Assembly: GCF_003634585.1 (NCBI RefSeq)
Contig: NZ_RBLG01000002.1
Coordinates: 806,001-870,000 of the forward strand
From: Gillisia mitskevichiae
GTDB taxonomy: Bacteria; Bacteroidota; Bacteroidia; Flavobacteriales; Flavobacteriaceae
Reading direction: 5' to 3'
Length of the DNA: 64,000 nt
Position numbers and translations under genes: made by a program. The notes below the pieces were generated by a model. That model did no database searches and was not told the origin of the DNA. It saw only the letters and a list, made by a program, of their open reading frames with translations. Below, piece by piece: positions 1-64,000 of the stretch (the stretch's first letter is position 1; each line of letters opens with the position of its first letter).

Positions 1-1
1 A

Positions 2-1357
2 CAGATAATGAAAGACGCAAATTCTCAGTTACTTGGCAGAGAAGAAGTCCTTAACACTAGGGATGGAGTAAATCAAAATTTAGAGGGTATTTTTAAAAAA
101 TTTCTGGATAATAAAATTGGTCTTAGAATAGAAGATTCAAGAACAGAATATATTGTCAACGCAATTAAACCATTTTTACCTCATAACAGAGAAAGTTTAA
201 ATGAGGAAGGATTTCATTTGTGGCAAAATAGCTTAGGTTTAAATAATCTCATTTACATAGCAATTGTATTGGGAGACGTGAAACAACAAATTGAAGATAA
301 CGAAATTCCACATTATGCACTTCTAATTGAAGAACCAGAAGCTCATTTACATCCACAGCTCCAATTAAGTTTATACAACTTTCTGACTAGTGCTAATGCC
401 TCAGATAATAGTCAATTATTCATAACTACTCACTCTCCTACTCTAACATCTAAAGTGCCTTTGAAAAATCTAATCCTATTAGATAATAAAAAAGCTCACA
501 AACTTGAACATCAATTTCAAAATAGAATGCCTGAAAATATAATTCAAGATACTACTAAGAACGCTACTTTAAAAGAAATCGATTTTCAATTAAGTCAAAA
601 AAAACTTGAGCGATATATTGATGTAACAAAATCTCAACTTTTTTATGCCAAATCGGTTTTGTTCGTGGAAGGAATCTCCGAAGAACTCCTTCTTTCTTCA
701 TTTACAAGATTAGATGATTATCAACTCGAAGATTATAGAGTGGAAATAGTAAACGTTAGAGGAACATCCTTTTATCCTTTCCTATATCTATTCAACAATA
801 GGGATGAAAATAAAAGGATAAACAAACCGATTACAGTAATTACGGATGATGACCGTTATACATCTTCTAAAAATTCAAAGTATAGTTTTAATAAATTATT
901 AGAAACAAATTATTCTGTACTTACAGAATTAGATGATAAAATACAAAATGGCACTCAAGTAACTAGAATCGCAAATCTAAATTCTGTTGCTAATAATGCT
1001 GATAACATAAAAATATCACATTCCTTTAAAACACTAGAGTATGAATTATCTATTCATAACATTAAGGAGAATCGAACAGAACTATTTGATAATTTCCTTT
1101 TTGATTATATCAATCAAAATTCCCCAGATAAAATTGTTAAAATCATTGAATACACTCGAACATTCGAAAATGATATTATGTCAGAGGTTGAAAAGCGAAA
1201 AGTAGGTATTTTATTATGGAAAGCTTTACCATCTAAAGCAGACCTCGCACAAGATTTTTCAATACATATTCTTGAAAATTTAGAAAGTGCCAAAGATTCT
1301 TTCGTAATTCCTCCATATATTCAAGACGGACTAACTCATTTAAGGCAAGGAATATGA
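2..1357 (+). CDS. gajA: Gabija protein GajA, OLD-family ATPase/TOPRIM nuclease (5' end outside window)
   Basis: C-terminal part of an OLD-family ATP-dependent endonuclease. The reading frame is open to the window edge and the first Met (base 8) is unlikely to be the true start, because the Walker A half of the ABC-type ATPase is missing. Seen: the Walker B/D-loop segment IEEPEAHLHPQ at about residue 107 of the visible part, a switch-like TTHSP, then a TOPRIM domain with VLFVEGISEE (catalytic Glu) and TDDDR (metal-binding acids). Family knowledge: GajA forms a large complex with the helicase GajB and cuts phage DNA when nucleotides are depleted. The call rests on the pairing: the stop overlaps the start of a UvrD-like helicase gene by 4 bases (ATGA). 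A stand-alone OLD nuclease is the alternative, but the partner makes Gabija much more likely. Confidence 0.85.
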   Translation, partial: QIMKDANSQLLGREEVLNTRDGVNQNLEGIFKKFLDNKIGLRIEDSRTEYIVNAIKPFLPHNRESLNEEGFHLWQNSLGLNNLIYIAIVLGDVKQQIEDNEIPHYALLIEEPEAHLHPQLQLSLYNFLTSANASDNSQLFITTHSPTLTSKVPLKNLILLDNKKAHKLEHQFQNRMPENIIQDTTKNATLKEIDFQLSQKKLERYIDVTKSQLFYAKSVLFVEGISEELLLSSFTRLDDYQLEDYRVEIVNVRGTSFYPFLYLFNNRDENKRINKPITVITDDDRYTSSKNSKYSFNKLLETNYSVLTELDDKIQNGTQVTRIANLNSVANNADNIKISHSFKTLEYELSIHNIKENRTELFDNFLFDYINQNSPDKIVKIIEYTRTFENDIMSEVEKRKVGILLWKALPSKADLAQDFSIHILENLESAKDSFVIPPYIQDGLTHLRQGI

Positions 1358-3183
1358 TTTTTGAATTAAATGATGAAAGGAGTGCATATCTTCAAGCAAG
1401 AGGTAAAATCATATTAAATGCCTGTCCTGGAAGCGGTAAAACAACTACAATAGCTCAAAAAATTATAGAGTTAGAGCAATCAAAAGAAATTGGTTCCTAT
1501 TCGGGTATTGCTTGTCTTTCATTTACTAACTCTGCAAAAGATGAAATAAACGAATCTTATTCTAAACTAAGTGGAAAAATTTTAAGGTTTCCTAATCACG
1601 TTTCTACTATAGATAGTTTTATAAATAAATTTATAACACTCCCTTTTTACAATATCTTAAATCGAGATTTCAATAGACCTAAAATTCTTGACCACACTAA
1701 TATTCTTGATGAGATGTGGAAAACAGAATATATTGGAAAGGATGGTAAATTAAAAGAAGGATTGATACCACCTTTAAACTTTGCTAAATACAAAGCAAAA
1801 AATAACAGAAGTATATACCACCTATATCCTCCAAGCGAAATTAGAATTGAACCTGATGGTAGTTATTCAATTAATGGAAATCAGCCATCACAAGACAAAG
1901 TTGAAAAAGAAAAGTTTATAAATTATTGTAAATTAATTAAGAATAAACAGTTTACCAAAGGTTTAATATCAACAGGTGATTCAGCCTATATTGCTCTTCA
2001 CATATTAAAAACAAATCCTAAAATTTGTCAATGGTTAGCTTTAAGGTTTCCTTTTATAATTATTGATGAAGCTCAAGATAACTCTTTGATTCAACACGCA
2101 ATTTTTGAAGAATTGTCTAAACAAGGCTTGAAGAATATTGAACTTATTGGCGATCCTTATCAAAGTCTATATGAGTGGAGAGATGCAAATCCAAATGAAT
2201 TTTTAAAAAAATATAATGAAGACGAAAGTTGGAATTCGTTTGATTTAACCGATAATAGAAGGTCTCCACAAAATATTATTGACGTTTTTTCCATTCTAAG
2301 AAAAGCAGATGATTCAAAAATAAACTGTGTTGACAACCCTACTTTTGACAATTCAATTATTATTTATAAATATTCTAAGAATAATCTTCAATCAATCATC
2401 AAACATTATGAAGAACTATGCTCGGATAAAAATTTCAAAAAAAACAATATTGTAGTTAGAGGAAATTCTTTAAAGAATCAATTATTGGGAAAAACAACAG
2501 AAGAAAGACCTTGGGGAATTGACCTACCAAAGGAAATTATTACAGCAAAGAATCGTTTTTTGGGCAAGGATATTAAAAATTCTATAAATGAAATGCGCAC
2601 TATTTCTATAAAATTACAAAATTCTAAAAGTGACTATCATGAGTTAAAGGAGATCGAAAGAGATTCAAAAGAAGACCATTTTTTTAATTCACTTCTATTT
2701 CAAATTCTAAACGAGTTACCAAGTTTTGAGCTATCAGTTGCAGATTGGACAAATCAAACTCAAATTTTTATGAAAGAAAAATTGAACTTAGATTATAATG
2801 TTGATTTTGAGCTGAGAAATAGAAAATCAAAATTTTTCAACAAAGAAAAAACATTAAGTGAATCAGTAAAAATTCATTTTAAAAAATCATATTCAGAATC
2901 CAACATACCGATTACTACTATTCACCAAGTCAAAGGAAAAACTTTGGATTCAGTATTAATATTTTTCAACGATAGAAAGCATACAAACAACATTCTTTTC
3001 GAAGATATTTCAAATTCTGACAACAGTTTCCCGGATGAAAAGAAAAGGCTAATTTACGTTGCTATGTCGAGACCTAGAAACGTCTTAGCAATGGCATTTC
3101 CCGAAACAATAACAAATGAAAAATTTATTGATAAATTTGGTGAGAATATTAAAATTGTAACTAAAGAAGAATTGAATATCTAA
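1354..3183 (+). CDS. gajB: Gabija protein GajB, UvrD/Rep-like SF1 helicase
   Basis: Superfamily 1 DNA helicase of 609 residues. Seen: Walker A ACPGSGKTTT at residues 24-33, motif II IIDEAQD near 237, a motif III-like GDPYQSLYEWR, motif V-like TTIHQVKGKTLDSV and motif VI RLIYVAMSRPR near the C terminus. These cover the helicase core, so it is probably active. It is translationally coupled to the upstream OLD-nuclease gene through a 4-base overlap. In characterised Gabija systems GajB senses DNA ends and feeds the GajA nuclease. The family member described first is shorter (about 500 residues); the extra length here lies in the middle region between motifs III and V. It ends the defence unit; what follows is a 460-base gap and then housekeeping or stress genes read in the same direction. 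Confidence 0.87.
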   Translation: MIFELNDERSAYLQARGKIILNACPGSGKTTTIAQKIIELEQSKEIGSYSGIACLSFTNSAKDEINESYSKLSGKILRFPNHVSTIDSFINKFITLPFYNILNRDFNRPKILDHTNILDEMWKTEYIGKDGKLKEGLIPPLNFAKYKAKNNRSIYHLYPPSEIRIEPDGSYSINGNQPSQDKVEKEKFINYCKLIKNKQFTKGLISTGDSAYIALHILKTNPKICQWLALRFPFIIIDEAQDNSLIQHAIFEELSKQGLKNIELIGDPYQSLYEWRDANPNEFLKKYNEDESWNSFDLTDNRRSPQNIIDVFSILRKADDSKINCVDNPTFDNSIIIYKYSKNNLQSIIKHYEELCSDKNFKKNNIVVRGNSLKNQLLGKTTEERPWGIDLPKEIITAKNRFLGKDIKNSINEMRTISIKLQNSKSDYHELKEIERDSKEDHFFNSLLFQILNELPSFELSVADWTNQTQIFMKEKLNLDYNVDFELRNRKSKFFNKEKTLSESVKIHFKKSYSESNIPITTIHQVKGKTLDSVLIFFNDRKHTNNILFEDISNSDNSFPDEKKRLIYVAMSRPRNVLAMAFPETITNEKFIDKFGENIKIVTKEELNI

Positions 3184-3579
3184 GGTACTACAGCTAACAT
3201 CGGTTAAGCGCAAATAGCTGGCATTCTGGTGAAAAGTGTTATTTTAGTCATCAAGTAAAAAATAACTAAGCCGACTCTATTATCGTTCATAAAGTCCTAC
3301 CCCAACTCTAAACATAAAGTAAAAGCCTCCCTATAACTATCTTTGCTAACAAACTCAGGGTTCGGGTGTATTATAATTATTTTTCTGTTTTACCATACGG
3401 CCTTAAATGTATTAGAAAAAAAATAGGTAAAACTTTCATAATGCTATAAATCTCATACACAAAAGCATCTTCCAACTCGTTTCTACCTTTTAACTTATAG
3501 ATCTTTCGGGTCGTTTTTCTTCGAAATGCATTAAAAGCAACCTGAAATCTTTTTTTGTATTTAGCATCTTAACCATACC
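3184..3579. other. intergenic region with a possible decayed ORF
   Basis: Gap between the Gabija genes and hemN. No RNA gene or clear repeat was seen. On the minus strand an open stretch runs from 3568 to the stop at 3377-3379 (about 62 codons, rich in Lys, Arg and Phe). It is preceded directly by an in-frame TAA and has no start codon near its 5' end, so it could be the tail of a decayed gene. It matches nothing I recognise, and an open stretch of this length can occur by chance in AT-rich DNA. The gap may mark the edge of the transferred defence unit. Confidence 0.25.
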
Positions 3580-3622
3580 TGACAATCCTCATATTCTCTA
3601 AGCCTTTAGCTTTTTATTTTTG
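3580..3622 (+). promoter_or_regulatory. Fnr/Crp-type box and -7 element of hemN
   Basis: Dyad TGACAATCCTCA at 3580-3591 and a perfect Bacteroidota -7 element TATTTTTG at 3615-3622. Their centres are 33 bp apart, the spacing found at all such boxes in this window. The inferred transcription start is about 3627, giving an 18-base leader to the hemN ATG. Confidence 0.72.
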
Positions 3623-3644
3623 AACATCATAAATAGAAATAACT

Positions 3645-5009
3645 ATGAGTTCAAGTTTAATTTCAAAATACAATGTTGCGGGTCCTAGATATACTAGTTA
3701 TCCAACTGTTCCTTACTGGGATGATAAAAAGTTTTCATTAAGATCTTGGAAAGAAACTATAAAAAAAGGTTTTAAAGAAAGTAATACTTCTGAAGGAATC
3801 AGTATTTATATACATCTCCCCTTTTGCGAAAGTCTCTGCACCTTTTGTGGGTGTAGCAAACGAATCACTAAAAATCATTCTGTAGAGATTCCTTATCTAA
3901 GATCTGTGATAAAAGAATGGGAAATGTATTGCGATCTTTTAGAGGAAAGGCCAATAATTAAAGAGCTTCACCTTGGCGGTGGAACTCCGACCTTCTTTTC
4001 TATAGAAAGCTTAAACTTACTCTTAGATGGCATTTTTAGAGTAGCAACAAAAGCAGAAAACACAGAATTAAGTTTTGAAGGTCATCCCAATAACACTACA
4101 AAAGAGCATTTATCTTTATTTTCTGAATTAGGTTTTCAGAGGGTTAGTTATGGTGTTCAAGATTATAATGAAAAAGTTCAAAAATCTATTCATAGAATTC
4201 AGTCTTTCGAAAATGTAAAGAAAGTTACCCAAGATGCACGGGAGATTGGTTTTACTTCTGTTGGACATGATATTATTTTTGGCTTACCCTTTCAAACTAA
4301 GGAACATATTATTTATACCATAGAGCGCACAAAGGAATTAATGCCAGACAGGATCGCCTTTTATAGTTATGCTCATGTTCCATGGATAAAAGGGAACGGC
4401 CAAAGAGGCTTTAAGGATGAAGATCTTCCAACGGCAGAAGAAAAGCGGGAACAATACGAAATTGGCAAAAAGATGCTTTTGGAAGCTGGCTATTTTGAAA
4501 TTGGGATGGATCATTTTGCACTTAGCACAGATAGTCTTTACCAAGCTGTCGAAAACAACACATTACACAGAAATTTCATGGGCTATACCACCTCTAAAAC
4601 TCGAGTAATGATAGGACTTGGAGTATCAGCAATAAGTGACAGCTGGTATGGCTTTGCTCAGAATGTAAAAGGAGTAGAAGAATATCAGAATTTAATTGAA
4701 AATAATATTTCTCCTGTCTATAGAGGACATATACTTACAAAGGAAGATCTAATAATTAGAAAACACATTCTTAACCTAATGTGTAACTTCAAAACAACTT
4801 GGTTAACACAAAATGATTTCTTTGAGGAACTGCCGCAGGCTCTTCATGCTTTAGAAGAAATGGCTAATGATGGATTGGTAGAATTAAATAGTAATTATAT
4901 TAAGCTCACAGAACGCGGCAAACCATTTGTAAGAAATGTATGTATGGCCTTTGATCGTAGATTACAAAAGAACAAGCCCGAGACTCAGTTGTTTTCTATG
5001 ACTGTTTAG
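3645..5009 (+). CDS. hemN: oxygen-independent coproporphyrinogen III oxidase
   Basis: Radical SAM enzyme that decarboxylates coproporphyrinogen III to protoporphyrinogen IX without oxygen, in the cytoplasm. Seen: the HemN start motif YNVAGPRYTSYPT at residues 9-21, the CxxxCxxCxC cluster motif (Cys 61, 65, 68, 70; the first three bind the 4Fe-4S cluster), LGGGTPTF, and a HemN C-terminal domain. The length of 454 residues matches the E. coli enzyme (457). The gene is monocistronic: it has its own Fnr-type box upstream and a strong terminator downstream. Haem supply under low oxygen fits the many haem proteins around it (cbb3 oxidase, globin, candidate haem-PAS kinases). Confidence 0.96.
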   Translation: MSSSLISKYNVAGPRYTSYPTVPYWDDKKFSLRSWKETIKKGFKESNTSEGISIYIHLPFCESLCTFCGCSKRITKNHSVEIPYLRSVIKEWEMYCDLLEERPIIKELHLGGGTPTFFSIESLNLLLDGIFRVATKAENTELSFEGHPNNTTKEHLSLFSELGFQRVSYGVQDYNEKVQKSIHRIQSFENVKKVTQDAREIGFTSVGHDIIFGLPFQTKEHIIYTIERTKELMPDRIAFYSYAHVPWIKGNGQRGFKDEDLPTAEEKREQYEIGKKMLLEAGYFEIGMDHFALSTDSLYQAVENNTLHRNFMGYTTSKTRVMIGLGVSAISDSWYGFAQNVKGVEEYQNLIENNISPVYRGHILTKEDLIIRKHILNLMCNFKTTWLTQNDFFEELPQALHALEEMANDGLVELNSNYIKLTERGKPFVRNVCMAFDRRLQKNKPETQLFSMTV

Positions 5010-5026
5010 TAGGTTTACTATAGTAT

Positions 5027-5060
5027 AAAAAAAGGTCGGAAATTCCGACCCTTTTTTTTT
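5027..5060. terminator. bidirectional terminator between hemN and usp
   Basis: Stem GGTCGG / CCGACC (5034-5039 with 5045-5050) around a 5-base loop, flanked by an A-run on the left and a run of nine or more T on the right. It can terminate hemN on the plus strand and the convergent usp gene on the minus strand. Confidence 0.85.
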
Positions 5061-5074
5061 GCGAAGCATCTATT

Positions 5075-5905
5075 TTATATTTTCATGGTTAGCACCGGCA
5101 TCGTAGCATGATTAGCAACATCTTCCCCATAACTTCCGTAGAAAAAATGACTTAAACCTTTGCGTCCGTGCGTAGGCATTATAACTATATCGGCTTCATT
5201 AGATTTACAATAATTGTACACTCCACTTTCTAAACTATAATCATCATAAAATTTAATTGTAGGAGGTTCCAACTCATTAAGCTTTGTAGCATCTAGAAAT
5301 TTATAGAATTTTTCATACATCTCACTGCTGCTGTGGAATTTCTCTGGTTGATTTATAAAGAGTATTTCCATTTCACTATCTAGATTAAGCAAGAAATTTC
5401 GGGCTTTAATATAAACGTTTACAGATTCCAATTCCAGATCACTCACAAAAATAGCCTTCTTAATACTAAAATTTTTCATGCTCTCTTTTACTACAAGAAC
5501 TGGTATTTCTGAAGTCCTAATCACTTTTTCTGTGTTAGAACCAATAAACATTTCAGCAAAACCGGTTGCACCTTGAGAACCCATTACTATAAGCTCTGCC
5601 TGAAACTCTTTGGCAATTTCATTGATCTCACTAAAAACTTTATAGTTTCTAATTGCATCTATAACTTCTATATCCTTTAGGTAAGGTTTATCTAAAAATT
5701 CATCAAACCTCTTTTTAGCTAATTTCATATAATACATGCCATTAAATACTTCTTCTGCCTCATCTTTACTAAGAAAGGCATTAGACAGTCCTAGCAGGTG
5801 AACTACAATTATCTTAGCATCGTTTTTTTTAGCAAGACTGGCGGCTACTTCAAGAGCATATTCAGAATATTCGGAAAAATCTACAGGTACTAATATTGTT
5901 TTCAT
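5075..5905 (-). CDS. universal stress protein, tandem UspA domains
   Basis: Cytoplasmic UspA-family protein of 276 residues made of two Usp domains. The N-terminal domain starts KTILVPVDFSEYSEYAL and keeps the nucleotide-binding signature G-2x-G-9x-G-S (GSQG...GSNT, about residues 109-124). The C-terminal domain has a near-copy (PTHGRKG...YGS) with Pro in place of the first Gly. It is most like the Usp at 43606-44442, with which it shares length and the DYxLExGxY segment; these two differ from the other seven Usp proteins in the window. Partner and ligand are unknown; ATP binding is inferred. A box at 6151-6162 could drive it through a 210-base leader. Confidence 0.93.
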   Translation of the reverse strand: MKTILVPVDFSEYSEYALEVAASLAKKNDAKIIVVHLLGLSNAFLSKDEAEEVFNGMYYMKLAKKRFDEFLDKPYLKDIEVIDAIRNYKVFSEINEIAKEFQAELIVMGSQGATGFAEMFIGSNTEKVIRTSEIPVLVVKESMKNFSIKKAIFVSDLELESVNVYIKARNFLLNLDSEMEILFINQPEKFHSSSEMYEKFYKFLDATKLNELEPPTIKFYDDYSLESGVYNYCKSNEADIVIMPTHGRKGLSHFFYGSYGEDVANHATMPVLTMKI

Positions 5906-6119
5906 GTTATTGCTTTTAAATTATTATGATCGTGAGCTTTCTACTTTTTAATTCTAGGTGTACTTCCATGTCTCCAACCTGTTTAAAACAGATTCTGAAT
6001 TATACTTTTAGAATTCCAATATTCGCTGATTTTAAATCTGCTTGAATTCCAGGACACACATAAATTCTGCACTCCTATTTAATTGGACATTTATGACTAA
6101 TACTTTAATTCGTGTTACA

Positions 6120-6162
6120 CGAAGCTAGCATACAAAAGACTTACAAAGTATGACGCTCATCA
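6120..6162 (-). promoter_or_regulatory. Fnr/Crp-type box upstream of usp, with a long leader
   Basis: Dyad TGACGCTCATCA at 6151-6162. On the minus strand a one-mismatch -7 element TAGCTTCG (6120-6127) lies at the standard 33-bp spacing and predicts a start near 6115, which leaves a 210-base leader before the usp ATG at 5905. In the plus direction the octamer at that spacing is poor (TATGTACA), but a perfect TAGTTTTG at 6200-6207 could serve the small membrane-protein gene independently. The gap 5906-6287 holds only very short ORFs. Confidence 0.5.
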
Positions 6163-6287
6163 TTTTAGCACCTATTTTTATTAAATATGTACAGATTTAT
6201 AGTTTTGAATCAATACCTGAGAACCAGAAATTTTTTAGCGAATTCTTAAGATTGAATTATCTAAGAATTTCTTAGATTAATATAAAA

Positions 6288-6512
6288 ATGAAAACTTCCA
6301 TTATTATTTACCTAATACTCACAACTACAATTTTGGTATTGGTAGCAGTGTTTTCTGTTCTTAATTTTCCATTTCCTCTTATTTTTTATCTAGTTCTCCT
6401 TGGAAAAATATTATTGTTAATCACCGTATATAAGGTTCTTAGAGAAGATTATAAACCCAGTAGTACATTTGAAGAATTCTATGAAAATGTTACTGGAGAG
6501 TCTAAAGAATGA
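6288..6512 (+). CDS. small hydrophobic membrane protein
   Basis: Protein of 74 residues that I do not recognise. Two hydrophobic segments (about residues 4-25 and 28-48) are joined by a short NFPFP turn, followed by an acidic, soluble tail ending GESKE. The likely topology is a helical hairpin in the inner membrane with the tail in the cytoplasm. A -7 element TAGTTTTG at 6200-6207 lies upstream. The gap to the kinase gene (6513-6735, 223 bases) holds an inverted repeat AGTG-N5-CACT at 6616-6628 and a possible -7 element TACATTTA at 6704-6711, but no Fnr-type box. Confidence 0.6.
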   Translation: MKTSIIIYLILTTTILVLVAVFSVLNFPFPLIFYLVLLGKILLLITVYKVLREDYKPSSTFEEFYENVTGESKE

Positions 6513-6735
6513 ATATTCTAAAATATTACAGTTACCTTATAAAATTATGAAGTAGACATTAAAAAATAATAGATACTAATCTCTTTTAAGTAGCTTAGAG
6601 GTTTTAAAGATTTTAGTGAAAAACACTTCTATTTTTTTTCAGTTTTCTATGTAATCTTCCAAAATTACTAGAATTGGTTTTTTATTTTTCAGCTTAAAAA
6701 TTTTACATTTAGTATTAATTATAATATTTAAATAA

Positions 6736-7998
6736 TTGCAAAATACATTTCAGGATAAAGGTGAAATTTTCAATCTCTTGTTCGAGGCTGCTTCAGAAGG
6801 AATTATTGTAGTAGATAGTACTCAACATATAGTTGCGGTAAATGTGGCTGCGGAAAATATGTTTGGATATAAAACAGGAGAATTAATTCAGCAACCATTG
6901 AATTTATTGATTCCAAAGAAATATCATTCCAATCATCATCATCATTTTGAGAATTTTATAGATAATAGTGAGAAAAGGCAAATGGGCCATGGGAGAGTTC
7001 TTCATGGTATTAAAAAAGATGGTTCTTTATTTCCTGTGGAAGCAGGCCTAAACCCATTTAAAAAGGACGGGCAAGAATATGTTATGTCGCTAATTATAGA
7101 TATTAGCGTACGTATGGAAACCGAACTCCAGATAAATGAACTCAACTCACATCTTGAAGAGAAAATTAAAACGAGAACTGGGGAGCTAAGTGAAAGCATT
7201 AATAAATTAAAGGAACTAAATAATAATCTTCAAGCTGAAGTCTCTAAGAGGAAAGCTGCTGAAGAAAAAATTAAAGATGCCTTGCAAAAAGAAGTAGAAC
7301 TTAATGAGTTAAAAACAAAATTTCTCTCCTTAGTTTCTCATGAATTTAAAACTCCTTTAAGTGGGATACTTACCTCGGCAACGCTCACCGAAAAGTATAC
7401 AGAAAATGAGCAACAAGATAAGCGGGAGAAACATCTAGGAACTATTAGAAATAAAGTACATTATCTTAATAATATTCTTAACGATTTCTTATCTATAGAA
7501 CGATTAGACAGCGGGAAAGGCCAGTATAAATATGCCGATTTCAGTTTAAAGCGTTTAATTAATGAAGTGATCTACAATGCAAACGTTACTTTAAAAGATG
7601 GACAAGAAATAAATTATCCAAAAGACATAGAAGATATAATCATCTATCAGGATGAAAAAATACTTGAGTTAATACTATCCAATATTTTAGGGAATGCCAT
7701 TAAATACTCTCCAGAAAACACCAGCATTAAACTTGAAGTGCTGTTAACGGAAGACAAGATATTGTTTAAAATTAAGGATAAGGGAAGAGGAATTCCCAAA
7801 AAAGATCAAAAACATATATTTGAGAGATATTTTCGAGCCGAAAATGCATTGCTAGATCAAGGAACCGGTATTGGTTTAAATATCTCTAAAACCCATTTAG
7901 AAAATATGGGCGGACAAATAAGTTTTTTAAGTGAAGAACATAAAGGAACACAGTTTAAAATAGAAGTTCCAATTTTAACCCCCGAAAAAAGCAACTAG
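6736..7998 (+). CDS. FixL-like PAS sensor histidine kinase (copy 1)
   Basis: Soluble hybrid-free kinase of 420 residues with no membrane segment. PAS domain at about 12-128, long coiled coil at 130-190, HisKA with phospho-acceptor His202 (VSHEFKTPL), and an ATPase domain with the N box NAIKYS, G1 DKGRGIP and G2 GTGIGLNIS. In the PAS domain, His67 aligns with the proximal haem ligand of FixL and Arg87, exactly 20 residues later, with the distal oxygen-sensing Arg (H200/R220 in Bradyrhizobium). The flanking KxxY...EKRxxGxxR...KDGSxFP pattern is also shared. Haem binding is inferred. The start is TTG: an in-frame TAA lies directly before it, and its length then matches the paralogue at 40855-42018. 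The next gene starts one base after the stop. No box lies upstream. Confidence 0.9.
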   Translation: MQNTFQDKGEIFNLLFEAASEGIIVVDSTQHIVAVNVAAENMFGYKTGELIQQPLNLLIPKKYHSNHHHHFENFIDNSEKRQMGHGRVLHGIKKDGSLFPVEAGLNPFKKDGQEYVMSLIIDISVRMETELQINELNSHLEEKIKTRTGELSESINKLKELNNNLQAEVSKRKAAEEKIKDALQKEVELNELKTKFLSLVSHEFKTPLSGILTSATLTEKYTENEQQDKREKHLGTIRNKVHYLNNILNDFLSIERLDSGKGQYKYADFSLKRLINEVIYNANVTLKDGQEINYPKDIEDIIIYQDEKILELILSNILGNAIKYSPENTSIKLEVLLTEDKILFKIKDKGRGIPKKDQKHIFERYFRAENALLDQGTGIGLNISKTHLENMGGQISFLSEEHKGTQFKIEVPILTPEKSN

Positions 7999-9042
7999 AT
8001 GAAAAAAATATTACTGATAGAAGATGATGTAACTGTTCGTGAAAACACAGCAGAACTATTGGAACTTTCAGAGTATGAAGTTATTACTGCCAATGATGGC
8101 CGTAAGGGTTGTGTAAAGGCGCAATCAGAAATACCCGACATTATTATATGTGATATCATGATGCCAGAAATGGATGGGTATGGAGTGCTTCAAGAACTTA
8201 GTGGGAATATTAAAACGGCCAATATTCCTTTTATTTTCCTTTCAGCTAAAACAGAACATAAGGACATTCGCCGGGGAATGGATCTGGGAGCCGATGATTA
8301 TCTTACCAAACCATTTGAAGAAGTAGATCTATTAAGTGCAATAGAGAGCAGGCTAGCGAAAGTTGCAATTTTAAACTCTATCCCAAAGGATCAAGTTCCA
8401 GCGGTAGAGAATGGCAAACTAAAAAATCTATCTGAGCTTCGTGAGCAATTTGGATCTTATCCTATCTTATATTTTAAAAAAGGAGAATTTATATACGAGC
8501 AAGGAAAACACTCTAATTTTTTCTATCTCGTAAAGCGTGGAGTTGTAAAAACACACCATAATGATGATAAAGGAAAGGAACTTATAACCTATTTATATAA
8601 GACCGACGATTTCTTCGGAAATGCAAGTGAAGATCCTCATGCTTCAAATTCTGAGTATGCTACGGCAATGGAAGATACAGAGCTTTACTCCATCTCAAGG
8701 GAAGATTTTTATGAGATTTTGCTCCAAAATCCACATATTAGCATCAAACTAGTGGAGATCTTAAATAATAATCTAGCAGGGCTTAAAAAACAATTAATGA
8801 ATATGGCTTATGGTTCTGTTAGAAAAAAAACAGCGAATACCATCTTGCTTTTTGCTGAAAAAATTGAAAAACATCCTCTACAATCTATTCGGATATCCCG
8901 TTCAGATCTAGCTAGCGTTGCTGGTATGGCAGCAGAAAGTTTAATAAGAACATTGTCTGAATTTAAGAAGGAAGGTTTAATAGAGATCGAAGGTAGAAAT
9001 ATTAAATTACTCAATTCTCAAGCTTTAAGAAATATAGATTAA
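7999..9042 (+). CDS. receiver-Crp/Fnr fusion transcription regulator (copy 1)
   Basis: Response regulator of 347 residues that joins a CheY-like receiver (1-120; Asp52 in ICDIMMPEMDG, Lys104 in TKPF) to a Crp-type effector domain (about 145-265, FKKGEFIYEQGKHSNFFY) and a Crp helix-turn-helix (about 285-340). No Fnr cysteine cluster is seen, so the oxygen signal would come from phosphorylation by the kinase it adjoins. The recognition helix AAESLIRTL keeps the Glu and Arg that read TGA half-sites in Fnr and Crp, which fits the TGA-N6-TCA boxes across this island. In rhizobia the same job takes two proteins, FixJ and FixK. A sibling (39794-40849) has the same recognition residues. Confidence 0.9.
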   Translation: MKKILLIEDDVTVRENTAELLELSEYEVITANDGRKGCVKAQSEIPDIIICDIMMPEMDGYGVLQELSGNIKTANIPFIFLSAKTEHKDIRRGMDLGADDYLTKPFEEVDLLSAIESRLAKVAILNSIPKDQVPAVENGKLKNLSELREQFGSYPILYFKKGEFIYEQGKHSNFFYLVKRGVVKTHHNDDKGKELITYLYKTDDFFGNASEDPHASNSEYATAMEDTELYSISREDFYEILLQNPHISIKLVEILNNNLAGLKKQLMNMAYGSVRKKTANTILLFAEKIEKHPLQSIRISRSDLASVAGMAAESLIRTLSEFKKEGLIEIEGRNIKLLNSQALRNID

Positions 9043-9070
9043 TCGTCTCTTTATTTAATAGTGCAGTAAC

Positions 9071-9113
9071 TGATTTTCATCATTTTTAAAAGGGAAGGCT
9101 TATTCTAATTTTG
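9071..9113 (+). promoter_or_regulatory. Fnr/Crp-type box and -7 element of usp
   Basis: Dyad TGATTTTCATCA (9071-9082) and perfect -7 element TAATTTTG (9106-9113), centres 33 bp apart. Inferred start near 9118, 21 bases before the ATG. The same dyad sequence is found upstream of ccoS. Confidence 0.82.
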
Positions 9114-9138
9114 AATATAATAATTAGAACTAGCACCA

Positions 9139-9945
9139 ATGAATGTCTTAATTCTGACAGATTTTTCGGAAGTATCCAAAAATGCCAGTAGGTATGCATT
9201 AGACTTCCTAAAAGATACCCCATCTACAATTTTTCTACTTAATATTCAGGATATAAAATTGAATGGGGCGTCCAGTGAAAAATTGGGCGAGAAAATGCAG
9301 TTGATATCTGAAAAGATGCATACTGGTATGGAGAGTTTGAAAACTTATAATACCAATTCTAAACATAAATTTCATCTTAGCCTTTCCCTAGATAATTTAA
9401 TTACGGCGGTTAGAGGTTGCGTAGATGAGAATAAAATAGATTTGATCTTTATTGGTGCAGCTAGTCAACAAGAAAGAAAGCATCCTCTACTTGGAAATCA
9501 TGCGTACGAGATAATTCAAAAAGTTAAGTGTAATATTATAGCTGTGCCAGATAAGGCGAAGTTTGTTACTCCTAAACGTATGATCTTGCCAATAGATTAC
9601 TCTGTACTATCAGAAAGAAAATCATTTCAAATATTAAGAGATCCAAATTATGTGAAAAGTGAGAGTCTAACGGTGATGAATGTTAATGAGAACGACAATA
9701 ATTCTTTAAATAGAAAAATGATCCAAGAATTATGGGAAAGTGATGCTAAAGAAAATATGAACTTCACTTCTTTAAATAAAGACACATTTTTCAACACAGA
9801 TTTTTTGCATGATATTCAGGAAAAATATGATGTTATTGTTATTCTTGGGAAGAACCTGAGTATTTCAGATAAGCTATTAAATAGCCGTTACGGCTTATGT
9901 ACCAAAATAAGTAATAAATTACCTATTATGATCCTGCATGAATAA
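9139..9945 (+). CDS. universal stress protein, tandem domains, degenerate nucleotide site
   Basis: UspA-family protein of 268 residues beginning MNVLILTDFSEVSKNA. Two Usp-like domains are recognisable by the opening strand and by the second opening KRMILPIDYS near residue 151. Unlike the other eight Usp proteins here, the G-2x-G-9x-G-S/T signature of the first domain is broken (GAASQQ... LGNH): the second Gly and the final Ser are lost. It may have lost ATP binding or act as a dimer partner of another Usp; this is inference. It follows the kinase/regulator pair but has its own Fnr-type promoter. Confidence 0.88.
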   Translation: MNVLILTDFSEVSKNASRYALDFLKDTPSTIFLLNIQDIKLNGASSEKLGEKMQLISEKMHTGMESLKTYNTNSKHKFHLSLSLDNLITAVRGCVDENKIDLIFIGAASQQERKHPLLGNHAYEIIQKVKCNIIAVPDKAKFVTPKRMILPIDYSVLSERKSFQILRDPNYVKSESLTVMNVNENDNNSLNRKMIQELWESDAKENMNFTSLNKDTFFNTDFLHDIQEKYDVIVILGKNLSISDKLLNSRYGLCTKISNKLPIMILHE

Positions 9946-9996
9946 TTGAAAACCATCTTTCAATTATATAGTTCAATTTAAAAAGGCAAATTAGTC

Positions 9997-10398
9997 TCAG
10001 GATTGAGGTTTTTGAGCAGACCTGCTCTGGTAGATCCTTAAAAATAAGTGTGTAGACATTTTCCTGGCATTATCCTTAAGCCGCTGAGCCATTTCACCTT
10101 CAAAAAGCTCATCTATAGTTTGAAACCAAAGGTTCATCCAGATCCCAAAATGATATTCTGTGATACTATTATTATTTTCTCTATCAACCTTAGCATGAGC
10201 CATTGCGGGATTTCCATGAAAACCACCGGTAAAAAATAAGTTAGTTTCCCAAAAATCGGTTAGCTTTTCCAAATGCGCATCCCAGTCTTGAATACTGTTT
10301 TCAAAAAAATAACCTATTTCTTCATTTTTTCGGACTTTGTTATAAAAACTTAAAACTAGTTTATTTACATCTGAACGGTTCTTTAGATCCTCTTTCAT
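9997..10398 (-). CDS. group III truncated haemoglobin
   Basis: Truncated (2/2) globin of 133 residues. Seen: the N-terminal helix segment DVNKLVLSFYNKVRK, FFTGGFHGNPAMAHAK in the middle, and TEYHFGIWMNLWFQT, whose His is the likely proximal haem ligand; this order is typical of group III (Ctb-like) proteins. Members bind oxygen or nitric oxide and are often made under low oxygen. It is the second gene of a two-gene operon (3-base gap) driven by the Fnr-type box at 10738-10749. It lies in the cytoplasm. Confidence 0.88.
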   Translation of the reverse strand: MKEDLKNRSDVNKLVLSFYNKVRKNEEIGYFFENSIQDWDAHLEKLTDFWETNLFFTGGFHGNPAMAHAKVDRENNNSITEYHFGIWMNLWFQTIDELFEGEMAQRLKDNARKMSTHLFLRIYQSRSAQKPQS

Positions 10399-10401
10399 CT
10401 G

Positions 10402-10683
10402 TTATAATATATTTATTAGGATGAACGTACTGCTTGCTAGGATACTTATTATTAAGGAATTAAAAACGAACTTAGGTTTTAATTGAGCCAGGACAGATGC
10501 ATTGTACCACATACAAGCTACTACGATTAAACCTAACTGTATCATGTCTACAACATTATGTCCATTCATTAAAATAAGCATTGCTGCTATAGAACCTAAA
10601 CAACTAGATACAAGAATGCCCGTTGTTGCCCCTGCAAAATAATCCTTTTTAAATTCTGATAATTGTCTTTGATAAATTGTCAT
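10402..10683 (-). CDS. small integral membrane protein
   Basis: Protein of 93 residues, function not recognised. After a charged N terminus (YQRQLSEFKKDYFAGA) there are three hydrophobic stretches, about residues 18-38, 44-65 and 72-92, so it is probably an inner-membrane protein. It is the first gene of an operon with the truncated globin, and its start is set by the predicted transcription start 19 bases upstream. Confidence 0.7.
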   Translation of the reverse strand: MTIYQRQLSEFKKDYFAGATTGILVSSCLGSIAAMLILMNGHNVVDMIQLGLIVVACMWYNASVLAQLKPKFVFNSLIISILASSTFILINIL

Positions 10684-10706
10684 GATTATAGCTTTTAAAT
10701 TATATG

Positions 10707-10749
10707 TAAATTTAAATTCTAGAGCGTTTTTAAAATATGACGTACATCA
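10707..10749 (-). promoter_or_regulatory. Fnr/Crp-type box and -7 element of the globin operon
   Basis: Dyad TGACGTACATCA (10738-10749) and -7 element TAAATTTA (10707-10714, minus strand), centres 33 bp apart. Inferred start near 10702, 19 bases before the ATG at 10683. Confidence 0.78.
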
Positions 10750-10763
10750 GTTAAGTCTGAAAT

Positions 10764-10805
10764 AAAAAAGCTGAATTTTCCTGTTATAGAAAATTCAGCT
10801 TTTTA
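10764..10805 (-). terminator. terminator of the YceI-porin-CoA-transferase operon
   Basis: Long palindrome: 15-bp stem (10766-10780 with 10789-10803) around the loop CTGTTATA, A-rich on one side and T-rich on the other. It lies just downstream of the CoA-transferase gene on the minus strand and separates it from the globin promoter. Confidence 0.88.
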
Positions 10806-10827
10806 TTAAATCTAAAGCGGCTAACTC

Positions 10828-12105
10828 TTAATATTTTAATGCTTCAAATGAAGTTTGTTCTAGTTCTTCCCTAAAGTCTGGATGAGCTATGCTTACCAAG
10901 GCCTTAGCTCGTTGTTTTAAATTTTTTCCGAAGAGATCTACTACGCCATATTCTGTAACAATATAATGTACATGGGCTCTTGTGGTTGTAACTCCTGCTC
11001 CTTCTTTTAAGTAAGGCACAATTTTACTGAATCCTTTATTGGTAATAGATGGCATGGCAATAATGGCTTTTCCACCTTCAGACAGGGAAGCACCTCTTAT
11101 AAAATCCATTTGGCCACCAACTCCAGAAAATTGATATTTCCCAATAGTATCTGCACATACTTGCCCGGTTAGATCTATTTCTATCGCCGAATTGATCGCT
11201 GTTACTTTGGGATTTCTTCTTATAATAGCAGTGTCATTTGTATAAGAAGCTTCTTTAAAATGAACTATAGGATTATCATCTATAAAATCATAAAGCTTTT
11301 GAGATCCTACAGCAAAACAAGTAACCAATTTACCCTGTTTAATAATCTTTTCTTCTCCGGTAATAACACCGTTTTCAATTAAAGGAAGAATACCATCAGA
11401 AAACATTTCAGTATGAATACCTAGTCTTTTATGATTAGTAAGATTGTTTAGAACAACATTAGGTATTGCGCCAATTCCCATTTGTAATGTAGCGCCATCT
11501 TCTACTAAATCTGCCACATATTTACCAATTTTCAACTCTATATTAGATGCTGTTAAGAACTGGGACGTATGTATAGGTTGATCAAGTTCTATGGCAATAT
11601 CTATCTGGTTTATATGGATAATACCATCCCCGTGAGTTCTTGGCACATATCGATTTACTTGCGCGATCACTTTTTTTGCAGTTTGAATGGCAGCTAATGT
11701 TATATCTACTGAAACTCCTAACGAACAATATCCATGAGTATCTGGTGGAGAAACCTGTATAAATGCTACATCTAATGGTAAAATATTTCTTTTAAAAAGC
11801 AAATGAATCTCACTTAAAAAAATAGGAATATAAGATCCGAAATGTGAATTCACGGCTCCCCTTACATTGCTACCCACAAAACAAGAGTTGGTTTTAAAAG
11901 TATTGTTATATGGCGCTTTAGTATATAGAGCTTCACCCTCCGTATGCATATGTAAGACCTCGATATTCTGTAATTCGTTATATCTTTCACAAAGAGTATC
12001 AATCAATACATTTGGTGTCATTGCTGCGCCTTGTACAAAAACCCGTTGATTAGATTTCACTTCCTTTACAGCTTCCTGGGCTGATACTATATTTAAACTT
12101 TTCAT
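10828..12105 (-). CDS. acetyl-CoA hydrolase/CoA-transferase family protein (copy 1)
   Basis: Cytoplasmic enzyme of 425 residues of the acetyl-CoA hydrolase/4-hydroxybutyrate CoA-transferase family. Seen: VFVQGAAMTPN near the N terminus, QVSPPDTHGYCSLGVSVD, the active-site region HTEMFSDG (Glu as CoA-ester nucleophile), and GVGGQMDFIRGA plus TTRAHVHYIVTEYG near the C terminus. Such enzymes exchange CoA between acids, which would allow acetate or butyrate production or reuse when respiration is limited. The exact acid cannot be read from sequence. It is the last gene of the operon starting at 14718. A close paralogue lies at 25066-26346, on the other side of the oxidase cluster. Confidence 0.92.
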   Translation of the reverse strand: MKSLNIVSAQEAVKEVKSNQRVFVQGAAMTPNVLIDTLCERYNELQNIEVLHMHTEGEALYTKAPYNNTFKTNSCFVGSNVRGAVNSHFGSYIPIFLSEIHLLFKRNILPLDVAFIQVSPPDTHGYCSLGVSVDITLAAIQTAKKVIAQVNRYVPRTHGDGIIHINQIDIAIELDQPIHTSQFLTASNIELKIGKYVADLVEDGATLQMGIGAIPNVVLNNLTNHKRLGIHTEMFSDGILPLIENGVITGEEKIIKQGKLVTCFAVGSQKLYDFIDDNPIVHFKEASYTNDTAIIRRNPKVTAINSAIEIDLTGQVCADTIGKYQFSGVGGQMDFIRGASLSEGGKAIIAMPSITNKGFSKIVPYLKEGAGVTTTRAHVHYIVTEYGVVDLFGKNLKQRAKALVSIAHPDFREELEQTSFEALKY

Positions 12106-12155
12106 TGATTTTTTATTTTAAAATTGAAATTCAGAAAATATCGGAGAAATTTTTC

Positions 12156-12722
12156 TTAACGTGACACCTTCAAGTCGAACTGTACCTCTATCTCCTCATC
12201 AACCTCTATAAGACCCAGTGCCTTAGTTGGTGGTTCCAGCCCAAAATCGCGAATATTCATTTTAAATTTACCTATAAAATGATCTTCTTTTATTATAACT
12301 GGCAAATGATACGCCTTGGTTATCCCTGCTAAATTAACTGTAATATTGGCCTTGATATATTCGGAGGAAATGGACTCTATTCGGTCTAATTCTATTATAA
12401 TTTCGGGGTGTTCTTCTCCAAGAAGTAAATTCTGAAAATCTGAATTCATCCTTTTATTACCACAATCGAAACCTGTTATTTCTAGTTGAAGTTTAAGATC
12501 GTTGAAAATGAGATGTTCTTCTCGTTGCGTAAACTTAACGATCATGGGTTTACTAATAAGATCTATCTTAAAATCACAATCAAACTTATTTACATTAGTA
12601 CTTCCTACTATTATTAGATCACTCTCTGGGAGAATTATAATTTTCTTTGTTCCAAAATCTTCCTGAGCCTCTAACAACATCACAGAAAGTAAAAAACCGA
12701 AGCATAAGAGAGTACGTTTCAT
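12156..12722 (-). CDS. YceI-family periplasmic protein
   Basis: Protein of 188 residues with a signal peptide (MKRTLLCFGFLLSVMLLEAQ, cleavage after EAQ). The mature part has YceI features: a short GSTNVNKFDCDF segment, an isoprenoid-binding-type beta barrel, and a C-terminal NIRDFGLEPPTKALGLIEVDEEIEVQF. YceI proteins bind polyisoprenoid lipids in the periplasm. It is the third gene of an operon YceI-porin-YceI-CoA-transferase, 93 bases after the porin gene and 50 before the CoA-transferase gene. It is more divergent than the YceI at 14137-14718. Confidence 0.8.
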   Translation of the reverse strand: MKRTLLCFGFLLSVMLLEAQEDFGTKKIIILPESDLIIVGSTNVNKFDCDFKIDLISKPMIVKFTQREEHLIFNDLKLQLEITGFDCGNKRMNSDFQNLLLGEEHPEIIIELDRIESISSEYIKANITVNLAGITKAYHLPVIIKEDHFIGKFKMNIRDFGLEPPTKALGLIEVDEEIEVQFDLKVSR

Positions 12723-12815
12723 AATTCAGAAATTTGAGATTTTTAGAAAAAATTTCGGGCAAAGCTATTTAAGTTTGAAAACCTAAAAGTCTACCCGAAA
12801 ATCTTTAAATATTCC

Positions 12816-14114
12816 TTAGAAGCTAATTACAGCTTCAAAAACAAATCCATTAAATTGTCCATCATTATGGATATCGGTTACTGGATAGTCATAATAATTT
12901 TGTGTTACATATTCTACTTTTGCCAAGATGTTTCTGGTCATAAACCAACCAGCACCTACATTAAATCTGTCTATGCTAACATCTTCACCACTAGCCAACT
13001 CCCCATCTACATAATTGTATCTTCCACCAACATATAGCTTTTCATCTGTTCCAAATCTATATAGAAGTTCTCCCGCATATTGATTCCAAACTCTTTCATC
13101 TGTTTCATTAGCATTTTTTCCAGAAGCTCTTTCGTAGATTCCGAAGAATTCTAATCCACCATATTTTAAGAAAGGGTTAATCATTATAGAAGTTAATTCG
13201 TTTCTTAGACCTGGATTTACTCGAGCAGATCTAAAGCCATCACCGGCACCTTCTGCAGTCGTCATTAAATTGTAGTAACGTGATCCTGCACGGTCACCAC
13301 TGTATAAATATGCGCTGGCTGTTTGAGCAGTGTGATAAACAGATCCTGTTAGTCTAAATCTTAGATCTTCAGTTACATAATCATCATACCCAACTTTAGC
13401 TAATAAAGATGGACTGGTAGTTTCCGGGTTTGTAACAGCCTGATTTAATTTACCATTGGTCGCACCCACCATTGCTAAAAATCCATTATTAAAATAGTAA
13501 ACCTCTGCACCAACTTCTGTGGTAAAACTATCCATTAAATAGTTACCTACAAATGGGTTATAAAGGGCCATAGCATTATCAGATCTTCTGAAGTGAGCAT
13601 CACCATAGTTGTTTTCCATATGTCCAATTTTAATTCTCATATGGTCCATTAGGCCTTTAGCAAAACCTTCGCTAATAAAGTCCAACTTGTCTATTTGAAG
13701 GTATCCACCTTTAACATAGGTTTCGGTATGGTGCTGTGAAGAAAGATAAGTTCTTAGATGTAGTTGCACTCCATCATATAACATCACATCAAAATCTAGA
13801 TTTGCAGTAGCAAGGTTAAAGTTACCACCTACATCTTGTAAAACGGGAGTCGCTTCGTTTCCAGAATTTTCTTGATCTATATCTTGAAACTGAAGTGCAA
13901 ATGCACCACCAACTCTTACATTAATACCATCAAAACTAGTAAGCGTATCCTTTATAGGTTCAAAATCATTTAAGCCTCTTTGGTCCGGATTTCTATAGTT
14001 GTCAAAGTCACGATCAAAAAGAGAACTTTTAAAAAAGCTTTTTTCTTGAGCCTGCATTTGTAAACCGAAGACAGCTAGAAGCAGTAATACGAAATATTTA
14101 ATAGAGTTTTTCAT
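12816..14114 (-). CDS. outer-membrane porin-like beta-barrel protein
   Basis: Protein of 432 residues with a signal peptide (cleavage after MQAQ, about residue 23) and a C-terminal aromatic residue (VISF) typical of outer-membrane barrels. The sequence alternates polar and hydrophobic residues with many Tyr and Gly, as in phosphate-selective-porin (OprO/OprP) and DcaP-like families. The substrate cannot be told. It sits between two YceI genes, 22 bases after the first, so all are probably co-transcribed and cell-envelope related. Confidence 0.8.
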   Translation of the reverse strand: MKNSIKYFVLLLLAVFGLQMQAQEKSFFKSSLFDRDFDNYRNPDQRGLNDFEPIKDTLTSFDGINVRVGGAFALQFQDIDQENSGNEATPVLQDVGGNFNLATANLDFDVMLYDGVQLHLRTYLSSQHHTETYVKGGYLQIDKLDFISEGFAKGLMDHMRIKIGHMENNYGDAHFRRSDNAMALYNPFVGNYLMDSFTTEVGAEVYYFNNGFLAMVGATNGKLNQAVTNPETTSPSLLAKVGYDDYVTEDLRFRLTGSVYHTAQTASAYLYSGDRAGSRYYNLMTTAEGAGDGFRSARVNPGLRNELTSIMINPFLKYGGLEFFGIYERASGKNANETDERVWNQYAGELLYRFGTDEKLYVGGRYNYVDGELASGEDVSIDRFNVGAGWFMTRNILAKVEYVTQNYYDYPVTDIHNDGQFNGFVFEAVISF

Positions 14115-14136
14115 TTTATTGATTTTTAAGATTGAT

Positions 14137-14718
14137 TTATTTATTAAAAACAGTTTGAAATTTTACGATTACGGTGTCCCCAGTAGTAATTGTACCAAAC
14201 ATAGCAGTTGGAGGATCTACATTATAATTGGTCATTTTAAGTTCGTTTTTTCCTTCAAGTACTATGGAGTTCCCAGAGACTTTAGCTTCAAATACAATAC
14301 TTACCGTTCTGCTAGTCCCTGAAATATTTAACTTTCCTTGGGTAGTAATAAAACATTTATCTGTGCCGTGATCTATCTTATCTACTTTTTCCAACTGATA
14401 AACGATATTTGGATGTTTATCGGTGTCCAGTGCTTTATAGGTATTCTTATCCATTCCACTTTTACCGCTTTTTAATGAAGTAGCCGGGATCGTGATTTTA
14501 AGATTTTCCAATTTCACTAATTTCCCATCTTCAAAAACAGCTTGAATACCACCAGACATTTGCTCTACCTCTATTTCCCAGTCATGGATGTTGGAAGTAC
14601 CTTCTACTATAATTTTAGATTTATTGTTATCTAATCTATAATTCTGCGCGCTAACACTCACTGTAGATATGAGGAACACTATTAGAAGCATCGATAATTT
14701 TAATGTTGGAGTTTTCAT
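14137..14718 (-). CDS. YceI-family periplasmic protein
   Basis: Protein of 193 residues. The start at 14718 is preferred over an in-frame ATG at 14814: it gives a clean signal peptide (MKTPTLKLSMLLIVFLISTV, cleavage after VSAQ), and the 14814 start lies upstream of the predicted transcription start (14738). The mature protein carries YceI motifs: VEGTSNIHDWE near its N terminus and LKMTNYNVDPPTAMFGTI...DTVIVKF at its end. It is the first gene of a four-gene operon under the box at 14774-14785. Lipid binding is family knowledge; the role in oxygen response is inferred. Confidence 0.9.
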   Translation of the reverse strand: MKTPTLKLSMLLIVFLISTVSVSAQNYRLDNNKSKIIVEGTSNIHDWEIEVEQMSGGIQAVFEDGKLVKLENLKITIPATSLKSGKSGMDKNTYKALDTDKHPNIVYQLEKVDKIDHGTDKCFITTQGKLNISGTSRTVSIVFEAKVSGNSIVLEGKNELKMTNYNVDPPTAMFGTITTGDTVIVKFQTVFNK

Positions 14719-14742
14719 TTCTTTTGGTTTATTTATTTGATA

Positions 14743-14785
14743 CAAAGTTGGAGAGGAAGTGCTTTCTAAATAATGATGGATGTCA
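14743..14785 (-). promoter_or_regulatory. Fnr/Crp-type box and -7 element of the YceI-porin operon
   Basis: Dyad TGATGGATGTCA (14774-14785) with CAACTTTG (14743-14750, minus strand; one mismatch to TAnnTTTG) 33 bp away. Inferred start near 14738, 20 bases before the ATG at 14718. Confidence 0.65.
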
Positions 14786-14838
14786 GTATTTAGGTGATTT
14801 GGTAAGAAGCCCATTTGCTATAGTTATGCAACATAACA

Positions 14839-14881
14839 TGACTGCTGTCATTTTTTAAAGTCTAAAAATCTTTAAAATTCG
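14839..14881 (+). promoter_or_regulatory. Fnr/Crp-type box of ccoI, weak -7 element
   Basis: Dyad TGACTGCTGTCA (14839-14850), a good palindrome. The octamer at the standard 33-bp spacing is AAAATTCG (14874-14881), two mismatches from TAnnTTTG. Inferred start near 14886, 17 bases before the ATG. The dyad lies 65 bp from the box of the divergent yceI operon. Confidence 0.55.
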
Positions 14882-14902
14882 CGTTCCTAACTTATAGAGA
14901 AT

Positions 14903-17296
14903 ATGGTGACTTGTTATCATTGTGGAGAAAACTGTATAGATGAGATCATACAATATGATGAAAAGTCATTTTGTTGTTCGGGCTGTAAAACGGTCTATGA
15001 TATTTTAAACGATAATGATCTTAGCTATTATTACGATCTAGAAAGAGCTCCTGGTAACAGTCCAAAAGATCAAGAAGGGAAATACGACTATTTGGATAAT
15101 GCAGATATCGTAGAGAAGTTATTAGAATTTAATGATTTAAATACCCAGATCATTTCCTTGGTGATCCCTAGCATACATTGTAGTTCTTGTATTTGGATCC
15201 TAGAAAACCTCAATAAATTAAATAAGGCGATTAAAAGTTCACAGGTAGATTTTCCAAAAAGGTCCATTCGTATAAGTTATAATTGTGAGGAGCTATCCTT
15301 AAAAGAATTAGTAATATTATTAAATAGAATTGGCTACGAACCTTCTATCTCCTTGGAGAATTACAATAAGAAGATTGCAGAAGTAGATCGAAGCCTTATT
15401 TACAAACTCGGCATTGCAGGTTTTGCATTTGGTAATATTATGTTTTTGTCTTTTCCTGAATATTTTGAAGTACAGGAATTTTGGTTAGACCAATTTAAAG
15501 GTCTGTTCCGCTGGCTTATGTTTGGTTTCTCACTTCCGGTAGTATTTTATTCAGGTTCAGATTATTTTATTTCAGCATATAAAGGAATACGCGCCAAAAT
15601 ATTGAACATAGATGTTCCCATTGCCTTAGGGATCGCTGTATTATTTACTAGAAGTTCTGCTGAAATCATTCTGAATTTGGGTACAGGGTTTTTCGATAGC
15701 CTTAGTGGATTGGTTTTCTTTTTACTTCTCGGAAGATATTTTCAACAGAAAACCTATTCTTTCCTTTCTTTCGATCGAGATTATAAATCCTATTTCCCCA
15801 TTGCAGTCACTCGTTTAAAAAATTCAGTAGAAGAGCAAATACAGGTTTATAAAATTAAAAAAGGGGACCGAATACTTATAAGAAATGAAGAGTTACTCCC
15901 TATGGATGCTATCCTTATAAAAGGCAAGGCTTCTATAGATTATAGTTTTGTAACAGGAGAAGCAGATCCTGTAATGAAAAAAAGCGGAGATAAACTTTTT
16001 GCAGGAGGTAGACAACAGGGTGGTCTTATAGAAATTGAAGCGCTTAAACCTGTGCAGCAAAGTTATCTCACACAGCTTTGGAGTAATGAGGTATTTAGTA
16101 AAAATAAGCAGAGTAGCTTTCAAAGTCTTACTAATAAAATAAGCAAACGATTTACAATTGCCGTTTTAAGTATTGCAATACTTTCTGGATTATTTTGGCT
16201 TATTTACGATCCTTCTAAAGCCCTGAATGTTTTTACTGCAGTACTTATTATTGCCTGTCCATGTGCAATTGCACTAGCCGCACCCTTTACTCTGGGAAAC
16301 CTTCTCCGCATTTTTGGCAGAGAGAAATTTTACTTGAAAGAAGCATCGGTAATAGAGCAAATAGCGAAAATAGATACGATCGTCTTCGATAAGACTGGAA
16401 CTATAACTACCAACAAAAAAAACAGCATTTCCTATGAGGGTATAGAACTTACAAATTCTGAAGAAGAAATATTAAGCGGTAGTCTCCGGGCTTCCAACCA
16501 TCCATTAAGTCGTTCCCTATACCAGCTTCTTAAAAAGAACAATATTGTTACCCCCGATGAATTTCTGGAACACACTGGAAAAGGTATAGCATCCACTTAT
16601 ATGAATACTAGTTTTAAAATAGGATCTGCAGATTTTGTGAAAACGAAATCTACTTTCACTTCTTCAGCTATGGTGAAAAAACCTGAAAAAACTTCAGTAC
16701 ATATTAGTAGTAACAATATTTACAAAGGTTGTTTCACTTTTAGCAATGCCTATCGAGAAGGGGTTTCTAAATTATTCGAAGAGCTAAGAGCTAAAAAAGA
16801 CCTCATCATACTTTCAGGAGATAATGATGGAGAGCGTAAGAATTTAGAGCTGATGCTACCAAGAGAGACCAAGATGCTTTTCAATCAGCAACCAGGGCAT
16901 AAACTTGAATTTATCAAAAAACTGCAACAAAGCGGCAAGACGGTAATGATGGTTGGCGATGGCCTTAATGATGCCGGAGCATTAGCACAAAGCGATGTTG
17001 GAATTGTTATTTCAGAGGATATTAATGTCTTCTCCCCTGCTTGCGATGGCATTTTGGATGCTTCAGTATTTAGAAAATTGGGAGCATATATAGAGCTGTC
17101 TCAAAATGGGATCAAGATCATTAAATGGGCCTTTTTGCTTTCACTATCCTACAATATAATTGGTCTTTCCTTTGCCGTTACAGGGCATCTAAGGCCAGTG
17201 GTTGCAGCTATATTAATGCCTTTAAGCAGTATAAGTATTGTAGTTTTTACAAGTGTTGCCACTCATTTATTCAGCAGAAAATTATCCATAATTTAA
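14903..17296 (+). CDS. ccoI: cbb3-oxidase-associated copper P-type ATPase CcoI
   Basis: P1B-type ATPase of 797 residues in the inner membrane that exports copper for assembly of the cbb3 oxidase. Seen: N-terminal Cys-rich domain CYHCGENC...CCSGC (4-34), an HMA-like CSSCIW motif near 93, several membrane helices, TGEADP, the ion-binding CPC motif (ACPCAIALAAP, near residue 452), phosphorylation site DKTGTITT, the HP motif (NHPLSRS), and GDGLNDAGAL. The Cys-rich N terminus is the form found in CcoI/FixI. The gene lies upstream of ccoS-ccoNO in the same direction, with a small unknown gene between. Confidence 0.93.
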   Translation: MVTCYHCGENCIDEIIQYDEKSFCCSGCKTVYDILNDNDLSYYYDLERAPGNSPKDQEGKYDYLDNADIVEKLLEFNDLNTQIISLVIPSIHCSSCIWILENLNKLNKAIKSSQVDFPKRSIRISYNCEELSLKELVILLNRIGYEPSISLENYNKKIAEVDRSLIYKLGIAGFAFGNIMFLSFPEYFEVQEFWLDQFKGLFRWLMFGFSLPVVFYSGSDYFISAYKGIRAKILNIDVPIALGIAVLFTRSSAEIILNLGTGFFDSLSGLVFFLLLGRYFQQKTYSFLSFDRDYKSYFPIAVTRLKNSVEEQIQVYKIKKGDRILIRNEELLPMDAILIKGKASIDYSFVTGEADPVMKKSGDKLFAGGRQQGGLIEIEALKPVQQSYLTQLWSNEVFSKNKQSSFQSLTNKISKRFTIAVLSIAILSGLFWLIYDPSKALNVFTAVLIIACPCAIALAAPFTLGNLLRIFGREKFYLKEASVIEQIAKIDTIVFDKTGTITTNKKNSISYEGIELTNSEEEILSGSLRASNHPLSRSLYQLLKKNNIVTPDEFLEHTGKGIASTYMNTSFKIGSADFVKTKSTFTSSAMVKKPEKTSVHISSNNIYKGCFTFSNAYREGVSKLFEELRAKKDLIILSGDNDGERKNLELMLPRETKMLFNQQPGHKLEFIKKLQQSGKTVMMVGDGLNDAGALAQSDVGIVISEDINVFSPACDGILDASVFRKLGAYIELSQNGIKIIKWAFLLSLSYNIIGLSFAVTGHLRPVVAAILMPLSSISIVVFTSVATHLFSRKLSII

Positions 17297-17307
17297 AAAT
17301 TATAAAA

Positions 17308-17679
17308 ATGAAGCATCATAACTACACTTATAAGCAATTCGTGGAAAAGGATTTTTCAGCAATAGAAATTGTGAATTTCTTATATCGGGATTTACAAATA
17401 GACGAGCCTAAAAACAAATCTCAAGCTGTTATAGAAATTTTAGAAGTATTTGTCAATAGACTTAAAACTGAGATATACATGGTGAAAGTTGAATTGGAGA
17501 AAGAAGCCGGAATGCATTTTAAGACACTAACAAATCAACTTTCTGCAGCAGTTTCCTATTTAGAAAAAATAATTAATAATACGATCGCAAAATATAAAAA
17601 TGGGATTAATTATAAGTTGAGGAAGTTGCAACAAATGAGACAAGAAATAGCTGTGATAGGGCTGTATTTGGAGGTATAA
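17308..17679 (+). CDS. small helical protein of unknown function
   Basis: Protein of 123 residues, not recognised. The start at 17308 (ATG 11 bases after the ccoI stop) is chosen because the longer in-frame version overlaps ccoI. It is rich in Lys, Glu and Leu with no membrane segment; the C-terminal half (VELEKEAGMHFKTLTNQLSA onward) looks like amphipathic helix or coiled coil. Probably co-transcribed with ccoI. It precedes the separate Fnr-type promoter of the oxidase genes. A regulatory or scaffolding role is possible but nothing in the sequence shows it. Confidence 0.65.
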   Translation: MKHHNYTYKQFVEKDFSAIEIVNFLYRDLQIDEPKNKSQAVIEILEVFVNRLKTEIYMVKVELEKEAGMHFKTLTNQLSAAVSYLEKIINNTIAKYKNGINYKLRKLQQMRQEIAVIGLYLEV

Positions 17680-17714
17680 TGCTTTTAAAATTTTTAGAGT
17701 TATATCTCAAAACC

Positions 17715-17757
17715 TGATTTTCATCATTTTTTATACTGCTCTTCACAAATACTTTTA
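17715..17757 (+). promoter_or_regulatory. Fnr/Crp-type box and -7 element of the cbb3 oxidase operon
   Basis: Dyad TGATTTTCATCA (17715-17726), identical to that upstream of the usp gene at 9139, and -7 element TACTTTTA (17750-17757), centres 33 bp apart. Inferred start near 17762, 15 bases before ccoS. In rhizobia the equivalent fixNOQP operon is the classic FixK target. Confidence 0.83.
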
Positions 17758-17776
17758 CGCCAAGATTTAAAGAACT

Positions 17777-17971
17777 ATGAATATTATTTACATGTTGTTA
17801 GGTATAAGCGTTGTAGTTGCTATAATTTTCTTCGCTGCGTTTATTATTTCGGTAAAAAAAGGGCAGTACGACGATGTCTATACCCCCTCTGTTCGCATGC
17901 TTTTTGATGACGAACTAGTTAAAACTAACCAAGCTAAAAATTCATCCGACCCAAAAGAGAAATCCAACTAA
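17777..17971 (+). CDS. ccoS: cbb3 oxidase maturation protein CcoS
   Basis: Small membrane protein of 64 residues: one N-terminal transmembrane helix (about 4-26) followed by the CcoS motif KKGQYDDVYTPSVRMLFDDE. CcoS is needed for cofactor insertion (haem and copper) into cbb3 oxidase. It is the first gene of the operon and ends 2 bases before ccoNO. Confidence 0.93.
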   Translation: MNIIYMLLGISVVVAIIFFAAFIISVKKGQYDDVYTPSVRMLFDDELVKTNQAKNSSDPKEKSN

Positions 17972-17973
17972 CT

Positions 17974-20169
17974 ATGGAATTACAGCAGTTTTATTACGAT
18001 AATAAGATCGTAAAGAAGTTTATTATCGCCACCATGTTCTGGGGATTAATAGGTATGAGCGTAGGTTTATTACTAGCCACTATGTTCTTATTTCCAAACA
18101 TTACAGATGGTATTCCTTGGTTGAGTTTTGGACGTTTAAGGCCTTTACACACTAATGCGGTGATATTTGCATTTGTAGGAAATGCCATTTTTGCAGGAGT
18201 CTATTATTCTAGTCAGCGATTATTAAAAGCAAGGATGTGGAGCGATGCCCTAAGTAATTTTAACTTCTGGGGTTGGCAAGCCATAATTATTGCAGCTGCG
18301 ATCACACTTCCAATGGGTTTCACTTCTTCTAAGGAATATGCCGAATTGGAATGGCCTATAGATATTGCTATAACCCTTGTCTGGGTTGCATTTGGAGCTA
18401 ACCTTATTGGAACCATGATTAAAAGGCGACAACGACACTTATATGTAGCTATTTGGTTTTACCTCGCAACATTTGTAACTGTAGCCGTACTTCATATAAT
18501 TAATAATATTGAGATCCCTGTTAGTGCTTTCAAAAGTTATTCTGTGTATTCTGGAGTTCAAGATGCGCTAGTACAATGGTGGTATGGGCATAATGCAGTA
18601 GCTTTCTTCCTTACTACTCCTTTCCTTGGATTGATGTATTATTTCGTGCCAAAAGCTGCGAATAGGCCTGTTTATTCCTATAGGCTTTCGATCATCCATT
18701 TTTGGTCGCTTATCTTCATTTATATATGGGCAGGACCACATCACTTACTATATACATCTTTACCAGACTGGGCTCAAAACCTTGGGGTTGCCTTTTCAAT
18801 AATGTTACTTTTTCCTTCTTGGGGAGGGATGATCAATGGATTGTTAACCTTACGAGGAGCTTGGGATAAAGTACGAGTAGATCCGGTTTTAAAATTTATG
18901 GTGGTTGCAATTACCGGTTATGGGATGGCAACTTTTGAAGGACCAATGCTTTCGCTTAAAAATGTAAATGCAATTGCTCATTTTAGCGATTGGATTATAG
19001 CACATGTTCATGTTGGCGCATTAGCCTGGAATGGATTTTTAACCTTTGGAATGTTATATTGGATGGTGCCAAGGTTATTTAAAACTCAATTATGGTCTGT
19101 AAAATTAGCCAATGTGCATTTCTGGATTGGAACTTTGGGTATAATAATGTATGCCTTACCAATGTACGTCGCTGGATTCGTTCAAGCTTCAATGTGGAAA
19201 CAATTTAATCCTGATGGTACATTAACTTATGGTAACTTTTTAGAAACAGTTACAGAAATCATTCCGATGTACTGGATGCGTGCCATTGGAGGTAGCCTTT
19301 ACATCGTGGGAGCTATCGTAATGCTTTATAACATTATTAAAACAGCAAGACAAGGTAGTGCTGTAGAAGATGAATTAGCAGAAGCTGCAGCTCTTACTCG
19401 CGTAACCAGTAAGCGGACAAAAGGTGAAGCTTATCACAGTTGGTTAGAAAGAAGACCGGTGAAACTAACCATTTTCGCCACTATTGCAATTCTTATTGGA
19501 GGGGCAGCTCAAATTATCCCTTCCTTATTGGTAGATGATTATGTACCGGTGATCTCTAGCGTAAAACCTTATACTCCATTAGAACTGGAAGGTCGCGATA
19601 TTTATATTAGGGAAGGCTGTGTTAGTTGTCATTCACAAATGGTTAGGCCTTTTAGAAGCGAAGTAGAACGTTACGGAGAATATTCTAAAGCTGGAGAATA
19701 CCGTTACGATTTTCCTTTCTTATGGGGAAGTAAACGTACCGGACCAGATTTACATAGAATTGGCCAGAAATACTCAGACAACTGGCATCTAAATCATATG
19801 TACGATCCACAAAGTACCTCGGCAGGTTCTATTATGCCATCATATCAATGGATAATTAAAGATAAGTTAGATAAGAGCGACACCAAAACTAAAATGAGAG
19901 CTATGCAAACGCTTGGTGTGCCTTATACAGATGAAGAAGTAGCCAGTGCAGGAGAATGGATGCTGAAGCAAGGAACAAAAATAGAAAAGAACCTCTATTC
20001 CGATCCAGATTTTGCTTCTACCTACGAGGCAGATAAAAAGTATGCTGCAGAAAATGAACTGGAATTTACCGAAATGCGCAATCGAGAAATTGTTGCTCTT
20101 ATCGCATACCTACAACGTTTAGGCACCGATATAAAAGCGAAAGATTTACAGGAATTATCTACTAATTAA
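17974..20169 (+). CDS. ccoNO: cbb3-type cytochrome c oxidase, fused CcoN-CcoO subunits
   Basis: Protein of 731 residues. The N-terminal two thirds are CcoN, the haem-copper catalytic subunit with about twelve membrane helices; visible ligand segments include RLRPLHTNAV (low-spin haem His), WWYGHNAVAFF (CuB/His-Tyr region), WAGPHHLLYTSLP (CuB His pair) and IAHVHVGALAW (haem b/b3 His). From about residue 480 it becomes CcoO, with one membrane helix and a c-type haem site CVSCH near residue 549. The fusion of CcoN and CcoO is usual in Bacteroidota. The enzyme reduces oxygen with high affinity and pumps protons. Confidence 0.97.
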   Translation: MELQQFYYDNKIVKKFIIATMFWGLIGMSVGLLLATMFLFPNITDGIPWLSFGRLRPLHTNAVIFAFVGNAIFAGVYYSSQRLLKARMWSDALSNFNFWGWQAIIIAAAITLPMGFTSSKEYAELEWPIDIAITLVWVAFGANLIGTMIKRRQRHLYVAIWFYLATFVTVAVLHIINNIEIPVSAFKSYSVYSGVQDALVQWWYGHNAVAFFLTTPFLGLMYYFVPKAANRPVYSYRLSIIHFWSLIFIYIWAGPHHLLYTSLPDWAQNLGVAFSIMLLFPSWGGMINGLLTLRGAWDKVRVDPVLKFMVVAITGYGMATFEGPMLSLKNVNAIAHFSDWIIAHVHVGALAWNGFLTFGMLYWMVPRLFKTQLWSVKLANVHFWIGTLGIIMYALPMYVAGFVQASMWKQFNPDGTLTYGNFLETVTEIIPMYWMRAIGGSLYIVGAIVMLYNIIKTARQGSAVEDELAEAAALTRVTSKRTKGEAYHSWLERRPVKLTIFATIAILIGGAAQIIPSLLVDDYVPVISSVKPYTPLELEGRDIYIREGCVSCHSQMVRPFRSEVERYGEYSKAGEYRYDFPFLWGSKRTGPDLHRIGQKYSDNWHLNHMYDPQSTSAGSIMPSYQWIIKDKLDKSDTKTKMRAMQTLGVPYTDEEVASAGEWMLKQGTKIEKNLYSDPDFASTYEADKKYAAENELEFTEMRNREIVALIAYLQRLGTDIKAKDLQELSTN

Positions 20170-20181
20170 AAATATAAGGCA

Positions 20182-20391
20182 ATGTTTAAATTCGTAAAAG
20201 GCCATTTGGAAAGTATAGATGGTGTAGGGATCTATCCTCTTATTTCTTTACTGATATTCTTCATCTTTTTTGTAGTTCTATTTTGGTGGGTAATGACCGC
20301 AAAAAAAGAATATATAAATAAGGTGAGTAATCTCCCATTGGAAATTGAAGCTGACAATAAGAATACTTCAGACCAAAAACCCATCATATAA
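20182..20391 (+). CDS. ccoQ: cbb3 oxidase subunit CcoQ
   Basis: Protein of 69 residues with one membrane helix (about 18-40, LISLLIFFIFFVVLFWWVMT) followed by a polar tail. Position between ccoNO and ccoP and the size identify it as CcoQ, a small subunit that stabilises the complex. The last base of its stop is the first base of the ccoP ATG. Confidence 0.88.
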   Translation: MFKFVKGHLESIDGVGIYPLISLLIFFIFFVVLFWWVMTAKKEYINKVSNLPLEIEADNKNTSDQKPII

Positions 20392-21296
20392 TGAAACAAG
20401 TATATTCCATATTACGAGTAGTTGGCCTTGTGGCATTAGCAATAATTTTGGCAGAGATCAGCATTGAAAATAGCGATAAAAATGCGTTTGAAGCCTATCC
20501 TTTTCTTTGGTTGATATTAGGAGTGGTCCTCCTTTCTGCTATTGCTATAGAAATATCTGTAGGCGCACTCTACAGTGTGTTGTATAAAAGTTTAAAACCA
20601 GAAGCTAGAGAACAATTTGATCTTTTAGAACAATCTAAAAAAGAGGCGAAACTGGAATGGTGGCGAAAAGCCTATAAAAAGTTATTAGATAAGAAACCAG
20701 TAGAAAATGAAAGTGAAATAATACTTGATCACGATTATGATGGCATCAGGGAATTGGATAATAACCTTCCGCCATGGTGGCTTTATGGATTTTATGCCAG
20801 TATCATTTTTGCCTTTATTTATATGTTCAAATATCATGTCTTTGGAGGAACTACCCAAAAAGAAGAATATCTAATTGAGGTGGCAGATGCGGAACGAGAA
20901 ATAGCAGAATATAAGAAAAATGCTAAAGGCTTACTTACTATAAATACTGTAGAATTATTAACTGAAGAAGTTGATCTTGCTACAGGGAAATCAATTTTTT
21001 TATCCAATTGTATTGCTTGTCATAAAGCAGATGGTGGAGGAGGAATTGGCCCTAACCTAACAGATCAATACTGGATTTTAGGAGGAGGAATAAAAAATGT
21101 ATTCAATACAATTACTGAAGGTGGTCGTCCAGGTAAAGGGATGATCTCTTGGAAATCTGATTTAAAACCTGAGGAAATTGCTCAAGTTTCTAGCTACGTT
21201 TTAAGTTTAAACGGTACTACTCCTACAGATCCCAAGGAACCTGAGGGAGAATTATATGAAGCTGCTATTGAGGCAGGAGAAATTGAGACAAAATAG
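20391..21296 (+). CDS. ccoP: cbb3 oxidase cytochrome c subunit CcoP, single haem
   Basis: Protein of 301 residues with two N-terminal membrane helices (about 7-24 and 33-60), a third near 127-147 after the typical NNLPPWWLYGFY motif, and a periplasmic cytochrome c domain. Only one haem c site is present (CIACH near 206, with a downstream GKGMISWK segment whose Met is the likely axial ligand). Proteobacterial CcoP carries two haems; a single-haem form is common in Bacteroidota. It passes electrons to CcoO. Confidence 0.95.
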   Translation: MKQVYSILRVVGLVALAIILAEISIENSDKNAFEAYPFLWLILGVVLLSAIAIEISVGALYSVLYKSLKPEAREQFDLLEQSKKEAKLEWWRKAYKKLLDKKPVENESEIILDHDYDGIRELDNNLPPWWLYGFYASIIFAFIYMFKYHVFGGTTQKEEYLIEVADAEREIAEYKKNAKGLLTINTVELLTEEVDLATGKSIFLSNCIACHKADGGGGIGPNLTDQYWILGGGIKNVFNTITEGGRPGKGMISWKSDLKPEEIAQVSSYVLSLNGTTPTDPKEPEGELYEAAIEAGEIETK

Positions 21297-21414
21297 AATC
21301 GTATAGAAGTTCCTTAAAACTAAAAGGCTAATAGCATTAATAAATTGTAAAGCTCGAGGCATGTCCACCAGTATGTCTCAATAATAATCGGGAGAAAAAA
21401 TACTTCAAAAATCT

Positions 21415-21451
21415 TGAGGTTAACCTCATACAATCAAGCCCTCAAAGAGGG
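21415..21451 (+). promoter_or_regulatory. palindrome and short stem-loop in the ccoG leader
   Basis: In the 176-base gap before ccoG there is a perfect palindrome TGAGGTTAACCTCA (21415-21428) and then a stem-loop CCCTC-AAA-GAGGG (21439-21451) 21 bases before the TTG start. The core CCTCAAAGAGG recurs in the ccoH leader. The palindrome is TGA-N8-TCA, so its spacing is not that of the Fnr-type boxes. Function unknown. Confidence 0.4.
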
Positions 21452-21472
21452 AATTAATTTAAGAATACTAGT

Positions 21473-22891
21473 TTGGAAAAGCAGGAGCACGAAAGATTTA
21501 GGGATAGCATTGGAACTTTAACTAAAGAAGGGAAACGTTCATGGGTGTATCCTAAGAAACCCTCAGGCCCTCTTTATGAATACCGGAAAGTGGTAAGCTA
21601 TTTATTGCTTGTCTTTCTTATGGCTGCACCCTTTATTAAGATAAATGGGAACCAGTTTTTAATGTTTAATGTACTAGAACGACGCTTTAATATATTTGGT
21701 TTCCCATTCTGGCCACAAGATTTCTACCTGTTCGTGATCATCATGTTGATAGGAGTGATATTTATCGCCTTATTTACAGTAGCATTTGGAAGAATTTTCT
21801 GCGGATGGATCTGTCCCCAGACCATATTTATGGAAATGGTTTTCCGTAGGATAGAATATTGGATTGAAGGGGATCGTGGGAAACAAATTAGGTTAGATAA
21901 ACAAGAATGGAATGCAGAGAAGATCAGAAAAAAAGGTCTAAAATGGACCGTTTTTATTATAATCTCTTTTTTAATAGCCAATGTATTTCTAGCCTATATA
22001 ATTGGTAGCGATCGCTTAGTTCTATATATACTTGACGGTCCAGAAGCACATCTTAGCACCCTTATATCCTTGGTGATCTTTACTGGTGTATTCTATTTTG
22101 TTTTTGCTTGGTTTAGAGAACAGGTATGTATTATCGCTTGTCCCTATGGTAGGTTACAAGGGGTGCTATTAGACACTAAATCTATTGTTGTTGCATACGA
22201 TCATAAACGTGGAGAAAAAGAAGAAGGGCGTGCAAAATTCAAGAAAAGCGAAGATAGAGAAATCAGCGGGAAAGGGGATTGTATAGACTGCTTTCAGTGT
22301 GTAAATGTATGTCCTACAGGAATAGATATTAGAAACGGAACCCAGTTGGAATGTGTGAATTGTACCGCATGCATAGATGTTTGCGATGATATGATGCTCG
22401 CTGTAGACTTACCTAAAGGATTAATACGTTTTGCAAGTGAGGAAAATATAGAAAAAAAGACAAAATTTAAATTTACTCCTCGCCTTAAAGGTTACACTGC
22501 AGTTCTTTTCATACTCGTTTCCTTATTAACGGGAATGTTGTTTTTAAGAAGCGATATAGAAGCCAATATTTTTAGGTTACCAGGACAATTATATGAACAC
22601 AAAGAAGGAAACATAATTAGCAATGTTTACACCTATAAGTTGCTTAACAAAACCTCTAAAGCTTTTGATAAAATACATTTTGAACTGGTTTCTCATAAAG
22701 GAAGTATCGAAACGGTGAAAAGTGATTTTATAGTTCCTGCAAGAGGGATGGCAGAAGGCACTTTATTTATAGAGATAGACCAAAGTGCACTTAAGAATGA
22801 AAAGGATAAAATAAAGATAGAGGTGTATAGTGGAGATGTATTAATTGAAACCACTAAAACTAATTTTCTGGGTCCAAGAAGTTATAGATAG
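21473..22891 (+). CDS. ccoG: cbb3 oxidase assembly ferredoxin-like membrane protein CcoG
   Basis: Polyferredoxin-like membrane protein of 472 residues that reduces Cu2+ for delivery to cbb3 oxidase. Seen: the family start ERFRDSIGTLTKEGKRSW, membrane helices, CGWICPQ, a Cys-rich ferredoxin region (CIDCFQCVNVCP and CVNCTACIDVC, about 268-305), and a C-terminal Ig-like domain (FixG_C). The start is TTG: an in-frame stop lies shortly upstream and the usual family N terminus begins here. Confidence 0.94.
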   Translation: MEKQEHERFRDSIGTLTKEGKRSWVYPKKPSGPLYEYRKVVSYLLLVFLMAAPFIKINGNQFLMFNVLERRFNIFGFPFWPQDFYLFVIIMLIGVIFIALFTVAFGRIFCGWICPQTIFMEMVFRRIEYWIEGDRGKQIRLDKQEWNAEKIRKKGLKWTVFIIISFLIANVFLAYIIGSDRLVLYILDGPEAHLSTLISLVIFTGVFYFVFAWFREQVCIIACPYGRLQGVLLDTKSIVVAYDHKRGEKEEGRAKFKKSEDREISGKGDCIDCFQCVNVCPTGIDIRNGTQLECVNCTACIDVCDDMMLAVDLPKGLIRFASEENIEKKTKFKFTPRLKGYTAVLFILVSLLTGMLFLRSDIEANIFRLPGQLYEHKEGNIISNVYTYKLLNKTSKAFDKIHFELVSHKGSIETVKSDFIVPARGMAEGTLFIEIDQSALKNEKDKIKIEVYSGDVLIETTKTNFLGPRSYR

Positions 22892-22953
22892 ATTTTAGAT
22901 CTGAGGTGTAAGTAATGAGGAGTTAGGAATTTGTGGTTTGTAGTTAGTAATAA

Positions 22954-22966
22954 TCCTCAAAGAGGA
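22954..22966 (+). promoter_or_regulatory. stem-loop in the ccoH leader, shared with ccoG
   Basis: TCCTC-AAA-GAGGA, 29 bases before the ccoH ATG. The core CCTCAAAGAGG is identical to the one ahead of ccoG (21440-21450). It may be an RNA processing or translation signal, or a small dispersed repeat; the stem is only 5 bp. Confidence 0.35.
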
Positions 22967-22995
22967 CTTTTGAAAATTTATAAAAAATAAGGATT

Positions 22996-23445
22996 ATGAA
23001 AATAAATTGGGGAACAGGGATGGTACTGGTGTTGCTTGCCTTTATAAGCTTCATCATGTATTTTGTAGTGACCATGCTAACAAACAAAGATTACGATCAA
23101 GATTTGGTTGTAGAAGATTATTATAAAGCAGAGTTACACTATCAAGAAGATATAGATGCCGAAGAAAATGCATTGGCCCTTAAAAAAAATGTTTACATTT
23201 TAAATGAAAATGGAAGCTGGAAAGTGATACTTCCAAAAGCATTTAATCTAGAGGAAATTGAAGGTGCTATTCATTTATATCGACCTTCTAATAAGATCTT
23301 AGATTTTGAGATTCCCTTATCAAATTTAGATTCACATGAGATTACAATTCCGAAGGAAAAAATGATAAGTGGGCGTTGGAATATCATGGTTAACTGGACT
23401 TATGAAAATGTCGAATATTTATTCAAAAAAGAGATCAATTACTAA
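22996..23445 (+). CDS. ccoH: cbb3 oxidase assembly protein CcoH (FixH)
   Basis: Protein of 149 residues with an N-terminal membrane helix (about 6-28) and a periplasmic domain starting DYDQDLVVEDYYKAELHYQ, the signature of the FixH/CcoH family. It is required for stable assembly of the cbb3 complex. It ends 3 bases before the next gene. Confidence 0.92.
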   Translation: MKINWGTGMVLVLLAFISFIMYFVVTMLTNKDYDQDLVVEDYYKAELHYQEDIDAEENALALKKNVYILNENGSWKVILPKAFNLEEIEGAIHLYRPSNKILDFEIPLSNLDSHEITIPKEKMISGRWNIMVNWTYENVEYLFKKEINY

Positions 23446-23448
23446 AAC

Positions 23449-24165
23449 ATGCTTTTATCTGCCTTCATATTTGGTCTATTAGGAAGTTTGCATTGCGTAG
23501 GCATGTGCGGTCCTATTGCATTTTTATTGCCAGTGGATAGAGAAAATAATTTACGTAAACTCTTTCAAATCTTTCTCTATCACTCTGGGAGGCTGTTCGC
23601 ATATAGTATTATTGGTCTTGCATTTGGGCTAGTTGGAAAAAGTCTTTCCCTTTTTGGAATGCAACAGCAGCTTTCAATATTTATTGGAGTGCTTATGTTG
23701 GTTGTTATATTTCTACCAACTAAGATCTTTAATAAATATAATTTCTCGAAACCTCTTTATAAATTGATAGGTAAAGTTAAAAATAGCCTAGGGAAAGAAC
23801 TTAAAAAGAAAAATCCAGACACGTTTTTCACAGTAGGATTTTTAAATGGGTTTTTGCCTTGCGGCTTGGTTTATATGGCTGTATTTGGCGCAATAGCTGG
23901 TGGTAGCGCAATTCAAGGAAGCCTTTATATGCTGCTGTTTGGTTTGGGTACTATTCCATTAATGACAACAGCCATATGGGTTGGAAATTTTCTATCTGGT
24001 AAGCTTCGTCAACATGTAAGAAGATCTATACCCGTGTTCTTAAGCATTATAGCCATACTATTTATTCTTAGAGGCCTTGGACTTGGAATACCTTATGTTT
24101 CACCGAAAGTGATGACTAAGAACGTAGGGGCCAATTATGAATGTCAACCAAATACAATTAATTAA
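23449..24165 (+). CDS. TauE/SafE (DsbD-like) membrane protein of the cbb3 cluster
   Basis: Inner-membrane protein of 238 residues with about six helices. Seen: GLLGSLHCVGMCGPIAF near the N terminus and NGFLPCGLVYMA in the middle; the paired Cys-containing motifs on helices 1 and 4 are those of the sulfite exporter TauE/SafE-UreH-DsbD_2 group (often called CcoA-independent copper or biogenesis protein in cbb3 clusters). Redox or copper transport for oxidase biogenesis is likely, but the substrate is not shown. Confidence 0.82.
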   Translation: MLLSAFIFGLLGSLHCVGMCGPIAFLLPVDRENNLRKLFQIFLYHSGRLFAYSIIGLAFGLVGKSLSLFGMQQQLSIFIGVLMLVVIFLPTKIFNKYNFSKPLYKLIGKVKNSLGKELKKKNPDTFFTVGFLNGFLPCGLVYMAVFGAIAGGSAIQGSLYMLLFGLGTIPLMTTAIWVGNFLSGKLRQHVRRSIPVFLSIIAILFILRGLGLGIPYVSPKVMTKNVGANYECQPNTIN

Positions 24166-24183
24166 CCTTTAAAAAATTAAATT

Positions 24184-24321
24184 ATGATTCTACAAACTAT
24201 TATTCCCTTAGTTAACTGGGGTATGGGAACTGCGCTAATTATTGTTTTTGGGATTGTTTGTGTAGCTCTGGTTGTTCTTGTAATTAATATGATTAATAGT
24301 GACAAAAAGAAGGATGAATAA
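24184..24321 (+). CDS. small single-helix membrane protein
   Basis: ORF of 45 codons (ATG 24184, stop 24319-24321), 18 bases after the TauE/SafE-like gene. It has one long hydrophobic stretch (about residues 16-37), a Cys at 26, and a charged tail SDKKKDE. Composition and position fit a small accessory membrane protein of the oxidase cluster, but I do not recognise the family. The gap after it (24322-24415) holds no clear box. Confidence 0.55.
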   Translation: MILQTIIPLVNWGMGTALIIVFGIVCVALVVLVINMINSDKKKDE

Positions 24322-24415
24322 TTAGGTGCACATTTCCTGAATTCCTCCTTCCCTATTCTCTAAGAAATCACTGCTGGTAACTTAGAAAAATAATTATAAG
24401 TTGTAAAATAAAAAG

Positions 24416-25030
24416 ATGATGAAAGAATTAATATCGAAAAGTTTAGAAAAAGCAATGGATCATGAAGAATATATGATCCTTTTTAAACAATTAGTTGCTG
24501 AAGGAAAAACAACTGGGGAACCAAGCCCTGAGAAAATAAATTATACTAAACTTAATTGGAGCAGAACAAAACGTTTAAATAAAACTGCGAAGCTTTCAGA
24601 AGAACAAAGCAGGCATTTTAAAGATTTAAATGAAGAGCAAACCTGGCTTGTAATTACAGAACCTTGGTGTGGAGATGCTGCCCAAAGTCTTCCGTTTTTA
24701 AATAAATTCGCTGAGATTGCAGAAAATATAGATCTAAAAATTGTCTTGCGAGATGAGAATCCAGAACTTATGGATGCTTATTTAACGAATGGTTCACGTT
24801 CTATCCCAAAGCTAATTATTCTAGATAAAAACTTGCAACTAATTAATCATTGGGGTCCACGCTCTAAAGCAGCGACTAAAGTTGTAAATAACTATATTCA
24901 AGAATTCGGACAAATAGACGATCAATTAAAAACAGAGCTTCAAGTCTGGTACAACCTCAATAAAGGAGAGGCGATCCTTCAAGAAATTCAAGAACTTACT
25001 GTTTCTAAGAGTAGTTTAGGAGTAGTATAA
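24416..25030 (+). CDS. thioredoxin-fold protein with a single active-site Cys
   Basis: Cytoplasmic protein of 204 residues. The second half has a thioredoxin fold: a hydrophobic strand TWLVITEPWCGDAAQSLPFL, then RSIPKLIILD with the cis-Pro. The active site is WCGDA, so only the first Cys of the usual CxxC is present and it cannot form the normal internal disulfide. This WCGDA form is common in flavobacterial thioredoxin-family proteins of unknown role. The start could be the first or second of two adjacent ATG codons (24416 or 24419). It faces the convergent CoA-transferase gene. Confidence 0.82.
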   Translation: MMKELISKSLEKAMDHEEYMILFKQLVAEGKTTGEPSPEKINYTKLNWSRTKRLNKTAKLSEEQSRHFKDLNEEQTWLVITEPWCGDAAQSLPFLNKFAEIAENIDLKIVLRDENPELMDAYLTNGSRSIPKLIILDKNLQLINHWGPRSKAATKVVNNYIQEFGQIDDQLKTELQVWYNLNKGEAILQEIQELTVSKSSLGVV

Positions 25031-25065
25031 TAAAAATAGCGAAGGCCAATTCTATTAATATCTGT

Positions 25066-26346
25066 TTAAATATTAAATCTTTCTTTCGCAGATCTTTCCA
25101 AGGATTCCCGATGCTCTGGATGAGCAATAGCGATTAAAGCTTTAGCTCGCGCTTCCAAACTTTTTCCAAATAAATTTACAACGCCATACTCTGTAACTAC
25201 ATAATGGACATGAGCTCTTGTAGTGGTAACACTCGCACCTTGCTTGAGAAAAGGAGTTATTTTTGAAATTCCCTTAGTCGTGATAGATGGCATGGCTATA
25301 ATTGGTTTGCCATTTTTAGAAAGTGAAGCTCCTCGAATAAAATCCATTTGCCCACCTACGCCAGAATATTGATAGGGCCCAATAGAATCTGCACAAACTT
25401 GACCTGTAAGATCAATTTCTATAGCGCTGTTAATTGCCGTAACTTTAGGGTTCTGTCTAATTATCGCTGTGTCATTGGTATAACTAGCTTCTTTAAAATG
25501 TACTATGGGATTATCATCTATAAAATCATACAGTTTTTGAGTTCCCATTGCAAAACAAGCCACGATCTTCCCTCTCTTAATTTCTTTTTCTTCCCCAGTT
25601 ATAACTCCTTGTTCTACTAAAGGCAAAATACCATCACTAAACATTTCGGTATGAATACCTAGCCTTCTATGATTGTTAAGATTATTAAGCACAGCATTGG
25701 GTATATTTCCTATACCCATTTGCAAAGTCGCACCATCTTCTACTAATTCCGCAACATGCCTTCCAATTGTAGTTTCAATTATGGTGGGCTTTTCTAATTT
25801 GGATATATGAATTGGGGTATTTACTTCAACCATATAATTAATATGACTTACATGTATGATCCCGTCTCCATGGGTCCTTGGTACCTGAGGATTTATTAAC
25901 GCAATTACAGTCTTAGCATTCTGTACCGCTGGCAATGTGATATCTACCGAAACTCCTAAAGAGCAATAACCATGTACATCTGGAGGTGAAACTTGAATAA
26001 ATGCAACATCCAGAGGAAATATATTTCTTCTGAAAAGCCAATGTATTTCACTAAGAAATATCGGAATATAATCTCCTGTATTTGTATCTACTCCTGCTCT
26101 CACATTTTCACCAACAAAACAACTATTCAATCTAAAGGATTCGCAATATGGGTAATGAGTATATTTTGCTATTCCATGAGTATGTATTTGAATTATTTGC
26201 ACATTATTCAATTCCAAATACCTCTCACTTAGTGCATCTATCAAAAGATTTGGAGTCATCGCAGCTCCTTGAAAAAATACGCGATCGTTAGATTTTACTA
26301 TAGATACCGCCTCCTCTACTGTTACTATTTTTAATTGACTCATCAT
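25066..26346 (-). CDS. acetyl-CoA hydrolase/CoA-transferase family protein (copy 2)
   Basis: Protein of 426 residues, closely similar along its whole length to the one at 10828-12105: VFFQGAAMTPN, QVSPPDVHGYCSLGVSVD, HTEMFSDGILPL, IDDNPIVHFKEASYTNDTAI and GVGGQMDFIRGA are shared almost word for word. It belongs to the same CoA-transferase/hydrolase family; the substrate is unknown. It is the second gene of an operon behind a P-type ATPase gene (26-base gap). Two adjacent ATG codons are possible starts (26346 or 26343). Confidence 0.92.
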   Translation of the reverse strand: MMSQLKIVTVEEAVSIVKSNDRVFFQGAAMTPNLLIDALSERYLELNNVQIIQIHTHGIAKYTHYPYCESFRLNSCFVGENVRAGVDTNTGDYIPIFLSEIHWLFRRNIFPLDVAFIQVSPPDVHGYCSLGVSVDITLPAVQNAKTVIALINPQVPRTHGDGIIHVSHINYMVEVNTPIHISKLEKPTIIETTIGRHVAELVEDGATLQMGIGNIPNAVLNNLNNHRRLGIHTEMFSDGILPLVEQGVITGEEKEIKRGKIVACFAMGTQKLYDFIDDNPIVHFKEASYTNDTAIIRQNPKVTAINSAIEIDLTGQVCADSIGPYQYSGVGGQMDFIRGASLSKNGKPIIAMPSITTKGISKITPFLKQGASVTTTRAHVHYVVTEYGVVNLFGKSLEARAKALIAIAHPEHRESLERSAKERFNI

Positions 26347-26372
26347 TAATTATTTTTTTTGAAGATTCAAAT

Positions 26373-29018
26373 TTATTCTGTAATTCCTATTCTCTTAAGT
26401 ATTTGAATTAATACGATAGCGGCCAGCCCCGCAAAAAATACAATTAGATATTGGCCAATAGTTAATGGTAAAAGAGATAATGCTGTGCGAATAACAGGGA
26501 TCAAATAGGCTATAAATACTAGGAATAATGATAGTAAAATAGCTCCCCACACCCATTTATTATGCATCACTTCATTATTGAAAAAAGAATGTATACGGGA
26601 CGGAATATTAAATACGTGTAGTAACTGTACCCACACCAGCGTATAAAAAGAAATATTATTTACTACGCTACTTGGAAGTTTTAATATGAAGTGAGTATAT
26701 AAGGTCACACCAGTAACAATAAAGGTTACACACAGCCCGTATACAATTATTGAGCGCCAGAGTAAGGGAGTGATAATTTGTTCTTTAGGATCCCGGGGAG
26801 GTCGCTCCATAATCACTTTTTTGCCTTTTCCCATTCCAAGAGCTAATGCCGGAAAAGTATCTGTTACCAAATTGAGAAAAAGGATCTGTAAAGGTAAGAG
26901 CGGTAATGGAATATTTATTATGGAAGCAATCACTACAGAAAGTATTTCTGCAAGATTACAGGATAAAAGATATACAACAAATTGCCTAATATTTCTAAAT
27001 ATTGTTCTTCCCTGTCTTATCGTTAATTCTGTTGAAGCAAATTTATCGTCCAATAAAATAACATCTGCAACATCTTTTGCGGCATCTGTGCCTCGAATTC
27101 CCATAGCGATCCCTATATCTGCTTTTCGAAGCGCTGGAGTATCGTTAATACCATCGCCCATCATTCCTACCACTTGATTGTTTTTCTGAAAGAATTCTAC
27201 TAGTTGTAGTTTCTGCTCTGGAATTATTCGTGCAAAAACATTTGCGTGTAATAGCATGCTTTTAAAAGCGGAATCTGCATTTTTTAAGTCCTTTATCATG
27301 CTGCCGTGAATAACCTTCTTTTCATTATCCTCACCTGGCACTAATAGATTAATCTCTTCTGCAATCTTTTGAGCAGTTGCCAAATGATCTCCTGTGATCA
27401 TGACTACTTTTATACCAGCTTTTCTATAAATCTCTATAGCCTGCCCCACATCTACTCTTGGAGGATCCAGAAATCCAACTATTCCAATAAAAATGAGATC
27501 ATGAAGTTGCCCTTCTAAAATAGCTTCTTCGGTTTCCTTATATGCAAAACCTAAAACTCGTAATCCTTGACTTGCAATTTCTTCTGAAGATTGAAGCCAT
27601 CTATTTCTATCCAGCTCAATTTTATTCCCATTTTCGTCTAGTCTATAACTGCATTTAGTTAACAAAGTTTCTAATGCTCCTTTGACACAAATCTGGAAGG
27701 AATCTCCATACTTATTTAAAGTCGCCATGAATTTAGTGTTTTCATCAAAAGGAATTTCATTGACTTCCGGGTATTTTAGCTTTACATCTTGGATGTTATG
27801 TCCTAATTCTTCAGCAAAAGCTAATAAGGCAATCTCTAATGAGTCTCCATTAGAATTTTCTTTTTGAATGAATGCATTATTGCAAAGAATACTTACTTCA
27901 ATAAATTTCAGAAAAGATGGTTCTGAGTTTTTATAAGCTTCTCCATTTTCATTGAGATTTAAGGAAGATGCCATGATCACCTCATCCTGCAATTTTACTT
28001 GCGACACTTTCATTTCATTAAGAGTAAGTGTTCCAGTTTTGTCTGTACACATCATTGTGATCTCTCCGAGTGTTTGTACAGCTTCTAAACGTTTTATGAT
28101 CACTTTTTGTTTAGATAATTTAACCATCCCATGAGCAAGAGTAATAGTAGCAACTATTGGTAAACCTTCAGGTATAGCAGCAACGGCGAGTGCTATGCTC
28201 GTTTTAATTAATATTTCCCATTCTCTACCTTCTAAATAGCCAATTACAATTATAACCAGGGTCAAGAATATTGTAAGTATAATAAGCCAGTGACTTAAGC
28301 TATTTAATCGTTTACCTAATGGGGTATCCTCCTTAACAGCTTCTTGTACTAGTTTATTGATAGAACCTAACTCGGTATGAGCTCCGGTTGCGGTTACAAT
28401 TGCCTTGGCATTCCCTTTATTTACTATAGTGCCTTTATACAGCATATTACTTCTCTTGTATACTGGCGTATCGAGGTTTAATGCTTTCTTAGACTTAGCA
28501 ACCTGATTACTTTCCCCAGTAAGCGCAGACTCTGTAACGGCAATCCCTTCCTGATGAATAATACGAGCATCTGCGCCAATTATAGTTCCGGGGGAGAGAA
28601 TTAATACATCTCCGGGAACCAAGCTCGCAGCTGTAATACTTACAATCTTACCTTCTCTTAGTACAGTAGATAACAACTGAGCACTGTTTTGCAAAGACTC
28701 TATCATGCGAGTTGCTTTTAGCTCCATTGCAAATCCAATTCCTGAATTTAACAAGATCACTATTATAACAGCTATTCCTTCTAGCCATTCCTGAAACGAA
28801 AAAGCTAAAATCGTAGCTGCAACCAGAATATAAATTATAGGATTTAAAAATTGGTTTAAAAGTATGAGAGCCCAACTTTTAGCTTTCTTAACTTCTAAAA
28901 TATTGAAACCATATTTCTTCGCTCTTTTATTAACTTCTTGCTCGCTTAATCCAATTAATGGATCTACTTCCAATTGTTTTAAAAGTGTTTCAATAGAAAG
29001 GGTATAAGCATTTCCCAT
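26373..29018 (-). CDS. P2-type cation (Ca2+) transporting ATPase
   Basis: Inner-membrane P-type ATPase of 881 residues. Seen: cation-ATPase N-terminal domain (SIETLLKQLEVDPLIGLSEQ), actuator loop TGES, helix-4 ion-site segment AAIPEGLPIV, phosphorylation motif CTDKTGTLTLNE, GDHLATA, hinge MMGDGINDTPALRKADIGIAMG, and six C-terminal helices. PEGLP places it in the SERCA/PMCA-like P2 class. The mycobacterial DosR regulon includes an ATPase of this class (CtpF). It is the first gene of an operon with the second CoA-transferase. No clear Fnr-type box was found in the 100 bases upstream. Confidence 0.93.
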   Translation of the reverse strand: MGNAYTLSIETLLKQLEVDPLIGLSEQEVNKRAKKYGFNILEVKKAKSWALILLNQFLNPIIYILVAATILAFSFQEWLEGIAVIIVILLNSGIGFAMELKATRMIESLQNSAQLLSTVLREGKIVSITAASLVPGDVLILSPGTIIGADARIIHQEGIAVTESALTGESNQVAKSKKALNLDTPVYKRSNMLYKGTIVNKGNAKAIVTATGAHTELGSINKLVQEAVKEDTPLGKRLNSLSHWLIILTIFLTLVIIVIGYLEGREWEILIKTSIALAVAAIPEGLPIVATITLAHGMVKLSKQKVIIKRLEAVQTLGEITMMCTDKTGTLTLNEMKVSQVKLQDEVIMASSLNLNENGEAYKNSEPSFLKFIEVSILCNNAFIQKENSNGDSLEIALLAFAEELGHNIQDVKLKYPEVNEIPFDENTKFMATLNKYGDSFQICVKGALETLLTKCSYRLDENGNKIELDRNRWLQSSEEIASQGLRVLGFAYKETEEAILEGQLHDLIFIGIVGFLDPPRVDVGQAIEIYRKAGIKVVMITGDHLATAQKIAEEINLLVPGEDNEKKVIHGSMIKDLKNADSAFKSMLLHANVFARIIPEQKLQLVEFFQKNNQVVGMMGDGINDTPALRKADIGIAMGIRGTDAAKDVADVILLDDKFASTELTIRQGRTIFRNIRQFVVYLLSCNLAEILSVVIASIINIPLPLLPLQILFLNLVTDTFPALALGMGKGKKVIMERPPRDPKEQIITPLLWRSIIVYGLCVTFIVTGVTLYTHFILKLPSSVVNNISFYTLVWVQLLHVFNIPSRIHSFFNNEVMHNKWVWGAILLSLFLVFIAYLIPVIRTALSLLPLTIGQYLIVFFAGLAAIVLIQILKRIGITE

Positions 29019-29118
29019 TATTTTAAAAATGTATTGAAAGCATAAATATTAGTAGAAATATTTTTAAATCGCGATGCTGAATTAGAACGAAACTGCAAAA
29101 ACCATAGTAGTCTATAGT

Positions 29119-29739
29119 TTATTTTTGTAGCTTCATAATCGTCCAGTTTTTTGTGGTTTTACTTGGGATAGCGATTAAGCTTTCACTTAGTACTGTAGAT
29201 TTGATCTTGGGAAGTTTTCGTAAATATTTTTTGTCTAAGGTTACATGCTGAGGATCGGTAAGAAAATATAATAGCTTACCAGATTTATCTATAGCAATTT
29301 CAGTAAAACTGTAGTTTACAACCCTTTTATCTAAGAGGTCATTGGTTCCAAGACTCTCTTTAGTAAGCTCACTTACTACTGCCATTCCATCTTTAAAATT
29401 TGTAGCATTAATATAAACAGGTTCTATTACTATTTTTCCTGACTTATCTATAAAACCATAAAAGGGAATGCCCTTTTCAATTTTCTGAATCAAGCATCTA
29501 TCCTCTTTAAAATAGGGATATTTAGATTTATCTTTATCTTCTCCTGGCAATATTGCAACATCATTTCTGAAATTTATTACTAAGGTTCCAGACTCATCTA
29601 CAAAACCCCAATTTCCATCTCTTTGTACAGCCGCGAGACCATCTTTAAATGGAGATATGAAATCTAAATCTTTTATGTCTTGAGCAAAACCAAGACCGCT
29701 TAAAATAATTAATCCGAAAGTAATTAGTGTGGTTCTCAT
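29119..29739 (-). CDS. secreted WG-repeat protein
   Basis: Protein of 206 residues with a signal peptide (MRTTLITFGLIILSGLGFAQ). The mature part has two WG-type (KWG) repeats: FKDGLAAVQRDGNWGFVDES near 31-50 and YGFIDKSGKIVIEPVYINA with FKDGMAVV near 93-121. WG-repeat proteins are common in Bacteroidota; the function is unknown and usually assumed to be binding at the cell surface or in the periplasm. The Fnr-type box 53 bases upstream puts it in the regulon. Confidence 0.82.
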   Translation of the reverse strand: MRTTLITFGLIILSGLGFAQDIKDLDFISPFKDGLAAVQRDGNWGFVDESGTLVINFRNDVAILPGEDKDKSKYPYFKEDRCLIQKIEKGIPFYGFIDKSGKIVIEPVYINATNFKDGMAVVSELTKESLGTNDLLDKRVVNYSFTEIAIDKSGKLLYFLTDPQHVTLDKKYLRKLPKIKSTVLSESLIAIPSKTTKNWTIMKLQK

Positions 29740-29760
29740 AATGTACTTGTTTTATTATCA

Positions 29761-29803
29761 TAAAGTTAACTGCAGCATAGGAACATTAAAATGACATTTC
29801 TCA
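29761..29803 (-). promoter_or_regulatory. Fnr/Crp-type box and -7 element of the WG-repeat gene
   Basis: Dyad TGACATTTCTCA (29792-29803) and -7 element TAACTTTA (29761-29768, minus strand), centres 33 bp apart. Inferred start near 29756, 17 bases before the ATG. Confidence 0.72.
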
Positions 29804-29917
29804 CTTTTAGCTAAGAATACATCCCTAAATTCAACTTCCTTGATTTTTAGAGTTATCTGGAAACATAGAACTCTTTTTTACTAATAATTCTTATTCATGT
29901 ACTTTCTAAGTAGAACA

Positions 29918-29960
29918 TGATTTTTATCATTCTTTTACCACAACATTCCTGTTAATTTTA
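29918..29960 (+). promoter_or_regulatory. Fnr/Crp-type box and -7 element of usp
   Basis: Dyad TGATTTTTATCA (29918-29929) and -7 element TAATTTTA (29953-29960), centres 33 bp apart. Inferred start near 29965, 14 bases before the ATG at 29979. The 239-base gap 29740-29978 therefore holds two back-to-back promoters, each with its own box. Confidence 0.82.
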
Positions 29961-29978
29961 TTTTTATAATCCAATACG

Positions 29979-30815
29979 ATGAAAAATATTCTATTACCTA
30001 CAGATTTCTCAGAAAATTCCTTGAATGCTATAGACTATGCTCTTGAATTTTTTAAAGGAACTAGTTGTAATTTCTACATTTTGAATGTTCAAAAATCCTC
30101 AGATTTTCTAACTGCAGATTTGGTTACAGCTGCACCTGAGGCTTCGGTTTATGAAGCTATAGCTAGTGATAATAAAAAGCAATTGATGGATTTAATAAGA
30201 ACCTATAAATTACAATTTGCACATGAAAACTATAGCTTGAAACCCATTTTTGATTATGATAATCTTGTGAATGCTATTAATGAGACTTTAGCTGCACATA
30301 AAGTAGATCTAATTATAATGGGCACAAACGGCGCCACAAACGCAAGAGAAATTTTATTTGGAAGTAACACTATTCGGGTAATAAGAAATATAAAATGTCC
30401 ACTACTGGTTATTCCAGAAGACTATAAATTCTCACAAATTGAAAATGTTCTTTTTTCGACTTTTAGAAGCGAAGATTTTAGTAGCGCTGGAATTAAAATA
30501 TTAAAGGAAATAATTAAAAGGTATCAACCCGAAGTAAGTGTAATAGAACTTAATAACAATCCTATTACCTCTACCCACAAAAAAGATGATGCTAGAGTTA
30601 AAAGGCTATTAAAGGATATTAATTATAAGTTCTCTATTGTTAATAGAATCCCTGCCGCGATGGCTATTAGTACAGTGACACAATTTTTAAATATAGATCT
30701 TCATGCAATGTTCCTTGATGAAGAAGAAAATTTCTTGGAACGATTTATCTTTGGTTCAGAAAGAACGAAAATGAGTTATGCCACTAGTGTTCCACTTTTA
30801 ATCCTCCATAAATAG
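29979..30815 (+). CDS. universal stress protein, tandem UspA domains
   Basis: Protein of 278 residues starting MKNILLPTDFSENSLNAIDY. The first domain has the nucleotide-binding signature GTNGATNAREILFGSNT (about 114-130). The second domain is weaker and lacks the signature, as in most long Usp proteins here. Its gene has its own Fnr-type promoter and converges with the lipoprotein gene at 30882-31523. Role in stress or energy limitation is family knowledge; the specific partner is unknown. Confidence 0.93.
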   Translation: MKNILLPTDFSENSLNAIDYALEFFKGTSCNFYILNVQKSSDFLTADLVTAAPEASVYEAIASDNKKQLMDLIRTYKLQFAHENYSLKPIFDYDNLVNAINETLAAHKVDLIIMGTNGATNAREILFGSNTIRVIRNIKCPLLVIPEDYKFSQIENVLFSTFRSEDFSSAGIKILKEIIKRYQPEVSVIELNNNPITSTHKKDDARVKRLLKDINYKFSIVNRIPAAMAISTVTQFLNIDLHAMFLDEEENFLERFIFGSERTKMSYATSVPLLILHK

Positions 30816-30881
30816 CACCTATAGAATTATTAAAAAGTCTTATTTAATATAATTATTGAATCCAGTATCCATGTTAAAAAA

Positions 30882-31523
30882 TTATTTTAAGATGACTTGG
30901 TTATCCTTTAAACTTCTAAAAACAACTTTTAAATAATTATTAATATTCTTATTTATTCGTTCTGTATCCACCAGATCTATTGAAGCTTTCCAAAGTATTC
31001 GCCTTTCGGTTGGAGGACATAAACAATAAAGCGAGGTTTCTGTATGGTAAAGCACATAACTTTCCGATTCTGTACTTCCATAAATTTCTTGATTGTGATA
31101 ATAATAATCTGTAAATGAATCCAGATTCCTAGAGAAATTCTGGTAGGCTTTTCCAACCGTAACTTTTTCTTCTTGACCTGTAACTTTAGCCAATAAAACC
31201 GCATCAAAATTGGCATCCAATAATTGTTCTCGAATTTTATTAAGTTGTTCCTCCGTTTTTTGCTTTTCTGTAAATGAACTTTCAAAAAAGTCTATACTTT
31301 CTACTGCGATTACATTTCGTTTAGAAAATTCATCTGCTACCTTTGTTTCAAAAATTCGCCGAATATCGTTATTAGGCGTCATTCCAATTATTAGTACTTT
31401 CTTTATTTCTAAGTTTTGTGCAACGGGATTAGTGTATTCCTCAACCAAATTACTCGAAGAGCAACCTAGCAAAAGAAAGCAATATATGTATCTTATATTC
31501 TTAAAAATTAAGCTTGTTTTCAT
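30882..31523 (-). CDS. lipoprotein of a duplicated unknown family (copy 1)
   Basis: Protein of 213 residues with a lipobox at LLLGC (Cys 21) and so probably membrane-anchored in the envelope. The mature part begins with a segment KKVLIIGMTPNNDIRRIFET, followed by VESIDFFESSFTE, and a basic Tyr-rich central region. It is clearly paralogous to the lipoprotein at 44515-45150 (same length, same lipobox position, same segments VLIIG...T...RxIFE, VES...FESSF, Tyr-rich middle, FHLET/YHTETS). It may belong to a DUF4136-like family. It lies 15 bases after a small helical protein gene in the Hsp20 operon. Confidence 0.72.
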   Translation of the reverse strand: MKTSLIFKNIRYIYCFLLLGCSSSNLVEEYTNPVAQNLEIKKVLIIGMTPNNDIRRIFETKVADEFSKRNVIAVESIDFFESSFTEKQKTEEQLNKIREQLLDANFDAVLLAKVTGQEEKVTVGKAYQNFSRNLDSFTDYYYHNQEIYGSTESESYVLYHTETSLYCLCPPTERRILWKASIDLVDTERINKNINNYLKVVFRSLKDNQVILK

Positions 31524-31538
31524 ATATACAAGACTCCA

Positions 31539-31961
31539 TTATTTCAATAACCTTTTTTGCTTACCAACTTTCATGATCTCCTTAATAAGATCAAAAATCT
31601 TGGCTTTTAACTTTCTAACCTTAAGATTGAAAGCAATAGCTTCAGACATAATTTTATTGTGTTCAACTTGGTATTCATCCTCTTCATCCGGAATATCTAT
31701 ATCGTCCAGTAAAGTTTGAAGATTATTTTTATGATTTTCAGTATCCTTTAAGAGAGACTCCAAAGTTTTTTCATAAGTGCTTAGATCACTTACAATGCTT
31801 TTGCTCTCTTCTAAGTGTTTGCTGGAAATAAGTTCTAGAGTAAACTCTTTAATAAGATCGCTTAGAAATTGGATTTCATCTCTAACAAATTCAAGATCCG
31901 AGATACATCTTAGTGTTTCATTGTGTAGGCTACTCGGATTACGCCATTCTTTATATTTCAT
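31539..31961 (-). CDS. small coiled-coil protein of unknown function
   Basis: Protein of 140 residues, soluble, with no signal peptide. It is almost entirely charged amphipathic helix: heptad-like patterns run through residues 25-80 and 95-137, with a short acidic break (DDIDIPDEEDE) between. I do not recognise the family. It lies 78 bases after hsp20 and 15 before the lipoprotein gene, on the same strand, so the three are probably one transcript from the box at 32526-32537. Confidence 0.65.
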   Translation of the reverse strand: MKYKEWRNPSSLHNETLRCISDLEFVRDEIQFLSDLIKEFTLELISSKHLEESKSIVSDLSTYEKTLESLLKDTENHKNNLQTLLDDIDIPDEEDEYQVEHNKIMSEAIAFNLKVRKLKAKIFDLIKEIMKVGKQKRLLK

Positions 31962-32039
31962 TTTTTATATATTATTTTCCATTTTGATTATTTTAAAATG
32001 GGGGGATATAAATATTCGCACTGCGTTTTCCAGATAGAA

Positions 32040-32459
32040 TTATGCGATTTTAATGACCTTTTTTGGATTCTCTATAGCCGAATTCTTTTTAGTTAGTTTA
32101 AGTTTTAAAATTCCATCTTTATAACTAGCTATAACCTCCTTATTTTGATCTACGGTAGGTGGGATTTGTAGTTTCCTGTCGAAGGAGCTATACTCGAATT
32201 CTTTTCGAGTAAAATCTTCATCTTCTATCTTTTCTTCTTTATTCTTTTCTGCAGAAACATGAAGAATACCATTCTCTAAAGATACGTGCATTTCCTTTTT
32301 AGAAAATCCTGGAACGGCCATTTCAATTTCAATGCTTTTAGAATGATCTTTCACATTCATTGCTGGAAGGTTTCTGGATGAAGAGAAAAAATCGTTGTCA
32401 AAAAAAATATCACTGTCCAACCAAGGGAAACCATTGTTTTTAAATTTTACTAAAGACAT
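32040..32459 (-). CDS. Hsp20/alpha-crystallin small heat-shock protein
   Basis: ATP-independent chaperone of 139 residues. Seen: alpha-crystallin domain from about 34 to 128, with SIEIEMAVPGFSKKEMHVSL and the conserved ENGILHVSAEK, YKDGILKLKLTKK near the end of the domain, and the C-terminal I-x-I anchor (VIKIA) used for oligomer assembly. It is the first gene of an operon and has a perfectly palindromic Fnr-type box upstream. In mycobacteria an Hsp20 (HspX) is a hallmark of the hypoxia regulon. Confidence 0.96.
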   Translation of the reverse strand: MSLVKFKNNGFPWLDSDIFFDNDFFSSSRNLPAMNVKDHSKSIEIEMAVPGFSKKEMHVSLENGILHVSAEKNKEEKIEDEDFTRKEFEYSSFDRKLQIPPTVDQNKEVIASYKDGILKLKLTKKNSAIENPKKVIKIA

Positions 32460-32494
32460 AATTAAAATATTTAAGGTTAATAATTAATTTTAAT

Positions 32495-32537
32495 TAAAAG
32501 TACACCTCAAAAAAGCTAAATGAAATGACAATTGTCA
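32495..32537 (-). promoter_or_regulatory. Fnr/Crp-type box (perfect palindrome) and -7 element of hsp20
   Basis: Dyad TGACAATTGTCA (32526-32537), fully palindromic, and -7 element TACTTTTA (32495-32502, minus strand), centres 33 bp apart. Inferred start near 32490, 31 bases before the ATG. It lies between hsp20 and the end of the metallo-beta-lactamase gene (32564). Confidence 0.83.
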
Positions 32538-32563
32538 GTTAGTATCTTTAGCTATTTTTAAAA

Positions 32564-33934
32564 TTAAATCTTGAATTCTCTTATTTCATTAAGTTTTGGA
32601 ATAGTTGCCTTCCAATTATAAGTGTCTTTAATTTTCACTCTAAAAGCATCTAAAGCTGTTGGTTCTCCATGAATTAGAAAGACCTCTTCTGGGATGTTCT
32701 TGATCTCAGTCATCCAATCTAATAGTCCTTGCTGATCTGCATGCGCAGATAAACTTTCTATATGATGGATTTTGGCCTTTACAGGATAATATTTTCCGAA
32801 GAATTTAATTTCATGAGCACCTTCAAATAATTGTCTTCCACGGGTTCCTTCTGCCTGATAACCAACAAGTAGTACAGAGGTGCTTGTTCTATCTATTAAC
32901 TGTTGCAAATAAGTTAACACACGGCCGCCGGTAACCATCCCACTTCCCGCAATAACGATTTTAGGCCTTGGATTATCTATTGTCTCCCAAGTCTCTTTAT
33001 AGGAAGTAATAATATTCATTCGCTTTTGCATGGCGACAAATTCTTTTGAAGGAAGCTTATGCCATGCTGGAAAACTTTGGAATACAGATAGTACATTATT
33101 TCCCATTGGACTATCTATAAAAATTGGAATATTAGGTATCCGATTTTCATTGTAGAGTTTCCATAAAATAAACATTAAGGTTTGCAGTCTTTCTACCGCA
33201 AAAGATGGAATTATAAGTGTACCTCTATTATGTATGGTTTCATTAATTAAATCGATAAGTTTTTCTGATACACTCTCTACAGGATGTAATTTATTACCAT
33301 AAGTACTTTCAATAAAAAGATAATCTGCCCACTCTGGTTTTTTAGGAGCGAACAACAGTAAATCCTCTTCCCTGCCAATATCTCCAGAAAAAACAAATAT
33401 CTTTCCAAAAATATCCAACTCGATAAATGTGGCTCCTATAATGTGCCCATTATATTGAAACCTATATTTAATGTTTTCTGTTAAAAGTATCCATTGATCT
33501 TTTTTTTCAGATTGAAAAAAATTAAGGGTAGTCTCTGCTTCTTTAACGGTATAGAAAGGTTTTGCTGGTTGGTGTTTGGTAAAACCTTCATTATTTGCTC
33601 TTTCTGCATCCTCTTCATGAATTTTGGCACTATCTCTTAAGATTATTTCGGTAATGGCTAAGGTAGGCTCTGTCCCTATTATTTTACCACGAAAACCTTG
33701 CTTTACTAATCTTGGTAAATAACCAGTATGATCTAAATGACCATGGGTAAGAATTACATAATCTATAGTAGAGGCATCTACAGGGAATGGCTCCCAATTC
33801 TTTTCTCGCAATTCTTTAAGACCTTGAAACATACCACAGTCAATTAAGATTGTAGCCTCTTCTAATTCTAATAAAAATTTAGAGCCTGTAACAGTACAAG
33901 ACGCTCCTAAAAAATGAATTTTTACAGTTTTCAT
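32564..33934 (-). CDS. metallo-beta-lactamase/beta-CASP RNA-processing nuclease
   Basis: Protein of 456 residues of the CPSF/RNase J-like beta-CASP group. Seen: FLGASCTVTGSKFLLE near the N terminus, zinc motif HGHLDHTGY (near 64), SGDIGRE (Asp ligand), beta-CASP motifs SFAVER and SGMVTGGRVL, and the C-terminal His motif SLSAHADQ. These provide the full set of metal ligands, so it is probably an active RNase. Proteins of this exact size occur next to Usp and ATP-cone genes in stress islands of several phyla (from memory). It overlaps the upstream gene by 4 bases. Confidence 0.9.
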   Translation of the reverse strand: MKTVKIHFLGASCTVTGSKFLLELEEATILIDCGMFQGLKELREKNWEPFPVDASTIDYVILTHGHLDHTGYLPRLVKQGFRGKIIGTEPTLAITEIILRDSAKIHEEDAERANNEGFTKHQPAKPFYTVKEAETTLNFFQSEKKDQWILLTENIKYRFQYNGHIIGATFIELDIFGKIFVFSGDIGREEDLLLFAPKKPEWADYLFIESTYGNKLHPVESVSEKLIDLINETIHNRGTLIIPSFAVERLQTLMFILWKLYNENRIPNIPIFIDSPMGNNVLSVFQSFPAWHKLPSKEFVAMQKRMNIITSYKETWETIDNPRPKIVIAGSGMVTGGRVLTYLQQLIDRTSTSVLLVGYQAEGTRGRQLFEGAHEIKFFGKYYPVKAKIHHIESLSAHADQQGLLDWMTEIKNIPEEVFLIHGEPTALDAFRVKIKDTYNWKATIPKLNEIREFKI

Positions 33935-34779
33935 GATTTTATTCTTACGTAATTACAAAGCATATTTATTTCCTTAAAAATCTTCTCCTTTCTTTTTTCA
34001 GAGATCCCTAAATGGTCTAAATAAAATTTATCCTTTAAAAGCTGTCTCAACAAAACCACATCTCTGCTAATTAAGAATTGTTTTTCCCTATTGGTTAGAA
34101 GTGTAGAAACAGTTACAGGGTATAATCTTAGCCTATCTATTCTATCTTTTAAGCCATTATCTACCGGGAAATCCCAACTTAATAAATGTAAGCCACTACA
34201 TTTCCCATAGATTAAAGCGTCCTTAGTGAATTGAGTATTAGTTACAACCCAGCCTTCATTAGGACAGTTTTTAGAATCTTTATAATTCAATAAAATATCC
34301 TGGTATCTGGAATGTATATAGAGAGGGATCTTTACATCACACTTTTTACTACGATCGCTATGAAATTTGCATTCTGCAACAATATATTCATCGTTCTTTT
34401 TAGCAATTACATCTACCTCATGAGTAACACATTTTCCCTGTAAAAAAGCACCCGTCTTTATAGAATATCCAGAGAACTCAAGTAAAGCCCCTATAAATTT
34501 TTCAAATGGAAAGCCGGTTGGACCAAACTCATAGATTGCCTTTTTTAGTTTGTATTTTGAAGCATATATAGGTTGGTTCTTTTTAAGTAATGCGAAGGCG
34601 CGGTTATAAATTTCTTTTGTAGAGATTCCTTGATACAACTCATCCCTAACCACATCTATAATTTTATTAATTGTGGCCTTATCTGCCCCACTTCTCTTTA
34701 ATGAATTATGCAGCTTTGAAATTGAAAATTTCTCGCCTTCTCCTGACGATTTTTCTATAAAAACTTCCTCAGTACTCAT
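33931..34779 (-). CDS. ATP-cone domain fused to a PD-(D/E)XK restriction-like nuclease
   Basis: Protein of 282 residues. An N-terminal ATP-cone (about 5-95: VFIEKSSGEGEKFSISKLHN, IYNRAFALLKKNQPIYASKY) is followed by an Mrr-like nuclease fold (about 95-210) with the catalytic pattern HEVDVIAKK...IVAECKFH (Asp; Glu-x-Lys). ATP-cones normally sense dATP/ATP in ribonucleotide reductase and NrdR. Joined to a nuclease, it suggests cleavage or DNA processing controlled by nucleotide level; this is inference. It overlaps the RNase gene by 4 bases, so the two are coupled. Confidence 0.85.
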   Translation of the reverse strand: MSTEEVFIEKSSGEGEKFSISKLHNSLKRSGADKATINKIIDVVRDELYQGISTKEIYNRAFALLKKNQPIYASKYKLKKAIYEFGPTGFPFEKFIGALLEFSGYSIKTGAFLQGKCVTHEVDVIAKKNDEYIVAECKFHSDRSKKCDVKIPLYIHSRYQDILLNYKDSKNCPNEGWVVTNTQFTKDALIYGKCSGLHLLSWDFPVDNGLKDRIDRLRLYPVTVSTLLTNREKQFLISRDVVLLRQLLKDKFYLDHLGISEKRKEKIFKEINMLCNYVRIKS

Positions 34780-34807
34780 TTAGTTCCTTTTACTTACCTA
34801 TATATTT

Positions 34808-35215
34808 TTATACTTTATAATAATTACTAACCATTGCTTTAATTTGATTATCGGTCATACTATCTGCCTTCAAGACATCTACAACCTTTTTATGTAGATT
34901 GGGATAATTTGATTCTAATTCCTTATTAAAGATTAAAGGGATATCTGCCGGGCCATAAATAACAATACTATCCAGATCTTCTAAATTAGAGCTTACCTGC
35001 TTAAAGTAATTTTTAATTGAATGTTTTTTAATCTCCAAAACTCTTCGATCTTTCACAATTTCTTGTGCCCCGCTTCTTTCAAAATCTTTCGATCCACTAA
35101 AATCACTGTCTGTATTTTCAATTTTAGAGATATGAGTTTCTACTTGAGTGTCTTCTATATCTAACCTAATAATAACTGCCTTTTTTCGATCTATCCAAAT
35201 ACCTGCTTTTTTCAT
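34808..35215 (-). CDS. eRF1-domain/host-attachment-like small protein
   Basis: Protein of 135 residues beginning KKAGIWIDRKKAVIIRLD, the start typical of proteins annotated as translational machinery or host-attachment proteins, which resemble the central domain of eRF1/Pelota. A VIYGPADIPLIFNKEL segment near 92 fits the same fold. Role in ribosome rescue or hibernation under stress is possible but not shown. It is flanked by Usp and nuclease genes in one long operon (11 bases after the Usp gene, 28 before the ATP-cone gene). Confidence 0.6.
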   Translation of the reverse strand: MKKAGIWIDRKKAVIIRLDIEDTQVETHISKIENTDSDFSGSKDFERSGAQEIVKDRRVLEIKKHSIKNYFKQVSSNLEDLDSIVIYGPADIPLIFNKELESNYPNLHKKVVDVLKADSMTDNQIKAMVSNYYKV

Positions 35216-35226
35216 AATTCATGATT

Positions 35227-36078
35227 TTAGTTACGTAAATCGTGTAATACCAAAACTGGGACTTTTGCATGTTGGCCAAGTTCTTTTACCATAGGCTTAG
35301 AGAAAAGCACATCAAAAAAAGCATGCTTCTTGTTTATAAAAACGATCATTTCACTACCCCTACTTTGCACAAATAAATGTAAACCTGTTTGTACATTATC
35401 ATATTCTAACCAGTGAAATGTATAAACTAAACCGTCTAAACACTCTTCTAATAAGGCTTTTTTCTCTTTTTGTTCTTCATCTAGAACATTAGATTTATTT
35501 ACATGTAAAACTCTAACCGGAGAATTGGTTAATTTAGAAATTTGGAAAATGAATTTTAATTCTCTTCTTTTAAAATGAGTTTTAAAACTAGTAGGAAAAA
35601 CGATCTCTTTAGGATCTTTATAAACAAGGTTATTTGGCACTACAAGGACTGGGCAATTTCTAATTTTTTCCATTATAGAAATAGCATTACTACCATAAAT
35701 AATATTTCGAGCATCTGTGTCTCCCTTATTTCCAATTACTATAAGTTCTATATCTTTTGTTTCAACAAATTCTTTTATTGCATCTAAAGGTTTATTATTA
35801 ACTGCATATGTAGAATAGGTATGCTTATAATCTAGGTTTCTTAAAGCGATCATTTGCAAGACTTTTTCTAGCTGAGCTTCAGATTTAGATTTGGCTTTAT
35901 TAAAAATTCGTTCCCCTGCGTTGGCTGGAGTATTGATCCCTAAGTTTACTACCTCATAGGTAAATGCGTTTAACAAATAAAAATCACATTCATCATTTTT
36001 ATATAATTCACTAGCGTACATTATTGTGTTCCAAGAATTTTGGGAAAAATCTGTTGGTAATAAAATTTTCTTTTTCAT
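35227..36078 (-). CDS. universal stress protein, tandem UspA domains
   Basis: Protein of 283 residues: KKILLPTDFSQNSWNTI start, nucleotide signature GNKGDTDARNIIYGSNA (about 116-132), and a second Usp-like domain beginning KEIVFPTSF near 157. It is the fourth of four consecutive Usp genes on this strand. Its closest relatives in the window are its three neighbours, which suggests expansion by tandem duplication followed by strong divergence. Confidence 0.92.
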   Translation of the reverse strand: MKKKILLPTDFSQNSWNTIMYASELYKNDECDFYLLNAFTYEVVNLGINTPANAGERIFNKAKSKSEAQLEKVLQMIALRNLDYKHTYSTYAVNNKPLDAIKEFVETKDIELIVIGNKGDTDARNIIYGSNAISIMEKIRNCPVLVVPNNLVYKDPKEIVFPTSFKTHFKRRELKFIFQISKLTNSPVRVLHVNKSNVLDEEQKEKKALLEECLDGLVYTFHWLEYDNVQTGLHLFVQSRGSEMIVFINKKHAFFDVLFSKPMVKELGQHAKVPVLVLHDLRN

Positions 36079-36140
36079 TGCTTTATCTTTATTATTTTAA
36101 CGATAAATATACGGGACAATTGGCGGTTTTCACCTTATTG

Positions 36141-36992
36141 TTATGATTTAACTTCAGGAATCACTAAATAGGGACGATTGGAATACAAGCCCATTTTTTT
36201 AACCAATGATTCTCTTAGAAGATCTTCTAAAAAGCTATGTTTATAGTGAATCATCGCCAATATATTAAAGTCATAAAACATCACATATTGTAATAGGCTA
36301 TCGGTTTTATTAGATAGGATCTCCTCTTCAAAAAGCTTATAATCTATCTCATACAACATCTCCTTTAGCTCATGAATATTTTCTCTTTGTACTTCTGTAA
36401 TTATCTCCTGCTTACCAAGAAATAGTATTCTTAATACTGCATTATAACTTTTTGCAAATTGTATAAGAGGCGCTATTTCTTTTGGTCTTATTTTTCTTGT
36501 AAAATCTGTAGCAAATCCAATTCTCTTAATCTCTACAAATTCCATTTCACCAGGTATCATTAAAAGTGGTGCTCCTTTTAGTTTTTTGATGACTCTAACT
36601 GTATTGCTCCCAAATAACACATCTTTAGCACCAGATATACCTTTGGTACCCATTACCACATAATCTATTACCTTAGACTTAATAAGCGTATTTATAATCT
36701 TTTGCAGATCTAAAAAAGTCGCAATGGTTTCAAACTTATGAAGTTTGTTTTCTGTATCCAGAATTATTTTGTGCATTAGCTGTTTGCACTTATCATGAGA
36801 TTCATTAGTTAATCTCTCTATGATCTCTTCATTTTTTCTGGTTAAAATTCCTTTAGTTTGGGCAATTACATCTGCTTCAAAAGAATTTACCAAATGAAAT
36901 GTGACCTTTTCATTTTTAAATAATTGAGTAGCATAATGCAAAGCACTATATGCGTTCTTCGAGAAATCTGTGGGTACAAGGATTTGTTTCAT
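36141..36992 (-). CDS. universal stress protein, tandem UspA domains
   Basis: Protein of 283 residues: KQILVPTDFSKNAYSAL start and intact signature GTKGISGAKDVLFGSNT (about 115-131). The second domain, from KRIGFATDFT near 155, lacks a signature and ends HYKHSFLEDLL...PYLVIPE. It is the third of the four-gene Usp array; the 62-base gap to the next Usp gene holds no Fnr-type box, so the array is probably read from the promoter at 38743-38785. Confidence 0.92.
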   Translation of the reverse strand: MKQILVPTDFSKNAYSALHYATQLFKNEKVTFHLVNSFEADVIAQTKGILTRKNEEIIERLTNESHDKCKQLMHKIILDTENKLHKFETIATFLDLQKIINTLIKSKVIDYVVMGTKGISGAKDVLFGSNTVRVIKKLKGAPLLMIPGEMEFVEIKRIGFATDFTRKIRPKEIAPLIQFAKSYNAVLRILFLGKQEIITEVQRENIHELKEMLYEIDYKLFEEEILSNKTDSLLQYVMFYDFNILAMIHYKHSFLEDLLRESLVKKMGLYSNRPYLVIPEVKS

Positions 36993-37005
36993 TTTTATAA
37001 GCTTT

Positions 37006-37860
37006 TTAATTCAACATTCTTTCTTCTGAAGGAATTACCAAGAAAGGAACCTTAGTATGAAATACTATTTTATTTATAACAGGCTTAAACAATATATTTT
37101 CAAAAAAAGAATGCTTGGTATGAATCATAATTAATAAATTGATCTTGTTTTTTAATTCGAATTCTACGATCGCTTCTTGAATGTCTTTATGCTCGGCGAT
37201 ATGAAATCTATGAGAATTATGTTCGAAATATTTATCCAGAAAATCCATCATCATTTCATGATCAGTTGCTTTATCTTCTTCATGAATAACATTGAAAATA
37301 TGAAGCTTAGAGTTATTTATTTTACATAAATCTCTAACAAATGATAAATACCTATTTTTATATGAAAAATTAAAATCTGTAGGAAACAAGATCTCTTTTG
37401 GTTGTTCATAAACAAAGTTTGCAGGCACTGCAATTACCGCACATTTAATCTTTTTTATAGTGTACATGGTATTAGTGCCTAGAAATATTTCTTTGGCTCC
37501 AGTTGCGCCAGAAGTACCCATTACAATAAGATCTATATTCTTCTCTTTTATTTGATCTTGCATTTCATTAATGAGGATATTAAAGGAACTTACTTTTTCA
37601 AAAATGTGATTTGGATTTTTAAATTTCTCTTTCAATAATTTTTCAGTTTTATCAAGATTTTGGGCTACTGTAACCTTTAAAATTTCCAATAATTCGAAAG
37701 TAGAGTAACTATCTGCAGGTGTACCTACATTATAGGTTACAGGCGTATAGGTATGTAATAATGTAAACTCACACTTCTCTTTCTCGAAAAGTTGAACTGC
37801 ATAACACAATGCGTTGAAGGCATTATCTGAAAAATCTGTTGGTAGTAAGATACGTTTCAT
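37006..37860 (-). CDS. universal stress protein, tandem UspA domains
   Basis: Protein of 284 residues: KRILLPTDFSDNAFNAL start, signature GTSGATGAKEIFLGTNT (about 115-131, Thr replacing the usual Ser), second domain from KEILFPTDF. The C-terminal motif HTKHSFFENILF recurs in the neighbouring Usp proteins (HYKHSFLEDLL, NARHSYLENIL, NKKHAFFDVLF) where a nucleotide site would be expected, so the second domain seems to have taken on a shared, different motif. Second gene of the array. Confidence 0.92.
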   Translation of the reverse strand: MKRILLPTDFSDNAFNALCYAVQLFEKEKCEFTLLHTYTPVTYNVGTPADSYSTFELLEILKVTVAQNLDKTEKLLKEKFKNPNHIFEKVSSFNILINEMQDQIKEKNIDLIVMGTSGATGAKEIFLGTNTMYTIKKIKCAVIAVPANFVYEQPKEILFPTDFNFSYKNRYLSFVRDLCKINNSKLHIFNVIHEEDKATDHEMMMDFLDKYFEHNSHRFHIAEHKDIQEAIVEFELKNKINLLIMIHTKHSFFENILFKPVINKIVFHTKVPFLVIPSEERMLN

Positions 37861-37870
37861 ATTTAGTGTA

Positions 37871-38719
37871 TTAATAACGTTGTAAGTTTTGGAGTATCAA
37901 AAAAGGGAGTTCTAAGCTAAGGCCAATCTTATCTATAGTAGAAGTGTATAAAATATTCTCTAAATAAGAATGCCTTGCATTTACCATAACCAACATATCT
38001 ATCCCGTTAGATTTTATGTAATTATTAATAGTAGAAGTAAGCCCTTCTCCCATAATAGTTACAAAATCTGCCTTGTTATTTTCAATATTACTCTTTAAGA
38101 ATGCTTTATTATCCAACTGTCTATAGGATAATTGGTCGAATTTAGAAATATGAAGAAATGTGATTCCAGCAACAAAATTTGCTGCCATGGTACTTAATAA
38201 CTTTATTTCTCTTCTTTTAAAGGGAAGTAAATAATCTGTTGGAAATAGAATTTTAGAAGGTGTACCCTTCTTAAAAGAATTAGGAACTGCTAAAACAGGG
38301 CATTTAACATATTTAACTACGTTTAGAGTATTGCTTCCAAAACTTAACTTCTTATCGTTAGTTTTACCTCTAGTACCCATAATAATTACATCTATATTCT
38401 CCTTATCGGCAAGATCGTTTACAGAATCTACTAGGGTTTCAAATTCAGACCTGATAATTATCTCATGTTTCGGATTTGGAGAAAATGTAAGGATTTCCTT
38501 TTTTAGCTTTTTTAAGTTGGCTTCAGAATTTAAAAAAACTTGCTGCTTTAATGCATCAAACTCTGCGCGAACTAAAAGTCCCTTGGTATTATATACTTCA
38601 TCTGAATAAGCATGCAGTACATATATTTCACAACGATCATATTTAAATAATTCTAATCCATACTTTATAGCGTTTAAAGCATTTTGAGAAAAATCTGTTG
38701 GAATTAATATCTTTCGCAT
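37871..38719 (-). CDS. universal stress protein, tandem UspA domains
   Basis: Protein of 282 residues: RKILIPTDFSQNALNAIKY start, signature GTRGKTNDKKLSFGSNT (about 114-130), second domain from SKILFPTDY. First gene of a seven-gene operon that runs Usp x4, eRF1-like protein, ATP-cone/nuclease, beta-CASP RNase. The start agrees with a predicted transcription start 19 bases upstream. Confidence 0.92.
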   Translation of the reverse strand: MRKILIPTDFSQNALNAIKYGLELFKYDRCEIYVLHAYSDEVYNTKGLLVRAEFDALKQQVFLNSEANLKKLKKEILTFSPNPKHEIIIRSEFETLVDSVNDLADKENIDVIIMGTRGKTNDKKLSFGSNTLNVVKYVKCPVLAVPNSFKKGTPSKILFPTDYLLPFKRREIKLLSTMAANFVAGITFLHISKFDQLSYRQLDNKAFLKSNIENNKADFVTIMGEGLTSTINNYIKSNGIDMLVMVNARHSYLENILYTSTIDKIGLSLELPFLILQNLQRY

Positions 38720-38742
38720 GAGTGTGGTTTTAAAATAATACT

Positions 38743-38785
38743 TAAAACTACGCTAGAGATATCTTTAAAAAAATGACAAGAATCA
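38743..38785 (-). promoter_or_regulatory. Fnr/Crp-type box and -7 element of the usp-nuclease operon
   Basis: Dyad read on the minus strand as TGATTCTTGTCA (38774-38785) and -7 element TAGTTTTA (38743-38750), centres 33 bp apart. Inferred start near 38738. It should control about 6.2 kb of genes, down to 32564. Confidence 0.8.
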
Positions 38786-38883
38786 GCTATTCAATTTATT
38801 AAAATCTATAATTAGATGAACAAAAGCTGAAGTTAATTGCATATTACTAACAATTAATTGTGTTAAGCTAGTAAGGTGCGTGC

Positions 38884-39720
38884 TTACTCATGCAAAACCA
38901 AAAACGGAATTTCTCTATGATAATTAAACTTTGCTACCCTTGGATTAAATAAGATCCTTTGAAAAAAGTTAATGTTTTTTGCTATCATGGCAATCATGTC
39001 CACTTTCATAGTATTCACGAAATACTGAAGTCCATTTTCTAAATTTGGGCTGTCTATTACATGAAAACTATAGGGGACATTCGTTAGATTTTTCTTTAAA
39101 TACTCCCTGTTCTCCACCTGAGTCTCATTTAATACTTTTTGATGTTGAGCAACTCGCAAGATCTTTAAAGAAGCATTATGAATTTTTACAATATCTATAA
39201 GAGAATTAATTATTTTACTCTTGTAAATTATATTAAAGTCTGTAGGAAATGCTAGACTTATGGGTACCTTAAAAGTAGCTTTTTCGGGAATTACAAGAAT
39301 TGGGCATTTCACCTTGGTAATTACTTCATTAGTAAGACTCCCAAGTGGTAACTCATTATAATTAGAAGCCCCTTTGGTGCCCATTATTATTAGATCTATA
39401 TCATGGGTTAATACATATTGTCTAATTCCATCTATAATTTTAGATCTCATTATTTGAGTGGCGATCTTATTTTGACTTTCAGGAAAGTTTTGAAATATTC
39501 TGCTTTTCAACTTTTCAAAATCCTCTATCTCTTTATTAGAAGTATAATTCTTAGGAAAGGTTTCAACTAAATTTAAATCAGGTATACTAGAATTAATTTC
39601 TGGAGGTACAAAATGGATGAGATGATAATAGATCTCTTCTTTTTGAAAAAAGGACAAGGCGTAGAAAATGGCATTCCAAGAATTTTCAGAAAAATCTGTT
39701 GGTATTAATATATTCTTCAC
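38884..39720 (-). CDS. universal stress protein, tandem UspA domains
   Basis: Protein of 278 residues: KNILIPTDFSENSWNAIFY start, signature GTKGASNYNELPLGSLT (about 113-129), second domain from ISLAFPTDF. It is separated from the four-gene array by a 164-base gap that contains that array's promoter, and it has its own Fnr-type promoter, located between it and the regulator gene at 39794. Confidence 0.92.
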   Translation of the reverse strand: MKNILIPTDFSENSWNAIFYALSFFQKEEIYYHLIHFVPPEINSSIPDLNLVETFPKNYTSNKEIEDFEKLKSRIFQNFPESQNKIATQIMRSKIIDGIRQYVLTHDIDLIIMGTKGASNYNELPLGSLTNEVITKVKCPILVIPEKATFKVPISLAFPTDFNIIYKSKIINSLIDIVKIHNASLKILRVAQHQKVLNETQVENREYLKKNLTNVPYSFHVIDSPNLENGLQYFVNTMKVDMIAMIAKNINFFQRILFNPRVAKFNYHREIPFLVLHE

Positions 39721-39738
39721 TTTAGTAAGTATCTAAAG

Positions 39739-39781
39739 CAAAATTATTTTAGTTTGCTGTTGAAAAGAATGATAAATATCA
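39739..39781 (-). promoter_or_regulatory. Fnr/Crp-type box and -7 element of usp
   Basis: Dyad TGATAAATATCA (39770-39781) and perfect -7 element TAATTTTG (39739-39746, minus strand), centres 33 bp apart. Inferred start near 39734, 14 bases before the ATG. The box begins 13 bases after the end of the receiver-Crp gene. Confidence 0.83.
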
Positions 39782-39793
39782 GTTAAGCAAAGT

Positions 39794-40849
39794 CTATTCT
39801 ATTGAGTTTAATTTTTCTAGATCCAAAATTCTAATATTTCTACCTTCTATTTCTATCAAGCCCTTTTTCTTAAAGCCCGAAAGAGTTCGTATTAAACTCT
39901 CGGTAGCAATACCTGCAACACTTGCTAGATCATATCGAGAAATTTTTATAGCATCTTCAGGTTTTTTATCGAGAATTTTAGCAAACTGCAGAATTGTATT
40001 AGCAGTTTTTTTTCTTACCGAACTATAAGCCATCTGTAATAGTTGCTCCTTGATATCACATATGTTTTCTGTTAGAAGGTTTAAAATTTCTACAGAAACC
40101 TCTTTATTGCTCCCTAGAATTTCCTTGAGCTCATTCTTAGAAATACCTGCTACCTGTACATTTTCTACAGCCATTACAGATTCTTGATATATAATACTTT
40201 CTGCAAACGAGGTGAAGCCTAAAAAATCATCTGCTTTATGAAGCGCAGTAATTAATTCTTTACCATTCCCATTCATTTTATAACTTTTAACCACACCTTC
40301 CAAAATGAGATAAATATTGTTAGAGCGCTCTCCTTCCTTATAAATTAGATCCCCTTTGTTATAACTTGATATAACCCCATTGTCATCAAAAAAATTCTTA
40401 AGCTCATTTAGATTTCTAAGTGAGCTATTTTCAATTTGCCCTGTGGGCGAACTATTTTTTACTAAAGTGTGATTTAAGATCTCTGCTTTGGCCAACCTAC
40501 TTTCTACTGCGCTTATTAATTCTTCTTCTTCAAAAGGTTTGGTAATATAATCGTCTGCGCCAAGATCCATTCCCTTTCGCACCTCTTTATGTTCGGTTTT
40601 AGCTGAAAGAAAAATAAAAGGAATATGAGAGGTTGTAGAGTCCTTAGAAACCTTATCTAAAACGCCATAACCATCTAATTCTGGCATCATAATATCGCAA
40701 ATTATAAGATCTGGAATATGAGCATTCGCTTTATCTATTCCAATTTTACCATTTGCAGCTGTAATCACGTGGAAGTTATATAATTCCAAAAGCTCTGCTG
40801 TATTATCTCTTAAAGCTGCATCATCCTCTATTATCAAGATTGTTTTCAT
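39794..40849 (-). CDS. receiver-Crp/Fnr fusion transcription regulator (copy 2)
   Basis: Protein of 351 residues, paralogue of the one at 7999-9042 with the same domain order: receiver (Asp52 in ICDIMMPELDG, TKPFEEEEL), Crp-type effector domain (about 148-270, YNKGDLIYKEGERSNNIY), and helix-turn-helix near 290-345. The recognition helix ATESLIRTL has the same DNA-reading residues as copy 1, so both should bind the same TGA-N6-TCA boxes. No Fnr-type Cys cluster. The gene starts 5 bases after the FixL-like kinase stop, forming a kinase-regulator operon. It probably integrates with copy 1, either as a second oxygen range or as positive feedback. Confidence 0.9.
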   Translation of the reverse strand: MKTILIIEDDAALRDNTAELLELYNFHVITAANGKIGIDKANAHIPDLIICDIMMPELDGYGVLDKVSKDSTTSHIPFIFLSAKTEHKEVRKGMDLGADDYITKPFEEEELISAVESRLAKAEILNHTLVKNSSPTGQIENSSLRNLNELKNFFDDNGVISSYNKGDLIYKEGERSNNIYLILEGVVKSYKMNGNGKELITALHKADDFLGFTSFAESIIYQESVMAVENVQVAGISKNELKEILGSNKEVSVEILNLLTENICDIKEQLLQMAYSSVRKKTANTILQFAKILDKKPEDAIKISRYDLASVAGIATESLIRTLSGFKKKGLIEIEGRNIRILDLEKLNSIE

Positions 40850-40854
40850 AGCTC

Positions 40855-42018
40855 TTAATTTGATGAAATTGGAACCCTAATAGAAAAAGTACTCCCCACA
40901 TTTTCTTCACTTATAAAGTTAATTGTACCTCCTAAATTTTCCAAATGGCTTTTTACTATATTAAGTCCGATCCCTGTACCTTGATTTATAAGAGCATTCT
41001 CTGCTCTAAAATACCTATTAAATATATGCTTTTGCTCCTGCTCTGGAATTCCAATTCCCTCATCTTTTATATGAATGGTCAATACCTTATCATCCAGTAA
41101 AACTTCAATATCTATAGTAGAATTATCTGATGAATATTTAATGGCATTATTTATAAGATTTGTAATAATGAGATGTAATATCTTCTCATCAAATTCTAAA
41201 AAAATACTATCAATATTTTCGGGGTAATTAATTTTTTGTCCATCCTTAAGCAACATATTGGCATAATAGACCACTTCATTTATGATCTTACTTAAAGGAA
41301 AAGTCGTGAACTTATAATTCACATTTCCGCTTTCTAAACGTTCAATAGATAAGAAATCATTAATTATATTATTCAGGAATTTCACTTTATTCTGAATGGT
41401 TTTTATATGCTTATCGCGCTTCTCCTGTTGTTCTGTATTAGGATATTTACCAATAAGAATAGATGAAGTGAGAATTCCTCCTAATGGGGTTTTAAATTCA
41501 TGAGATACCAAGGAGAGAAATTTGGTTTTCAACTCATTTAAATACTTTTCTTTTCGAAGGGCTTCTTTTAATTGATGGGTTCTTTCTTCAACCTTTTTCT
41601 CAAGATCTGCATTTAAATCTATTATTTCTTGCTCTGCCTTCTTACGGATGCTAATATCTATTACTAATGCCATTACGTAGGTACTATCATAAATATTAAA
41701 AGGATTTAATCCTGCTTCTACAGGGAATTGGGAACCATCCTTTCTTAATCCATACAAATCTCTACCATGCCCCATTTTCCTTTTACCACTATTTTCTAAA
41801 AAGGCTTCTACATGATGCATATGTACGTGATGATATTTCACAGGGATTAAAGTATCCAAAGAACTTCCAATAAGTTCTCCTTTTTCATAGCCGAAAAGAG
41901 TATTGGCAGCATTATTAGTAGCAACAATTTCCTGAGATTTATTAACTACAATAATACCTTCTGATATTGCTTCAGAAAGAATCCTGAAAATAATACTATC
42001 TCTTTTGAAACCCTCCAT
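40855..42018 (-). CDS. FixL-like PAS sensor histidine kinase (copy 2)
   Basis: Soluble kinase of 387 residues. PAS domain about 12-127, a shorter coiled coil than copy 1, HisKA with VSHEFKTPLGG, and ATPase motifs NAIKYS, DEGIGIP and GTGIGLNIV. His66 aligns with the FixL proximal haem ligand and Arg86, 20 residues on, with the distal Arg; the surrounding KYHHVHMHH...GKRKMGHGRDLYG...KDGSQFPVE closely matches copy 1. Haem and oxygen binding are inferred from these residues. Its promoter would share the box at 42070-42081 with the divergent terB-like gene: TTATTTTA lies at the standard spacing and gives a 16-base leader. Confidence 0.9.
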   Translation of the reverse strand: MEGFKRDSIIFRILSEAISEGIIVVNKSQEIVATNNAANTLFGYEKGELIGSSLDTLIPVKYHHVHMHHVEAFLENSGKRKMGHGRDLYGLRKDGSQFPVEAGLNPFNIYDSTYVMALVIDISIRKKAEQEIIDLNADLEKKVEERTHQLKEALRKEKYLNELKTKFLSLVSHEFKTPLGGILTSSILIGKYPNTEQQEKRDKHIKTIQNKVKFLNNIINDFLSIERLESGNVNYKFTTFPLSKIINEVVYYANMLLKDGQKINYPENIDSIFLEFDEKILHLIITNLINNAIKYSSDNSTIDIEVLLDDKVLTIHIKDEGIGIPEQEQKHIFNRYFRAENALINQGTGIGLNIVKSHLENLGGTINFISEENVGSTFSIRVPISSN

Positions 42019-42038
42019 ATTCTAAAATTAGCCAAAAT

Positions 42039-42112
42039 TAAAATAATACTGCATCGATATAACTGATAATGATATTTATCATAGTTAGCTGTAAATGAAC
42101 CTGTTAAATTTA
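42039..42112. promoter_or_regulatory. shared Fnr/Crp-type box between terB-like gene and kinase copy 2
   Basis: Dyad TGATATTTATCA (42070-42081). On the plus strand -7 element TAAATTTA (42105-42112), 33 bp away, predicts a start near 42117. On the minus strand TTATTTTA (42039-42046, one mismatch) at the same spacing predicts a start near 42034, 16 bases before the kinase gene. If both work, the sensor kinase is under control of its own regulator. Confidence 0.72.
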
Positions 42113-42130
42113 ATATTAAAACACTTAATC

Positions 42131-42541
42131 ATGCAGGAAAACGAAGAACCAGAATTAATGTTCTATCAAAAAGTAGGGGAACTCTTTTTCGCAATTGCAG
42201 CTGCAGACAAAATTGTTAGAGAAGAGGAATATGAAAGCTTACGTAAGCTGGTAGTTTCTCATTGGAAAAACTTAGAAAGTTCAGAAAATGAATTTGGCAC
42301 TAAAGAAGCCCACAAAATAGAAATAATTTTCGAGTGGTTGGACCATGAGCAAGCAAATGCACAAGAATGTTATGAGGGGTTTAGAGATTATTATGAAGCT
42401 CATCCAGAATTATTTACTAATCAACGAAAACAACTCATTTTAAAAACTGCAAATGCAATTGCTAATTCTTTTTCTAAAAAAAACAAAGCAGAACTCATGA
42501 TGCTCTCTAAACTCAAATTGTTACTAGAAGAAGGTAGATAA
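42131..42541 (+). CDS. TerB-like helical protein
   Basis: Protein of 136 residues starting MQENEEPELMFYQKVGELFF. The ATG at 42131 is preferred to one at 42095, because the latter lies upstream of the -7 element and its predicted transcription start (42117). The sequence is all helical with the TerB-type opening (FFAIAAADKIVREEEYESLRKLV, acidic residues in the first helices). TerB-like proteins bind metal and are linked to tellurite and other stress; the exact role is unknown. Cytoplasmic. Confidence 0.72.
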   Translation: MQENEEPELMFYQKVGELFFAIAAADKIVREEEYESLRKLVVSHWKNLESSENEFGTKEAHKIEIIFEWLDHEQANAQECYEGFRDYYEAHPELFTNQRKQLILKTANAIANSFSKKNKAELMMLSKLKLLLEEGR

Positions 42542-42543
42542 CT

Positions 42544-42586
42544 TGATAATAATCATACTTTTAAAAAGAGACAGTCTTTAGTTTTG
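42544..42586 (+). promoter_or_regulatory. Fnr/Crp-type box and -7 element of the DUF3298 lipoprotein gene
   Basis: Dyad TGATAATAATCA (42544-42555) and perfect -7 element TAGTTTTG (42579-42586), centres 33 bp apart. Inferred start near 42591. The dyad starts 3 bases after the terB-like stop. Confidence 0.75.
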
Positions 42587-42674
42587 CTAGTATAAGTAAA
42601 TACACTTAAAATTCTTTATAATTCAAAATAGCAAAATGCATTTCCATTACACTTCCCGATTAAATCCATTTCTT

Positions 42675-43559
42675 ATGAAGATCCTGATAACACTACTATG
42701 TATTATAAGTTTCATGTCCTGTAAAAAAGAGACAAATAATCAATTAGAAGATGACAGCATAATGGTTGAAGAAGAATTTGAAACTACTTTAGGTGATTCC
42801 ATAACTACAAATGAAGAGAATGAGATTGAATTTAAGAAAGAACAATCTATAAAGATAAAAAGAGAAACTATTCTTAAAAAACCAGATGACCAAGCAGAAT
42901 TAAAAGAGCTAGTTTTATCTAAATCATTTTTAAAAGATGAAGAATGTTATATAATAAGCTTTAAGTATCCCAGCTTAAATGAAAAGATCAAAGCTTCTTA
43001 TGTAAATTTCAATAGCTATTTGGAGGAGGATTATTTAAATCTAAAAGGAGTAGAGACTGCTATTTTAGAAGAGGGGGAAATGATTTGTGATTCTACACAA
43101 ACTCTAGAGAATAGATCTAAGAGGGAGGTAGATTATAAAATTTTTAGTTTGGATGATAAATTAATTAGCGTGCTCTTTTACAATGAGAATTACTATTATG
43201 GAACTCCGCACCCATCGTATTCTTTCTATTGCCTTAATTATGATCTTTCCCGTTCTACATTCATGAAATATGAAGATTTTTTTAACACTGGGTCTGAAGA
43301 AGAACTAAGAGAAATATTAAATGAAGTACTTACTAAAAAAATAAGATCTGGAGAGATCTATTATGATTGTTGGGCAATTTCAGCAGAAGATTTTTATAGA
43401 AGTAAAGATAATTTTGTAATTAACAATCTGAGTGTTGAATATTTCTTTGACGATTGTGTTATATGCCCTTCTTATACCGGTACTTTCTCTGTTAGTATTC
43501 CTTTAGAGTTATTGAAACCTGTATTAAAACAGCATTATTCCAATCCTTTGATTTTATAA
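42675..43559 (+). CDS. DUF4163/DUF3298-type lipoprotein
   Basis: Protein of 294 residues. The start at 42675 is chosen over an in-frame ATG at 42636 because it gives a proper lipoprotein signal (MKILITLLCIISFMSCKK, Cys 16). An acidic linker (about 20-60) is followed by a domain resembling the DUF4163/DUF3298 (RsiV-like) pair: YYGTPHPSYSFYCLNYDLS near the middle and VEYFFDDCVICPSYTG...VSIPLELLKPVL at the end. Family members bind ligands in the envelope (RsiV binds lysozyme); the role here is unknown. Confidence 0.7.
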   Translation: MKILITLLCIISFMSCKKETNNQLEDDSIMVEEEFETTLGDSITTNEENEIEFKKEQSIKIKRETILKKPDDQAELKELVLSKSFLKDEECYIISFKYPSLNEKIKASYVNFNSYLEEDYLNLKGVETAILEEGEMICDSTQTLENRSKREVDYKIFSLDDKLISVLFYNENYYYGTPHPSYSFYCLNYDLSRSTFMKYEDFFNTGSEEELREILNEVLTKKIRSGEIYYDCWAISAEDFYRSKDNFVINNLSVEYFFDDCVICPSYTGTFSVSIPLELLKPVLKQHYSNPLIL

Positions 43560-43605
43560 CTATTAATTATAACTAGTTAAAGCAAAAAAATTGCTTGTAT
43601 TCGCT

Positions 43606-44442
43606 TTATTTTTTGAAGGTTATTATTGGTATGTTAGAATGATTTACCAAAGATTCTCCTTTATTCGAGGAAAAGAAATGGGCTATACCCCTTCTCCCAC
43701 GTGTTGGAACTGCAACAACATCTGCATTAAATTTATTGGCATAACGGTAGATTCCATTTTCTAAATTATAGTCATTATAAAAGACCATATCTTTATAAAA
43801 ATTAAATTCTTCTACCCCAGCTCGTTTAATAAATTCCATAGCCTTTTCCTCCATCTCCTGATTATTCAAAAAGTTTTCTGGGAGATTTATATAAAGCATT
43901 TTAAATTTACTTTTAAAAGGTTTAAAAAAGTTCCAGGCATTACGAAATGGCTCTGTATAATCTTCCTTAAAATCGCAAACAAAAACAACTTTTTTAAACT
44001 TGAAATTAACCACAGGACTTTTAATAACTAAAACGGGTAAAGTAGAAGTACGCACTACTTTCTCTGTATTGGAGCCAACAAGAACCTCGTTTAGTCCTTT
44101 GCTTCCATGAGAACCCATCACTATTAAGCCAGCTTCATATTTATTTGCAATGCTATCTATTTCAAAAAAATCTTTATTTCGCTGAACAACATTCTGAATT
44201 TTAACTCCATTTAAATACACACGGTCCAAAAAATCTGTAAACTTAGCATCAGAGAATTTTAAATTTAAAATTGCTTCCTGCAGCTCTTGAGTTTCCATTC
44301 TAGTTAAGCCTTCATCGGAGATCCCTAACATATGTAATGCAACTAATTCACTATCATTTTTTTTTGCAATCGCCGCAGCCACTCGCAATGCAAATTCTGA
44401 GTGTTCAGAAAAATCTATTGGTACAAGAATTTTATTCATCAT
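43606..44442 (-). CDS. universal stress protein, tandem UspA domains
   Basis: Protein of 278 residues: NKILVPIDFSEHSEFALRV start, signature GSHGSKGLNEVLVGSNT (about 110-126), C-terminal site PTRGRRGIAHFFSS. It resembles the Usp at 5075-5905 more than the Usp array. Two adjacent ATG codons (44442 or 44439) are possible starts. The 72-base gap upstream holds no Fnr-type box, so it is probably the last gene of the operon that begins at 45527. Confidence 0.92.
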   Translation of the reverse strand: MMNKILVPIDFSEHSEFALRVAAAIAKKNDSELVALHMLGISDEGLTRMETQELQEAILNLKFSDAKFTDFLDRVYLNGVKIQNVVQRNKDFFEIDSIANKYEAGLIVMGSHGSKGLNEVLVGSNTEKVVRTSTLPVLVIKSPVVNFKFKKVVFVCDFKEDYTEPFRNAWNFFKPFKSKFKMLYINLPENFLNNQEMEEKAMEFIKRAGVEEFNFYKDMVFYNDYNLENGIYRYANKFNADVVAVPTRGRRGIAHFFSSNKGESLVNHSNIPIITFKK

Positions 44443-44514
44443 TTAAAATTTAGTAGTGGTGTTTTCTTAAGTATCTATAGTCCTAAAGCCATATTGTATT
44501 TAAAAAACATATCA

Positions 44515-45150
44515 TCATTGTGAGATCGGGAGGATCTTATCTTTTTCTAGTTTGTTTACGATCCTATTTATATAATCCTTAACTGTAGAAGTGATGGTTT
44601 GAGGGTCTACAACATTAAATGCCCCAACCCAAACTAAAGATTTATCCTCTGTCTGTTGTAGTTTATAAATAGTAGTTTCTAAATGAAAAACCTTATATTC
44701 ATTATAGTAAGTTGGATTATAATATATATTTTGATATCTATAATAATACCTTCCAAATCTTGTCCATCTATAACTGGTAATATACCTATCGGGATAATAA
44801 TTTTTCTTTTCATCCACTCCTTTAACCGCAGTAATTATAACCGCGTCGAAACCTTCTTCTGAAAGTCCTTCTATCATCCTATCTATTTCTTCTTCTGTTT
44901 TTTCTGAATTAATAAAAGAAGATTCAAAAACAGATAAACTCTCTACAGCTGGCAATCCCCTTTTTTCTAATTCTTTCTTTAAATTTTCTTCAAAGATCTT
45001 ACGTGCTGTTAAATTTTGTGTAACTCCTATTATTAGAGTTTTTTTCGGTTGAAAACCTATAATTTCCTCATTTTTCCAACTATCAATAAATTGCGTGGAA
45101 GAACAGGAAGTAAGTAATAAAATATTCAAAAGTATTAGGATCTTTTTCAT
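44515..45150 (-). CDS. lipoprotein of a duplicated unknown family (copy 2)
   Basis: Protein of 211 residues with lipobox LLTSC (Cys 16). Paralogue of 30882-31523: shared KKTLIIGVTQNLTARKIFEE, VESLSVFESSF, EEGFDAVIITAVKG, a Tyr-rich middle (RYYYRYQNIYYNPTYYNEYK) and FHLETTIY. DUF4136-like fold is possible. It lies 11 bases after the ArsC-like gene and 72 before a Usp gene. In both copies the lipoprotein gene is close to a Usp gene, so a functional link is possible. Confidence 0.72.
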   Translation of the reverse strand: MKKILILLNILLLTSCSSTQFIDSWKNEEIIGFQPKKTLIIGVTQNLTARKIFEENLKKELEKRGLPAVESLSVFESSFINSEKTEEEIDRMIEGLSEEGFDAVIITAVKGVDEKKNYYPDRYITSYRWTRFGRYYYRYQNIYYNPTYYNEYKVFHLETTIYKLQQTEDKSLVWVGAFNVVDPQTITSTVKDYINRIVNKLEKDKILPISQ

Positions 45151-45161
45151 AATAACTACAA

Positions 45162-45527
45162 TTAAATTTTTATAATATCTGTAGGAGTTTCAATAAGTAT
45201 AGCAATGTCTCCCCTTAATGCAATTGGTTGTTTCATAATTTCTGGTTGATGCCTAATCATCTTGATCCAATCATTCTCAGAAAGATCATGTGCTTTAAAA
45301 TGCGAACTATATGCTGGGTGCTCTTGGTTTACTAGATCCTTAATCTCTAAATTCAATTTCTCGGCTAATTCTGCAATTTGAGTTCCTGTAAGTGGAACTT
45401 TAAGTAGGTTTATTTCTTGTATTGGAAATCCTTCAGCTTTAGCAAAAGCAATGGTCTTTTTTGCCCGAATAGAATTAGGGTTGTAGAATAAGGTGATCTG
45501 TCTTTTAGATGTGGCTATTTCTCCCAT
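45162..45527 (-). CDS. ArsC/Spx-fold protein lacking the catalytic cysteine
   Basis: Protein of 121 residues with the arsenate reductase (ArsC/Spx) fold: start QITLFYNPNSIRAKKTIAFA, then PLTGTQIAELAEKLN and a C-terminal PIALRGDIAILIE. In ArsC proteins the first loop reads YNPxCSxSR; here the Cys position is Ser (YNPNSIRAK), and no Cys occurs anywhere in the protein. It therefore cannot act as a thiol reductase and may bind a partner as Spx does. It heads an operon with the lipoprotein and Usp genes. Confidence 0.8.
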   Translation of the reverse strand: MGEIATSKRQITLFYNPNSIRAKKTIAFAKAEGFPIQEINLLKVPLTGTQIAELAEKLNLEIKDLVNQEHPAYSSHFKAHDLSENDWIKMIRHQPEIMKQPIALRGDIAILIETPTDIIKI

Positions 45528-45626
45528 AATAACAGTGATGCCTGTTAGATAAAATCAATTTACTAATGCTACACTTCTAATTCCTTAGAAACTAGCAACT
45601 AATTAATTAACCTGTAAATACAAACC

Positions 45627-45700
45627 TAAAACTACTTGCTTTCTCACAAATCACATATGATAAAAGTCATATGAATAGAGATACATGAAAATTATATTTA
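45627..45700. promoter_or_regulatory. bidirectional Fnr/Crp-type box between the ArsC-like and SDR genes
   Basis: Dyad TGATAAAAGTCA (45658-45669) with a matching -7 element on each side at 33 bp: TATATTTA (45693-45700) on the plus strand, start near 45705, 33 bases before the SDR gene; TAGTTTTA (45627-45634) on the minus strand, start near 45622, 95 bases before the ArsC-like gene. Both octamers fit TAnnTTT(A/G). Confidence 0.82.
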
Positions 45701-45737
45701 ATGAGAATTAAAAAGATAAACACTTAAATAACTAATC

Positions 45738-46499
45738 ATGGAAAGTTTAAAAAATAAAGTAGCTATAATCACTGGCGGTGCTGGTGGAATAGGAATAGAG
45801 ACAGCAAAATTATTTATACAAGAAGGGGCAAAAGTAATGCTGGTAGATCTAGATGAGGATTTACTAAAAGCTGAGATAAAGAAAATTGGTGGTCCTAATA
45901 TTAGGTATTGTGTTGCCGATGTTTCTAAAGAATTAGACGTTAGTAGATATGTTTCCGAAACCTTAAAAGAGTTTCAAAAGATTGATATTTTTTTTAACAA
46001 TGCAGGAATAGAGGGCGTGTTTAAACCTATTGCAGATTATCCTGAAGCTGTATTTGATAAAATAATAGCTGTTAACTTAAAAGGAGTCTGGTTAGGTTGT
46101 CAAAAAGTGATACCTAAAATGGAAAATGAGGGCAGCGTGATTATCACCTCGTCAGTTGCAGGCTTAAAGGGCTTTGCAGGTTTAGGAGCTTATGTTGCAA
46201 CTAAACATGCTGTAATAGGAATTATGAGAGTAGCTGCTTTAGAATTTGCAGATAGAAAAATACGTGTGAATACTGTACATCCTGGTCCAGTAAATAACAG
46301 GATGATGCGCTCTATAGAAGAGCAAATCTCTCCAGAAGACTCTAAAATTGCTCAAGAAAATTTCGAAAAAACGGTTCCTTTTAAAAGGTATGCCGAATCC
46401 AAAGAAATTGGAGAAATGGTTTTGTTTTTAGCCTCCGATAAAAGCAAATATATCACTGGAACCAAAATGATAGTAGATGGCGGAATGACGATTGTTTAA
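45738..46499 (+). CDS. short-chain dehydrogenase/reductase
   Basis: Classical SDR of 253 residues: cofactor motif TGGAGGIG (12-19), acidic residue after the second strand (LVDLDE, favouring NAD), NNAG (87-90), catalytic Ser 138/139, Tyr152 and Lys156 (AYVATK), and a C-terminal TGTKMIVDGG. It oxidises or reduces an alcohol/keto group; the substrate cannot be told. It has its own Fnr-type promoter and a terminator downstream, so it is monocistronic. Confidence 0.92.
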   Translation: MESLKNKVAIITGGAGGIGIETAKLFIQEGAKVMLVDLDEDLLKAEIKKIGGPNIRYCVADVSKELDVSRYVSETLKEFQKIDIFFNNAGIEGVFKPIADYPEAVFDKIIAVNLKGVWLGCQKVIPKMENEGSVIITSSVAGLKGFAGLGAYVATKHAVIGIMRVAALEFADRKIRVNTVHPGPVNNRMMRSIEEQISPEDSKIAQENFEKTVPFKRYAESKEIGEMVLFLASDKSKYITGTKMIVDGGMTIV

Positions 46500-46581
46500 A
46501 CTTTTTAGGTATTATAAAATAATCCAATTAGAAATAAATCATGCTTTAATAAAAAATTCACTGCTAACATTTGTCATTCCT

Positions 46582-46604
46582 AAAACTGGATTTCCAGTTT
46601 TTTT
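46582..46604 (+). terminator. terminator of the SDR gene
   Basis: Stem AAAACTGG / CCAGTTTT (46582-46589 with 46594-46601) with a 4-base loop, followed by further T residues. It lies 83 bases after the SDR stop and before the peroxiredoxin start. Confidence 0.8.
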
Positions 46605-46644
46605 CCAAGAACATATTTTATTCAACTTGTTAAATTATTATATT

Positions 46645-47310
46645 ATGGAAACTGAAGAAAATAAAATCTATTACATGCCCAGGATTGGGGATAATGCTGA
46701 AGATTTTGAAGCAATAACAACACTAGGAAGATTACAATTCTCAGATTATGCAGATGGAAAATGGGTGATCTTGTTTTCACATCCAGCAGATTTCACTCCA
46801 GTATGCACAACAGAATTAAGTGGTTTTGCAGAAAGAAAAAACGAATTTGATTCCCTTAACACCAAATTAATAGGTTTAAGTATAGATAGTATTCACTCCC
46901 ATTTAGCCTGGGTTAACAATGTAAAAGAAAAAACCGGAGTGTATCTGGACTTTCCAATTATTGCAGATATAGATATGAAAGTAGCAAAGTTATATGGAAT
47001 GCTGCAACCTAATGAAAGTGAAACAGCTGCAGTAAGAGCTGTCTTTTTTATTGATCCTTATTTTAAGATCAGATTGATCATGTATTATCCTTTGAACGTT
47101 GGACGAAATATGGATGAAATACTAAGAGCCTTATTGGCTCTACAAGTCTCCGATGAATATAGTGTGGCTTTGCCATTGAATTGGAAGAAAGGTGATAAGG
47201 TAATTGTTCCACCACCTAAAACTTTAAAGGAAATGGAAAAGAGAATTAAAGATGATACTTGTGAGAAGGTAGATTTCTATTTAGCTAGAAAGGAACTTAA
47301 AATTAAATAA
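46645..47310 (+). CDS. 1-Cys peroxiredoxin (AhpC/TSA, Prx6 type)
   Basis: Thiol peroxidase of 221 residues. The ATG at 46645 is chosen: the longer in-frame version runs through the terminator of the preceding gene, and the Prx6 family starts at this point (PRIGDNAEDFEA). The peroxidatic Cys54 is in SHPADFTPVCTTEL. A C-terminal extension (SVALPLNWKKGDKVIVPPP, VDFYLARKELK) is typical of the 1-Cys Prx6 class. It removes peroxides in the cytoplasm. No Fnr-type box with the standard spacing was found upstream. Confidence 0.93.
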   Translation: METEENKIYYMPRIGDNAEDFEAITTLGRLQFSDYADGKWVILFSHPADFTPVCTTELSGFAERKNEFDSLNTKLIGLSIDSIHSHLAWVNNVKEKTGVYLDFPIIADIDMKVAKLYGMLQPNESETAAVRAVFFIDPYFKIRLIMYYPLNVGRNMDEILRALLALQVSDEYSVALPLNWKKGDKVIVPPPKTLKEMEKRIKDDTCEKVDFYLARKELKIK

Positions 47311-47330
47311 AAAATTCTATACTTGTTAAA

Positions 47331-47366
47331 TAAAAAACAGGGATCTCAACTAAGATCCCTGTTTCT
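47331..47366. terminator. bidirectional terminator downstream of peroxiredoxin
   Basis: 10-bp stem ACAGGGATCT / AGATCCCTGT (47337-47346 with 47353-47362), 6-base loop. T-rich on the plus side (TTTCTTT) and, read on the minus strand, followed by a run of six T then ATTTAAC. It can end the peroxiredoxin transcript and also a minus-strand RNA that comes from 47695. Confidence 0.85.
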
Positions 47367-47493
47367 TTGAAAATGTACTGCAATTGATTAAATATCTTGG
47401 CAAAGTCTACAAATTAATCTAGAAAACAAGCAATTTAAATCAATACAGACACTTCAAGATCTTTTAACAATATAAAATTTAAGACAAAATTTT

Positions 47494-47695
47494 AAATCGG
47501 GGAAACCCCTAAAGACCTCCCCGATTTATAGAAGACTAAAAATGTTCTATATACAGAGAGTATGTTAAACATTCCTTTTCGAAAATGTTTCATCACTTCT
47601 ACAAGAACAAACTTGACTTCTAATGATTTTTACTGCATTTCTGCAATAAGAATCAATGCTTTTATAAGTATCAAAGAACTTTTACTTTTAACTAG
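47494..47695 (-). ncRNA. candidate oxygen-regulated small RNA
   Basis: The gap of 455 bases between the convergent peroxiredoxin and PEP synthase genes has a complete promoter pointing into it on the minus strand. The transcript would start near 47695 and can end at a hairpin AAATCGGGGA / TCCCCGATTT (47494-47503 with 47518-47527), or read on to the stronger terminator at 47331-47366 (about 365 bases). An internal stem AAACATT / AATGTTT is predicted around 47571-47593 region. A 33-codon ORF (ATG 47591-47593, stop 47492-47494) also lies in it, so a small protein mRNA is possible. No known RNA family is recognised. Confidence 0.5.
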
Positions 47696-47699
47696 AACA

Positions 47700-47742
47700 C
47701 TAAGATACAAGAGCTTTACAATTTAAAACATGACATTTATCA
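47700..47742 (-). promoter_or_regulatory. Fnr/Crp-type box with -7 element in a convergent gap
   Basis: Dyad TGACATTTATCA (47731-47742), embedded in a longer palindromic context (ACATGA...TCATGT), and TATCTTAG (47700-47707, minus strand; one mismatch to TAnnTTTG) with centres 33 bp apart. It cannot serve either neighbouring gene, since both end here. Inferred start near 47695. Confidence 0.65.
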
Positions 47743-47765
47743 TGTTTTATAAATACTTTGAATTT

Positions 47766-50159
47766 TTAATCTGAAGTTAATTGAGAATGCCTTTTTACTT
47801 CAGCGTTATTCATGTTTTCTATGCCTTTTAAAAGCGCATCTGGATTAAAGGAAATACTATCTATCCCTGTATTTACTAGAAAAGAAGCATATTCTGGGAA
47901 ATCACTCGGAGCTTGTCCACATAAACCTATTTTTATACCCGACTTATTTGCTTTTTTAATAGCAATTTCAATCATTTTCTTTGTAGCCAGATCATTCTCA
48001 TTAAAAATCGTGGACATTATTTCAGAATCCCTGTCTACTCCTAATGTGAGTTGTGTAAGATCATTGGAGCCAATGGAAAATCCGTCAAATATTTCCGCGA
48101 ATTCTGTCGCTAAGATCACATTGCTGGGTATTTCTACCATCATATATATCTCCAAATTATTCTCTCCCTGTATTAAGCCATTTTCAGCCATTACATTAAT
48201 TACTTTCCTACCTTCTTCTAGGGTTCTGCAAAATGGGATCATTACTATTACATTAGTGAGGCCCATTTCATCTCTCACCTTTTTTATGGCTTCACATTCT
48301 AAACTAAATCCGTCTTTATAAAGCTCATGATAATATCGGGACGCACCTCTAAAGCCCAACATCGGGTTTTCCTCTTTTGGTTCAAATTGTTTTCCTCCTA
48401 TTAAATTCGCATACTCATTTGTCTTAAAATCACTCATTCTCACTATTACTTCCTTAGGATAAAAAGCTGCAGCAATAGTAGCTATACCTTGACTTAACCG
48501 ATCTATAAAGTATGCTGTTTTACTAGGATATCCAGCGGTTAATTTTGCAATCTCACCTTTTACTAATTCGTCTTGGATCTCATTAAATTTCACCAATGCC
48601 ATAGGATGAATTTGAATTTTATGAGTAATTATAAATTCCATTCTTAATAATCCTACCCCAGAATTTGGATATAAGGAAAGTTGAAAAGCCTTTTCTGGAT
48701 CAGATAAAATAAGTTTCGCCTCCGTTTCGGGTAGTTTTATATTCTTTAGATCAATAAGATGCTCTTCAAAATCTAATTTACCTTTATAAATAAATCCCGT
48801 TTTTCCCTCTGCACAAGAAACTGTGATTATTTCGCCATCTTGTATGACCTCGGTAGCATTTTTTGATCCTACTACAGCTGGGACGCCTAATTCTCTCGCT
48901 ACAATAGCAGCATGACTTGTTCTTCCACCTGTGTTCGTAACTATTCCACCAGCTTTCTTTAAAAGAGGATCCCAATCTGGACTTGTGGTATTGGTAACAA
49001 TTATATCCCCTTCTTTAAGTTTATGAGAATCCCTTGGGGATTGTAACAGCCGAGCCGTACCTACACTAATTTTAGTACCTATGGCATTTCCAGTTGCTAG
49101 AATCTCACCCCTTTTTGTTAGATTATAAATTTTATAACCTGTTTGGACATTAGAATGATGTACTGTTTCTGGCCGTGCTTGAGTAATAAATAACTCATTG
49201 GTAATACCATCTTTCGCCCATTCTATATCCATAGCTTTATTATAATGCTTTTCAATAGTCAAGGCCCAGTTTGCTAATTTTAGCACTTCTAGATCTGTGA
49301 GTACAAATTCTTGTTGTTTTTCTATTTCCGTAGGAATGTTTACAGTAGAAGAATGTCCATTAGACTCTGCATAGATCAAAGTCTCCATTTTGTCTCCTAA
49401 TTTCTTTTGTATAATTGCATTTTTTCCCAGCTCCAAAGTGGGTTTAAAAACATAAAATTCATCTGGATTTACCGTGCCTTGAACAATATTCTCACCCAAT
49501 CCCCAAACCCCCGAAAGATGGATGATTTGTTGGAAACCAGACTCCGGCTCTAGAGTAAAACCTACTCCAGAACAAGCTTTATCTGATCTCACCATTTTTT
49601 GAACTCCAACAGATAATGCCACATCACTATGCAAAAAGCCATTATCTTCTCTATATTTTATAGCTCTATCTGTGTATAGCGATGCACAACAATTTTTAAC
49701 TGCAACCAGCAATGCATCTTTCCCTTTAATATTCAAATAGGTTTCATGTTGGCCTGCAAAACTGGCTTGAGGAAGATCTTCTGCCGTGGCACTACTTCTC
49801 ACTGCAACTTCAGAAAGTTCATTATTTGTTAAGTTTTGATATGCTTTAAAAATTTCTTCTGAAAATGCTTCGGAGAACTTACTGTCTAATATAAATTTTC
49901 GTGCCTTCTCCCCTATTTCATGAAGATTAGCAAAGGTTTCTCTATTTAGGCCTTTCAGAAGAACTTGCAGTTTATCTTCAATATTATTTTCATGCAAAAA
50001 TTGCCAGAAAGCCGAAGAAGTAGTTGCAAAACCATTAGGAATTAGAATTCCTTGGTCACTTAATTGGTTATACATTTCTCCTAAAGAGGCATTCTTCCCG
50101 CCTACTATCGACAAATCCTTTAAGCCTAATTCACTAAAAGTTACTATTAATTTTTTCAT
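47766..50159 (-). CDS. ppsA: phosphoenolpyruvate synthase
   Basis: Cytoplasmic enzyme of 797 residues that makes PEP from pyruvate and ATP. Domains: N-terminal ATP-binding domain (VGGKNASLGEMY, RSSATAEDLPQASFAGQHETYL), central phosphohistidine domain with GGRTSHAAIVARELGVPAVVG (catalytic His, near 420), and C-terminal PEP-binding barrel (FRGASRYYH, MVEIPSNV, GSNDLTQLTLGVDRDS, LCGQAPSDFPEY with catalytic Cys). Length matches PpsA. It allows gluconeogenesis or reverse flux during energy limitation; related genes occur in hypoxia islands elsewhere. No Fnr-type box with correct spacing is seen in its 87-base upstream gap. Confidence 0.95.
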   Translation of the reverse strand: MKKLIVTFSELGLKDLSIVGGKNASLGEMYNQLSDQGILIPNGFATTSSAFWQFLHENNIEDKLQVLLKGLNRETFANLHEIGEKARKFILDSKFSEAFSEEIFKAYQNLTNNELSEVAVRSSATAEDLPQASFAGQHETYLNIKGKDALLVAVKNCCASLYTDRAIKYREDNGFLHSDVALSVGVQKMVRSDKACSGVGFTLEPESGFQQIIHLSGVWGLGENIVQGTVNPDEFYVFKPTLELGKNAIIQKKLGDKMETLIYAESNGHSSTVNIPTEIEKQQEFVLTDLEVLKLANWALTIEKHYNKAMDIEWAKDGITNELFITQARPETVHHSNVQTGYKIYNLTKRGEILATGNAIGTKISVGTARLLQSPRDSHKLKEGDIIVTNTTSPDWDPLLKKAGGIVTNTGGRTSHAAIVARELGVPAVVGSKNATEVIQDGEIITVSCAEGKTGFIYKGKLDFEEHLIDLKNIKLPETEAKLILSDPEKAFQLSLYPNSGVGLLRMEFIITHKIQIHPMALVKFNEIQDELVKGEIAKLTAGYPSKTAYFIDRLSQGIATIAAAFYPKEVIVRMSDFKTNEYANLIGGKQFEPKEENPMLGFRGASRYYHELYKDGFSLECEAIKKVRDEMGLTNVIVMIPFCRTLEEGRKVINVMAENGLIQGENNLEIYMMVEIPSNVILATEFAEIFDGFSIGSNDLTQLTLGVDRDSEIMSTIFNENDLATKKMIEIAIKKANKSGIKIGLCGQAPSDFPEYASFLVNTGIDSISFNPDALLKGIENMNNAEVKRHSQLTSD

Positions 50160-50246
50160 CTCCTTTTATTTAATAATTAAAATGAGGGGCTATATAGTTT
50201 AAGTGTATAAATTTTATGTTTTATAAATTATACAACTACAATAAGA

Positions 50247-50633
50247 TCAATAAGGCACTAACTGATACGCTACATTTAATAAGTATAAGCCAACTAGGAA
50301 TAATAATATATATACCACCTGCACAAGTTTAACATTAAGTACAGCCATTGCTTTAATGAACAGATTTGGAAATGTGAATAATGATAATCCTAAAAGCAAT
50401 GCTAACCAACCTAGAGCTGTAATAATAAATCTCCAATCTGCCTCCCATATATTATGAAAAAGTATATTTAAGAGTCCGATAATTACAGCTAAAAAAGCTG
50501 CCAAAATCGCGAACTTTTGATCACGTAGATCTTCAAATATTTGTTTGATCCTTCTGGGATTATAACTTAAAATGAAGAAAAATATCAATAAGTACCAACC
50601 CCAAAATTTGGCCAGAAAAAGAGAGACATCCAT
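50247..50633 (-). CDS. small polytopic membrane protein
   Basis: Protein of 128 residues with no recognised family. About four hydrophobic segments (roughly residues 8-23, 40-60, 69-86 and 100-124) with an RRIKQIFEDLRDQK loop between the first two; almost no soluble part. Likely an inner-membrane protein of flavobacterial origin. It is divergent from the exporter operon and shares its Fnr-type box. The predicted transcription start (50657) is 24 bases before the ATG. Confidence 0.65.
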   Translation of the reverse strand: MDVSLFLAKFWGWYLLIFFFILSYNPRRIKQIFEDLRDQKFAILAAFLAVIIGLLNILFHNIWEADWRFIITALGWLALLLGLSLFTFPNLFIKAMAVLNVKLVQVVYILLFLVGLYLLNVAYQLVPY

Positions 50634-50661
50634 AATAGTAATATTAGAATAATTATATGCT

Positions 50662-50735
50662 CTAATTTAAATGCATTGAAGAGTTCTAAATATGATATTT
50701 ATCATTCATAAATAACTGGATTTCAGTGAAATTTG
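50662..50735. promoter_or_regulatory. bidirectional Fnr/Crp-type box ahead of the exporter operon
   Basis: Dyad TGATATTTATCA (50693-50704), identical to that at 42070-42081. Plus strand: GAAATTTG (50728-50735), one mismatch, start near 50740, 11 bases before the ATG at 50751. Minus strand: TAAATTAG (50662-50669), one mismatch, start near 50657. Both octamers are 33 bp from the dyad centre. Confidence 0.68.
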
Positions 50736-50750
50736 GTTAAAATTATTAAA

Positions 50751-51836
50751 ATGTTTAAATCAGTTGTATACAGCATGCTTCTTATACTATTGACGTTCTG
50801 TTCAAAAAAGGATGAAAAAATACAGCCAAATTTAACAACCATAACAGAATCTGTTTATTCTTCAGTAATTATACAACCAGACAGTTTATATCAAGTATAC
50901 GCTATAGTTAATGGCATCTTGGAAAGAAATCTGGTAGAAGAAGGTGATTTGGTAAGTAAAGGAGCTGCTCTTGCCCAAATAATTAACACCAACCCAAAGT
51001 TAAATGCTGAAAATGCCCTGCTCTCCTATAATCTGGCTCAAAAAAATTATTCCGGCAGCAATGCAATTTTAAAAAGTTTAGAAGAGAAGATTAAAGCACA
51101 AAAGCTCAAGCTTATAAATGATTCTATAAATTATTTTAGACAAAAAAATTTATGGGATCAATACATTGGTTCCAAGGCCGAATATGATACTAAAGAACTT
51201 AGCTATCAACTTTCTAAAAATTCATTAAATCTCTTAAAAAGTGAATTTGGAAGGACAAAGAATGAACTTCAAATTCAATTAAAACAGGCAGAGAATAATT
51301 ACAAAAACTCTGTTACTACTACAGAAGATTTTAAGGTAACCAGCAAAATCAATGGAAAAGTTTATGCTTTAAATAAAAATCCTGGCGAGATCATTAATAC
51401 AACACAGCCTCTAGCCTCTATTGGTAGCGCAAATACCTTTATAATTGAAATGCTGGTAGATGAAGTAGACATTGTGAAAATTAAGAAAGGACAGGAAGTG
51501 ATCATTATTTTGGATGCTTACCCAGATAAAACTTTTAAGGCTTTAGTAAGCAAAATTTATCCTGAAAAGAATGAACGAAATCAGACTTTTCTAGTGGAAG
51601 CAAATTTTGTTAAAGCTCCTGAAATACTATATCCAGGACTATCTGGAGAAGCAAATATCATAATTGCTATCAAGAAAAACACACTTACAATTCCTAAGGA
51701 ATATTTAATTGAAGGCACTAAAGTTAGAACTGAAGATGGAATTAAAGAAATAGTACTTGGACTTCAAAGTATGGATGTTGTGGAAATCCTTTCTGGGATC
51801 ACAGAAGACACATGGATCTACAAACCCGAAAAATGA
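50751..51836 (+). CDS. periplasmic adaptor (HlyD/MacA-like) lipoprotein
   Basis: Membrane-fusion protein of 361 residues. The ATG at 50751 is preferred over an upstream TTG at 50733 because it gives a lipoprotein signal (MFKSVVYSMLLILLTFCSKK, Cys 17). Seen: a biotinyl-lipoyl half (NGILERNLVEEGDLVSKGAALAQI), a coiled-coil hairpin (about 85-190), the second lipoyl half (KINGKVYALNKNPGEII), and a beta barrel (VDEVDIVKIKKGQEV). It would link the FtsX/LolD-type transporter encoded next to it to the outer membrane. The stop overlaps the next start by 4 bases. Confidence 0.88.
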   Translation: MFKSVVYSMLLILLTFCSKKDEKIQPNLTTITESVYSSVIIQPDSLYQVYAIVNGILERNLVEEGDLVSKGAALAQIINTNPKLNAENALLSYNLAQKNYSGSNAILKSLEEKIKAQKLKLINDSINYFRQKNLWDQYIGSKAEYDTKELSYQLSKNSLNLLKSEFGRTKNELQIQLKQAENNYKNSVTTTEDFKVTSKINGKVYALNKNPGEIINTTQPLASIGSANTFIIEMLVDEVDIVKIKKGQEVIIILDAYPDKTFKALVSKIYPEKNERNQTFLVEANFVKAPEILYPGLSGEANIIIAIKKNTLTIPKEYLIEGTKVRTEDGIKEIVLGLQSMDVVEILSGITEDTWIYKPEK

Positions 51837-53095
51837 TAAATTGGAAGCTTATATTAAGTATTGCGAAAACACACTTGATCACTAAGATTAAGCAAACCTC
51901 TATTGCTGCTTTGGGAGTAACATTTGGAATTGGATCTTATATCACTTTAGTGGGTTTTATGACTGGTCTTAATGGAATGTTGGACGATCTAATCCTTAAT
52001 CAGACTCCTCATGTTCATATTTTTAATGAAATAGAACCTTCAGAAAAACAGCCAGTAGCTATTTATAAGGAATTTGAAAATGCTTTTAATATAGTTCATT
52101 CTGTAAAGCCGAAACAAACTCAGAGAAAAATTCATAATGCGCTTCCTATAATTCAGCATTTAAATAAGGATAAACTGGTACGAGGGGCGTTACCACAAAT
52201 TAAAACTCAAATTTTTTATATAGCAGGATCTATAGAATTAGGAGGAAATCTTACTGGGATAGAAGTTCTTAAAGAAGCCTCCTTATTTAATTTTGAGGAT
52301 TATATCACTCAAGGTACTGCAGAGAGTTTACATATTAGTGATAACGGAATTTTATTAGGAGCTGGAATTGCAGAAAAAATGTCTTTAAAACTTGGAGACA
52401 GAGTACAAATAAGTACCATTACAGGAGATATTTTTCCGCTTAAAATAGTAGGCATTTATCAAAGCGGAATTGCAGATCTAGATAATATTCAAAGTTTTGC
52501 GAATTTAAAAACTGTACAACGCATTTTAGGGGAGCCGGAAAATTACATCACAGATATAAATGTGAAATTATACGATATAGAAAATGCGCTTCCTCTGGCC
52601 AAAAAGATTGAGCAACAATTCAATCTAACCGCAATAGATATTAATACAGCAAATGCACAATTTGAAACAGGCACAACGATTAGAAACCTTATTACCTATG
52701 CTGTTTCCCTAACCTTACTAATTGTTGCGGGTTTTGGTATTTATAATATTTTAAATATGCTTATTTATGAAAAAATGAATGATATAGCGATCTTAAAAGC
52801 AACAGGTTTTTCTGGAAAAGATGTACAGATGATCTTTATGACACAAGCTATAATTATTGGATTGGTTGGAGGGATCTTAGGTTTAATTATTGGATATATT
52901 TTATCTTCTGTAATAGATCAAATTCCTTTCCAGACAGAAGCACTGCCAACCATTGCTACATATCCCATAAATTACAATCCATGGTTTTATGTAATAGGGA
53001 TAAGTTTTGCAATGATCTCAACTTTTCTAGCCGGTTATTTACCATCCTTAAAAGCAAGAAAAATAGATCCTGTAAATATTATAAGAGGGCAATAA
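51833..53095 (+). CDS. FtsX-like ABC transporter permease (MacB/LolC type)
   Basis: Protein of 420 residues. The ATG at 51833 overlaps the previous stop (ATGA) and is preferred to an earlier in-frame ATG. One N-terminal helix (about 16-40), a large periplasmic domain (about 45-255), and three C-terminal helices (YAVSLTLLIVAGFGIYN..., IIIGLVGGILGLIIGYIL, and near 385-405) with the FtsX motif NMLIYEKMNDIAILKATGFS, typical of MacB/LolC/LolE permeases. With the adaptor and ATPase it forms an export or lipoprotein-release machine; the substrate is unknown. Confidence 0.9.
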   Translation: MINWKLILSIAKTHLITKIKQTSIAALGVTFGIGSYITLVGFMTGLNGMLDDLILNQTPHVHIFNEIEPSEKQPVAIYKEFENAFNIVHSVKPKQTQRKIHNALPIIQHLNKDKLVRGALPQIKTQIFYIAGSIELGGNLTGIEVLKEASLFNFEDYITQGTAESLHISDNGILLGAGIAEKMSLKLGDRVQISTITGDIFPLKIVGIYQSGIADLDNIQSFANLKTVQRILGEPENYITDINVKLYDIENALPLAKKIEQQFNLTAIDINTANAQFETGTTIRNLITYAVSLTLLIVAGFGIYNILNMLIYEKMNDIAILKATGFSGKDVQMIFMTQAIIIGLVGGILGLIIGYILSSVIDQIPFQTEALPTIATYPINYNPWFYVIGISFAMISTFLAGYLPSLKARKIDPVNIIRGQ

Positions 53096-53104
53096 AAAGT
53101 TAAG

Positions 53105-53779
53105 ATGAAAACAGTACTTGAAGCTAGAAACCTTAATAAATACTTTGAAAAGCCTGTGCTATTTCATGTACTTAAAGATATCAATTTTAAAGTGCAACAG
53201 AGTGAATTTGTATCTATCATGGGGAAATCTGGTTGCGGAAAATCTACTTTATTATATATATTATCTACAATGGATACGGGCTACAAGGGAGAATTGTATT
53301 TAAATGATAAATTGATTACTGGGCAACCTCGGGATGAGCTTTCCTATATTCGAAATAAACATATTGGTTTTGTTTTTCAGTTCCACTATCTATTGGCAGA
53401 ATTTTCGGTACTAGAAAACGTGATGCTTCCAGCTAAAAAATTAGCAGAAAAATCCAATACAGAGATCAAACATGATGCTGTAGAAAAACTTCGAATTCTA
53501 GGAATAGAGAATCTAGCAAATAAAAAAGCTTCGAGAATTTCTGGAGGTGAGAAACAGCGCGTGGCAATAGCCAGAGCATTAATAAATAATCCATCTATAA
53601 TAATGGGAGATGAACCTACCGGGAATTTAGATAGCTATAATTCAGAAAATGTATTCAACATTTTCAAGCAGTTAAGTGAAGAGCAAGGTTTATCCCTTCT
53701 TGTAGTTACTCATGATAAAGATTTTGCCGATAAAACAGATCGTATTATAGAAATGGGGGATGGAAGCATTATTAGCTAA
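53105..53779 (+). CDS. ABC transporter ATPase (LolD/MacB-type)
   Basis: ATPase of 224 residues with the complete nucleotide-binding motifs: Walker A GKSGCGKST, Q loop FVFQFHYLL, signature SGGEKQRVAIARAL, Walker B IIMGDEPTGNLDS and H loop VVTHDKDFA. The GNLD and FQFHYLL forms are typical of the LolD group. It lies 9 bases after the permease gene and completes the three-gene export operon. Confidence 0.95.
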   Translation: MKTVLEARNLNKYFEKPVLFHVLKDINFKVQQSEFVSIMGKSGCGKSTLLYILSTMDTGYKGELYLNDKLITGQPRDELSYIRNKHIGFVFQFHYLLAEFSVLENVMLPAKKLAEKSNTEIKHDAVEKLRILGIENLANKKASRISGGEKQRVAIARALINNPSIIMGDEPTGNLDSYNSENVFNIFKQLSEEQGLSLLVVTHDKDFADKTDRIIEMGDGSIIS

Positions 53780-53799
53780 ACCAGAAGTTCAGCATAAGG

Positions 53800-53842
53800 T
53801 GATAATTATCATTCCAATAAGTTTCCTATATAATTAATTTAG
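53800..53842 (+). promoter_or_regulatory. Fnr/Crp-type box and -7 element ahead of a small ORF and the LOG gene
   Basis: Dyad TGATAATTATCA (53800-53811), fully palindromic, and TAATTTAG (53835-53842, one mismatch), centres 33 bp apart. Inferred start near 53847, 19 bases before the ATG of a 53-codon ORF. Confidence 0.72.
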
Positions 53843-53865
53843 AGACAAAATCTAAATATCCACGC

Positions 53866-54027
53866 ATGGCTTTATCTTCGAATATCTTGGATTCTAACGA
53901 TACATTTAACTTATACCTAAAAACTAGCCAGGTGGAGATCTATCACTTTTGGATGAACTACCAATCCCGATCCCAAGGTTTAGATCAGAAAAAATTTATT
54001 ATTCAAGATCATGAGAAAAACCAATAA
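53866..54027 (+). CDS. small ORF overlapping the LOG gene start
   Basis: ORF of 53 codons (ATG 53866, stop 54025-54027). It begins MALSSNILDSNDTFNLYLKT and ends in a charged stretch (FIIQDHEKNQ). The composition is balanced, unlike chance translations of AT-rich DNA, and its position 19 bases after a predicted transcription start matches the leaders of the other regulon genes (11-33 bases). It overlaps the LOG gene by 17 bases in another frame, so translation could be coupled. No family recognised; could also be a leader peptide or not coding. Confidence 0.5.
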   Translation: MALSSNILDSNDTFNLYLKTSQVEIYHFWMNYQSRSQGLDQKKFIIQDHEKNQ

Positions 54028-54766
54028 TAAATTACCTGTTTTAACCGAGGAACGTTCGTTTCTTCAAGGTCCAAGATCTAGGCTATCTGAATTGTATTTT
54101 ACGGCAAAAGTTGCATGGTATTTCATACAATCTTTCCGAAAAATGCACTTTTTAGGACCTTGTGTTACCGTATTTGGATCTGCAAGGATAGGCCCAAACA
54201 GCCCTTTTTATAAGCAAACCGAAGAATTAGGCAGAGCTTTGGCAAAAATGGGATTTACAGTAATGACTGGAGGAGGACCTGGAATAATGGAAGCTGCCAA
54301 TAAAGGAGCTTTTGAAGCGGGTGGTTTCTCTGTTGGCTGTAATATTGTATTACCTATAGAACAAAGCCCAAATCCCTATTTGCATAAATGGATTAATATT
54401 CCCTACTTTTTTGTGCGCAAGGTTATGTTGGTAAAATATTCTTATGCCTTCATTGTTATGCCTGGTGGATTTGGAACTATGGATGAACTTTTTGAATCCC
54501 TTACTCTTATACAAACCCAAAAAATAGATGAATTCACAATAGTACTCTTCGGAAAAGAATATCATTCAGAGTTATTGGAACATTTGGAGATCATGAAGTT
54601 AAATGGGACTATCTCTGAAAAAGATCTCCAATATATTTTCGTGACAGATTCCGTAGATGATATAGTTACTAAATTAGATACCTCAACAATTAAAAAATAT
54701 AAGTTGAAGAAAACTCCAATAAGAAGAAAGTGGTGGCTTGGAGAAAAAGTGATAAAAAATAAATAA
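54011..54766 (+). CDS. LOG-family protein (nucleoside 5'-monophosphate phosphoribohydrolase type)
   Basis: Protein of 251 residues of the lysine-decarboxylase-like LOG family. Seen: VTVFGSARIGPNSPFY near the N terminus, TGGGPGIMEAANKGAFEAGG and the signature PGGFGTMDELFE. LOG enzymes cleave the ribose-5-phosphate from nucleoside monophosphates; bacterial members act in nucleotide turnover or stress. It may be co-transcribed with the small ORF before it and the patatin gene 60 bases after it. Confidence 0.9.
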   Translation: MRKTNNKLPVLTEERSFLQGPRSRLSELYFTAKVAWYFIQSFRKMHFLGPCVTVFGSARIGPNSPFYKQTEELGRALAKMGFTVMTGGGPGIMEAANKGAFEAGGFSVGCNIVLPIEQSPNPYLHKWINIPYFFVRKVMLVKYSYAFIVMPGGFGTMDELFESLTLIQTQKIDEFTIVLFGKEYHSELLEHLEIMKLNGTISEKDLQYIFVTDSVDDIVTKLDTSTIKKYKLKKTPIRRKWWLGEKVIKNK

Positions 54767-54826
54767 GCTGTCAAATTGCTTATAATTTGAAGGGAGTTTA
54801 GAAATGAATATATAATTTATTGAAAT

Positions 54827-55588
54827 ATGGGAATTGGTTTGGTTCTATCGGGTGGAGGCGCACGAGGAGTGGCACATATAGGAGCTCTTAAGGCTTTTGA
54901 AGAGCGAGGAGTGCAAATTACCCACATTTCTGGCACTAGTGCCGGAGCAATCGTGGGAGCCATGTACGCTGCAGGAAATCCCTGGCAGGATATTTTTAAA
55001 TTCTTTAAGGAAATTCCTATTTTCAATTATAGGCGCTATGCGATAAACAAACCGGGATTTATAGACACTTTAAAATTTTATAAAGACCTTGAGGGTTTCT
55101 TTAAAAAAGATGATTTTGCATCTTTGGAAAAAAAACTGTTTGTTACCGCTACAAATTTAATAGATGGAAAAATTAAGATCTTTAGTTCTGGAGAATTGAT
55201 AAAACCCGTCCTAGCTTCGGCTTCTTTCCCGGGAGTATTTACCCCAATTTCAATTGAAAAAGGAGTTTATATAGATGGCGGGGTCCTGAATAATTTTCCT
55301 ATTGAACCTCTAATTCCAATATGTAATAAAATAATTGGAGTCTTCGTAAATCCTTTAGAGACCATACAAATTGAAGATCTAAACCATTCTTATCAAATTC
55401 TAAATAGATCTCTACAAATAAGTTTAGGAAACCAATCCCTTTATAAATTTAAACACTGTGATTTTGTTATATCTCCTGCGGGACTCACTAAGTTTGGGAT
55501 CTTCGATTTGAAAACCTTAGATGCTATTTTTGAAATTGGTTATCGTGAAGCTATTAAAGAATTAGAAATACAAGAACATTTGTTATAA
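54827..55588 (+). CDS. patatin-like phospholipase (NTE/RssA type)
   Basis: Cytoplasmic or membrane-associated lipid hydrolase of 253 residues. Seen: oxyanion motif GLVLSGGGARGVAHIGAL, nucleophile motif HISGTSAGAIVGAMYA (Ser in GTSAG), and the catalytic Asp in YIDGGVLNNFP, all in the usual order. It probably hydrolyses phospholipids or lysophospholipids. Its stop overlaps the stop of the convergent gene by a few bases, so no separate terminator fits between them. Confidence 0.93.
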   Translation: MGIGLVLSGGGARGVAHIGALKAFEERGVQITHISGTSAGAIVGAMYAAGNPWQDIFKFFKEIPIFNYRRYAINKPGFIDTLKFYKDLEGFFKKDDFASLEKKLFVTATNLIDGKIKIFSSGELIKPVLASASFPGVFTPISIEKGVYIDGGVLNNFPIEPLIPICNKIIGVFVNPLETIQIEDLNHSYQILNRSLQISLGNQSLYKFKHCDFVISPAGLTKFGIFDLKTLDAIFEIGYREAIKELEIQEHLL

Positions 55589-56104
55589 TTCCTGTTTTAC
55601 AGTTGTTTGCTGAAAGCCTAATTTTTTAGGTTTATTTGGAAGTTCCCATTTTATCATCTCCTTCAAGAATTCATCTACTTTTTCTATGATGAATTTTTCA
55701 TTTATGTCTGTTGGATTAAATAGTCCAATCTCTGTAATATTATTTTCTAAAGGCAAGGAATCAATTTCAGGAAAAAGAATGAAAATAAATACATCGCCAC
55801 TATAGGTCTGTGAAAATACCAAAGCACCTCCAGGAATAAATTGAAATGCAGGTATCTGGTTTGTACAATCTATAAGGTCCTTTGGAAAAGAATCAAAAGA
55901 GATATTTATTGCTTCATTATTATGGATCCAATTGAGTTCCTGTACTCTCCACCCCATCTCATACTGAGTTGTGATCCCTTTTAAAGTTTTATGTAAAAGT
56001 GGTTTTGTTAGATCGTTCCAGTGCACTTTTTTATCTACTACAGTTTTAATAGATTCTATATAGTCTATAATACGTTCTTCTAAATGTTCTATTTTCATGA
56101 TCAT
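55583..56104 (-). CDS. unknown protein at the end of the Mla operon
   Basis: Protein of 173 residues, soluble, not recognised. Residues 1-40 look helical; the rest is mixed with strand-like stretches (AFQFIPGGALVFSQTYSGDVFIFILFP). No signal peptide or membrane helix. It starts 4 bases before the MlaD-like gene ends its spacing, so it is read as the fourth gene of the Mla-like operon and could be an accessory factor. Confidence 0.6.
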   Translation of the reverse strand: MIMKIEHLEERIIDYIESIKTVVDKKVHWNDLTKPLLHKTLKGITTQYEMGWRVQELNWIHNNEAINISFDSFPKDLIDCTNQIPAFQFIPGGALVFSQTYSGDVFIFILFPEIDSLPLENNITEIGLFNPTDINEKFIIEKVDEFLKEMIKWELPNKPKKLGFQQTTVKQEL

Positions 56105-56108
56105 TGAG

Positions 56109-57092
56109 TTAATTGTTTTTAATTTCTCTTTTTTTCTGTCTTTCCAACTTTCTAAAATATCCTCTAAAGAAAAAATTATGCTTTAAAGCTTCCATATTTT
56201 GATTCAATTTAAAAGTAGATTCCTTTATATAAAGCATTGTAGAGTCTATATCTTTCACCAAATTCTCATCTGTGGTTAAATGATTTAGAGCCCCATCTCC
56301 ATTTTTTATCTCTGTGATAATCTCTTCCAAGTTTTTAGTGATACTACTAATATCCTCACTCGATCTCTCTAAATTATTGATCACCGATTTTAATTGTTGT
56401 CCAGCAAGGGAATCATTAAATAAGACACCAGCCACACTTTCCTCCATATCTATTCTGGCGATCACTTTATTTAATTTATACATGGTGTTAGAGGTGCTTA
56501 TTGAAGTTGCTTTAAGCTTATCTATGGTTTCTTTGATATTCCCGGCCATTGTAGTGTCTGCAATTAGAACTCCAAGGGTTCCTTTACCTTCTAAAATCTT
56601 ATTGGTGATCTTTAAAAGATCTGCTGTTAACAAGGCTGCATTTTCATTGGTTACGTTTAAGGTAGATAACATATCATCTGTTCCAATTTTACTGAAGGAA
56701 ATAATTGTATCATTCGAGCTCACAAATGGAGATTCTCCTTTTCCAGGGATAATATTAACAACCATACTTCCTACTAAACCATCAGAACCAATAGTGGCAA
56801 TAGCATTCTTCCTAATAAATTTCGCTGTTTTTTCTTCTATCATCATCTCGATGATAATTTGAGATTCCCCTAGCATTTCAATTTTGCCTACGGTTCCAAC
56901 ATTAATTCCAGAATAGCGCACATTATTTCCTAATTGCAAGCCATTAACATTAGTAAACTCTGCATAAATCTGAATATTTTTACTGAATAAATGTTGTCTA
57001 TTTCCTATAAAATAGAGTGCGAATATTAGAAGAAGTGAACCTACCACTACAAATATTCCTAATTTTATTTTTTGTGAAGCTGACTTGTTCAT
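56109..57092 (-). CDS. mlaD: MCE-domain lipid-transport protein (MlaD)
   Basis: Protein of 327 residues with one N-terminal membrane helix (about 10-30) and an MCE domain (AEFTNVNGLQLGNNVRYSGI...VGTVGKIEM), followed by a long helical C-terminal part (about 150-300). The MCE domain binds phospholipids in the periplasm as a hexameric ring. It lies 5 bases after mlaF. Longer than E. coli MlaD (183 residues), as usual in Bacteroidota. Confidence 0.92.
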   Translation of the reverse strand: MNKSASQKIKLGIFVVVGSLLLIFALYFIGNRQHLFSKNIQIYAEFTNVNGLQLGNNVRYSGINVGTVGKIEMLGESQIIIEMMIEEKTAKFIRKNAIATIGSDGLVGSMVVNIIPGKGESPFVSSNDTIISFSKIGTDDMLSTLNVTNENAALLTADLLKITNKILEGKGTLGVLIADTTMAGNIKETIDKLKATSISTSNTMYKLNKVIARIDMEESVAGVLFNDSLAGQQLKSVINNLERSSEDISSITKNLEEIITEIKNGDGALNHLTTDENLVKDIDSTMLYIKESTFKLNQNMEALKHNFFFRGYFRKLERQKKREIKNN

Positions 57093-57097
57093 ACTTA

Positions 57098-57850
57098 TTA
57101 ATTTTTAAAGAATGCTTGAACTTTTGGATCTTGTGAAGCTATTAATTCTTGATAAGTGCCTTCTGCATAATTGATCCCATCTACAAGCAATATCATCCTA
57201 TTAGATATAACTCGTGCGCAATCTACATCATGAGTTATAATTAATGAAGATGTATTATAAGTGTCTTGGATGGTTCTCATAAGTTGAATTATTTCCTTGG
57301 CCGTTATGGGGTCCAAGCCCGTTGTTGGCTCGTCATACAAAATAATTTTAGGTTTTAAAATAAGTGCTCTGGCTAAAGCCACACGTCTTTGCATTCCGCC
57401 AGAAAGTTCAGCTGGCATAAGATCTATGGCATCTGCCAATCCCACATTTGTTAATGCCTCTACTACTAAGCTTTCTGTATTTCCTTTTAACTCGAGCATT
57501 TTTTTATGGCGCCTTAGTGGAAATTCTAAATTTTCTCTAACGGTCATAGAATCATATAATGCACTTCCTTGGAATAAGAAACCGATCTCAGTTCTTAAAA
57601 TATCTAATTCATTTTGGCCCAACTTGGTAATATCATGATCTTTAATTCTAATGCTACCACTATCTGCTTCAATTAAACCAACTAAGCATTTTATCATTAC
57701 AGATTTGCCGGAGCCAGATTTCCCCATCACCACTAAATTTTCACCTTTATATAGTTTCAAATTAAAACCATTTAATACGTGGTTTTCACCAAAGCTTTTT
57801 TGTAAATCTTTGAGTTCTAAAACCGGTGCTGTTTTATTATTAGATTCCAT
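57098..57850 (-). CDS. mlaF: Mla ABC transporter ATPase (MlaF)
   Basis: ATPase of 250 residues with Walker A GKSGSGKS, Q loop GFLFQGSALYDSMTV (the LFQ-SALFDSxTV form is typical of MlaF), signature LSGGMQRRVALARAL, Walker B ILYDEPTTGLDP and H loop IITHD. It drives lipid transport with MlaE. It lies 5 bases after mlaE. Confidence 0.94.
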   Translation of the reverse strand: MESNNKTAPVLELKDLQKSFGENHVLNGFNLKLYKGENLVVMGKSGSGKSVMIKCLVGLIEADSGSIRIKDHDITKLGQNELDILRTEIGFLFQGSALYDSMTVRENLEFPLRRHKKMLELKGNTESLVVEALTNVGLADAIDLMPAELSGGMQRRVALARALILKPKIILYDEPTTGLDPITAKEIIQLMRTIQDTYNTSSLIITHDVDCARVISNRMILLVDGINYAEGTYQELIASQDPKVQAFFKN

Positions 57851-57855
57851 TAGAT

Positions 57856-58638
57856 TTAAAAAAATATATCGGTTATAAATACTGCGATAAAATCTATAAT
57901 AAATAATAGCATAGAAGTGTAAACCACAGCTGCATTTGAGGCCTCTCCTACTCCTACAGTTCCTTTAGAACAATAATATCCTTTATAGCAACCGACCAAG
58001 CCAATAGCAAATCCGAAGAAAAAAGATTTTATGGTTGCAGGAACAATATCTGCATATGTAATAGCATCAAAAACCTGATTGAAATATAAAAGATAAGAAA
58101 CATCTCCTTTTAAATTCTCTATGAGTGCCGATCCCAGTAGGGCTACAGTATCTCCAGTAACTATAAGTAAAGGCAACATTAATGTGGTAGCAGCTATTCT
58201 TGTAACCACCAAATATTTGAATGGATTGGTACCCGACACTTCCATAGCATCTATTTGTTCTGTTACCCGCATAGAGCCTAATTCTGCTCCAATTCCAGAA
58301 CCAATTCTACCTGCACAAATAAGAGCAATGATCACCGGGCCTATTTCACGTACTATAGAAATCCCCACCATAGAAGGCATCCAAGATTCTGCTCCAAATT
58401 CCATAAGGGTAGGTCTGGATTGTAAAGTAAATACCAAGCCTAAAATAAATCCTGTTACCACGACAAGTAATAAGGATCTATTACCCATATTAAAACATTG
58501 ACGCATTAATTCCTTAAACTCAAATGGTGGCTTAAATACCTCCCGAAAGAAACGGGCCGTGAAATAAGACATGTCACCAACTTCAGCAAAGAAATCTTTT
58601 GAATTATCTAAAATGGTTTTGGTTTTCCCCATATACAT
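57856..58638 (-). CDS. mlaE: Mla ABC transporter permease (MlaE)
   Basis: Membrane protein of 260 residues of the MlaE family. Seen: FTLQSRPTLMEFGAESW, the conserved REIGPVIIALICAGRIGSGIGAELG loop, VTEQIDAMEVSGTNPFKYLV, and about five or six helices. It forms the channel for phospholipid movement between inner membrane and outer membrane. The ATG at 58638 or the second one at 58632 may be used; both follow the predicted transcription start (58650). Confidence 0.94.
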   Translation of the reverse strand: MYMGKTKTILDNSKDFFAEVGDMSYFTARFFREVFKPPFEFKELMRQCFNMGNRSLLLVVVTGFILGLVFTLQSRPTLMEFGAESWMPSMVGISIVREIGPVIIALICAGRIGSGIGAELGSMRVTEQIDAMEVSGTNPFKYLVVTRIAATTLMLPLLIVTGDTVALLGSALIENLKGDVSYLLYFNQVFDAITYADIVPATIKSFFFGFAIGLVGCYKGYYCSKGTVGVGEASNAAVVYTSMLLFIIDFIAVFITDIFF

Positions 58639-58654
58639 GTATTTATTCCGTATT

Positions 58655-58697
58655 CAAATATAGCAGGGGTTTTCGCCAATAAAAATGATATTCATCA
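58655..58697 (-). promoter_or_regulatory. Fnr/Crp-type box and -7 element of the mla operon
   Basis: Dyad TGATATTCATCA (58686-58697) and perfect -7 element TATATTTG (58655-58662, minus strand), centres 33 bp apart. Inferred start near 58650, 12 bases before mlaE. It places outer-membrane lipid transport in the regulon. Confidence 0.82.
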
Positions 58698-58829
58698 GCT
58701 GGAAAAAGTATAGAAAATTAAAAAATCATACCGCATAGGAATGAAAAAAATTAACTCAAACATTATATTTCTATATATACATTATTCAATAAACCAATAT
58801 GCCTGTTGATAAAAGCATTTTAATCTTCT

Positions 58830-58872
58830 TGACATATATCATTTGATAAAAGAAAAGGTTACTGTTATTTAG
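58830..58872 (+). promoter_or_regulatory. Fnr/Crp-type box ahead of exonuclease III, weak -7 element
   Basis: Dyad TGACATATATCA (58830-58841). The octamer at 33 bp is TTATTTAG (58865-58872), two mismatches. Inferred start near 58877 gives an untranslated leader of 120 bases that carries a strong AGGAGGAG purine run near 58894 but no ORF of note. The dyad could also be accidental. Confidence 0.45.
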
Positions 58873-58996
58873 AATCTATAAATATCTGTAAAGGAGGAGA
58901 AATATTAATTTTATTAAAGTGTCTTGCTAATTAAAAAGAAGAATTACTAACAATATTTAAAGGAGTTTTTATAATTCTTACTAAAGCATACCGGCC

Positions 58997-59761
58997 ATGA
59001 TTATAATTTCTTGGAATGTAAATGGCCTTCGAGCCATCATTAAAAAAGGGTTTATAGATACCATAACTAGTCTTAACCCAGATATACTATGCTTACAGGA
59101 AGTCAAAGCTTCTAAAAGTGAGGTATTAAAAGCATTGACGCCCTTAAGAATATATGGGATCCATATGAATCCAGCTTTGAGAAAGGGGTATTCAGGAACT
59201 GTGTTGCTTTGTAAAATAGCTCCATCTAAAATAGAAAAAGCTATGGGTATAGAAGAGCATGACACAGAAGGTAGGATTATTTGTGCCACTTATGAGGATT
59301 TTTATTTAGTTAATGTTTATGTACCTAATTCGGGTCAGCAATTAAACAGGCTGGAGTACAGAAAAAAGTGGGATCAAGATTTTCTAGAATATTTAAATGA
59401 TCTAAAAAAGAAAAAACCAATACTCGTTATAGGCGATTTTAATGTAGCTCATCAACCTATCGATCTCAAAAATGATAAGGCCAACTACAATAAAACGGCA
59501 GGATATACTCAAGTTGAAATTGATGGAATGGATAATTTATTAGCTACAGGTTTGGTGGACACCTTTAGGCATTTTCATCCAAATGAGATTGCTTATACCT
59601 ACTGGACCTATCGCTTTAAGGCGAGAGAAAATAATATTGGTTGGAGAATAGACTATTTTCTGGTAAGTGATACTTTACTTCCAAAAATTAGTGCTGCAGA
59701 GATCCTCTCAGATATTTATGGATCAGATCATTGCCCCATTAAACTTACAATAAACCTATGA
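58997..59761 (+). CDS. xth: exodeoxyribonuclease III
   Basis: Protein of 254 residues of the exonuclease III/AP endonuclease family. Seen: ISWNVNGLRAIIKKGF at the N terminus, CLQEVKASKSE (metal-binding Glu), VNVYVPNSG, GDFNVAHQPIDLKN (catalytic Asp-Asn) and the C-terminal SDHCPI (catalytic His). It cuts DNA at abasic sites and trims 3' ends in base-excision repair. It converges with and overlaps by a few bases the LigD-type polymerase gene. Confidence 0.95.
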   Translation: MIIISWNVNGLRAIIKKGFIDTITSLNPDILCLQEVKASKSEVLKALTPLRIYGIHMNPALRKGYSGTVLLCKIAPSKIEKAMGIEEHDTEGRIICATYEDFYLVNVYVPNSGQQLNRLEYRKKWDQDFLEYLNDLKKKKPILVIGDFNVAHQPIDLKNDKANYNKTAGYTQVEIDGMDNLLATGLVDTFRHFHPNEIAYTYWTYRFKARENNIGWRIDYFLVSDTLLPKISAAEILSDIYGSDHCPIKLTINL

Positions 59762-60685
59762 TCCTATGCCAACAGGTAAGATCTGTTTTAACTTTATAAC
59801 TTCAGTAAAAATGTCTCCTAATTTTTTAATTCTTTCAGGAACATTTTTAATGGTAAAATCTGTGGGGATAAATCCACCTTTTTTAACTTCATCCCAGTTT
59901 AATGGTGTAGATATGGGTGCCATATCATAGCCACGAATAGTATACGGTGCGGCTGTATTTCTACTAATAACATTTTGCATATAATCTAATGTCACTTTAT
60001 CTTTTTGGTGTGTTTTACCTTTTTTCCTTTGGGTAGTGACCAATTTCGGGTATTGTTCAACTAACAAATCACTTATGGATTTTACCCACCCCCTAACAGT
60101 CTCAAAAGAATATTTTGGTACAATAGGAACATATATATGCAGGCCGGTACCTCCTGTAGTTTTTGGATATCCTTTTAAATTATAAGAAAGTAGTAACTCA
60201 TTTAGATACCCAGCTGCCTTTAAAACATTTTTAAAATATAAAACATCTGCAACATCCAGATCAAAAATAGCAATATCCGGATGATCAAAATTAGGGGCTT
60301 CTGCAGACCATAAATGGAATTCTATACCGCCTCTCGCTGCTAGCCATAATATTCCCGCTGCATTTTGAATCAAGAGAACTTGGATGATCTTATCTTTACT
60401 TATTTCATTATATGGAACGGTGACAAACAAGCGTGTCTCTTGGACTTTATCCTCAAAATTTCGTTTATAAAATGAAAAATCTTCAATCCCTCTCGGGAAA
60501 AAATGCATAGTTGCAGGTCTATTCTTTAAATAGGGTAAGAGGATTGGAGCAATTTGTTTATAATAATTTAGTAAATCCAACTTAGTATAGTTCTCTTTTG
60601 GCCAGTAGATCTTGTGGGGATTGGAAATAGCTAACTCAAAACCATCTATATTCCAGATTGTTGATTTTTCTTCAAGCTTTTTCAT
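59756..60685 (-). CDS. LigD-type polymerase/primase (PolDom), stand-alone
   Basis: Protein of 309 residues that corresponds to the polymerase domain of bacterial ligase D (archaeo-eukaryotic primase fold). Seen: SNPHKIYWPKENYTKLDLL at the start, RPATMHFFPRGIEDFSFYKRNF, the metal-binding DLD in IAIFDLDVADV, and TTGGTGLHIYVPI with KVTLDYMQN. No ligase or phosphoesterase domain is attached and no Ku gene is in the window. It fills gaps in double-strand break repair; such repair matters in non-growing cells. Possibly driven from the shared box at 60772-60783. Confidence 0.9.
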   Translation of the reverse strand: MKKLEEKSTIWNIDGFELAISNPHKIYWPKENYTKLDLLNYYKQIAPILLPYLKNRPATMHFFPRGIEDFSFYKRNFEDKVQETRLFVTVPYNEISKDKIIQVLLIQNAAGILWLAARGGIEFHLWSAEAPNFDHPDIAIFDLDVADVLYFKNVLKAAGYLNELLLSYNLKGYPKTTGGTGLHIYVPIVPKYSFETVRGWVKSISDLLVEQYPKLVTTQRKKGKTHQKDKVTLDYMQNVISRNTAAPYTIRGYDMAPISTPLNWDEVKKGGFIPTDFTIKNVPERIKKLGDIFTEVIKLKQILPVGIGS

Positions 60686-60740
60686 TCTTATTTGCTTTTC
60701 AATTCACGATTCTAAAAAAGCGCCTTATTATTATGCTGAC

Positions 60741-60814
60741 TGAAATTAAACAACATTCTTCAATATTAACATGATCGAAATCATTCTTAATATCAACCTA
60801 CCTAATTACATTTA
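60741..60814. promoter_or_regulatory. Fnr/Crp-type box between ligD-pol and the erythromycin esterase-like gene
   Basis: Dyad TGATCGAAATCA (60772-60783). Plus strand: -7 element TACATTTA (60807-60814) at 33 bp, start near 60819, 17 bases before the ATG. Minus strand: TAATTTCA (60741-60748, one mismatch) at the same spacing, start near 60736, 51 bases before ligD-pol. Confidence 0.78.
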
Positions 60815-60835
60815 TATAGCATAAATAAATACAAG

Positions 60836-62779
60836 ATGAAAAAAAATAGTATTGAAGCCCATTTAAGAGATAAAGGAATTCAGAATACACTCTTGTTAAA
60901 GGCATTTCAGAATATTCCGGAAGAATTCTATTTATCGGAAATTCTACATCCCTATTTTTATGATGATGTTAGAATCGAAAAATCTTTGGATACTATAGAG
61001 CCGAGGGTGCTTGTTGTAGCAAAAATGTTAGAGCATCTAAAAATTAAAGAGGGTGAAAAGATCCTTATAGCGGGAGTAGATTCTATTTTTATTTTAGTGG
61101 TCCTCTCAAGAATTTACAAGAACGTTTATACTATAGAAACTAATGAAACATATGCTAAATGGAGTAAGGAAGTTTTAAAAACCGTTAATATTACCAATGT
61201 ATCTATTAAAATTGGCAATCCGGAACTAGGTTGGGAAGAAAAAGCACCATTTGATGCAATTTTAATAGCTTCGGAATTCAAAGAAATGCCACAAAGCATT
61301 CGAGAACAATTGAAGATTAATGGGACGTTATTAGCTCCTATAGGTCCAGATTGGGCTCATGTAATGATGGAATTCACCCAGAGGACATCCGAAACTCAAT
61401 TTAAATTTAAAACAATAAGAGAGAATTATTACATCCCTACTCCCAAAGCATTGCCAATAATTAATAAAGCTATAGTAGATGAAAATGAAATTATTGATGA
61501 GATTGGAATTAATTCTATTTCGTTTAATTCAGTTAAAGAGTATCCATTAGATGGTCTTTTAGAACGAATTGGAAATGCCAAAGTTGTGCTGTTGGGGGAA
61601 GCTTCTCACGGTACGTCTGAATTTTACCTCACTCGGCAAGAGATTACAAAAGCTCTTATAGAAAAAAAGGGGTTCCAATTTGTTTGTGCCGAAGCCGATT
61701 GGTCCGATGCAGAACAAATAAACAATTATGTTAGAAACAACTACAAACAGCAGGACTGGATGCCTTTTGCTAGGTTCCCTCAATGGATGTGGAGAAATAT
61801 GGAAGTTTTGGACTTTGTAGAGTGGCTTAAAAAGCACAATGCATTACACCAAAATAGTATTGGTTTTTTTGGATTGGACCTTTACGGACTTGAAAATTCG
61901 ATAGATTTAGTGATAAAATATCTTGAAGGAGTAGATGCGCAATTGGCAAAAATAGTAAAAGAAAGATATGGATGTATCACACCATATATGGCAGATCCTA
62001 CCATATATGGAAAATTAGTGCTTAGTAACAAGTTGGAAAGCTGTGAAAAGGAGATTATTAAAATCTTGTTCGATCTCTTAAAAAATAAAAACAGATTAAA
62101 TCATTCTCCCGAATATTTTTACACCTATCAAAATGCTACTGTTGTGGTAGATGCAGAGCGCTACTACAAGGCCATGTATTATGGAAGTGCAGAATCTTGG
62201 AACTTAAGGGATTTTCACATGTTCTATACACTAAAATCGTTGTTGTCCTATTTTGGTCCAGAAACTAAAGCGGTAGTTTGGGCACATAATTCTCACATTG
62301 GTAATGCTATGGCTACAGAAATGTATTCCAGAGGCGAAATTAACATAGGTCATTTGTGCAAAGAGCATTTTGGTTCAAAATCATACCACATTGGATTTGG
62401 CACACATACAGGAACAGTTGCTGCCGCTAATAATTGGGGAGATAAAATGAAAATGATGCCAGTAAATAAATCTACGGCTGGCAGTTATGAAAATCTTTGC
62501 AATAAAACTAACATCGCTAACTTCACGCTTCCTTTACGAGAAAAACATTCTGACGAGAAACTAAAAGCTTTATTAAGTATACCAAAATTGGAACGAGCTA
62601 TTGGTGTAATCTATAAACCACAAACCGAACTCTTAAGTCATTATTTTCAAGCAGTTTTACCCTCACAGTTCGATGAGTATATTTGGATAAATAAAACCAA
62701 GGCGATCTCCCCAATAACAACAGGAAAAACAACACCAAAACTTATAGAGCTACATCCTTTTAGCTTAGTAGATAAATAA
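60836..62779 (+). CDS. fusion of a degenerate PCMT-like domain with an erythromycin esterase-like domain
   Basis: Protein of 647 residues. Residues 1-210 resemble protein-L-isoaspartate methyltransferase (RDKGIQNTLLLKAFQNIPEEFY start; PFDAILIASEFKEMPQSIREQL), but the SAM-binding glycine motif is broken (ILIAGVDSIF in place of the usual E-x-G-x-G-x-G), so catalysis is doubtful. Residues 240-640 are erythromycin esterase-like: VVLLGEASHGTSEFYLTRQE, FVCAEADWSDAE, AVVWAHNSHIGNAM, with the expected Glu and His positions. Such domains are found in the mycobacterial DosR regulon fused to phosphoribosyltransferases; antibiotic hydrolysis is not implied. The following genes encode just such a phosphoribosyltransferase and a hydrolase, convergently. 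Confidence 0.88.
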   Translation: MKKNSIEAHLRDKGIQNTLLLKAFQNIPEEFYLSEILHPYFYDDVRIEKSLDTIEPRVLVVAKMLEHLKIKEGEKILIAGVDSIFILVVLSRIYKNVYTIETNETYAKWSKEVLKTVNITNVSIKIGNPELGWEEKAPFDAILIASEFKEMPQSIREQLKINGTLLAPIGPDWAHVMMEFTQRTSETQFKFKTIRENYYIPTPKALPIINKAIVDENEIIDEIGINSISFNSVKEYPLDGLLERIGNAKVVLLGEASHGTSEFYLTRQEITKALIEKKGFQFVCAEADWSDAEQINNYVRNNYKQQDWMPFARFPQWMWRNMEVLDFVEWLKKHNALHQNSIGFFGLDLYGLENSIDLVIKYLEGVDAQLAKIVKERYGCITPYMADPTIYGKLVLSNKLESCEKEIIKILFDLLKNKNRLNHSPEYFYTYQNATVVVDAERYYKAMYYGSAESWNLRDFHMFYTLKSLLSYFGPETKAVVWAHNSHIGNAMATEMYSRGEINIGHLCKEHFGSKSYHIGFGTHTGTVAAANNWGDKMKMMPVNKSTAGSYENLCNKTNIANFTLPLREKHSDEKLKALLSIPKLERAIGVIYKPQTELLSHYFQAVLPSQFDEYIWINKTKAISPITTGKTTPKLIELHPFSLVDK

Positions 62780-62781
62780 AA

Positions 62782-63423
62782 TTATTGAGTGTACGAAGAA
62801 TTAGCTTCATTTAATAATCGTGCTACAGTTGCATCGTCAACTTGTTCAAAATCTTGATAGAACTGCCCTACTGCCCTAAAGTTTTCCGGAACTAAAAGAC
62901 AAACTACCTCATCTATATATTGTGAATGTTGCAATTTTTGTAAAGCATTGTTGGAAGCAACCGGAATTGCAACTATCATCTTATGAGGCTTTTCTTCAAA
63001 CAGCATTTCAATTGTAGATAGAATTGTATTTCCGGTAGCAATACCATCGTCCACTACAATTAAAGTGTGACCTTTTAACGGTAAAGGTTTTCTATTCCCA
63101 TAATATTCATGAAATCTTTTTTTAAGCTTCTCTCTAATACGCTTTGTTTCCATTTCAATATATTCTGAAGATATATGAGAAGTAACATCACTTAATACTC
63201 TATTTTTTAAAGTTACAGCCCCAATCGCATATTCTTTATGTAAAGGATGTCCAATTTTTTTTGAAAGCACCACCTCCAAGGGTAATTTTAAGGATTTTGC
63301 TATGGCATACCCCAATGGAACTCCCCCTCTTGGGATCGCTAAAACTATGGCATCGTCGTCTTTATATTTTTGCAATTTAATTGCTAATATTTGGCCAGCT
63401 TCTTTTCTGTCTTTAAATCTCAT
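62782..63423 (-). CDS. phosphoribosyltransferase
   Basis: Protein of 213 residues of the type I phosphoribosyltransferase family. Seen: FKDRKEAGQILAIKLQKY and AIPRGGVPLGYAIAKSL at the start, and the PRPP-binding loop LIVVDDGIATGNT near 123-135. The substrate is unknown; this subfamily is usually found next to erythromycin esterase-like and dienelactone hydrolase-like genes, or fused to them. It lies 6 bases after the hydrolase gene, probably as an operon, and ends 2 bases from the convergent esterase-like gene. Confidence 0.92.
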   Translation of the reverse strand: MRFKDRKEAGQILAIKLQKYKDDDAIVLAIPRGGVPLGYAIAKSLKLPLEVVLSKKIGHPLHKEYAIGAVTLKNRVLSDVTSHISSEYIEMETKRIREKLKKRFHEYYGNRKPLPLKGHTLIVVDDGIATGNTILSTIEMLFEEKPHKMIVAIPVASNNALQKLQHSQYIDEVVCLLVPENFRAVGQFYQDFEQVDDATVARLLNEANSSYTQ

Positions 63424-63429
63424 TTCAGC

Positions 63430-64000
63430 TTATTTTAAATACTCATTAAACCAATGAATGGTATATTTTGCTACTTCTTCTAATTTGCCGAGTTCAGAAA
63501 ATAAGTGCGTTGCGCCTTCTATTATTTCTATTTCTTTTATACCTCCAAGTTTAGCGTAGGCTTTTTTATTTAATTCTATAACATCCTGATCTTTACTCCC
63601 AATAATTAATAGTGTAGGGCATGTAACTTTATCTAAAACAGCTAAAGCAAGATCTGGTCTTCCTCCCCTAGATACTACAGCAAATATTTTATCTTTTAGC
63701 TGGACAGCTGCTTTCAAGGCTGAAGCTGCACCAGTACTCGCGCCAAAATATCCAATGTGCAAATCATTAAACTTCTCATTATTAGCAATCCAATTCGTTA
63801 CATTTACCAATCGTTCGCATAAAAGATCTATATTGAACCTATTCCCATAAAAAAGGTCCTCTTTCTCTGTTAATAAATCGAACAATAAAGATGAAAACCC
63901 TGCACCTTGAAGCAATTCTGCTACATAATTATTTCTACTACTTAACCTGCTACTCCCACTTCCATGAGAGAAAACAATTAAGCCTTTAGTATTTATCGTC
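63430..64000 (-). CDS. dienelactone hydrolase-like alpha/beta hydrolase (5' end outside window)
   Basis: C-terminal part of an alpha/beta hydrolase, visible for 190 residues. The frame stays open from 63915 to the window edge (reading TINTKGLIVFSHGSGSSRLS), so the gene starts outside. Seen: the oxyanion-hole segment FSHGSGSS, the nucleophile elbow GYFGASTGAAS (Ser), CPTLLIIGSKDQDVI (Asp), and ATHLFSELG (His): a full catalytic triad in order. Related proteins are grouped with phosphoribosyltransferases of this type. The substrate is unknown. Confidence 0.88.
   Translation of the reverse strand, partial: TINTKGLIVFSHGSGSSRLSSRNNYVAELLQGAGFSSLLFDLLTEKEDLFYGNRFNIDLLCERLVNVTNWIANNEKFNDLHIGYFGASTGAASALKAAVQLKDKIFAVVSRGGRPDLALAVLDKVTCPTLLIIGSKDQDVIELNKKAYAKLGGIKEIEIIEGATHLFSELGKLEEVAKYTIHWFNEYLK

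Follow-up and report, generated by a model that had tools for sequence, protein, structure and literature searches.

About 20 neighbouring promoters within a 64-kb stretch of the Gillisia mitskevichiae genome (the window, meaning all of the DNA analysed) most likely allow a block of low-oxygen survival genes to be turned on jointly by a kinase that senses oxygen and a regulator of hybrid type. The predicted regulon comprises a cbb3 oxidase, HemN, a truncated haemoglobin, nine universal stress proteins (Usp), Hsp20, a PEP-synthase-like enzyme, and envelope functions (Table 1). We put the probability at about 0.7 that pairs of a heme-PAS kinase and a receiver-Crp regulator activate this low-oxygen regulon via class II boxes.

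The first-pass annotation had listed 21 TGA-N6-TCA dyads, paired with TAnnTTT(A/G) octamers at a centre spacing of 33 bp, and this fixed-geometry paired motif is confirmed. All 21 dyads are present where listed, and a recount at octamer start = dyad start + 35 reproduces the reported split exactly: 14 perfect octamers, five with one mismatch (dyads 6151, 14774, 47731, 50693, and 53800), and two with two (14839 and 58830). Twenty of the dyads are entirely intergenic; dyad 14774 falls within an ORF only with the first-ATG start and lies upstream of the likely signal-peptide start at 14718. The window holds 32 such dyads in total, the 11 outside the earlier list all sitting within ORFs. The pairing was said not to be accidental, and shuffled sequence bears this out—the 5,693 intergenic bases contain 21 dyads against 1.42 ± 1.15 (maximum 5) and 14 composites of dyad and octamer against 0.009 (maximum 1) in 1000 dinucleotide shuffles, and the corresponding values for the full window are 32 dyads (22.2 in 200 shuffles) and 15 composites (0.1). 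Sixteen control stretches of 20 kb from the same genome contain 98 dyads and 0 composites.

The 33-bp centre spacing forms a sharp single peak, with 15 octamers at offset 35, whereas the remaining offsets from 0 to 90 average 0.11. A TAnnTTTG-like -7 box of Bacteroidota sigma-A promoters is present as TAnnTTT(A/G); it departs from the final G, since the last base is A in 10 of the 15 strict arms and G in the other five. In a mapped flavobacterium, this box lies at -12 to -5 (available part of PMC9723704), and, because of this position and the 33-bp spacing, the dyad centre would fall at -41.5, the class II position. This supports the earlier proposal of a Crp/Fnr-type activator acting at about -41.5, with start sites in G. 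mitskevichiae placed by analogy to the related species. The predicted leaders are short as proposed, mostly 11–45 nt here and mostly 11–33 bases in the annotation. It is very improbable that the boxes serve repression or a dual role, or that they belong to a promoter class lacking its own signal: many Flavobacteriaceae carry a pre-kinase dyad without an octamer at +35 on the kinase side, several of them just 35–52 bp before the kinase start, but the fixed, one-peak spacing and the lack of composites in the 320 kb of control DNA argue against such roles.

A scan of the full 3.585-Mb genome, as the annotation had suggested, gives 26 strict composites, 15 of them within the window, and three for the reversed-pattern control. 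A matrix trained on 242 sites from 54 relatives, with the window left out, detects 21 promoter arms of at least 12 bits in the window, belonging to 18 distinct dyads; the control DNA has 0 sites at this threshold and one at 10 bits. Eighteen of the 21 proposed regulon sites are well supported by the matrix, but 6151 is marginal (9.8 bits) and 14839 and 58830 fail (<8 bits). The cluster, put at 57 kb, is real but was understated, since supported sites continue to the right of the window: seven more of at least 12.8 bits lie at C2:870202-878068, and the cluster reaches about C2:878 kb. One additional matrix site is found at C2:785450. The proposed coverage of most of the window likewise holds up, as 51 of the 62 ORFs listed from 3645 on form same-strand runs behind a supported promoter.

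Table 1. Promoters, regulatory genes, and candidate RNA in the window; scores are matrix bits, and arrows point to the genes behind each promoter.
Position	Strand	Bits	Feature
3580..3622	+	21.8	Promoter, dyad and TATTTTTG -> HemN (3645-5009)
6120..6162	-	9.8	Marginal site (TAGCTTCG), 210 nt before Usp 5075-5905
6736..7998	+		HK1: PAS-HisKA-HATPase, PAS closest to FixL/DosP heme PAS
7999..9042	+		RR1: receiver-cNMP_binding-HTH_Crp_2
9071..9113	+	26.9	Promoter, dyad and TAATTTTG -> Usp 9139-9945
10707..10749	-	30.1	Promoter -> 10402-10683 and group III truncated haemoglobin 9997-10398
14743..14785	-	14.6	Promoter, octamer CAACTTTG (one mismatch) -> YceI-like 14137-14718; run reaches down to acetyl-CoA hydrolase/transferase 10828-12105
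14839..14881	+	<8	Listed site, two octamer mismatches, without matrix support; upstream of P-type ATPase 14903-17296
17715..17757	+	31.3	Promoter -> cbb3 oxidase run 17777-24165 (FixS, COX1-FixO fusion, FixP, FixG-type, DsbD_2)
29761..29803	-	25.2	Promoter -> WG-repeat protein 29119-29739, cation P-type ATPase, second acetyl-CoA hydrolase/transferase
29918..29960	+	32.0	Promoter -> Usp 29979-30815
32495..32537	-	29.5	Promoter -> Hsp20 32040-32459 and genes downstream
38743..38785	-	26.4	Promoter -> run 38719-32564: four Usp (one by Pfam, three by eye), Mrr-type protein, beta-CASP metallo-hydrolase, one unknown
39739..39781	-	31.8	Promoter -> Usp 38884-39720 (GTG start)
39794..40849	-		RR2: receiver-cNMP_binding-HTH_Crp_2
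40855..42018	-		HK2: PAS-HisKA-HATPase, PAS closest to DosP/FixL heme PAS
42039..42112	both	+ 27.3; - 13.6	Bidirectional promoter; + -> 42131-42541; - -> HK2-RR2 operon
42544..42586	+	24.9	Promoter -> 42636-43559
45627..45700	both	21.8 and 23.8	Bidirectional promoter, one dyad common to two perfect octamers; + -> SDR and peroxiredoxin; - -> ArsC-like (below Pfam cut-off), 44515-45150, Usp 43606-44442
47335..47696	-		Candidate non-coding RNA, approximate ends; fold z -4.6 over 47490-47696
47700..47742	-	20.7	Promoter, no ORF behind; octamer TATCTTAG, unchanged in two congeners
50662..50735	both	18.9 and 16.8	Bidirectional promoter; - -> run 50633-47766 with PEP-synthase-like gene; + -> HlyD-type exporter run 50751-53779
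53800..53842	+	12.9	Promoter, octamer TAATTTAG; 19 nt to 53-aa ORF (53866-54027); 164 nt to Lysine_decarbox-family gene 54011-54766, then patatin
58655..58697	-	29.7	Promoter -> MlaE/MlaD run 58638-55583
58830..58872	+	<8	Listed site, two octamer mismatches, without matrix support
60772..60814	+	25.8	Promoter -> PCMT-erythromycin-esterase-type fusion 60836-62779

Judged by their sequences, the two receiver-Crp paralogues are the best candidate regulators of the boxes. Each adjoins a kinase with a PAS similar to the heme PAS domains of FixL and DosP: the best 11 of 24 PDB matches of the HK1 PAS bear the name FixL or DosP (from 5.7e-15), the 12th is a ‘Heme pas sensor protein’, and the HK2 PAS matches DosP and FixL. 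The heme histidine of FixL, H200, aligns with H67 of HK1, a residue that 61 of 64 other kinases share; the equivalent of R220, the distal arginine of FixL, is R87 in both HK1 and HK2 and occurs in only 41 of 64. On the regulator side, a Pfam Response_reg domain, the phospho-acceptor D52, and an adjacent kinase gene are all present. D52, K104, E313, and R317 occur in 83 of 83 receiver-Crp proteins, and positions 208-222, the region of the cAMP-binding cassette, are variable. E313 and R317 form the E-x3-R pair, residues with a known role in the Fnr-type recognition helix. RR1 and RR2 have near-identical recognition helices and sit on separate branches of the family tree. FNR proper, an Fe-S oxygen sensor with four Cys, is ruled out, as RR1 has only C38 and C51 and RR2 only C51 and C264. 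Among the 25 of 110 NCBIfam matches listed, no model reached its cut-off for RR1 or RR2. The HK2-RR2 operon is predicted to be autoregulated via the minus arm of its bidirectional promoter; for the HK1-RR1 operon, the matrix finds no supported box of its own in the window.

The same arrangement recurs across Bacteroidota. Eighty receiver-Crp loci hold 275 strict composites (reversed control, 2), and in the 54 top-ranked loci, offset 35 has 242 of them and the offsets from 12 to 90 have a median of 3. Usp genes stand behind 117 of the 265 composites having an ORF downstream, with a median leader of 20 nt. A full-length HK1-like kinase turned up in 63 of the 80 loci; its gene always lies directly 5′ of the regulator (63/63, gap -44 to +125), and in 49 of these loci a dyad occurs between -200 and +60 relative to the start of the kinase, roughly 6 being expected at the window's shuffled rate. 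A second dyad sits exactly 22 bp upstream in 22 of 28 sites of the non-flavobacterial clade. Close receiver-Crp proteins occur in 141 of 295 sampled genomes of the class Bacteroidia, and genomes with them hold more composites and tandem composites than those without—tandem boxes in 121/140 versus 60/154—with the opposite direction (fewer composites) in 6 of the 26 families having both genome kinds. Genomes without receiver-Crp also show an excess, at 5.3 composites versus 1.6 in the control, and tandems are in excess there too, so that the box is probably shared by other Crp/Fnr proteins.

This bears on the single regulator postulated by the annotation: its Crp/Fnr type stands, but two receiver-Crp paralogues are found, plus a third Crp-like protein (C2:136705, 196 aa) whose truncated recognition helix, PESLSR, also carries E-x3-R. 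Because this fifth cNMP-domain protein has the pair, the regulator cannot be assigned by elimination. It is unlikely that the boxes are instead bound by a stand-alone Crp/Fnr protein, C2:136705 for example, with the receiver-Crp pairs merely sharing or modulating the regulon. The helix of C2:136705, the excess that persists in genomes without receiver-Crp, and a stand-alone protein matching the Crp module, seen in 17 of the 18 such genomes searched again out of the 22 having at least three tandems, speak for this reading, but the C2:136705 gene lies ~670 kb from the island, the boxes of the 80 loci cluster around receiver-Crp genes and before their kinase genes, tandems are more frequent where receiver-Crp is present, and the genome's two other stand-alone Crp proteins have a recognition helix without the E. 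We infer that the receiver-Crp proteins, rather than another Crp protein, are the box binders.

The boxes probably act as operator–promoter units for a single family of activators. Falling oxygen would be sensed by a histidine kinase whose PAS is FixL/DosP-like and probably binds heme; the kinase would phosphorylate Asp52 of the receiver-Crp response regulator, whose active dimer would bind TGA(T/C)-N4-(A/G)TCA centred at -41.5—in a phosphorylation-dependent manner—and contact sigma-A RNA polymerase in class II manner, with initiation from the TAnnTTT(A/G) -7 box. Both kinase/regulator pairs of the island would read the same box, and the regulon, on at low oxygen, would serve low-oxygen respiration and survival. 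An oxygen response is plausible from the heme-PAS-like kinases, the cbb3 oxidase, and HemN; in F. psychrophilum, cbb3 oxidase and heme-synthesis genes are up under oxygen limitation, a response not tied to the present kinase and regulator (available part of PMC9723704). The main cue could instead be another heme ligand or redox signal (nitric oxide, CO, respiratory state), which we consider quite unlikely. NO sensing, too, is served by heme-PAS proteins and by Crp/Fnr proteins with this type of box, and the regulon contains a group III truncated haemoglobin, yet the top PAS matches are named oxygen sensors, and typical targets of low-oxygen control include cbb3 oxidase and HemN.

Several known systems resemble the oxygen circuit proposed here. 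FixK-type dyads are of the TGA-N6-TCA type, as in the window. The FixL-FixJ-FixK cascade, known from rhizobia and Caulobacter, likewise combines a FixL-type kinase on top, a Crp/Fnr-type activator without Fe-S cysteines, and cbb3 oxidase and heme-synthesis targets (excerpts of PMC4999443). The cascade proper is ruled out, as receiver and Crp module are fused here and FixJ and FixK are separate there; it has two steps, whereas receiver-Crp would form a one-step circuit, and the promoters here carry the Bacteroidota -7 box. FNR/Anr regulons are class II, at -41.5. They share box, class II position, and low-oxygen-type targets with the present system, but the receiver-Crp proteins have two Cys each and no Fe-S set, and their signal would come via phosphotransfer. 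In the low-oxygen-activated (lxa) locus and the Mycobacterium DosR regulon, Usp genes are among the low-oxygen-induced genes and form part of a large co-regulated cluster, as they would here, in different phyla and under different regulators. The lxa locus is that of Burkholderia cenocepacia (excerpts of PMC3759415). The NmpRSTU oxygen regulon of Myxococcus xanthus also pairs a heme kinase (predicted here) with cbb3 oxidase, P-type ATPase, and HemN targets, but has an NtrC-like regulator and a protoglobin kinase (excerpts of PMC11841059). That paper names Usp 12 times, the mentions examined being references. Crp/Fnr proteins from Bacteroidota also appear in the accessible part of PMC8510549, where CRP/FNR homologues in Flavobacteriales and Saprospiraceae MAGs are likened to MalR, with predicted carbon sensing; the word ‘receiver’ is absent from its text. 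A search of the open-access literature, outside which most subscription papers fall, returned no description of receiver-Crp regulators or of the box in Bacteroidota.

For Bacteroidota as a whole, we give even odds to a widespread fused FixJ-FixK-like oxygen circuit, in which a heme-PAS kinase acts through receiver-Crp directly on a hypoxia-survival regulon. Outside Flavobacteriaceae, it would use tandem boxes exactly 22 bp (two helical turns) apart at about -41.5/-63.5, where the receivers of neighbouring dimers may cooperate; Flavobacteriaceae would mostly use a single box, and the host's genus would also have gained a regulatory RNA. With this system one could test directly how a receiver, once phosphorylated, controls the Crp module to which it is fused and, from the tandem boxes two turns apart, whether neighbouring receivers cooperate; the box is specific enough to list targets from sequence alone. 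Low-oxygen survival sets like that of cbb3 oxidase, HemN, and Usp are under different regulator types in different phyla, and, if the proposed circuit is true, Bacteroidota would have their own regulator type for these genes.

All 21 intergenic TGA-N6-TCA dyads that the first-pass annotation had listed were recovered on re-reading the window, and their coordinates as well as the split of their octamers TAnnTTT(A/G) into 14 perfect matches, five with one mismatch, and two with two were exact. The window contains 32 such dyads in total, the remaining 11 of which all lie within ORFs. The claim that the pairing of dyad and octamer—33 bp from centre to centre, an offset of 35—is not accidental held under dinucleotide shuffling of the 36 intergenic gaps: 1000 replicates gave 1.42 ± 1.15 dyads and 0.009 composites versus 21 and 14 in the native sequence. 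At offset 35, 15 octamers are found, against a mean of 0.11 at the other offsets from 0 to 90. A scan of the 3.585-Mb genome with the strict (mismatch-free) pair yielded 26 matches versus three for the reversed control, with 15 inside the window (806001–870000 of contig NZ_RBLG01000002.1, hereafter C2) and three nearby. In sixteen control stretches of the same genome (320 kb), none of the 98 dyads forms a composite. By itself, the looser dyad TGAYNNNNRTCA shows no genome-wide enrichment (178 sites, with the reversed pattern at 186). Strict sites at other genomic locations (L028, L029, and L030) precede genes that by eye encode a secreted repeat protein, a universal stress protein (Usp)-like protein, and an FAD-oxidoreductase-like protein. 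In the strict arms, A occupies −3 in 14 of 15 and T immediately follows TCA on the 3′ side in all 15. For a TTTG element at −33, the G (position 17) is present in only one of 15 strict arms, which would fit activator dependence.

A matrix of 51 columns, derived from 242 composites near receiver-Crp genes of 54 relatives and leaving out the window sequence, detects 21 arms at 18 dyads of the window at 12 bits or more, and none in the 320 kb of control DNA. Hereby, 18 of the 21 proposed dyads are supported, 6151 is marginal (9.8 bits), and 14839 and 58830 (all named by dyad start) are unsupported; three dyads (42070, 45658, and 50693) are bidirectional. These data strongly support a real regulon of class II Crp/Fnr-type promoters that is larger than the window. 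It exceeds the 57 kb first given, as the cluster continues to the right with seven further sites, up to C2:878068. The matrix scan found no site of 10 bits or more at C2:786–806 kb and 890–910 kb, and a single outlying site at 785450. Genes behind the seven sites in C2:870001–890000 include a Usp-like gene (label by eye) and a pair of alpha/beta-hydrolase-like (by eye) and phosphoribosyltransferase genes, whose run enters the window at 63915–62782.

For Flavobacterium psychrophilum, one study places the −7 box at −12 to −5 (PMC9723704). Transferring this position to the window puts the dyad centre at −41.5, as had been claimed, and predicts leaders of 11–45 nt for most promoters—a wider range than the 11–33 bases first proposed—with the exceptions listed in the table. 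Behind supported promoters, 51 of the 62 listed ORFs from 3645 onward lie in same-strand runs with gaps of at most 200 bp, which is a rule of thumb and not an operon map. At 58997–60685, within the island, an Exo_endo_phos gene adjoins the LigD primase-polymerase gene, and no box reaching 12 bits fronts either of them (9.9 on the LigD side).

Exceptional promoters and regulatory genes of the window
Feature	Position	Description
Promoter 45658 (−)	45658	long leader, 95 nt
Dyad 58830 (unsupported)	58830	long leader, 120 nt
Dyad 6151 (−), marginal	6151	long leader, 210 nt
Promoter 53800	53800	19 nt to a 53-aa ORF; 164 nt to the next long gene
Promoter 47731 (−)	47731	no gene behind promoter
HK1	6736..7998	PAS kinase
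RR1	7999..9042	receiver-Crp regulator
RR2	39794..40849	receiver-Crp regulator
HK2	40855..42018	PAS kinase

The 47731(−) promoter fronts about 360 gene-free bases, within which the fold of the candidate RNA 47696–47490 is 4.6 SD better than that of 200 shuffled sequences. Two congeners retain promoter and RNA (94 and 88%); in one of them, the alignment is poor upstream of the dyad. Among 40 genomes, the own one included, 11 match at E ≤ 0.01, with whole-length matches only in the own genome and the two congeners; seven of eight short matches were inspected for wider conservation and none resembles the unit, and 13 other congeners, several with incomplete genomes, gave no full-length match. Rfam yielded no match in the window at gathering scores. 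With its regulon-type promoter and structured gene-free stretch kept in two congeners, 47335–47742 (−) is a candidate small RNA of the regulon.

Both regulators, RR1 and RR2, display a receiver–cNMP_binding–HTH_Crp_2 architecture and are 55% identical; the closest named relative of RR1 is from Gillisia sp. CAL575 (86%). Residues D52, K104, E313, and R317 are invariant in 83 receiver-Crp proteins—the two of the window and 81 from 79 of 80 comparison loci. The receiver-Crp tree resolves into a flavobacterial clade and a second, mixed one of Bacteroidota; RR2 sits with the common flavobacterial type, and RR1 clusters with Gillisia and Christiangramia. Several of its branches are long, including that of a second Pricia copy, which is placed in the mixed clade. 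One receiver-Crp protein (44% identity, L131) lies on a contig labelled Deltaproteobacteria, which could stem from transfer or from faulty binning.

The 26 loci of lower rank show an additional peak at offset 57 (31 arms versus 33 at 35). A stand-alone class I position was considered and rejected, since these arms are the distal members of tandem pairs, two dyads spaced by 22 bp at roughly −41.5 and −63.5, whose proximal member sits at offset 35 and is often degenerate. When loci are sorted by the tree, a −22 dyad (at least 5/6 positions) accompanies 22 of 28 strict composites in the 26 loci outside the flavobacterial clade (no more than 3 at other shifts), and only 4 of 247 in the remaining 54 (up to 5 at other shifts), three of the four in the Lutibacter branch; a split by rank (54 versus 26 loci) had given 22/33, with a Lutibacter locus of seven composites falling among the distant ones. 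Spacing in loci L107–L128 is exactly 22 bp, and few Flavobacteriaceae loci have such boxes (L084, L091, and L120, all of Lutibacter). The window has no tandem (scores at −22 average 1.43 out of 6, the highest being 4, at 38774), nor has its genome at up to one mismatch; one of eight other genomes of the family has three. At that stringency, tandems occur in 181 of 295 genomes of the class (two control matches, by eye): 121 of 140 with receiver-Crp, leaving 19 without tandem, versus 60 of 154 lacking receiver-Crp, an odds ratio of 10 for which p-values are inexact because the genomes are related. A stand-alone Crp-like protein is present in 17 of 18 re-searched tandem genomes lacking receiver-Crp (18 of the 22 such genomes with three or more tandems).

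Which protein reads the box was at first assigned by elimination among the four proteins of a PF13545 search. This was dropped, since a PF00027 search finds five cNMP-domain proteins: the recognition helix of two stand-alone proteins is devoid of the E (by eye), and the fifth, C2:136705, also has E-x3-R, in a truncated helix. The 80 loci hold 275 composites around the receiver-Crp gene (control, two), with at least one nearby in 69; the other 11 are L118, L121, L123, L126, L127, and L129–L134. In 49 of 63 loci, a box lies within −200 to +60 of the kinase gene. Genomes with receiver-Crp (n = 140, own genome apart) average 10.0 composites versus 5.3 in those without (n = 154; controls 1.6 and 1.6), and the excess in the latter rules out a box restricted to receiver-Crp genomes. 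Within 26 families having both kinds, receiver-Crp genomes are richer in boxes in 20 and poorer in six. Gene surroundings, kinase gene, and genome frequency thus point to receiver-Crp as the probable box reader. Of the single Crp/Fnr-type regulator first proposed for most of the window, the Crp/Fnr type is supported; in place of one regulator, the receiver-Crp pair is the most likely, with C2:136705 as a further candidate.

The kinases HK1 and HK2 (PAS-HisKA-HATPase, 61% identical) are each encoded immediately 5′ of their regulator. Of the 24 PDB matches of the HK1 PAS domain, the top 11 are named FixL or DosP; rank 12 is a heme PAS sensor and rank 13 is yddU, the gene of DosP. The HK2 PAS domain matches DosP and FixL, and among its 15 matches one other kinase ranks fourth. 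The FixL heme histidine aligns with H67 of HK1 and the distal arginine with R87; both residues are common to HK1 and HK2, and 64 other kinases (HK2 included) have H67 in 61 and R87 in 41 cases.

By Pfam, the box-bearing island encodes HemN, cbb3 oxidase genes, Usp, Hsp20, P-type ATPases, a PEP-synthase-like enzyme, peroxiredoxin, MlaE/MlaD, LigD polymerase, and others, and by PDB sequence match a group III truncated haemoglobin; six of nine Usp labels rest on Pfam and three (36141, 37006, and 37871) were set by eye. Two fusions occur: one joins PCMT to an erythromycin-esterase domain (60836–62779), the other an Mrr-type nuclease domain to an ATP-cone that scores below cut-off (33931–34779). 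In relatives, with labels assigned by similarity to window proteins, 265 composites have an ORF: 117 precede Usp genes (56 loci), 29 a homologue of 42131–42541, the gene facing the HK2 operon, and 12 CcoNO, while 62 have no match. Other genes behind boxes in relatives include putative HPF-like, DnaJ-like, and thioredoxin genes. Several boxes in L056–L095 are followed by recurrent genes for short proteins that by eye look like ribosome hibernation factors.

Low-oxygen gene sets elsewhere have members in common with the island (PMC3759415, PMC11841059). In F. psychrophilum, oxygen limitation raises cbb3 oxidase and heme-synthesis enzymes, and the text of that study contains none of the terms "crp", "fnr", or "response regulator" (PMC9723704). 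We infer that oxygen is the likely signal of this regulon.
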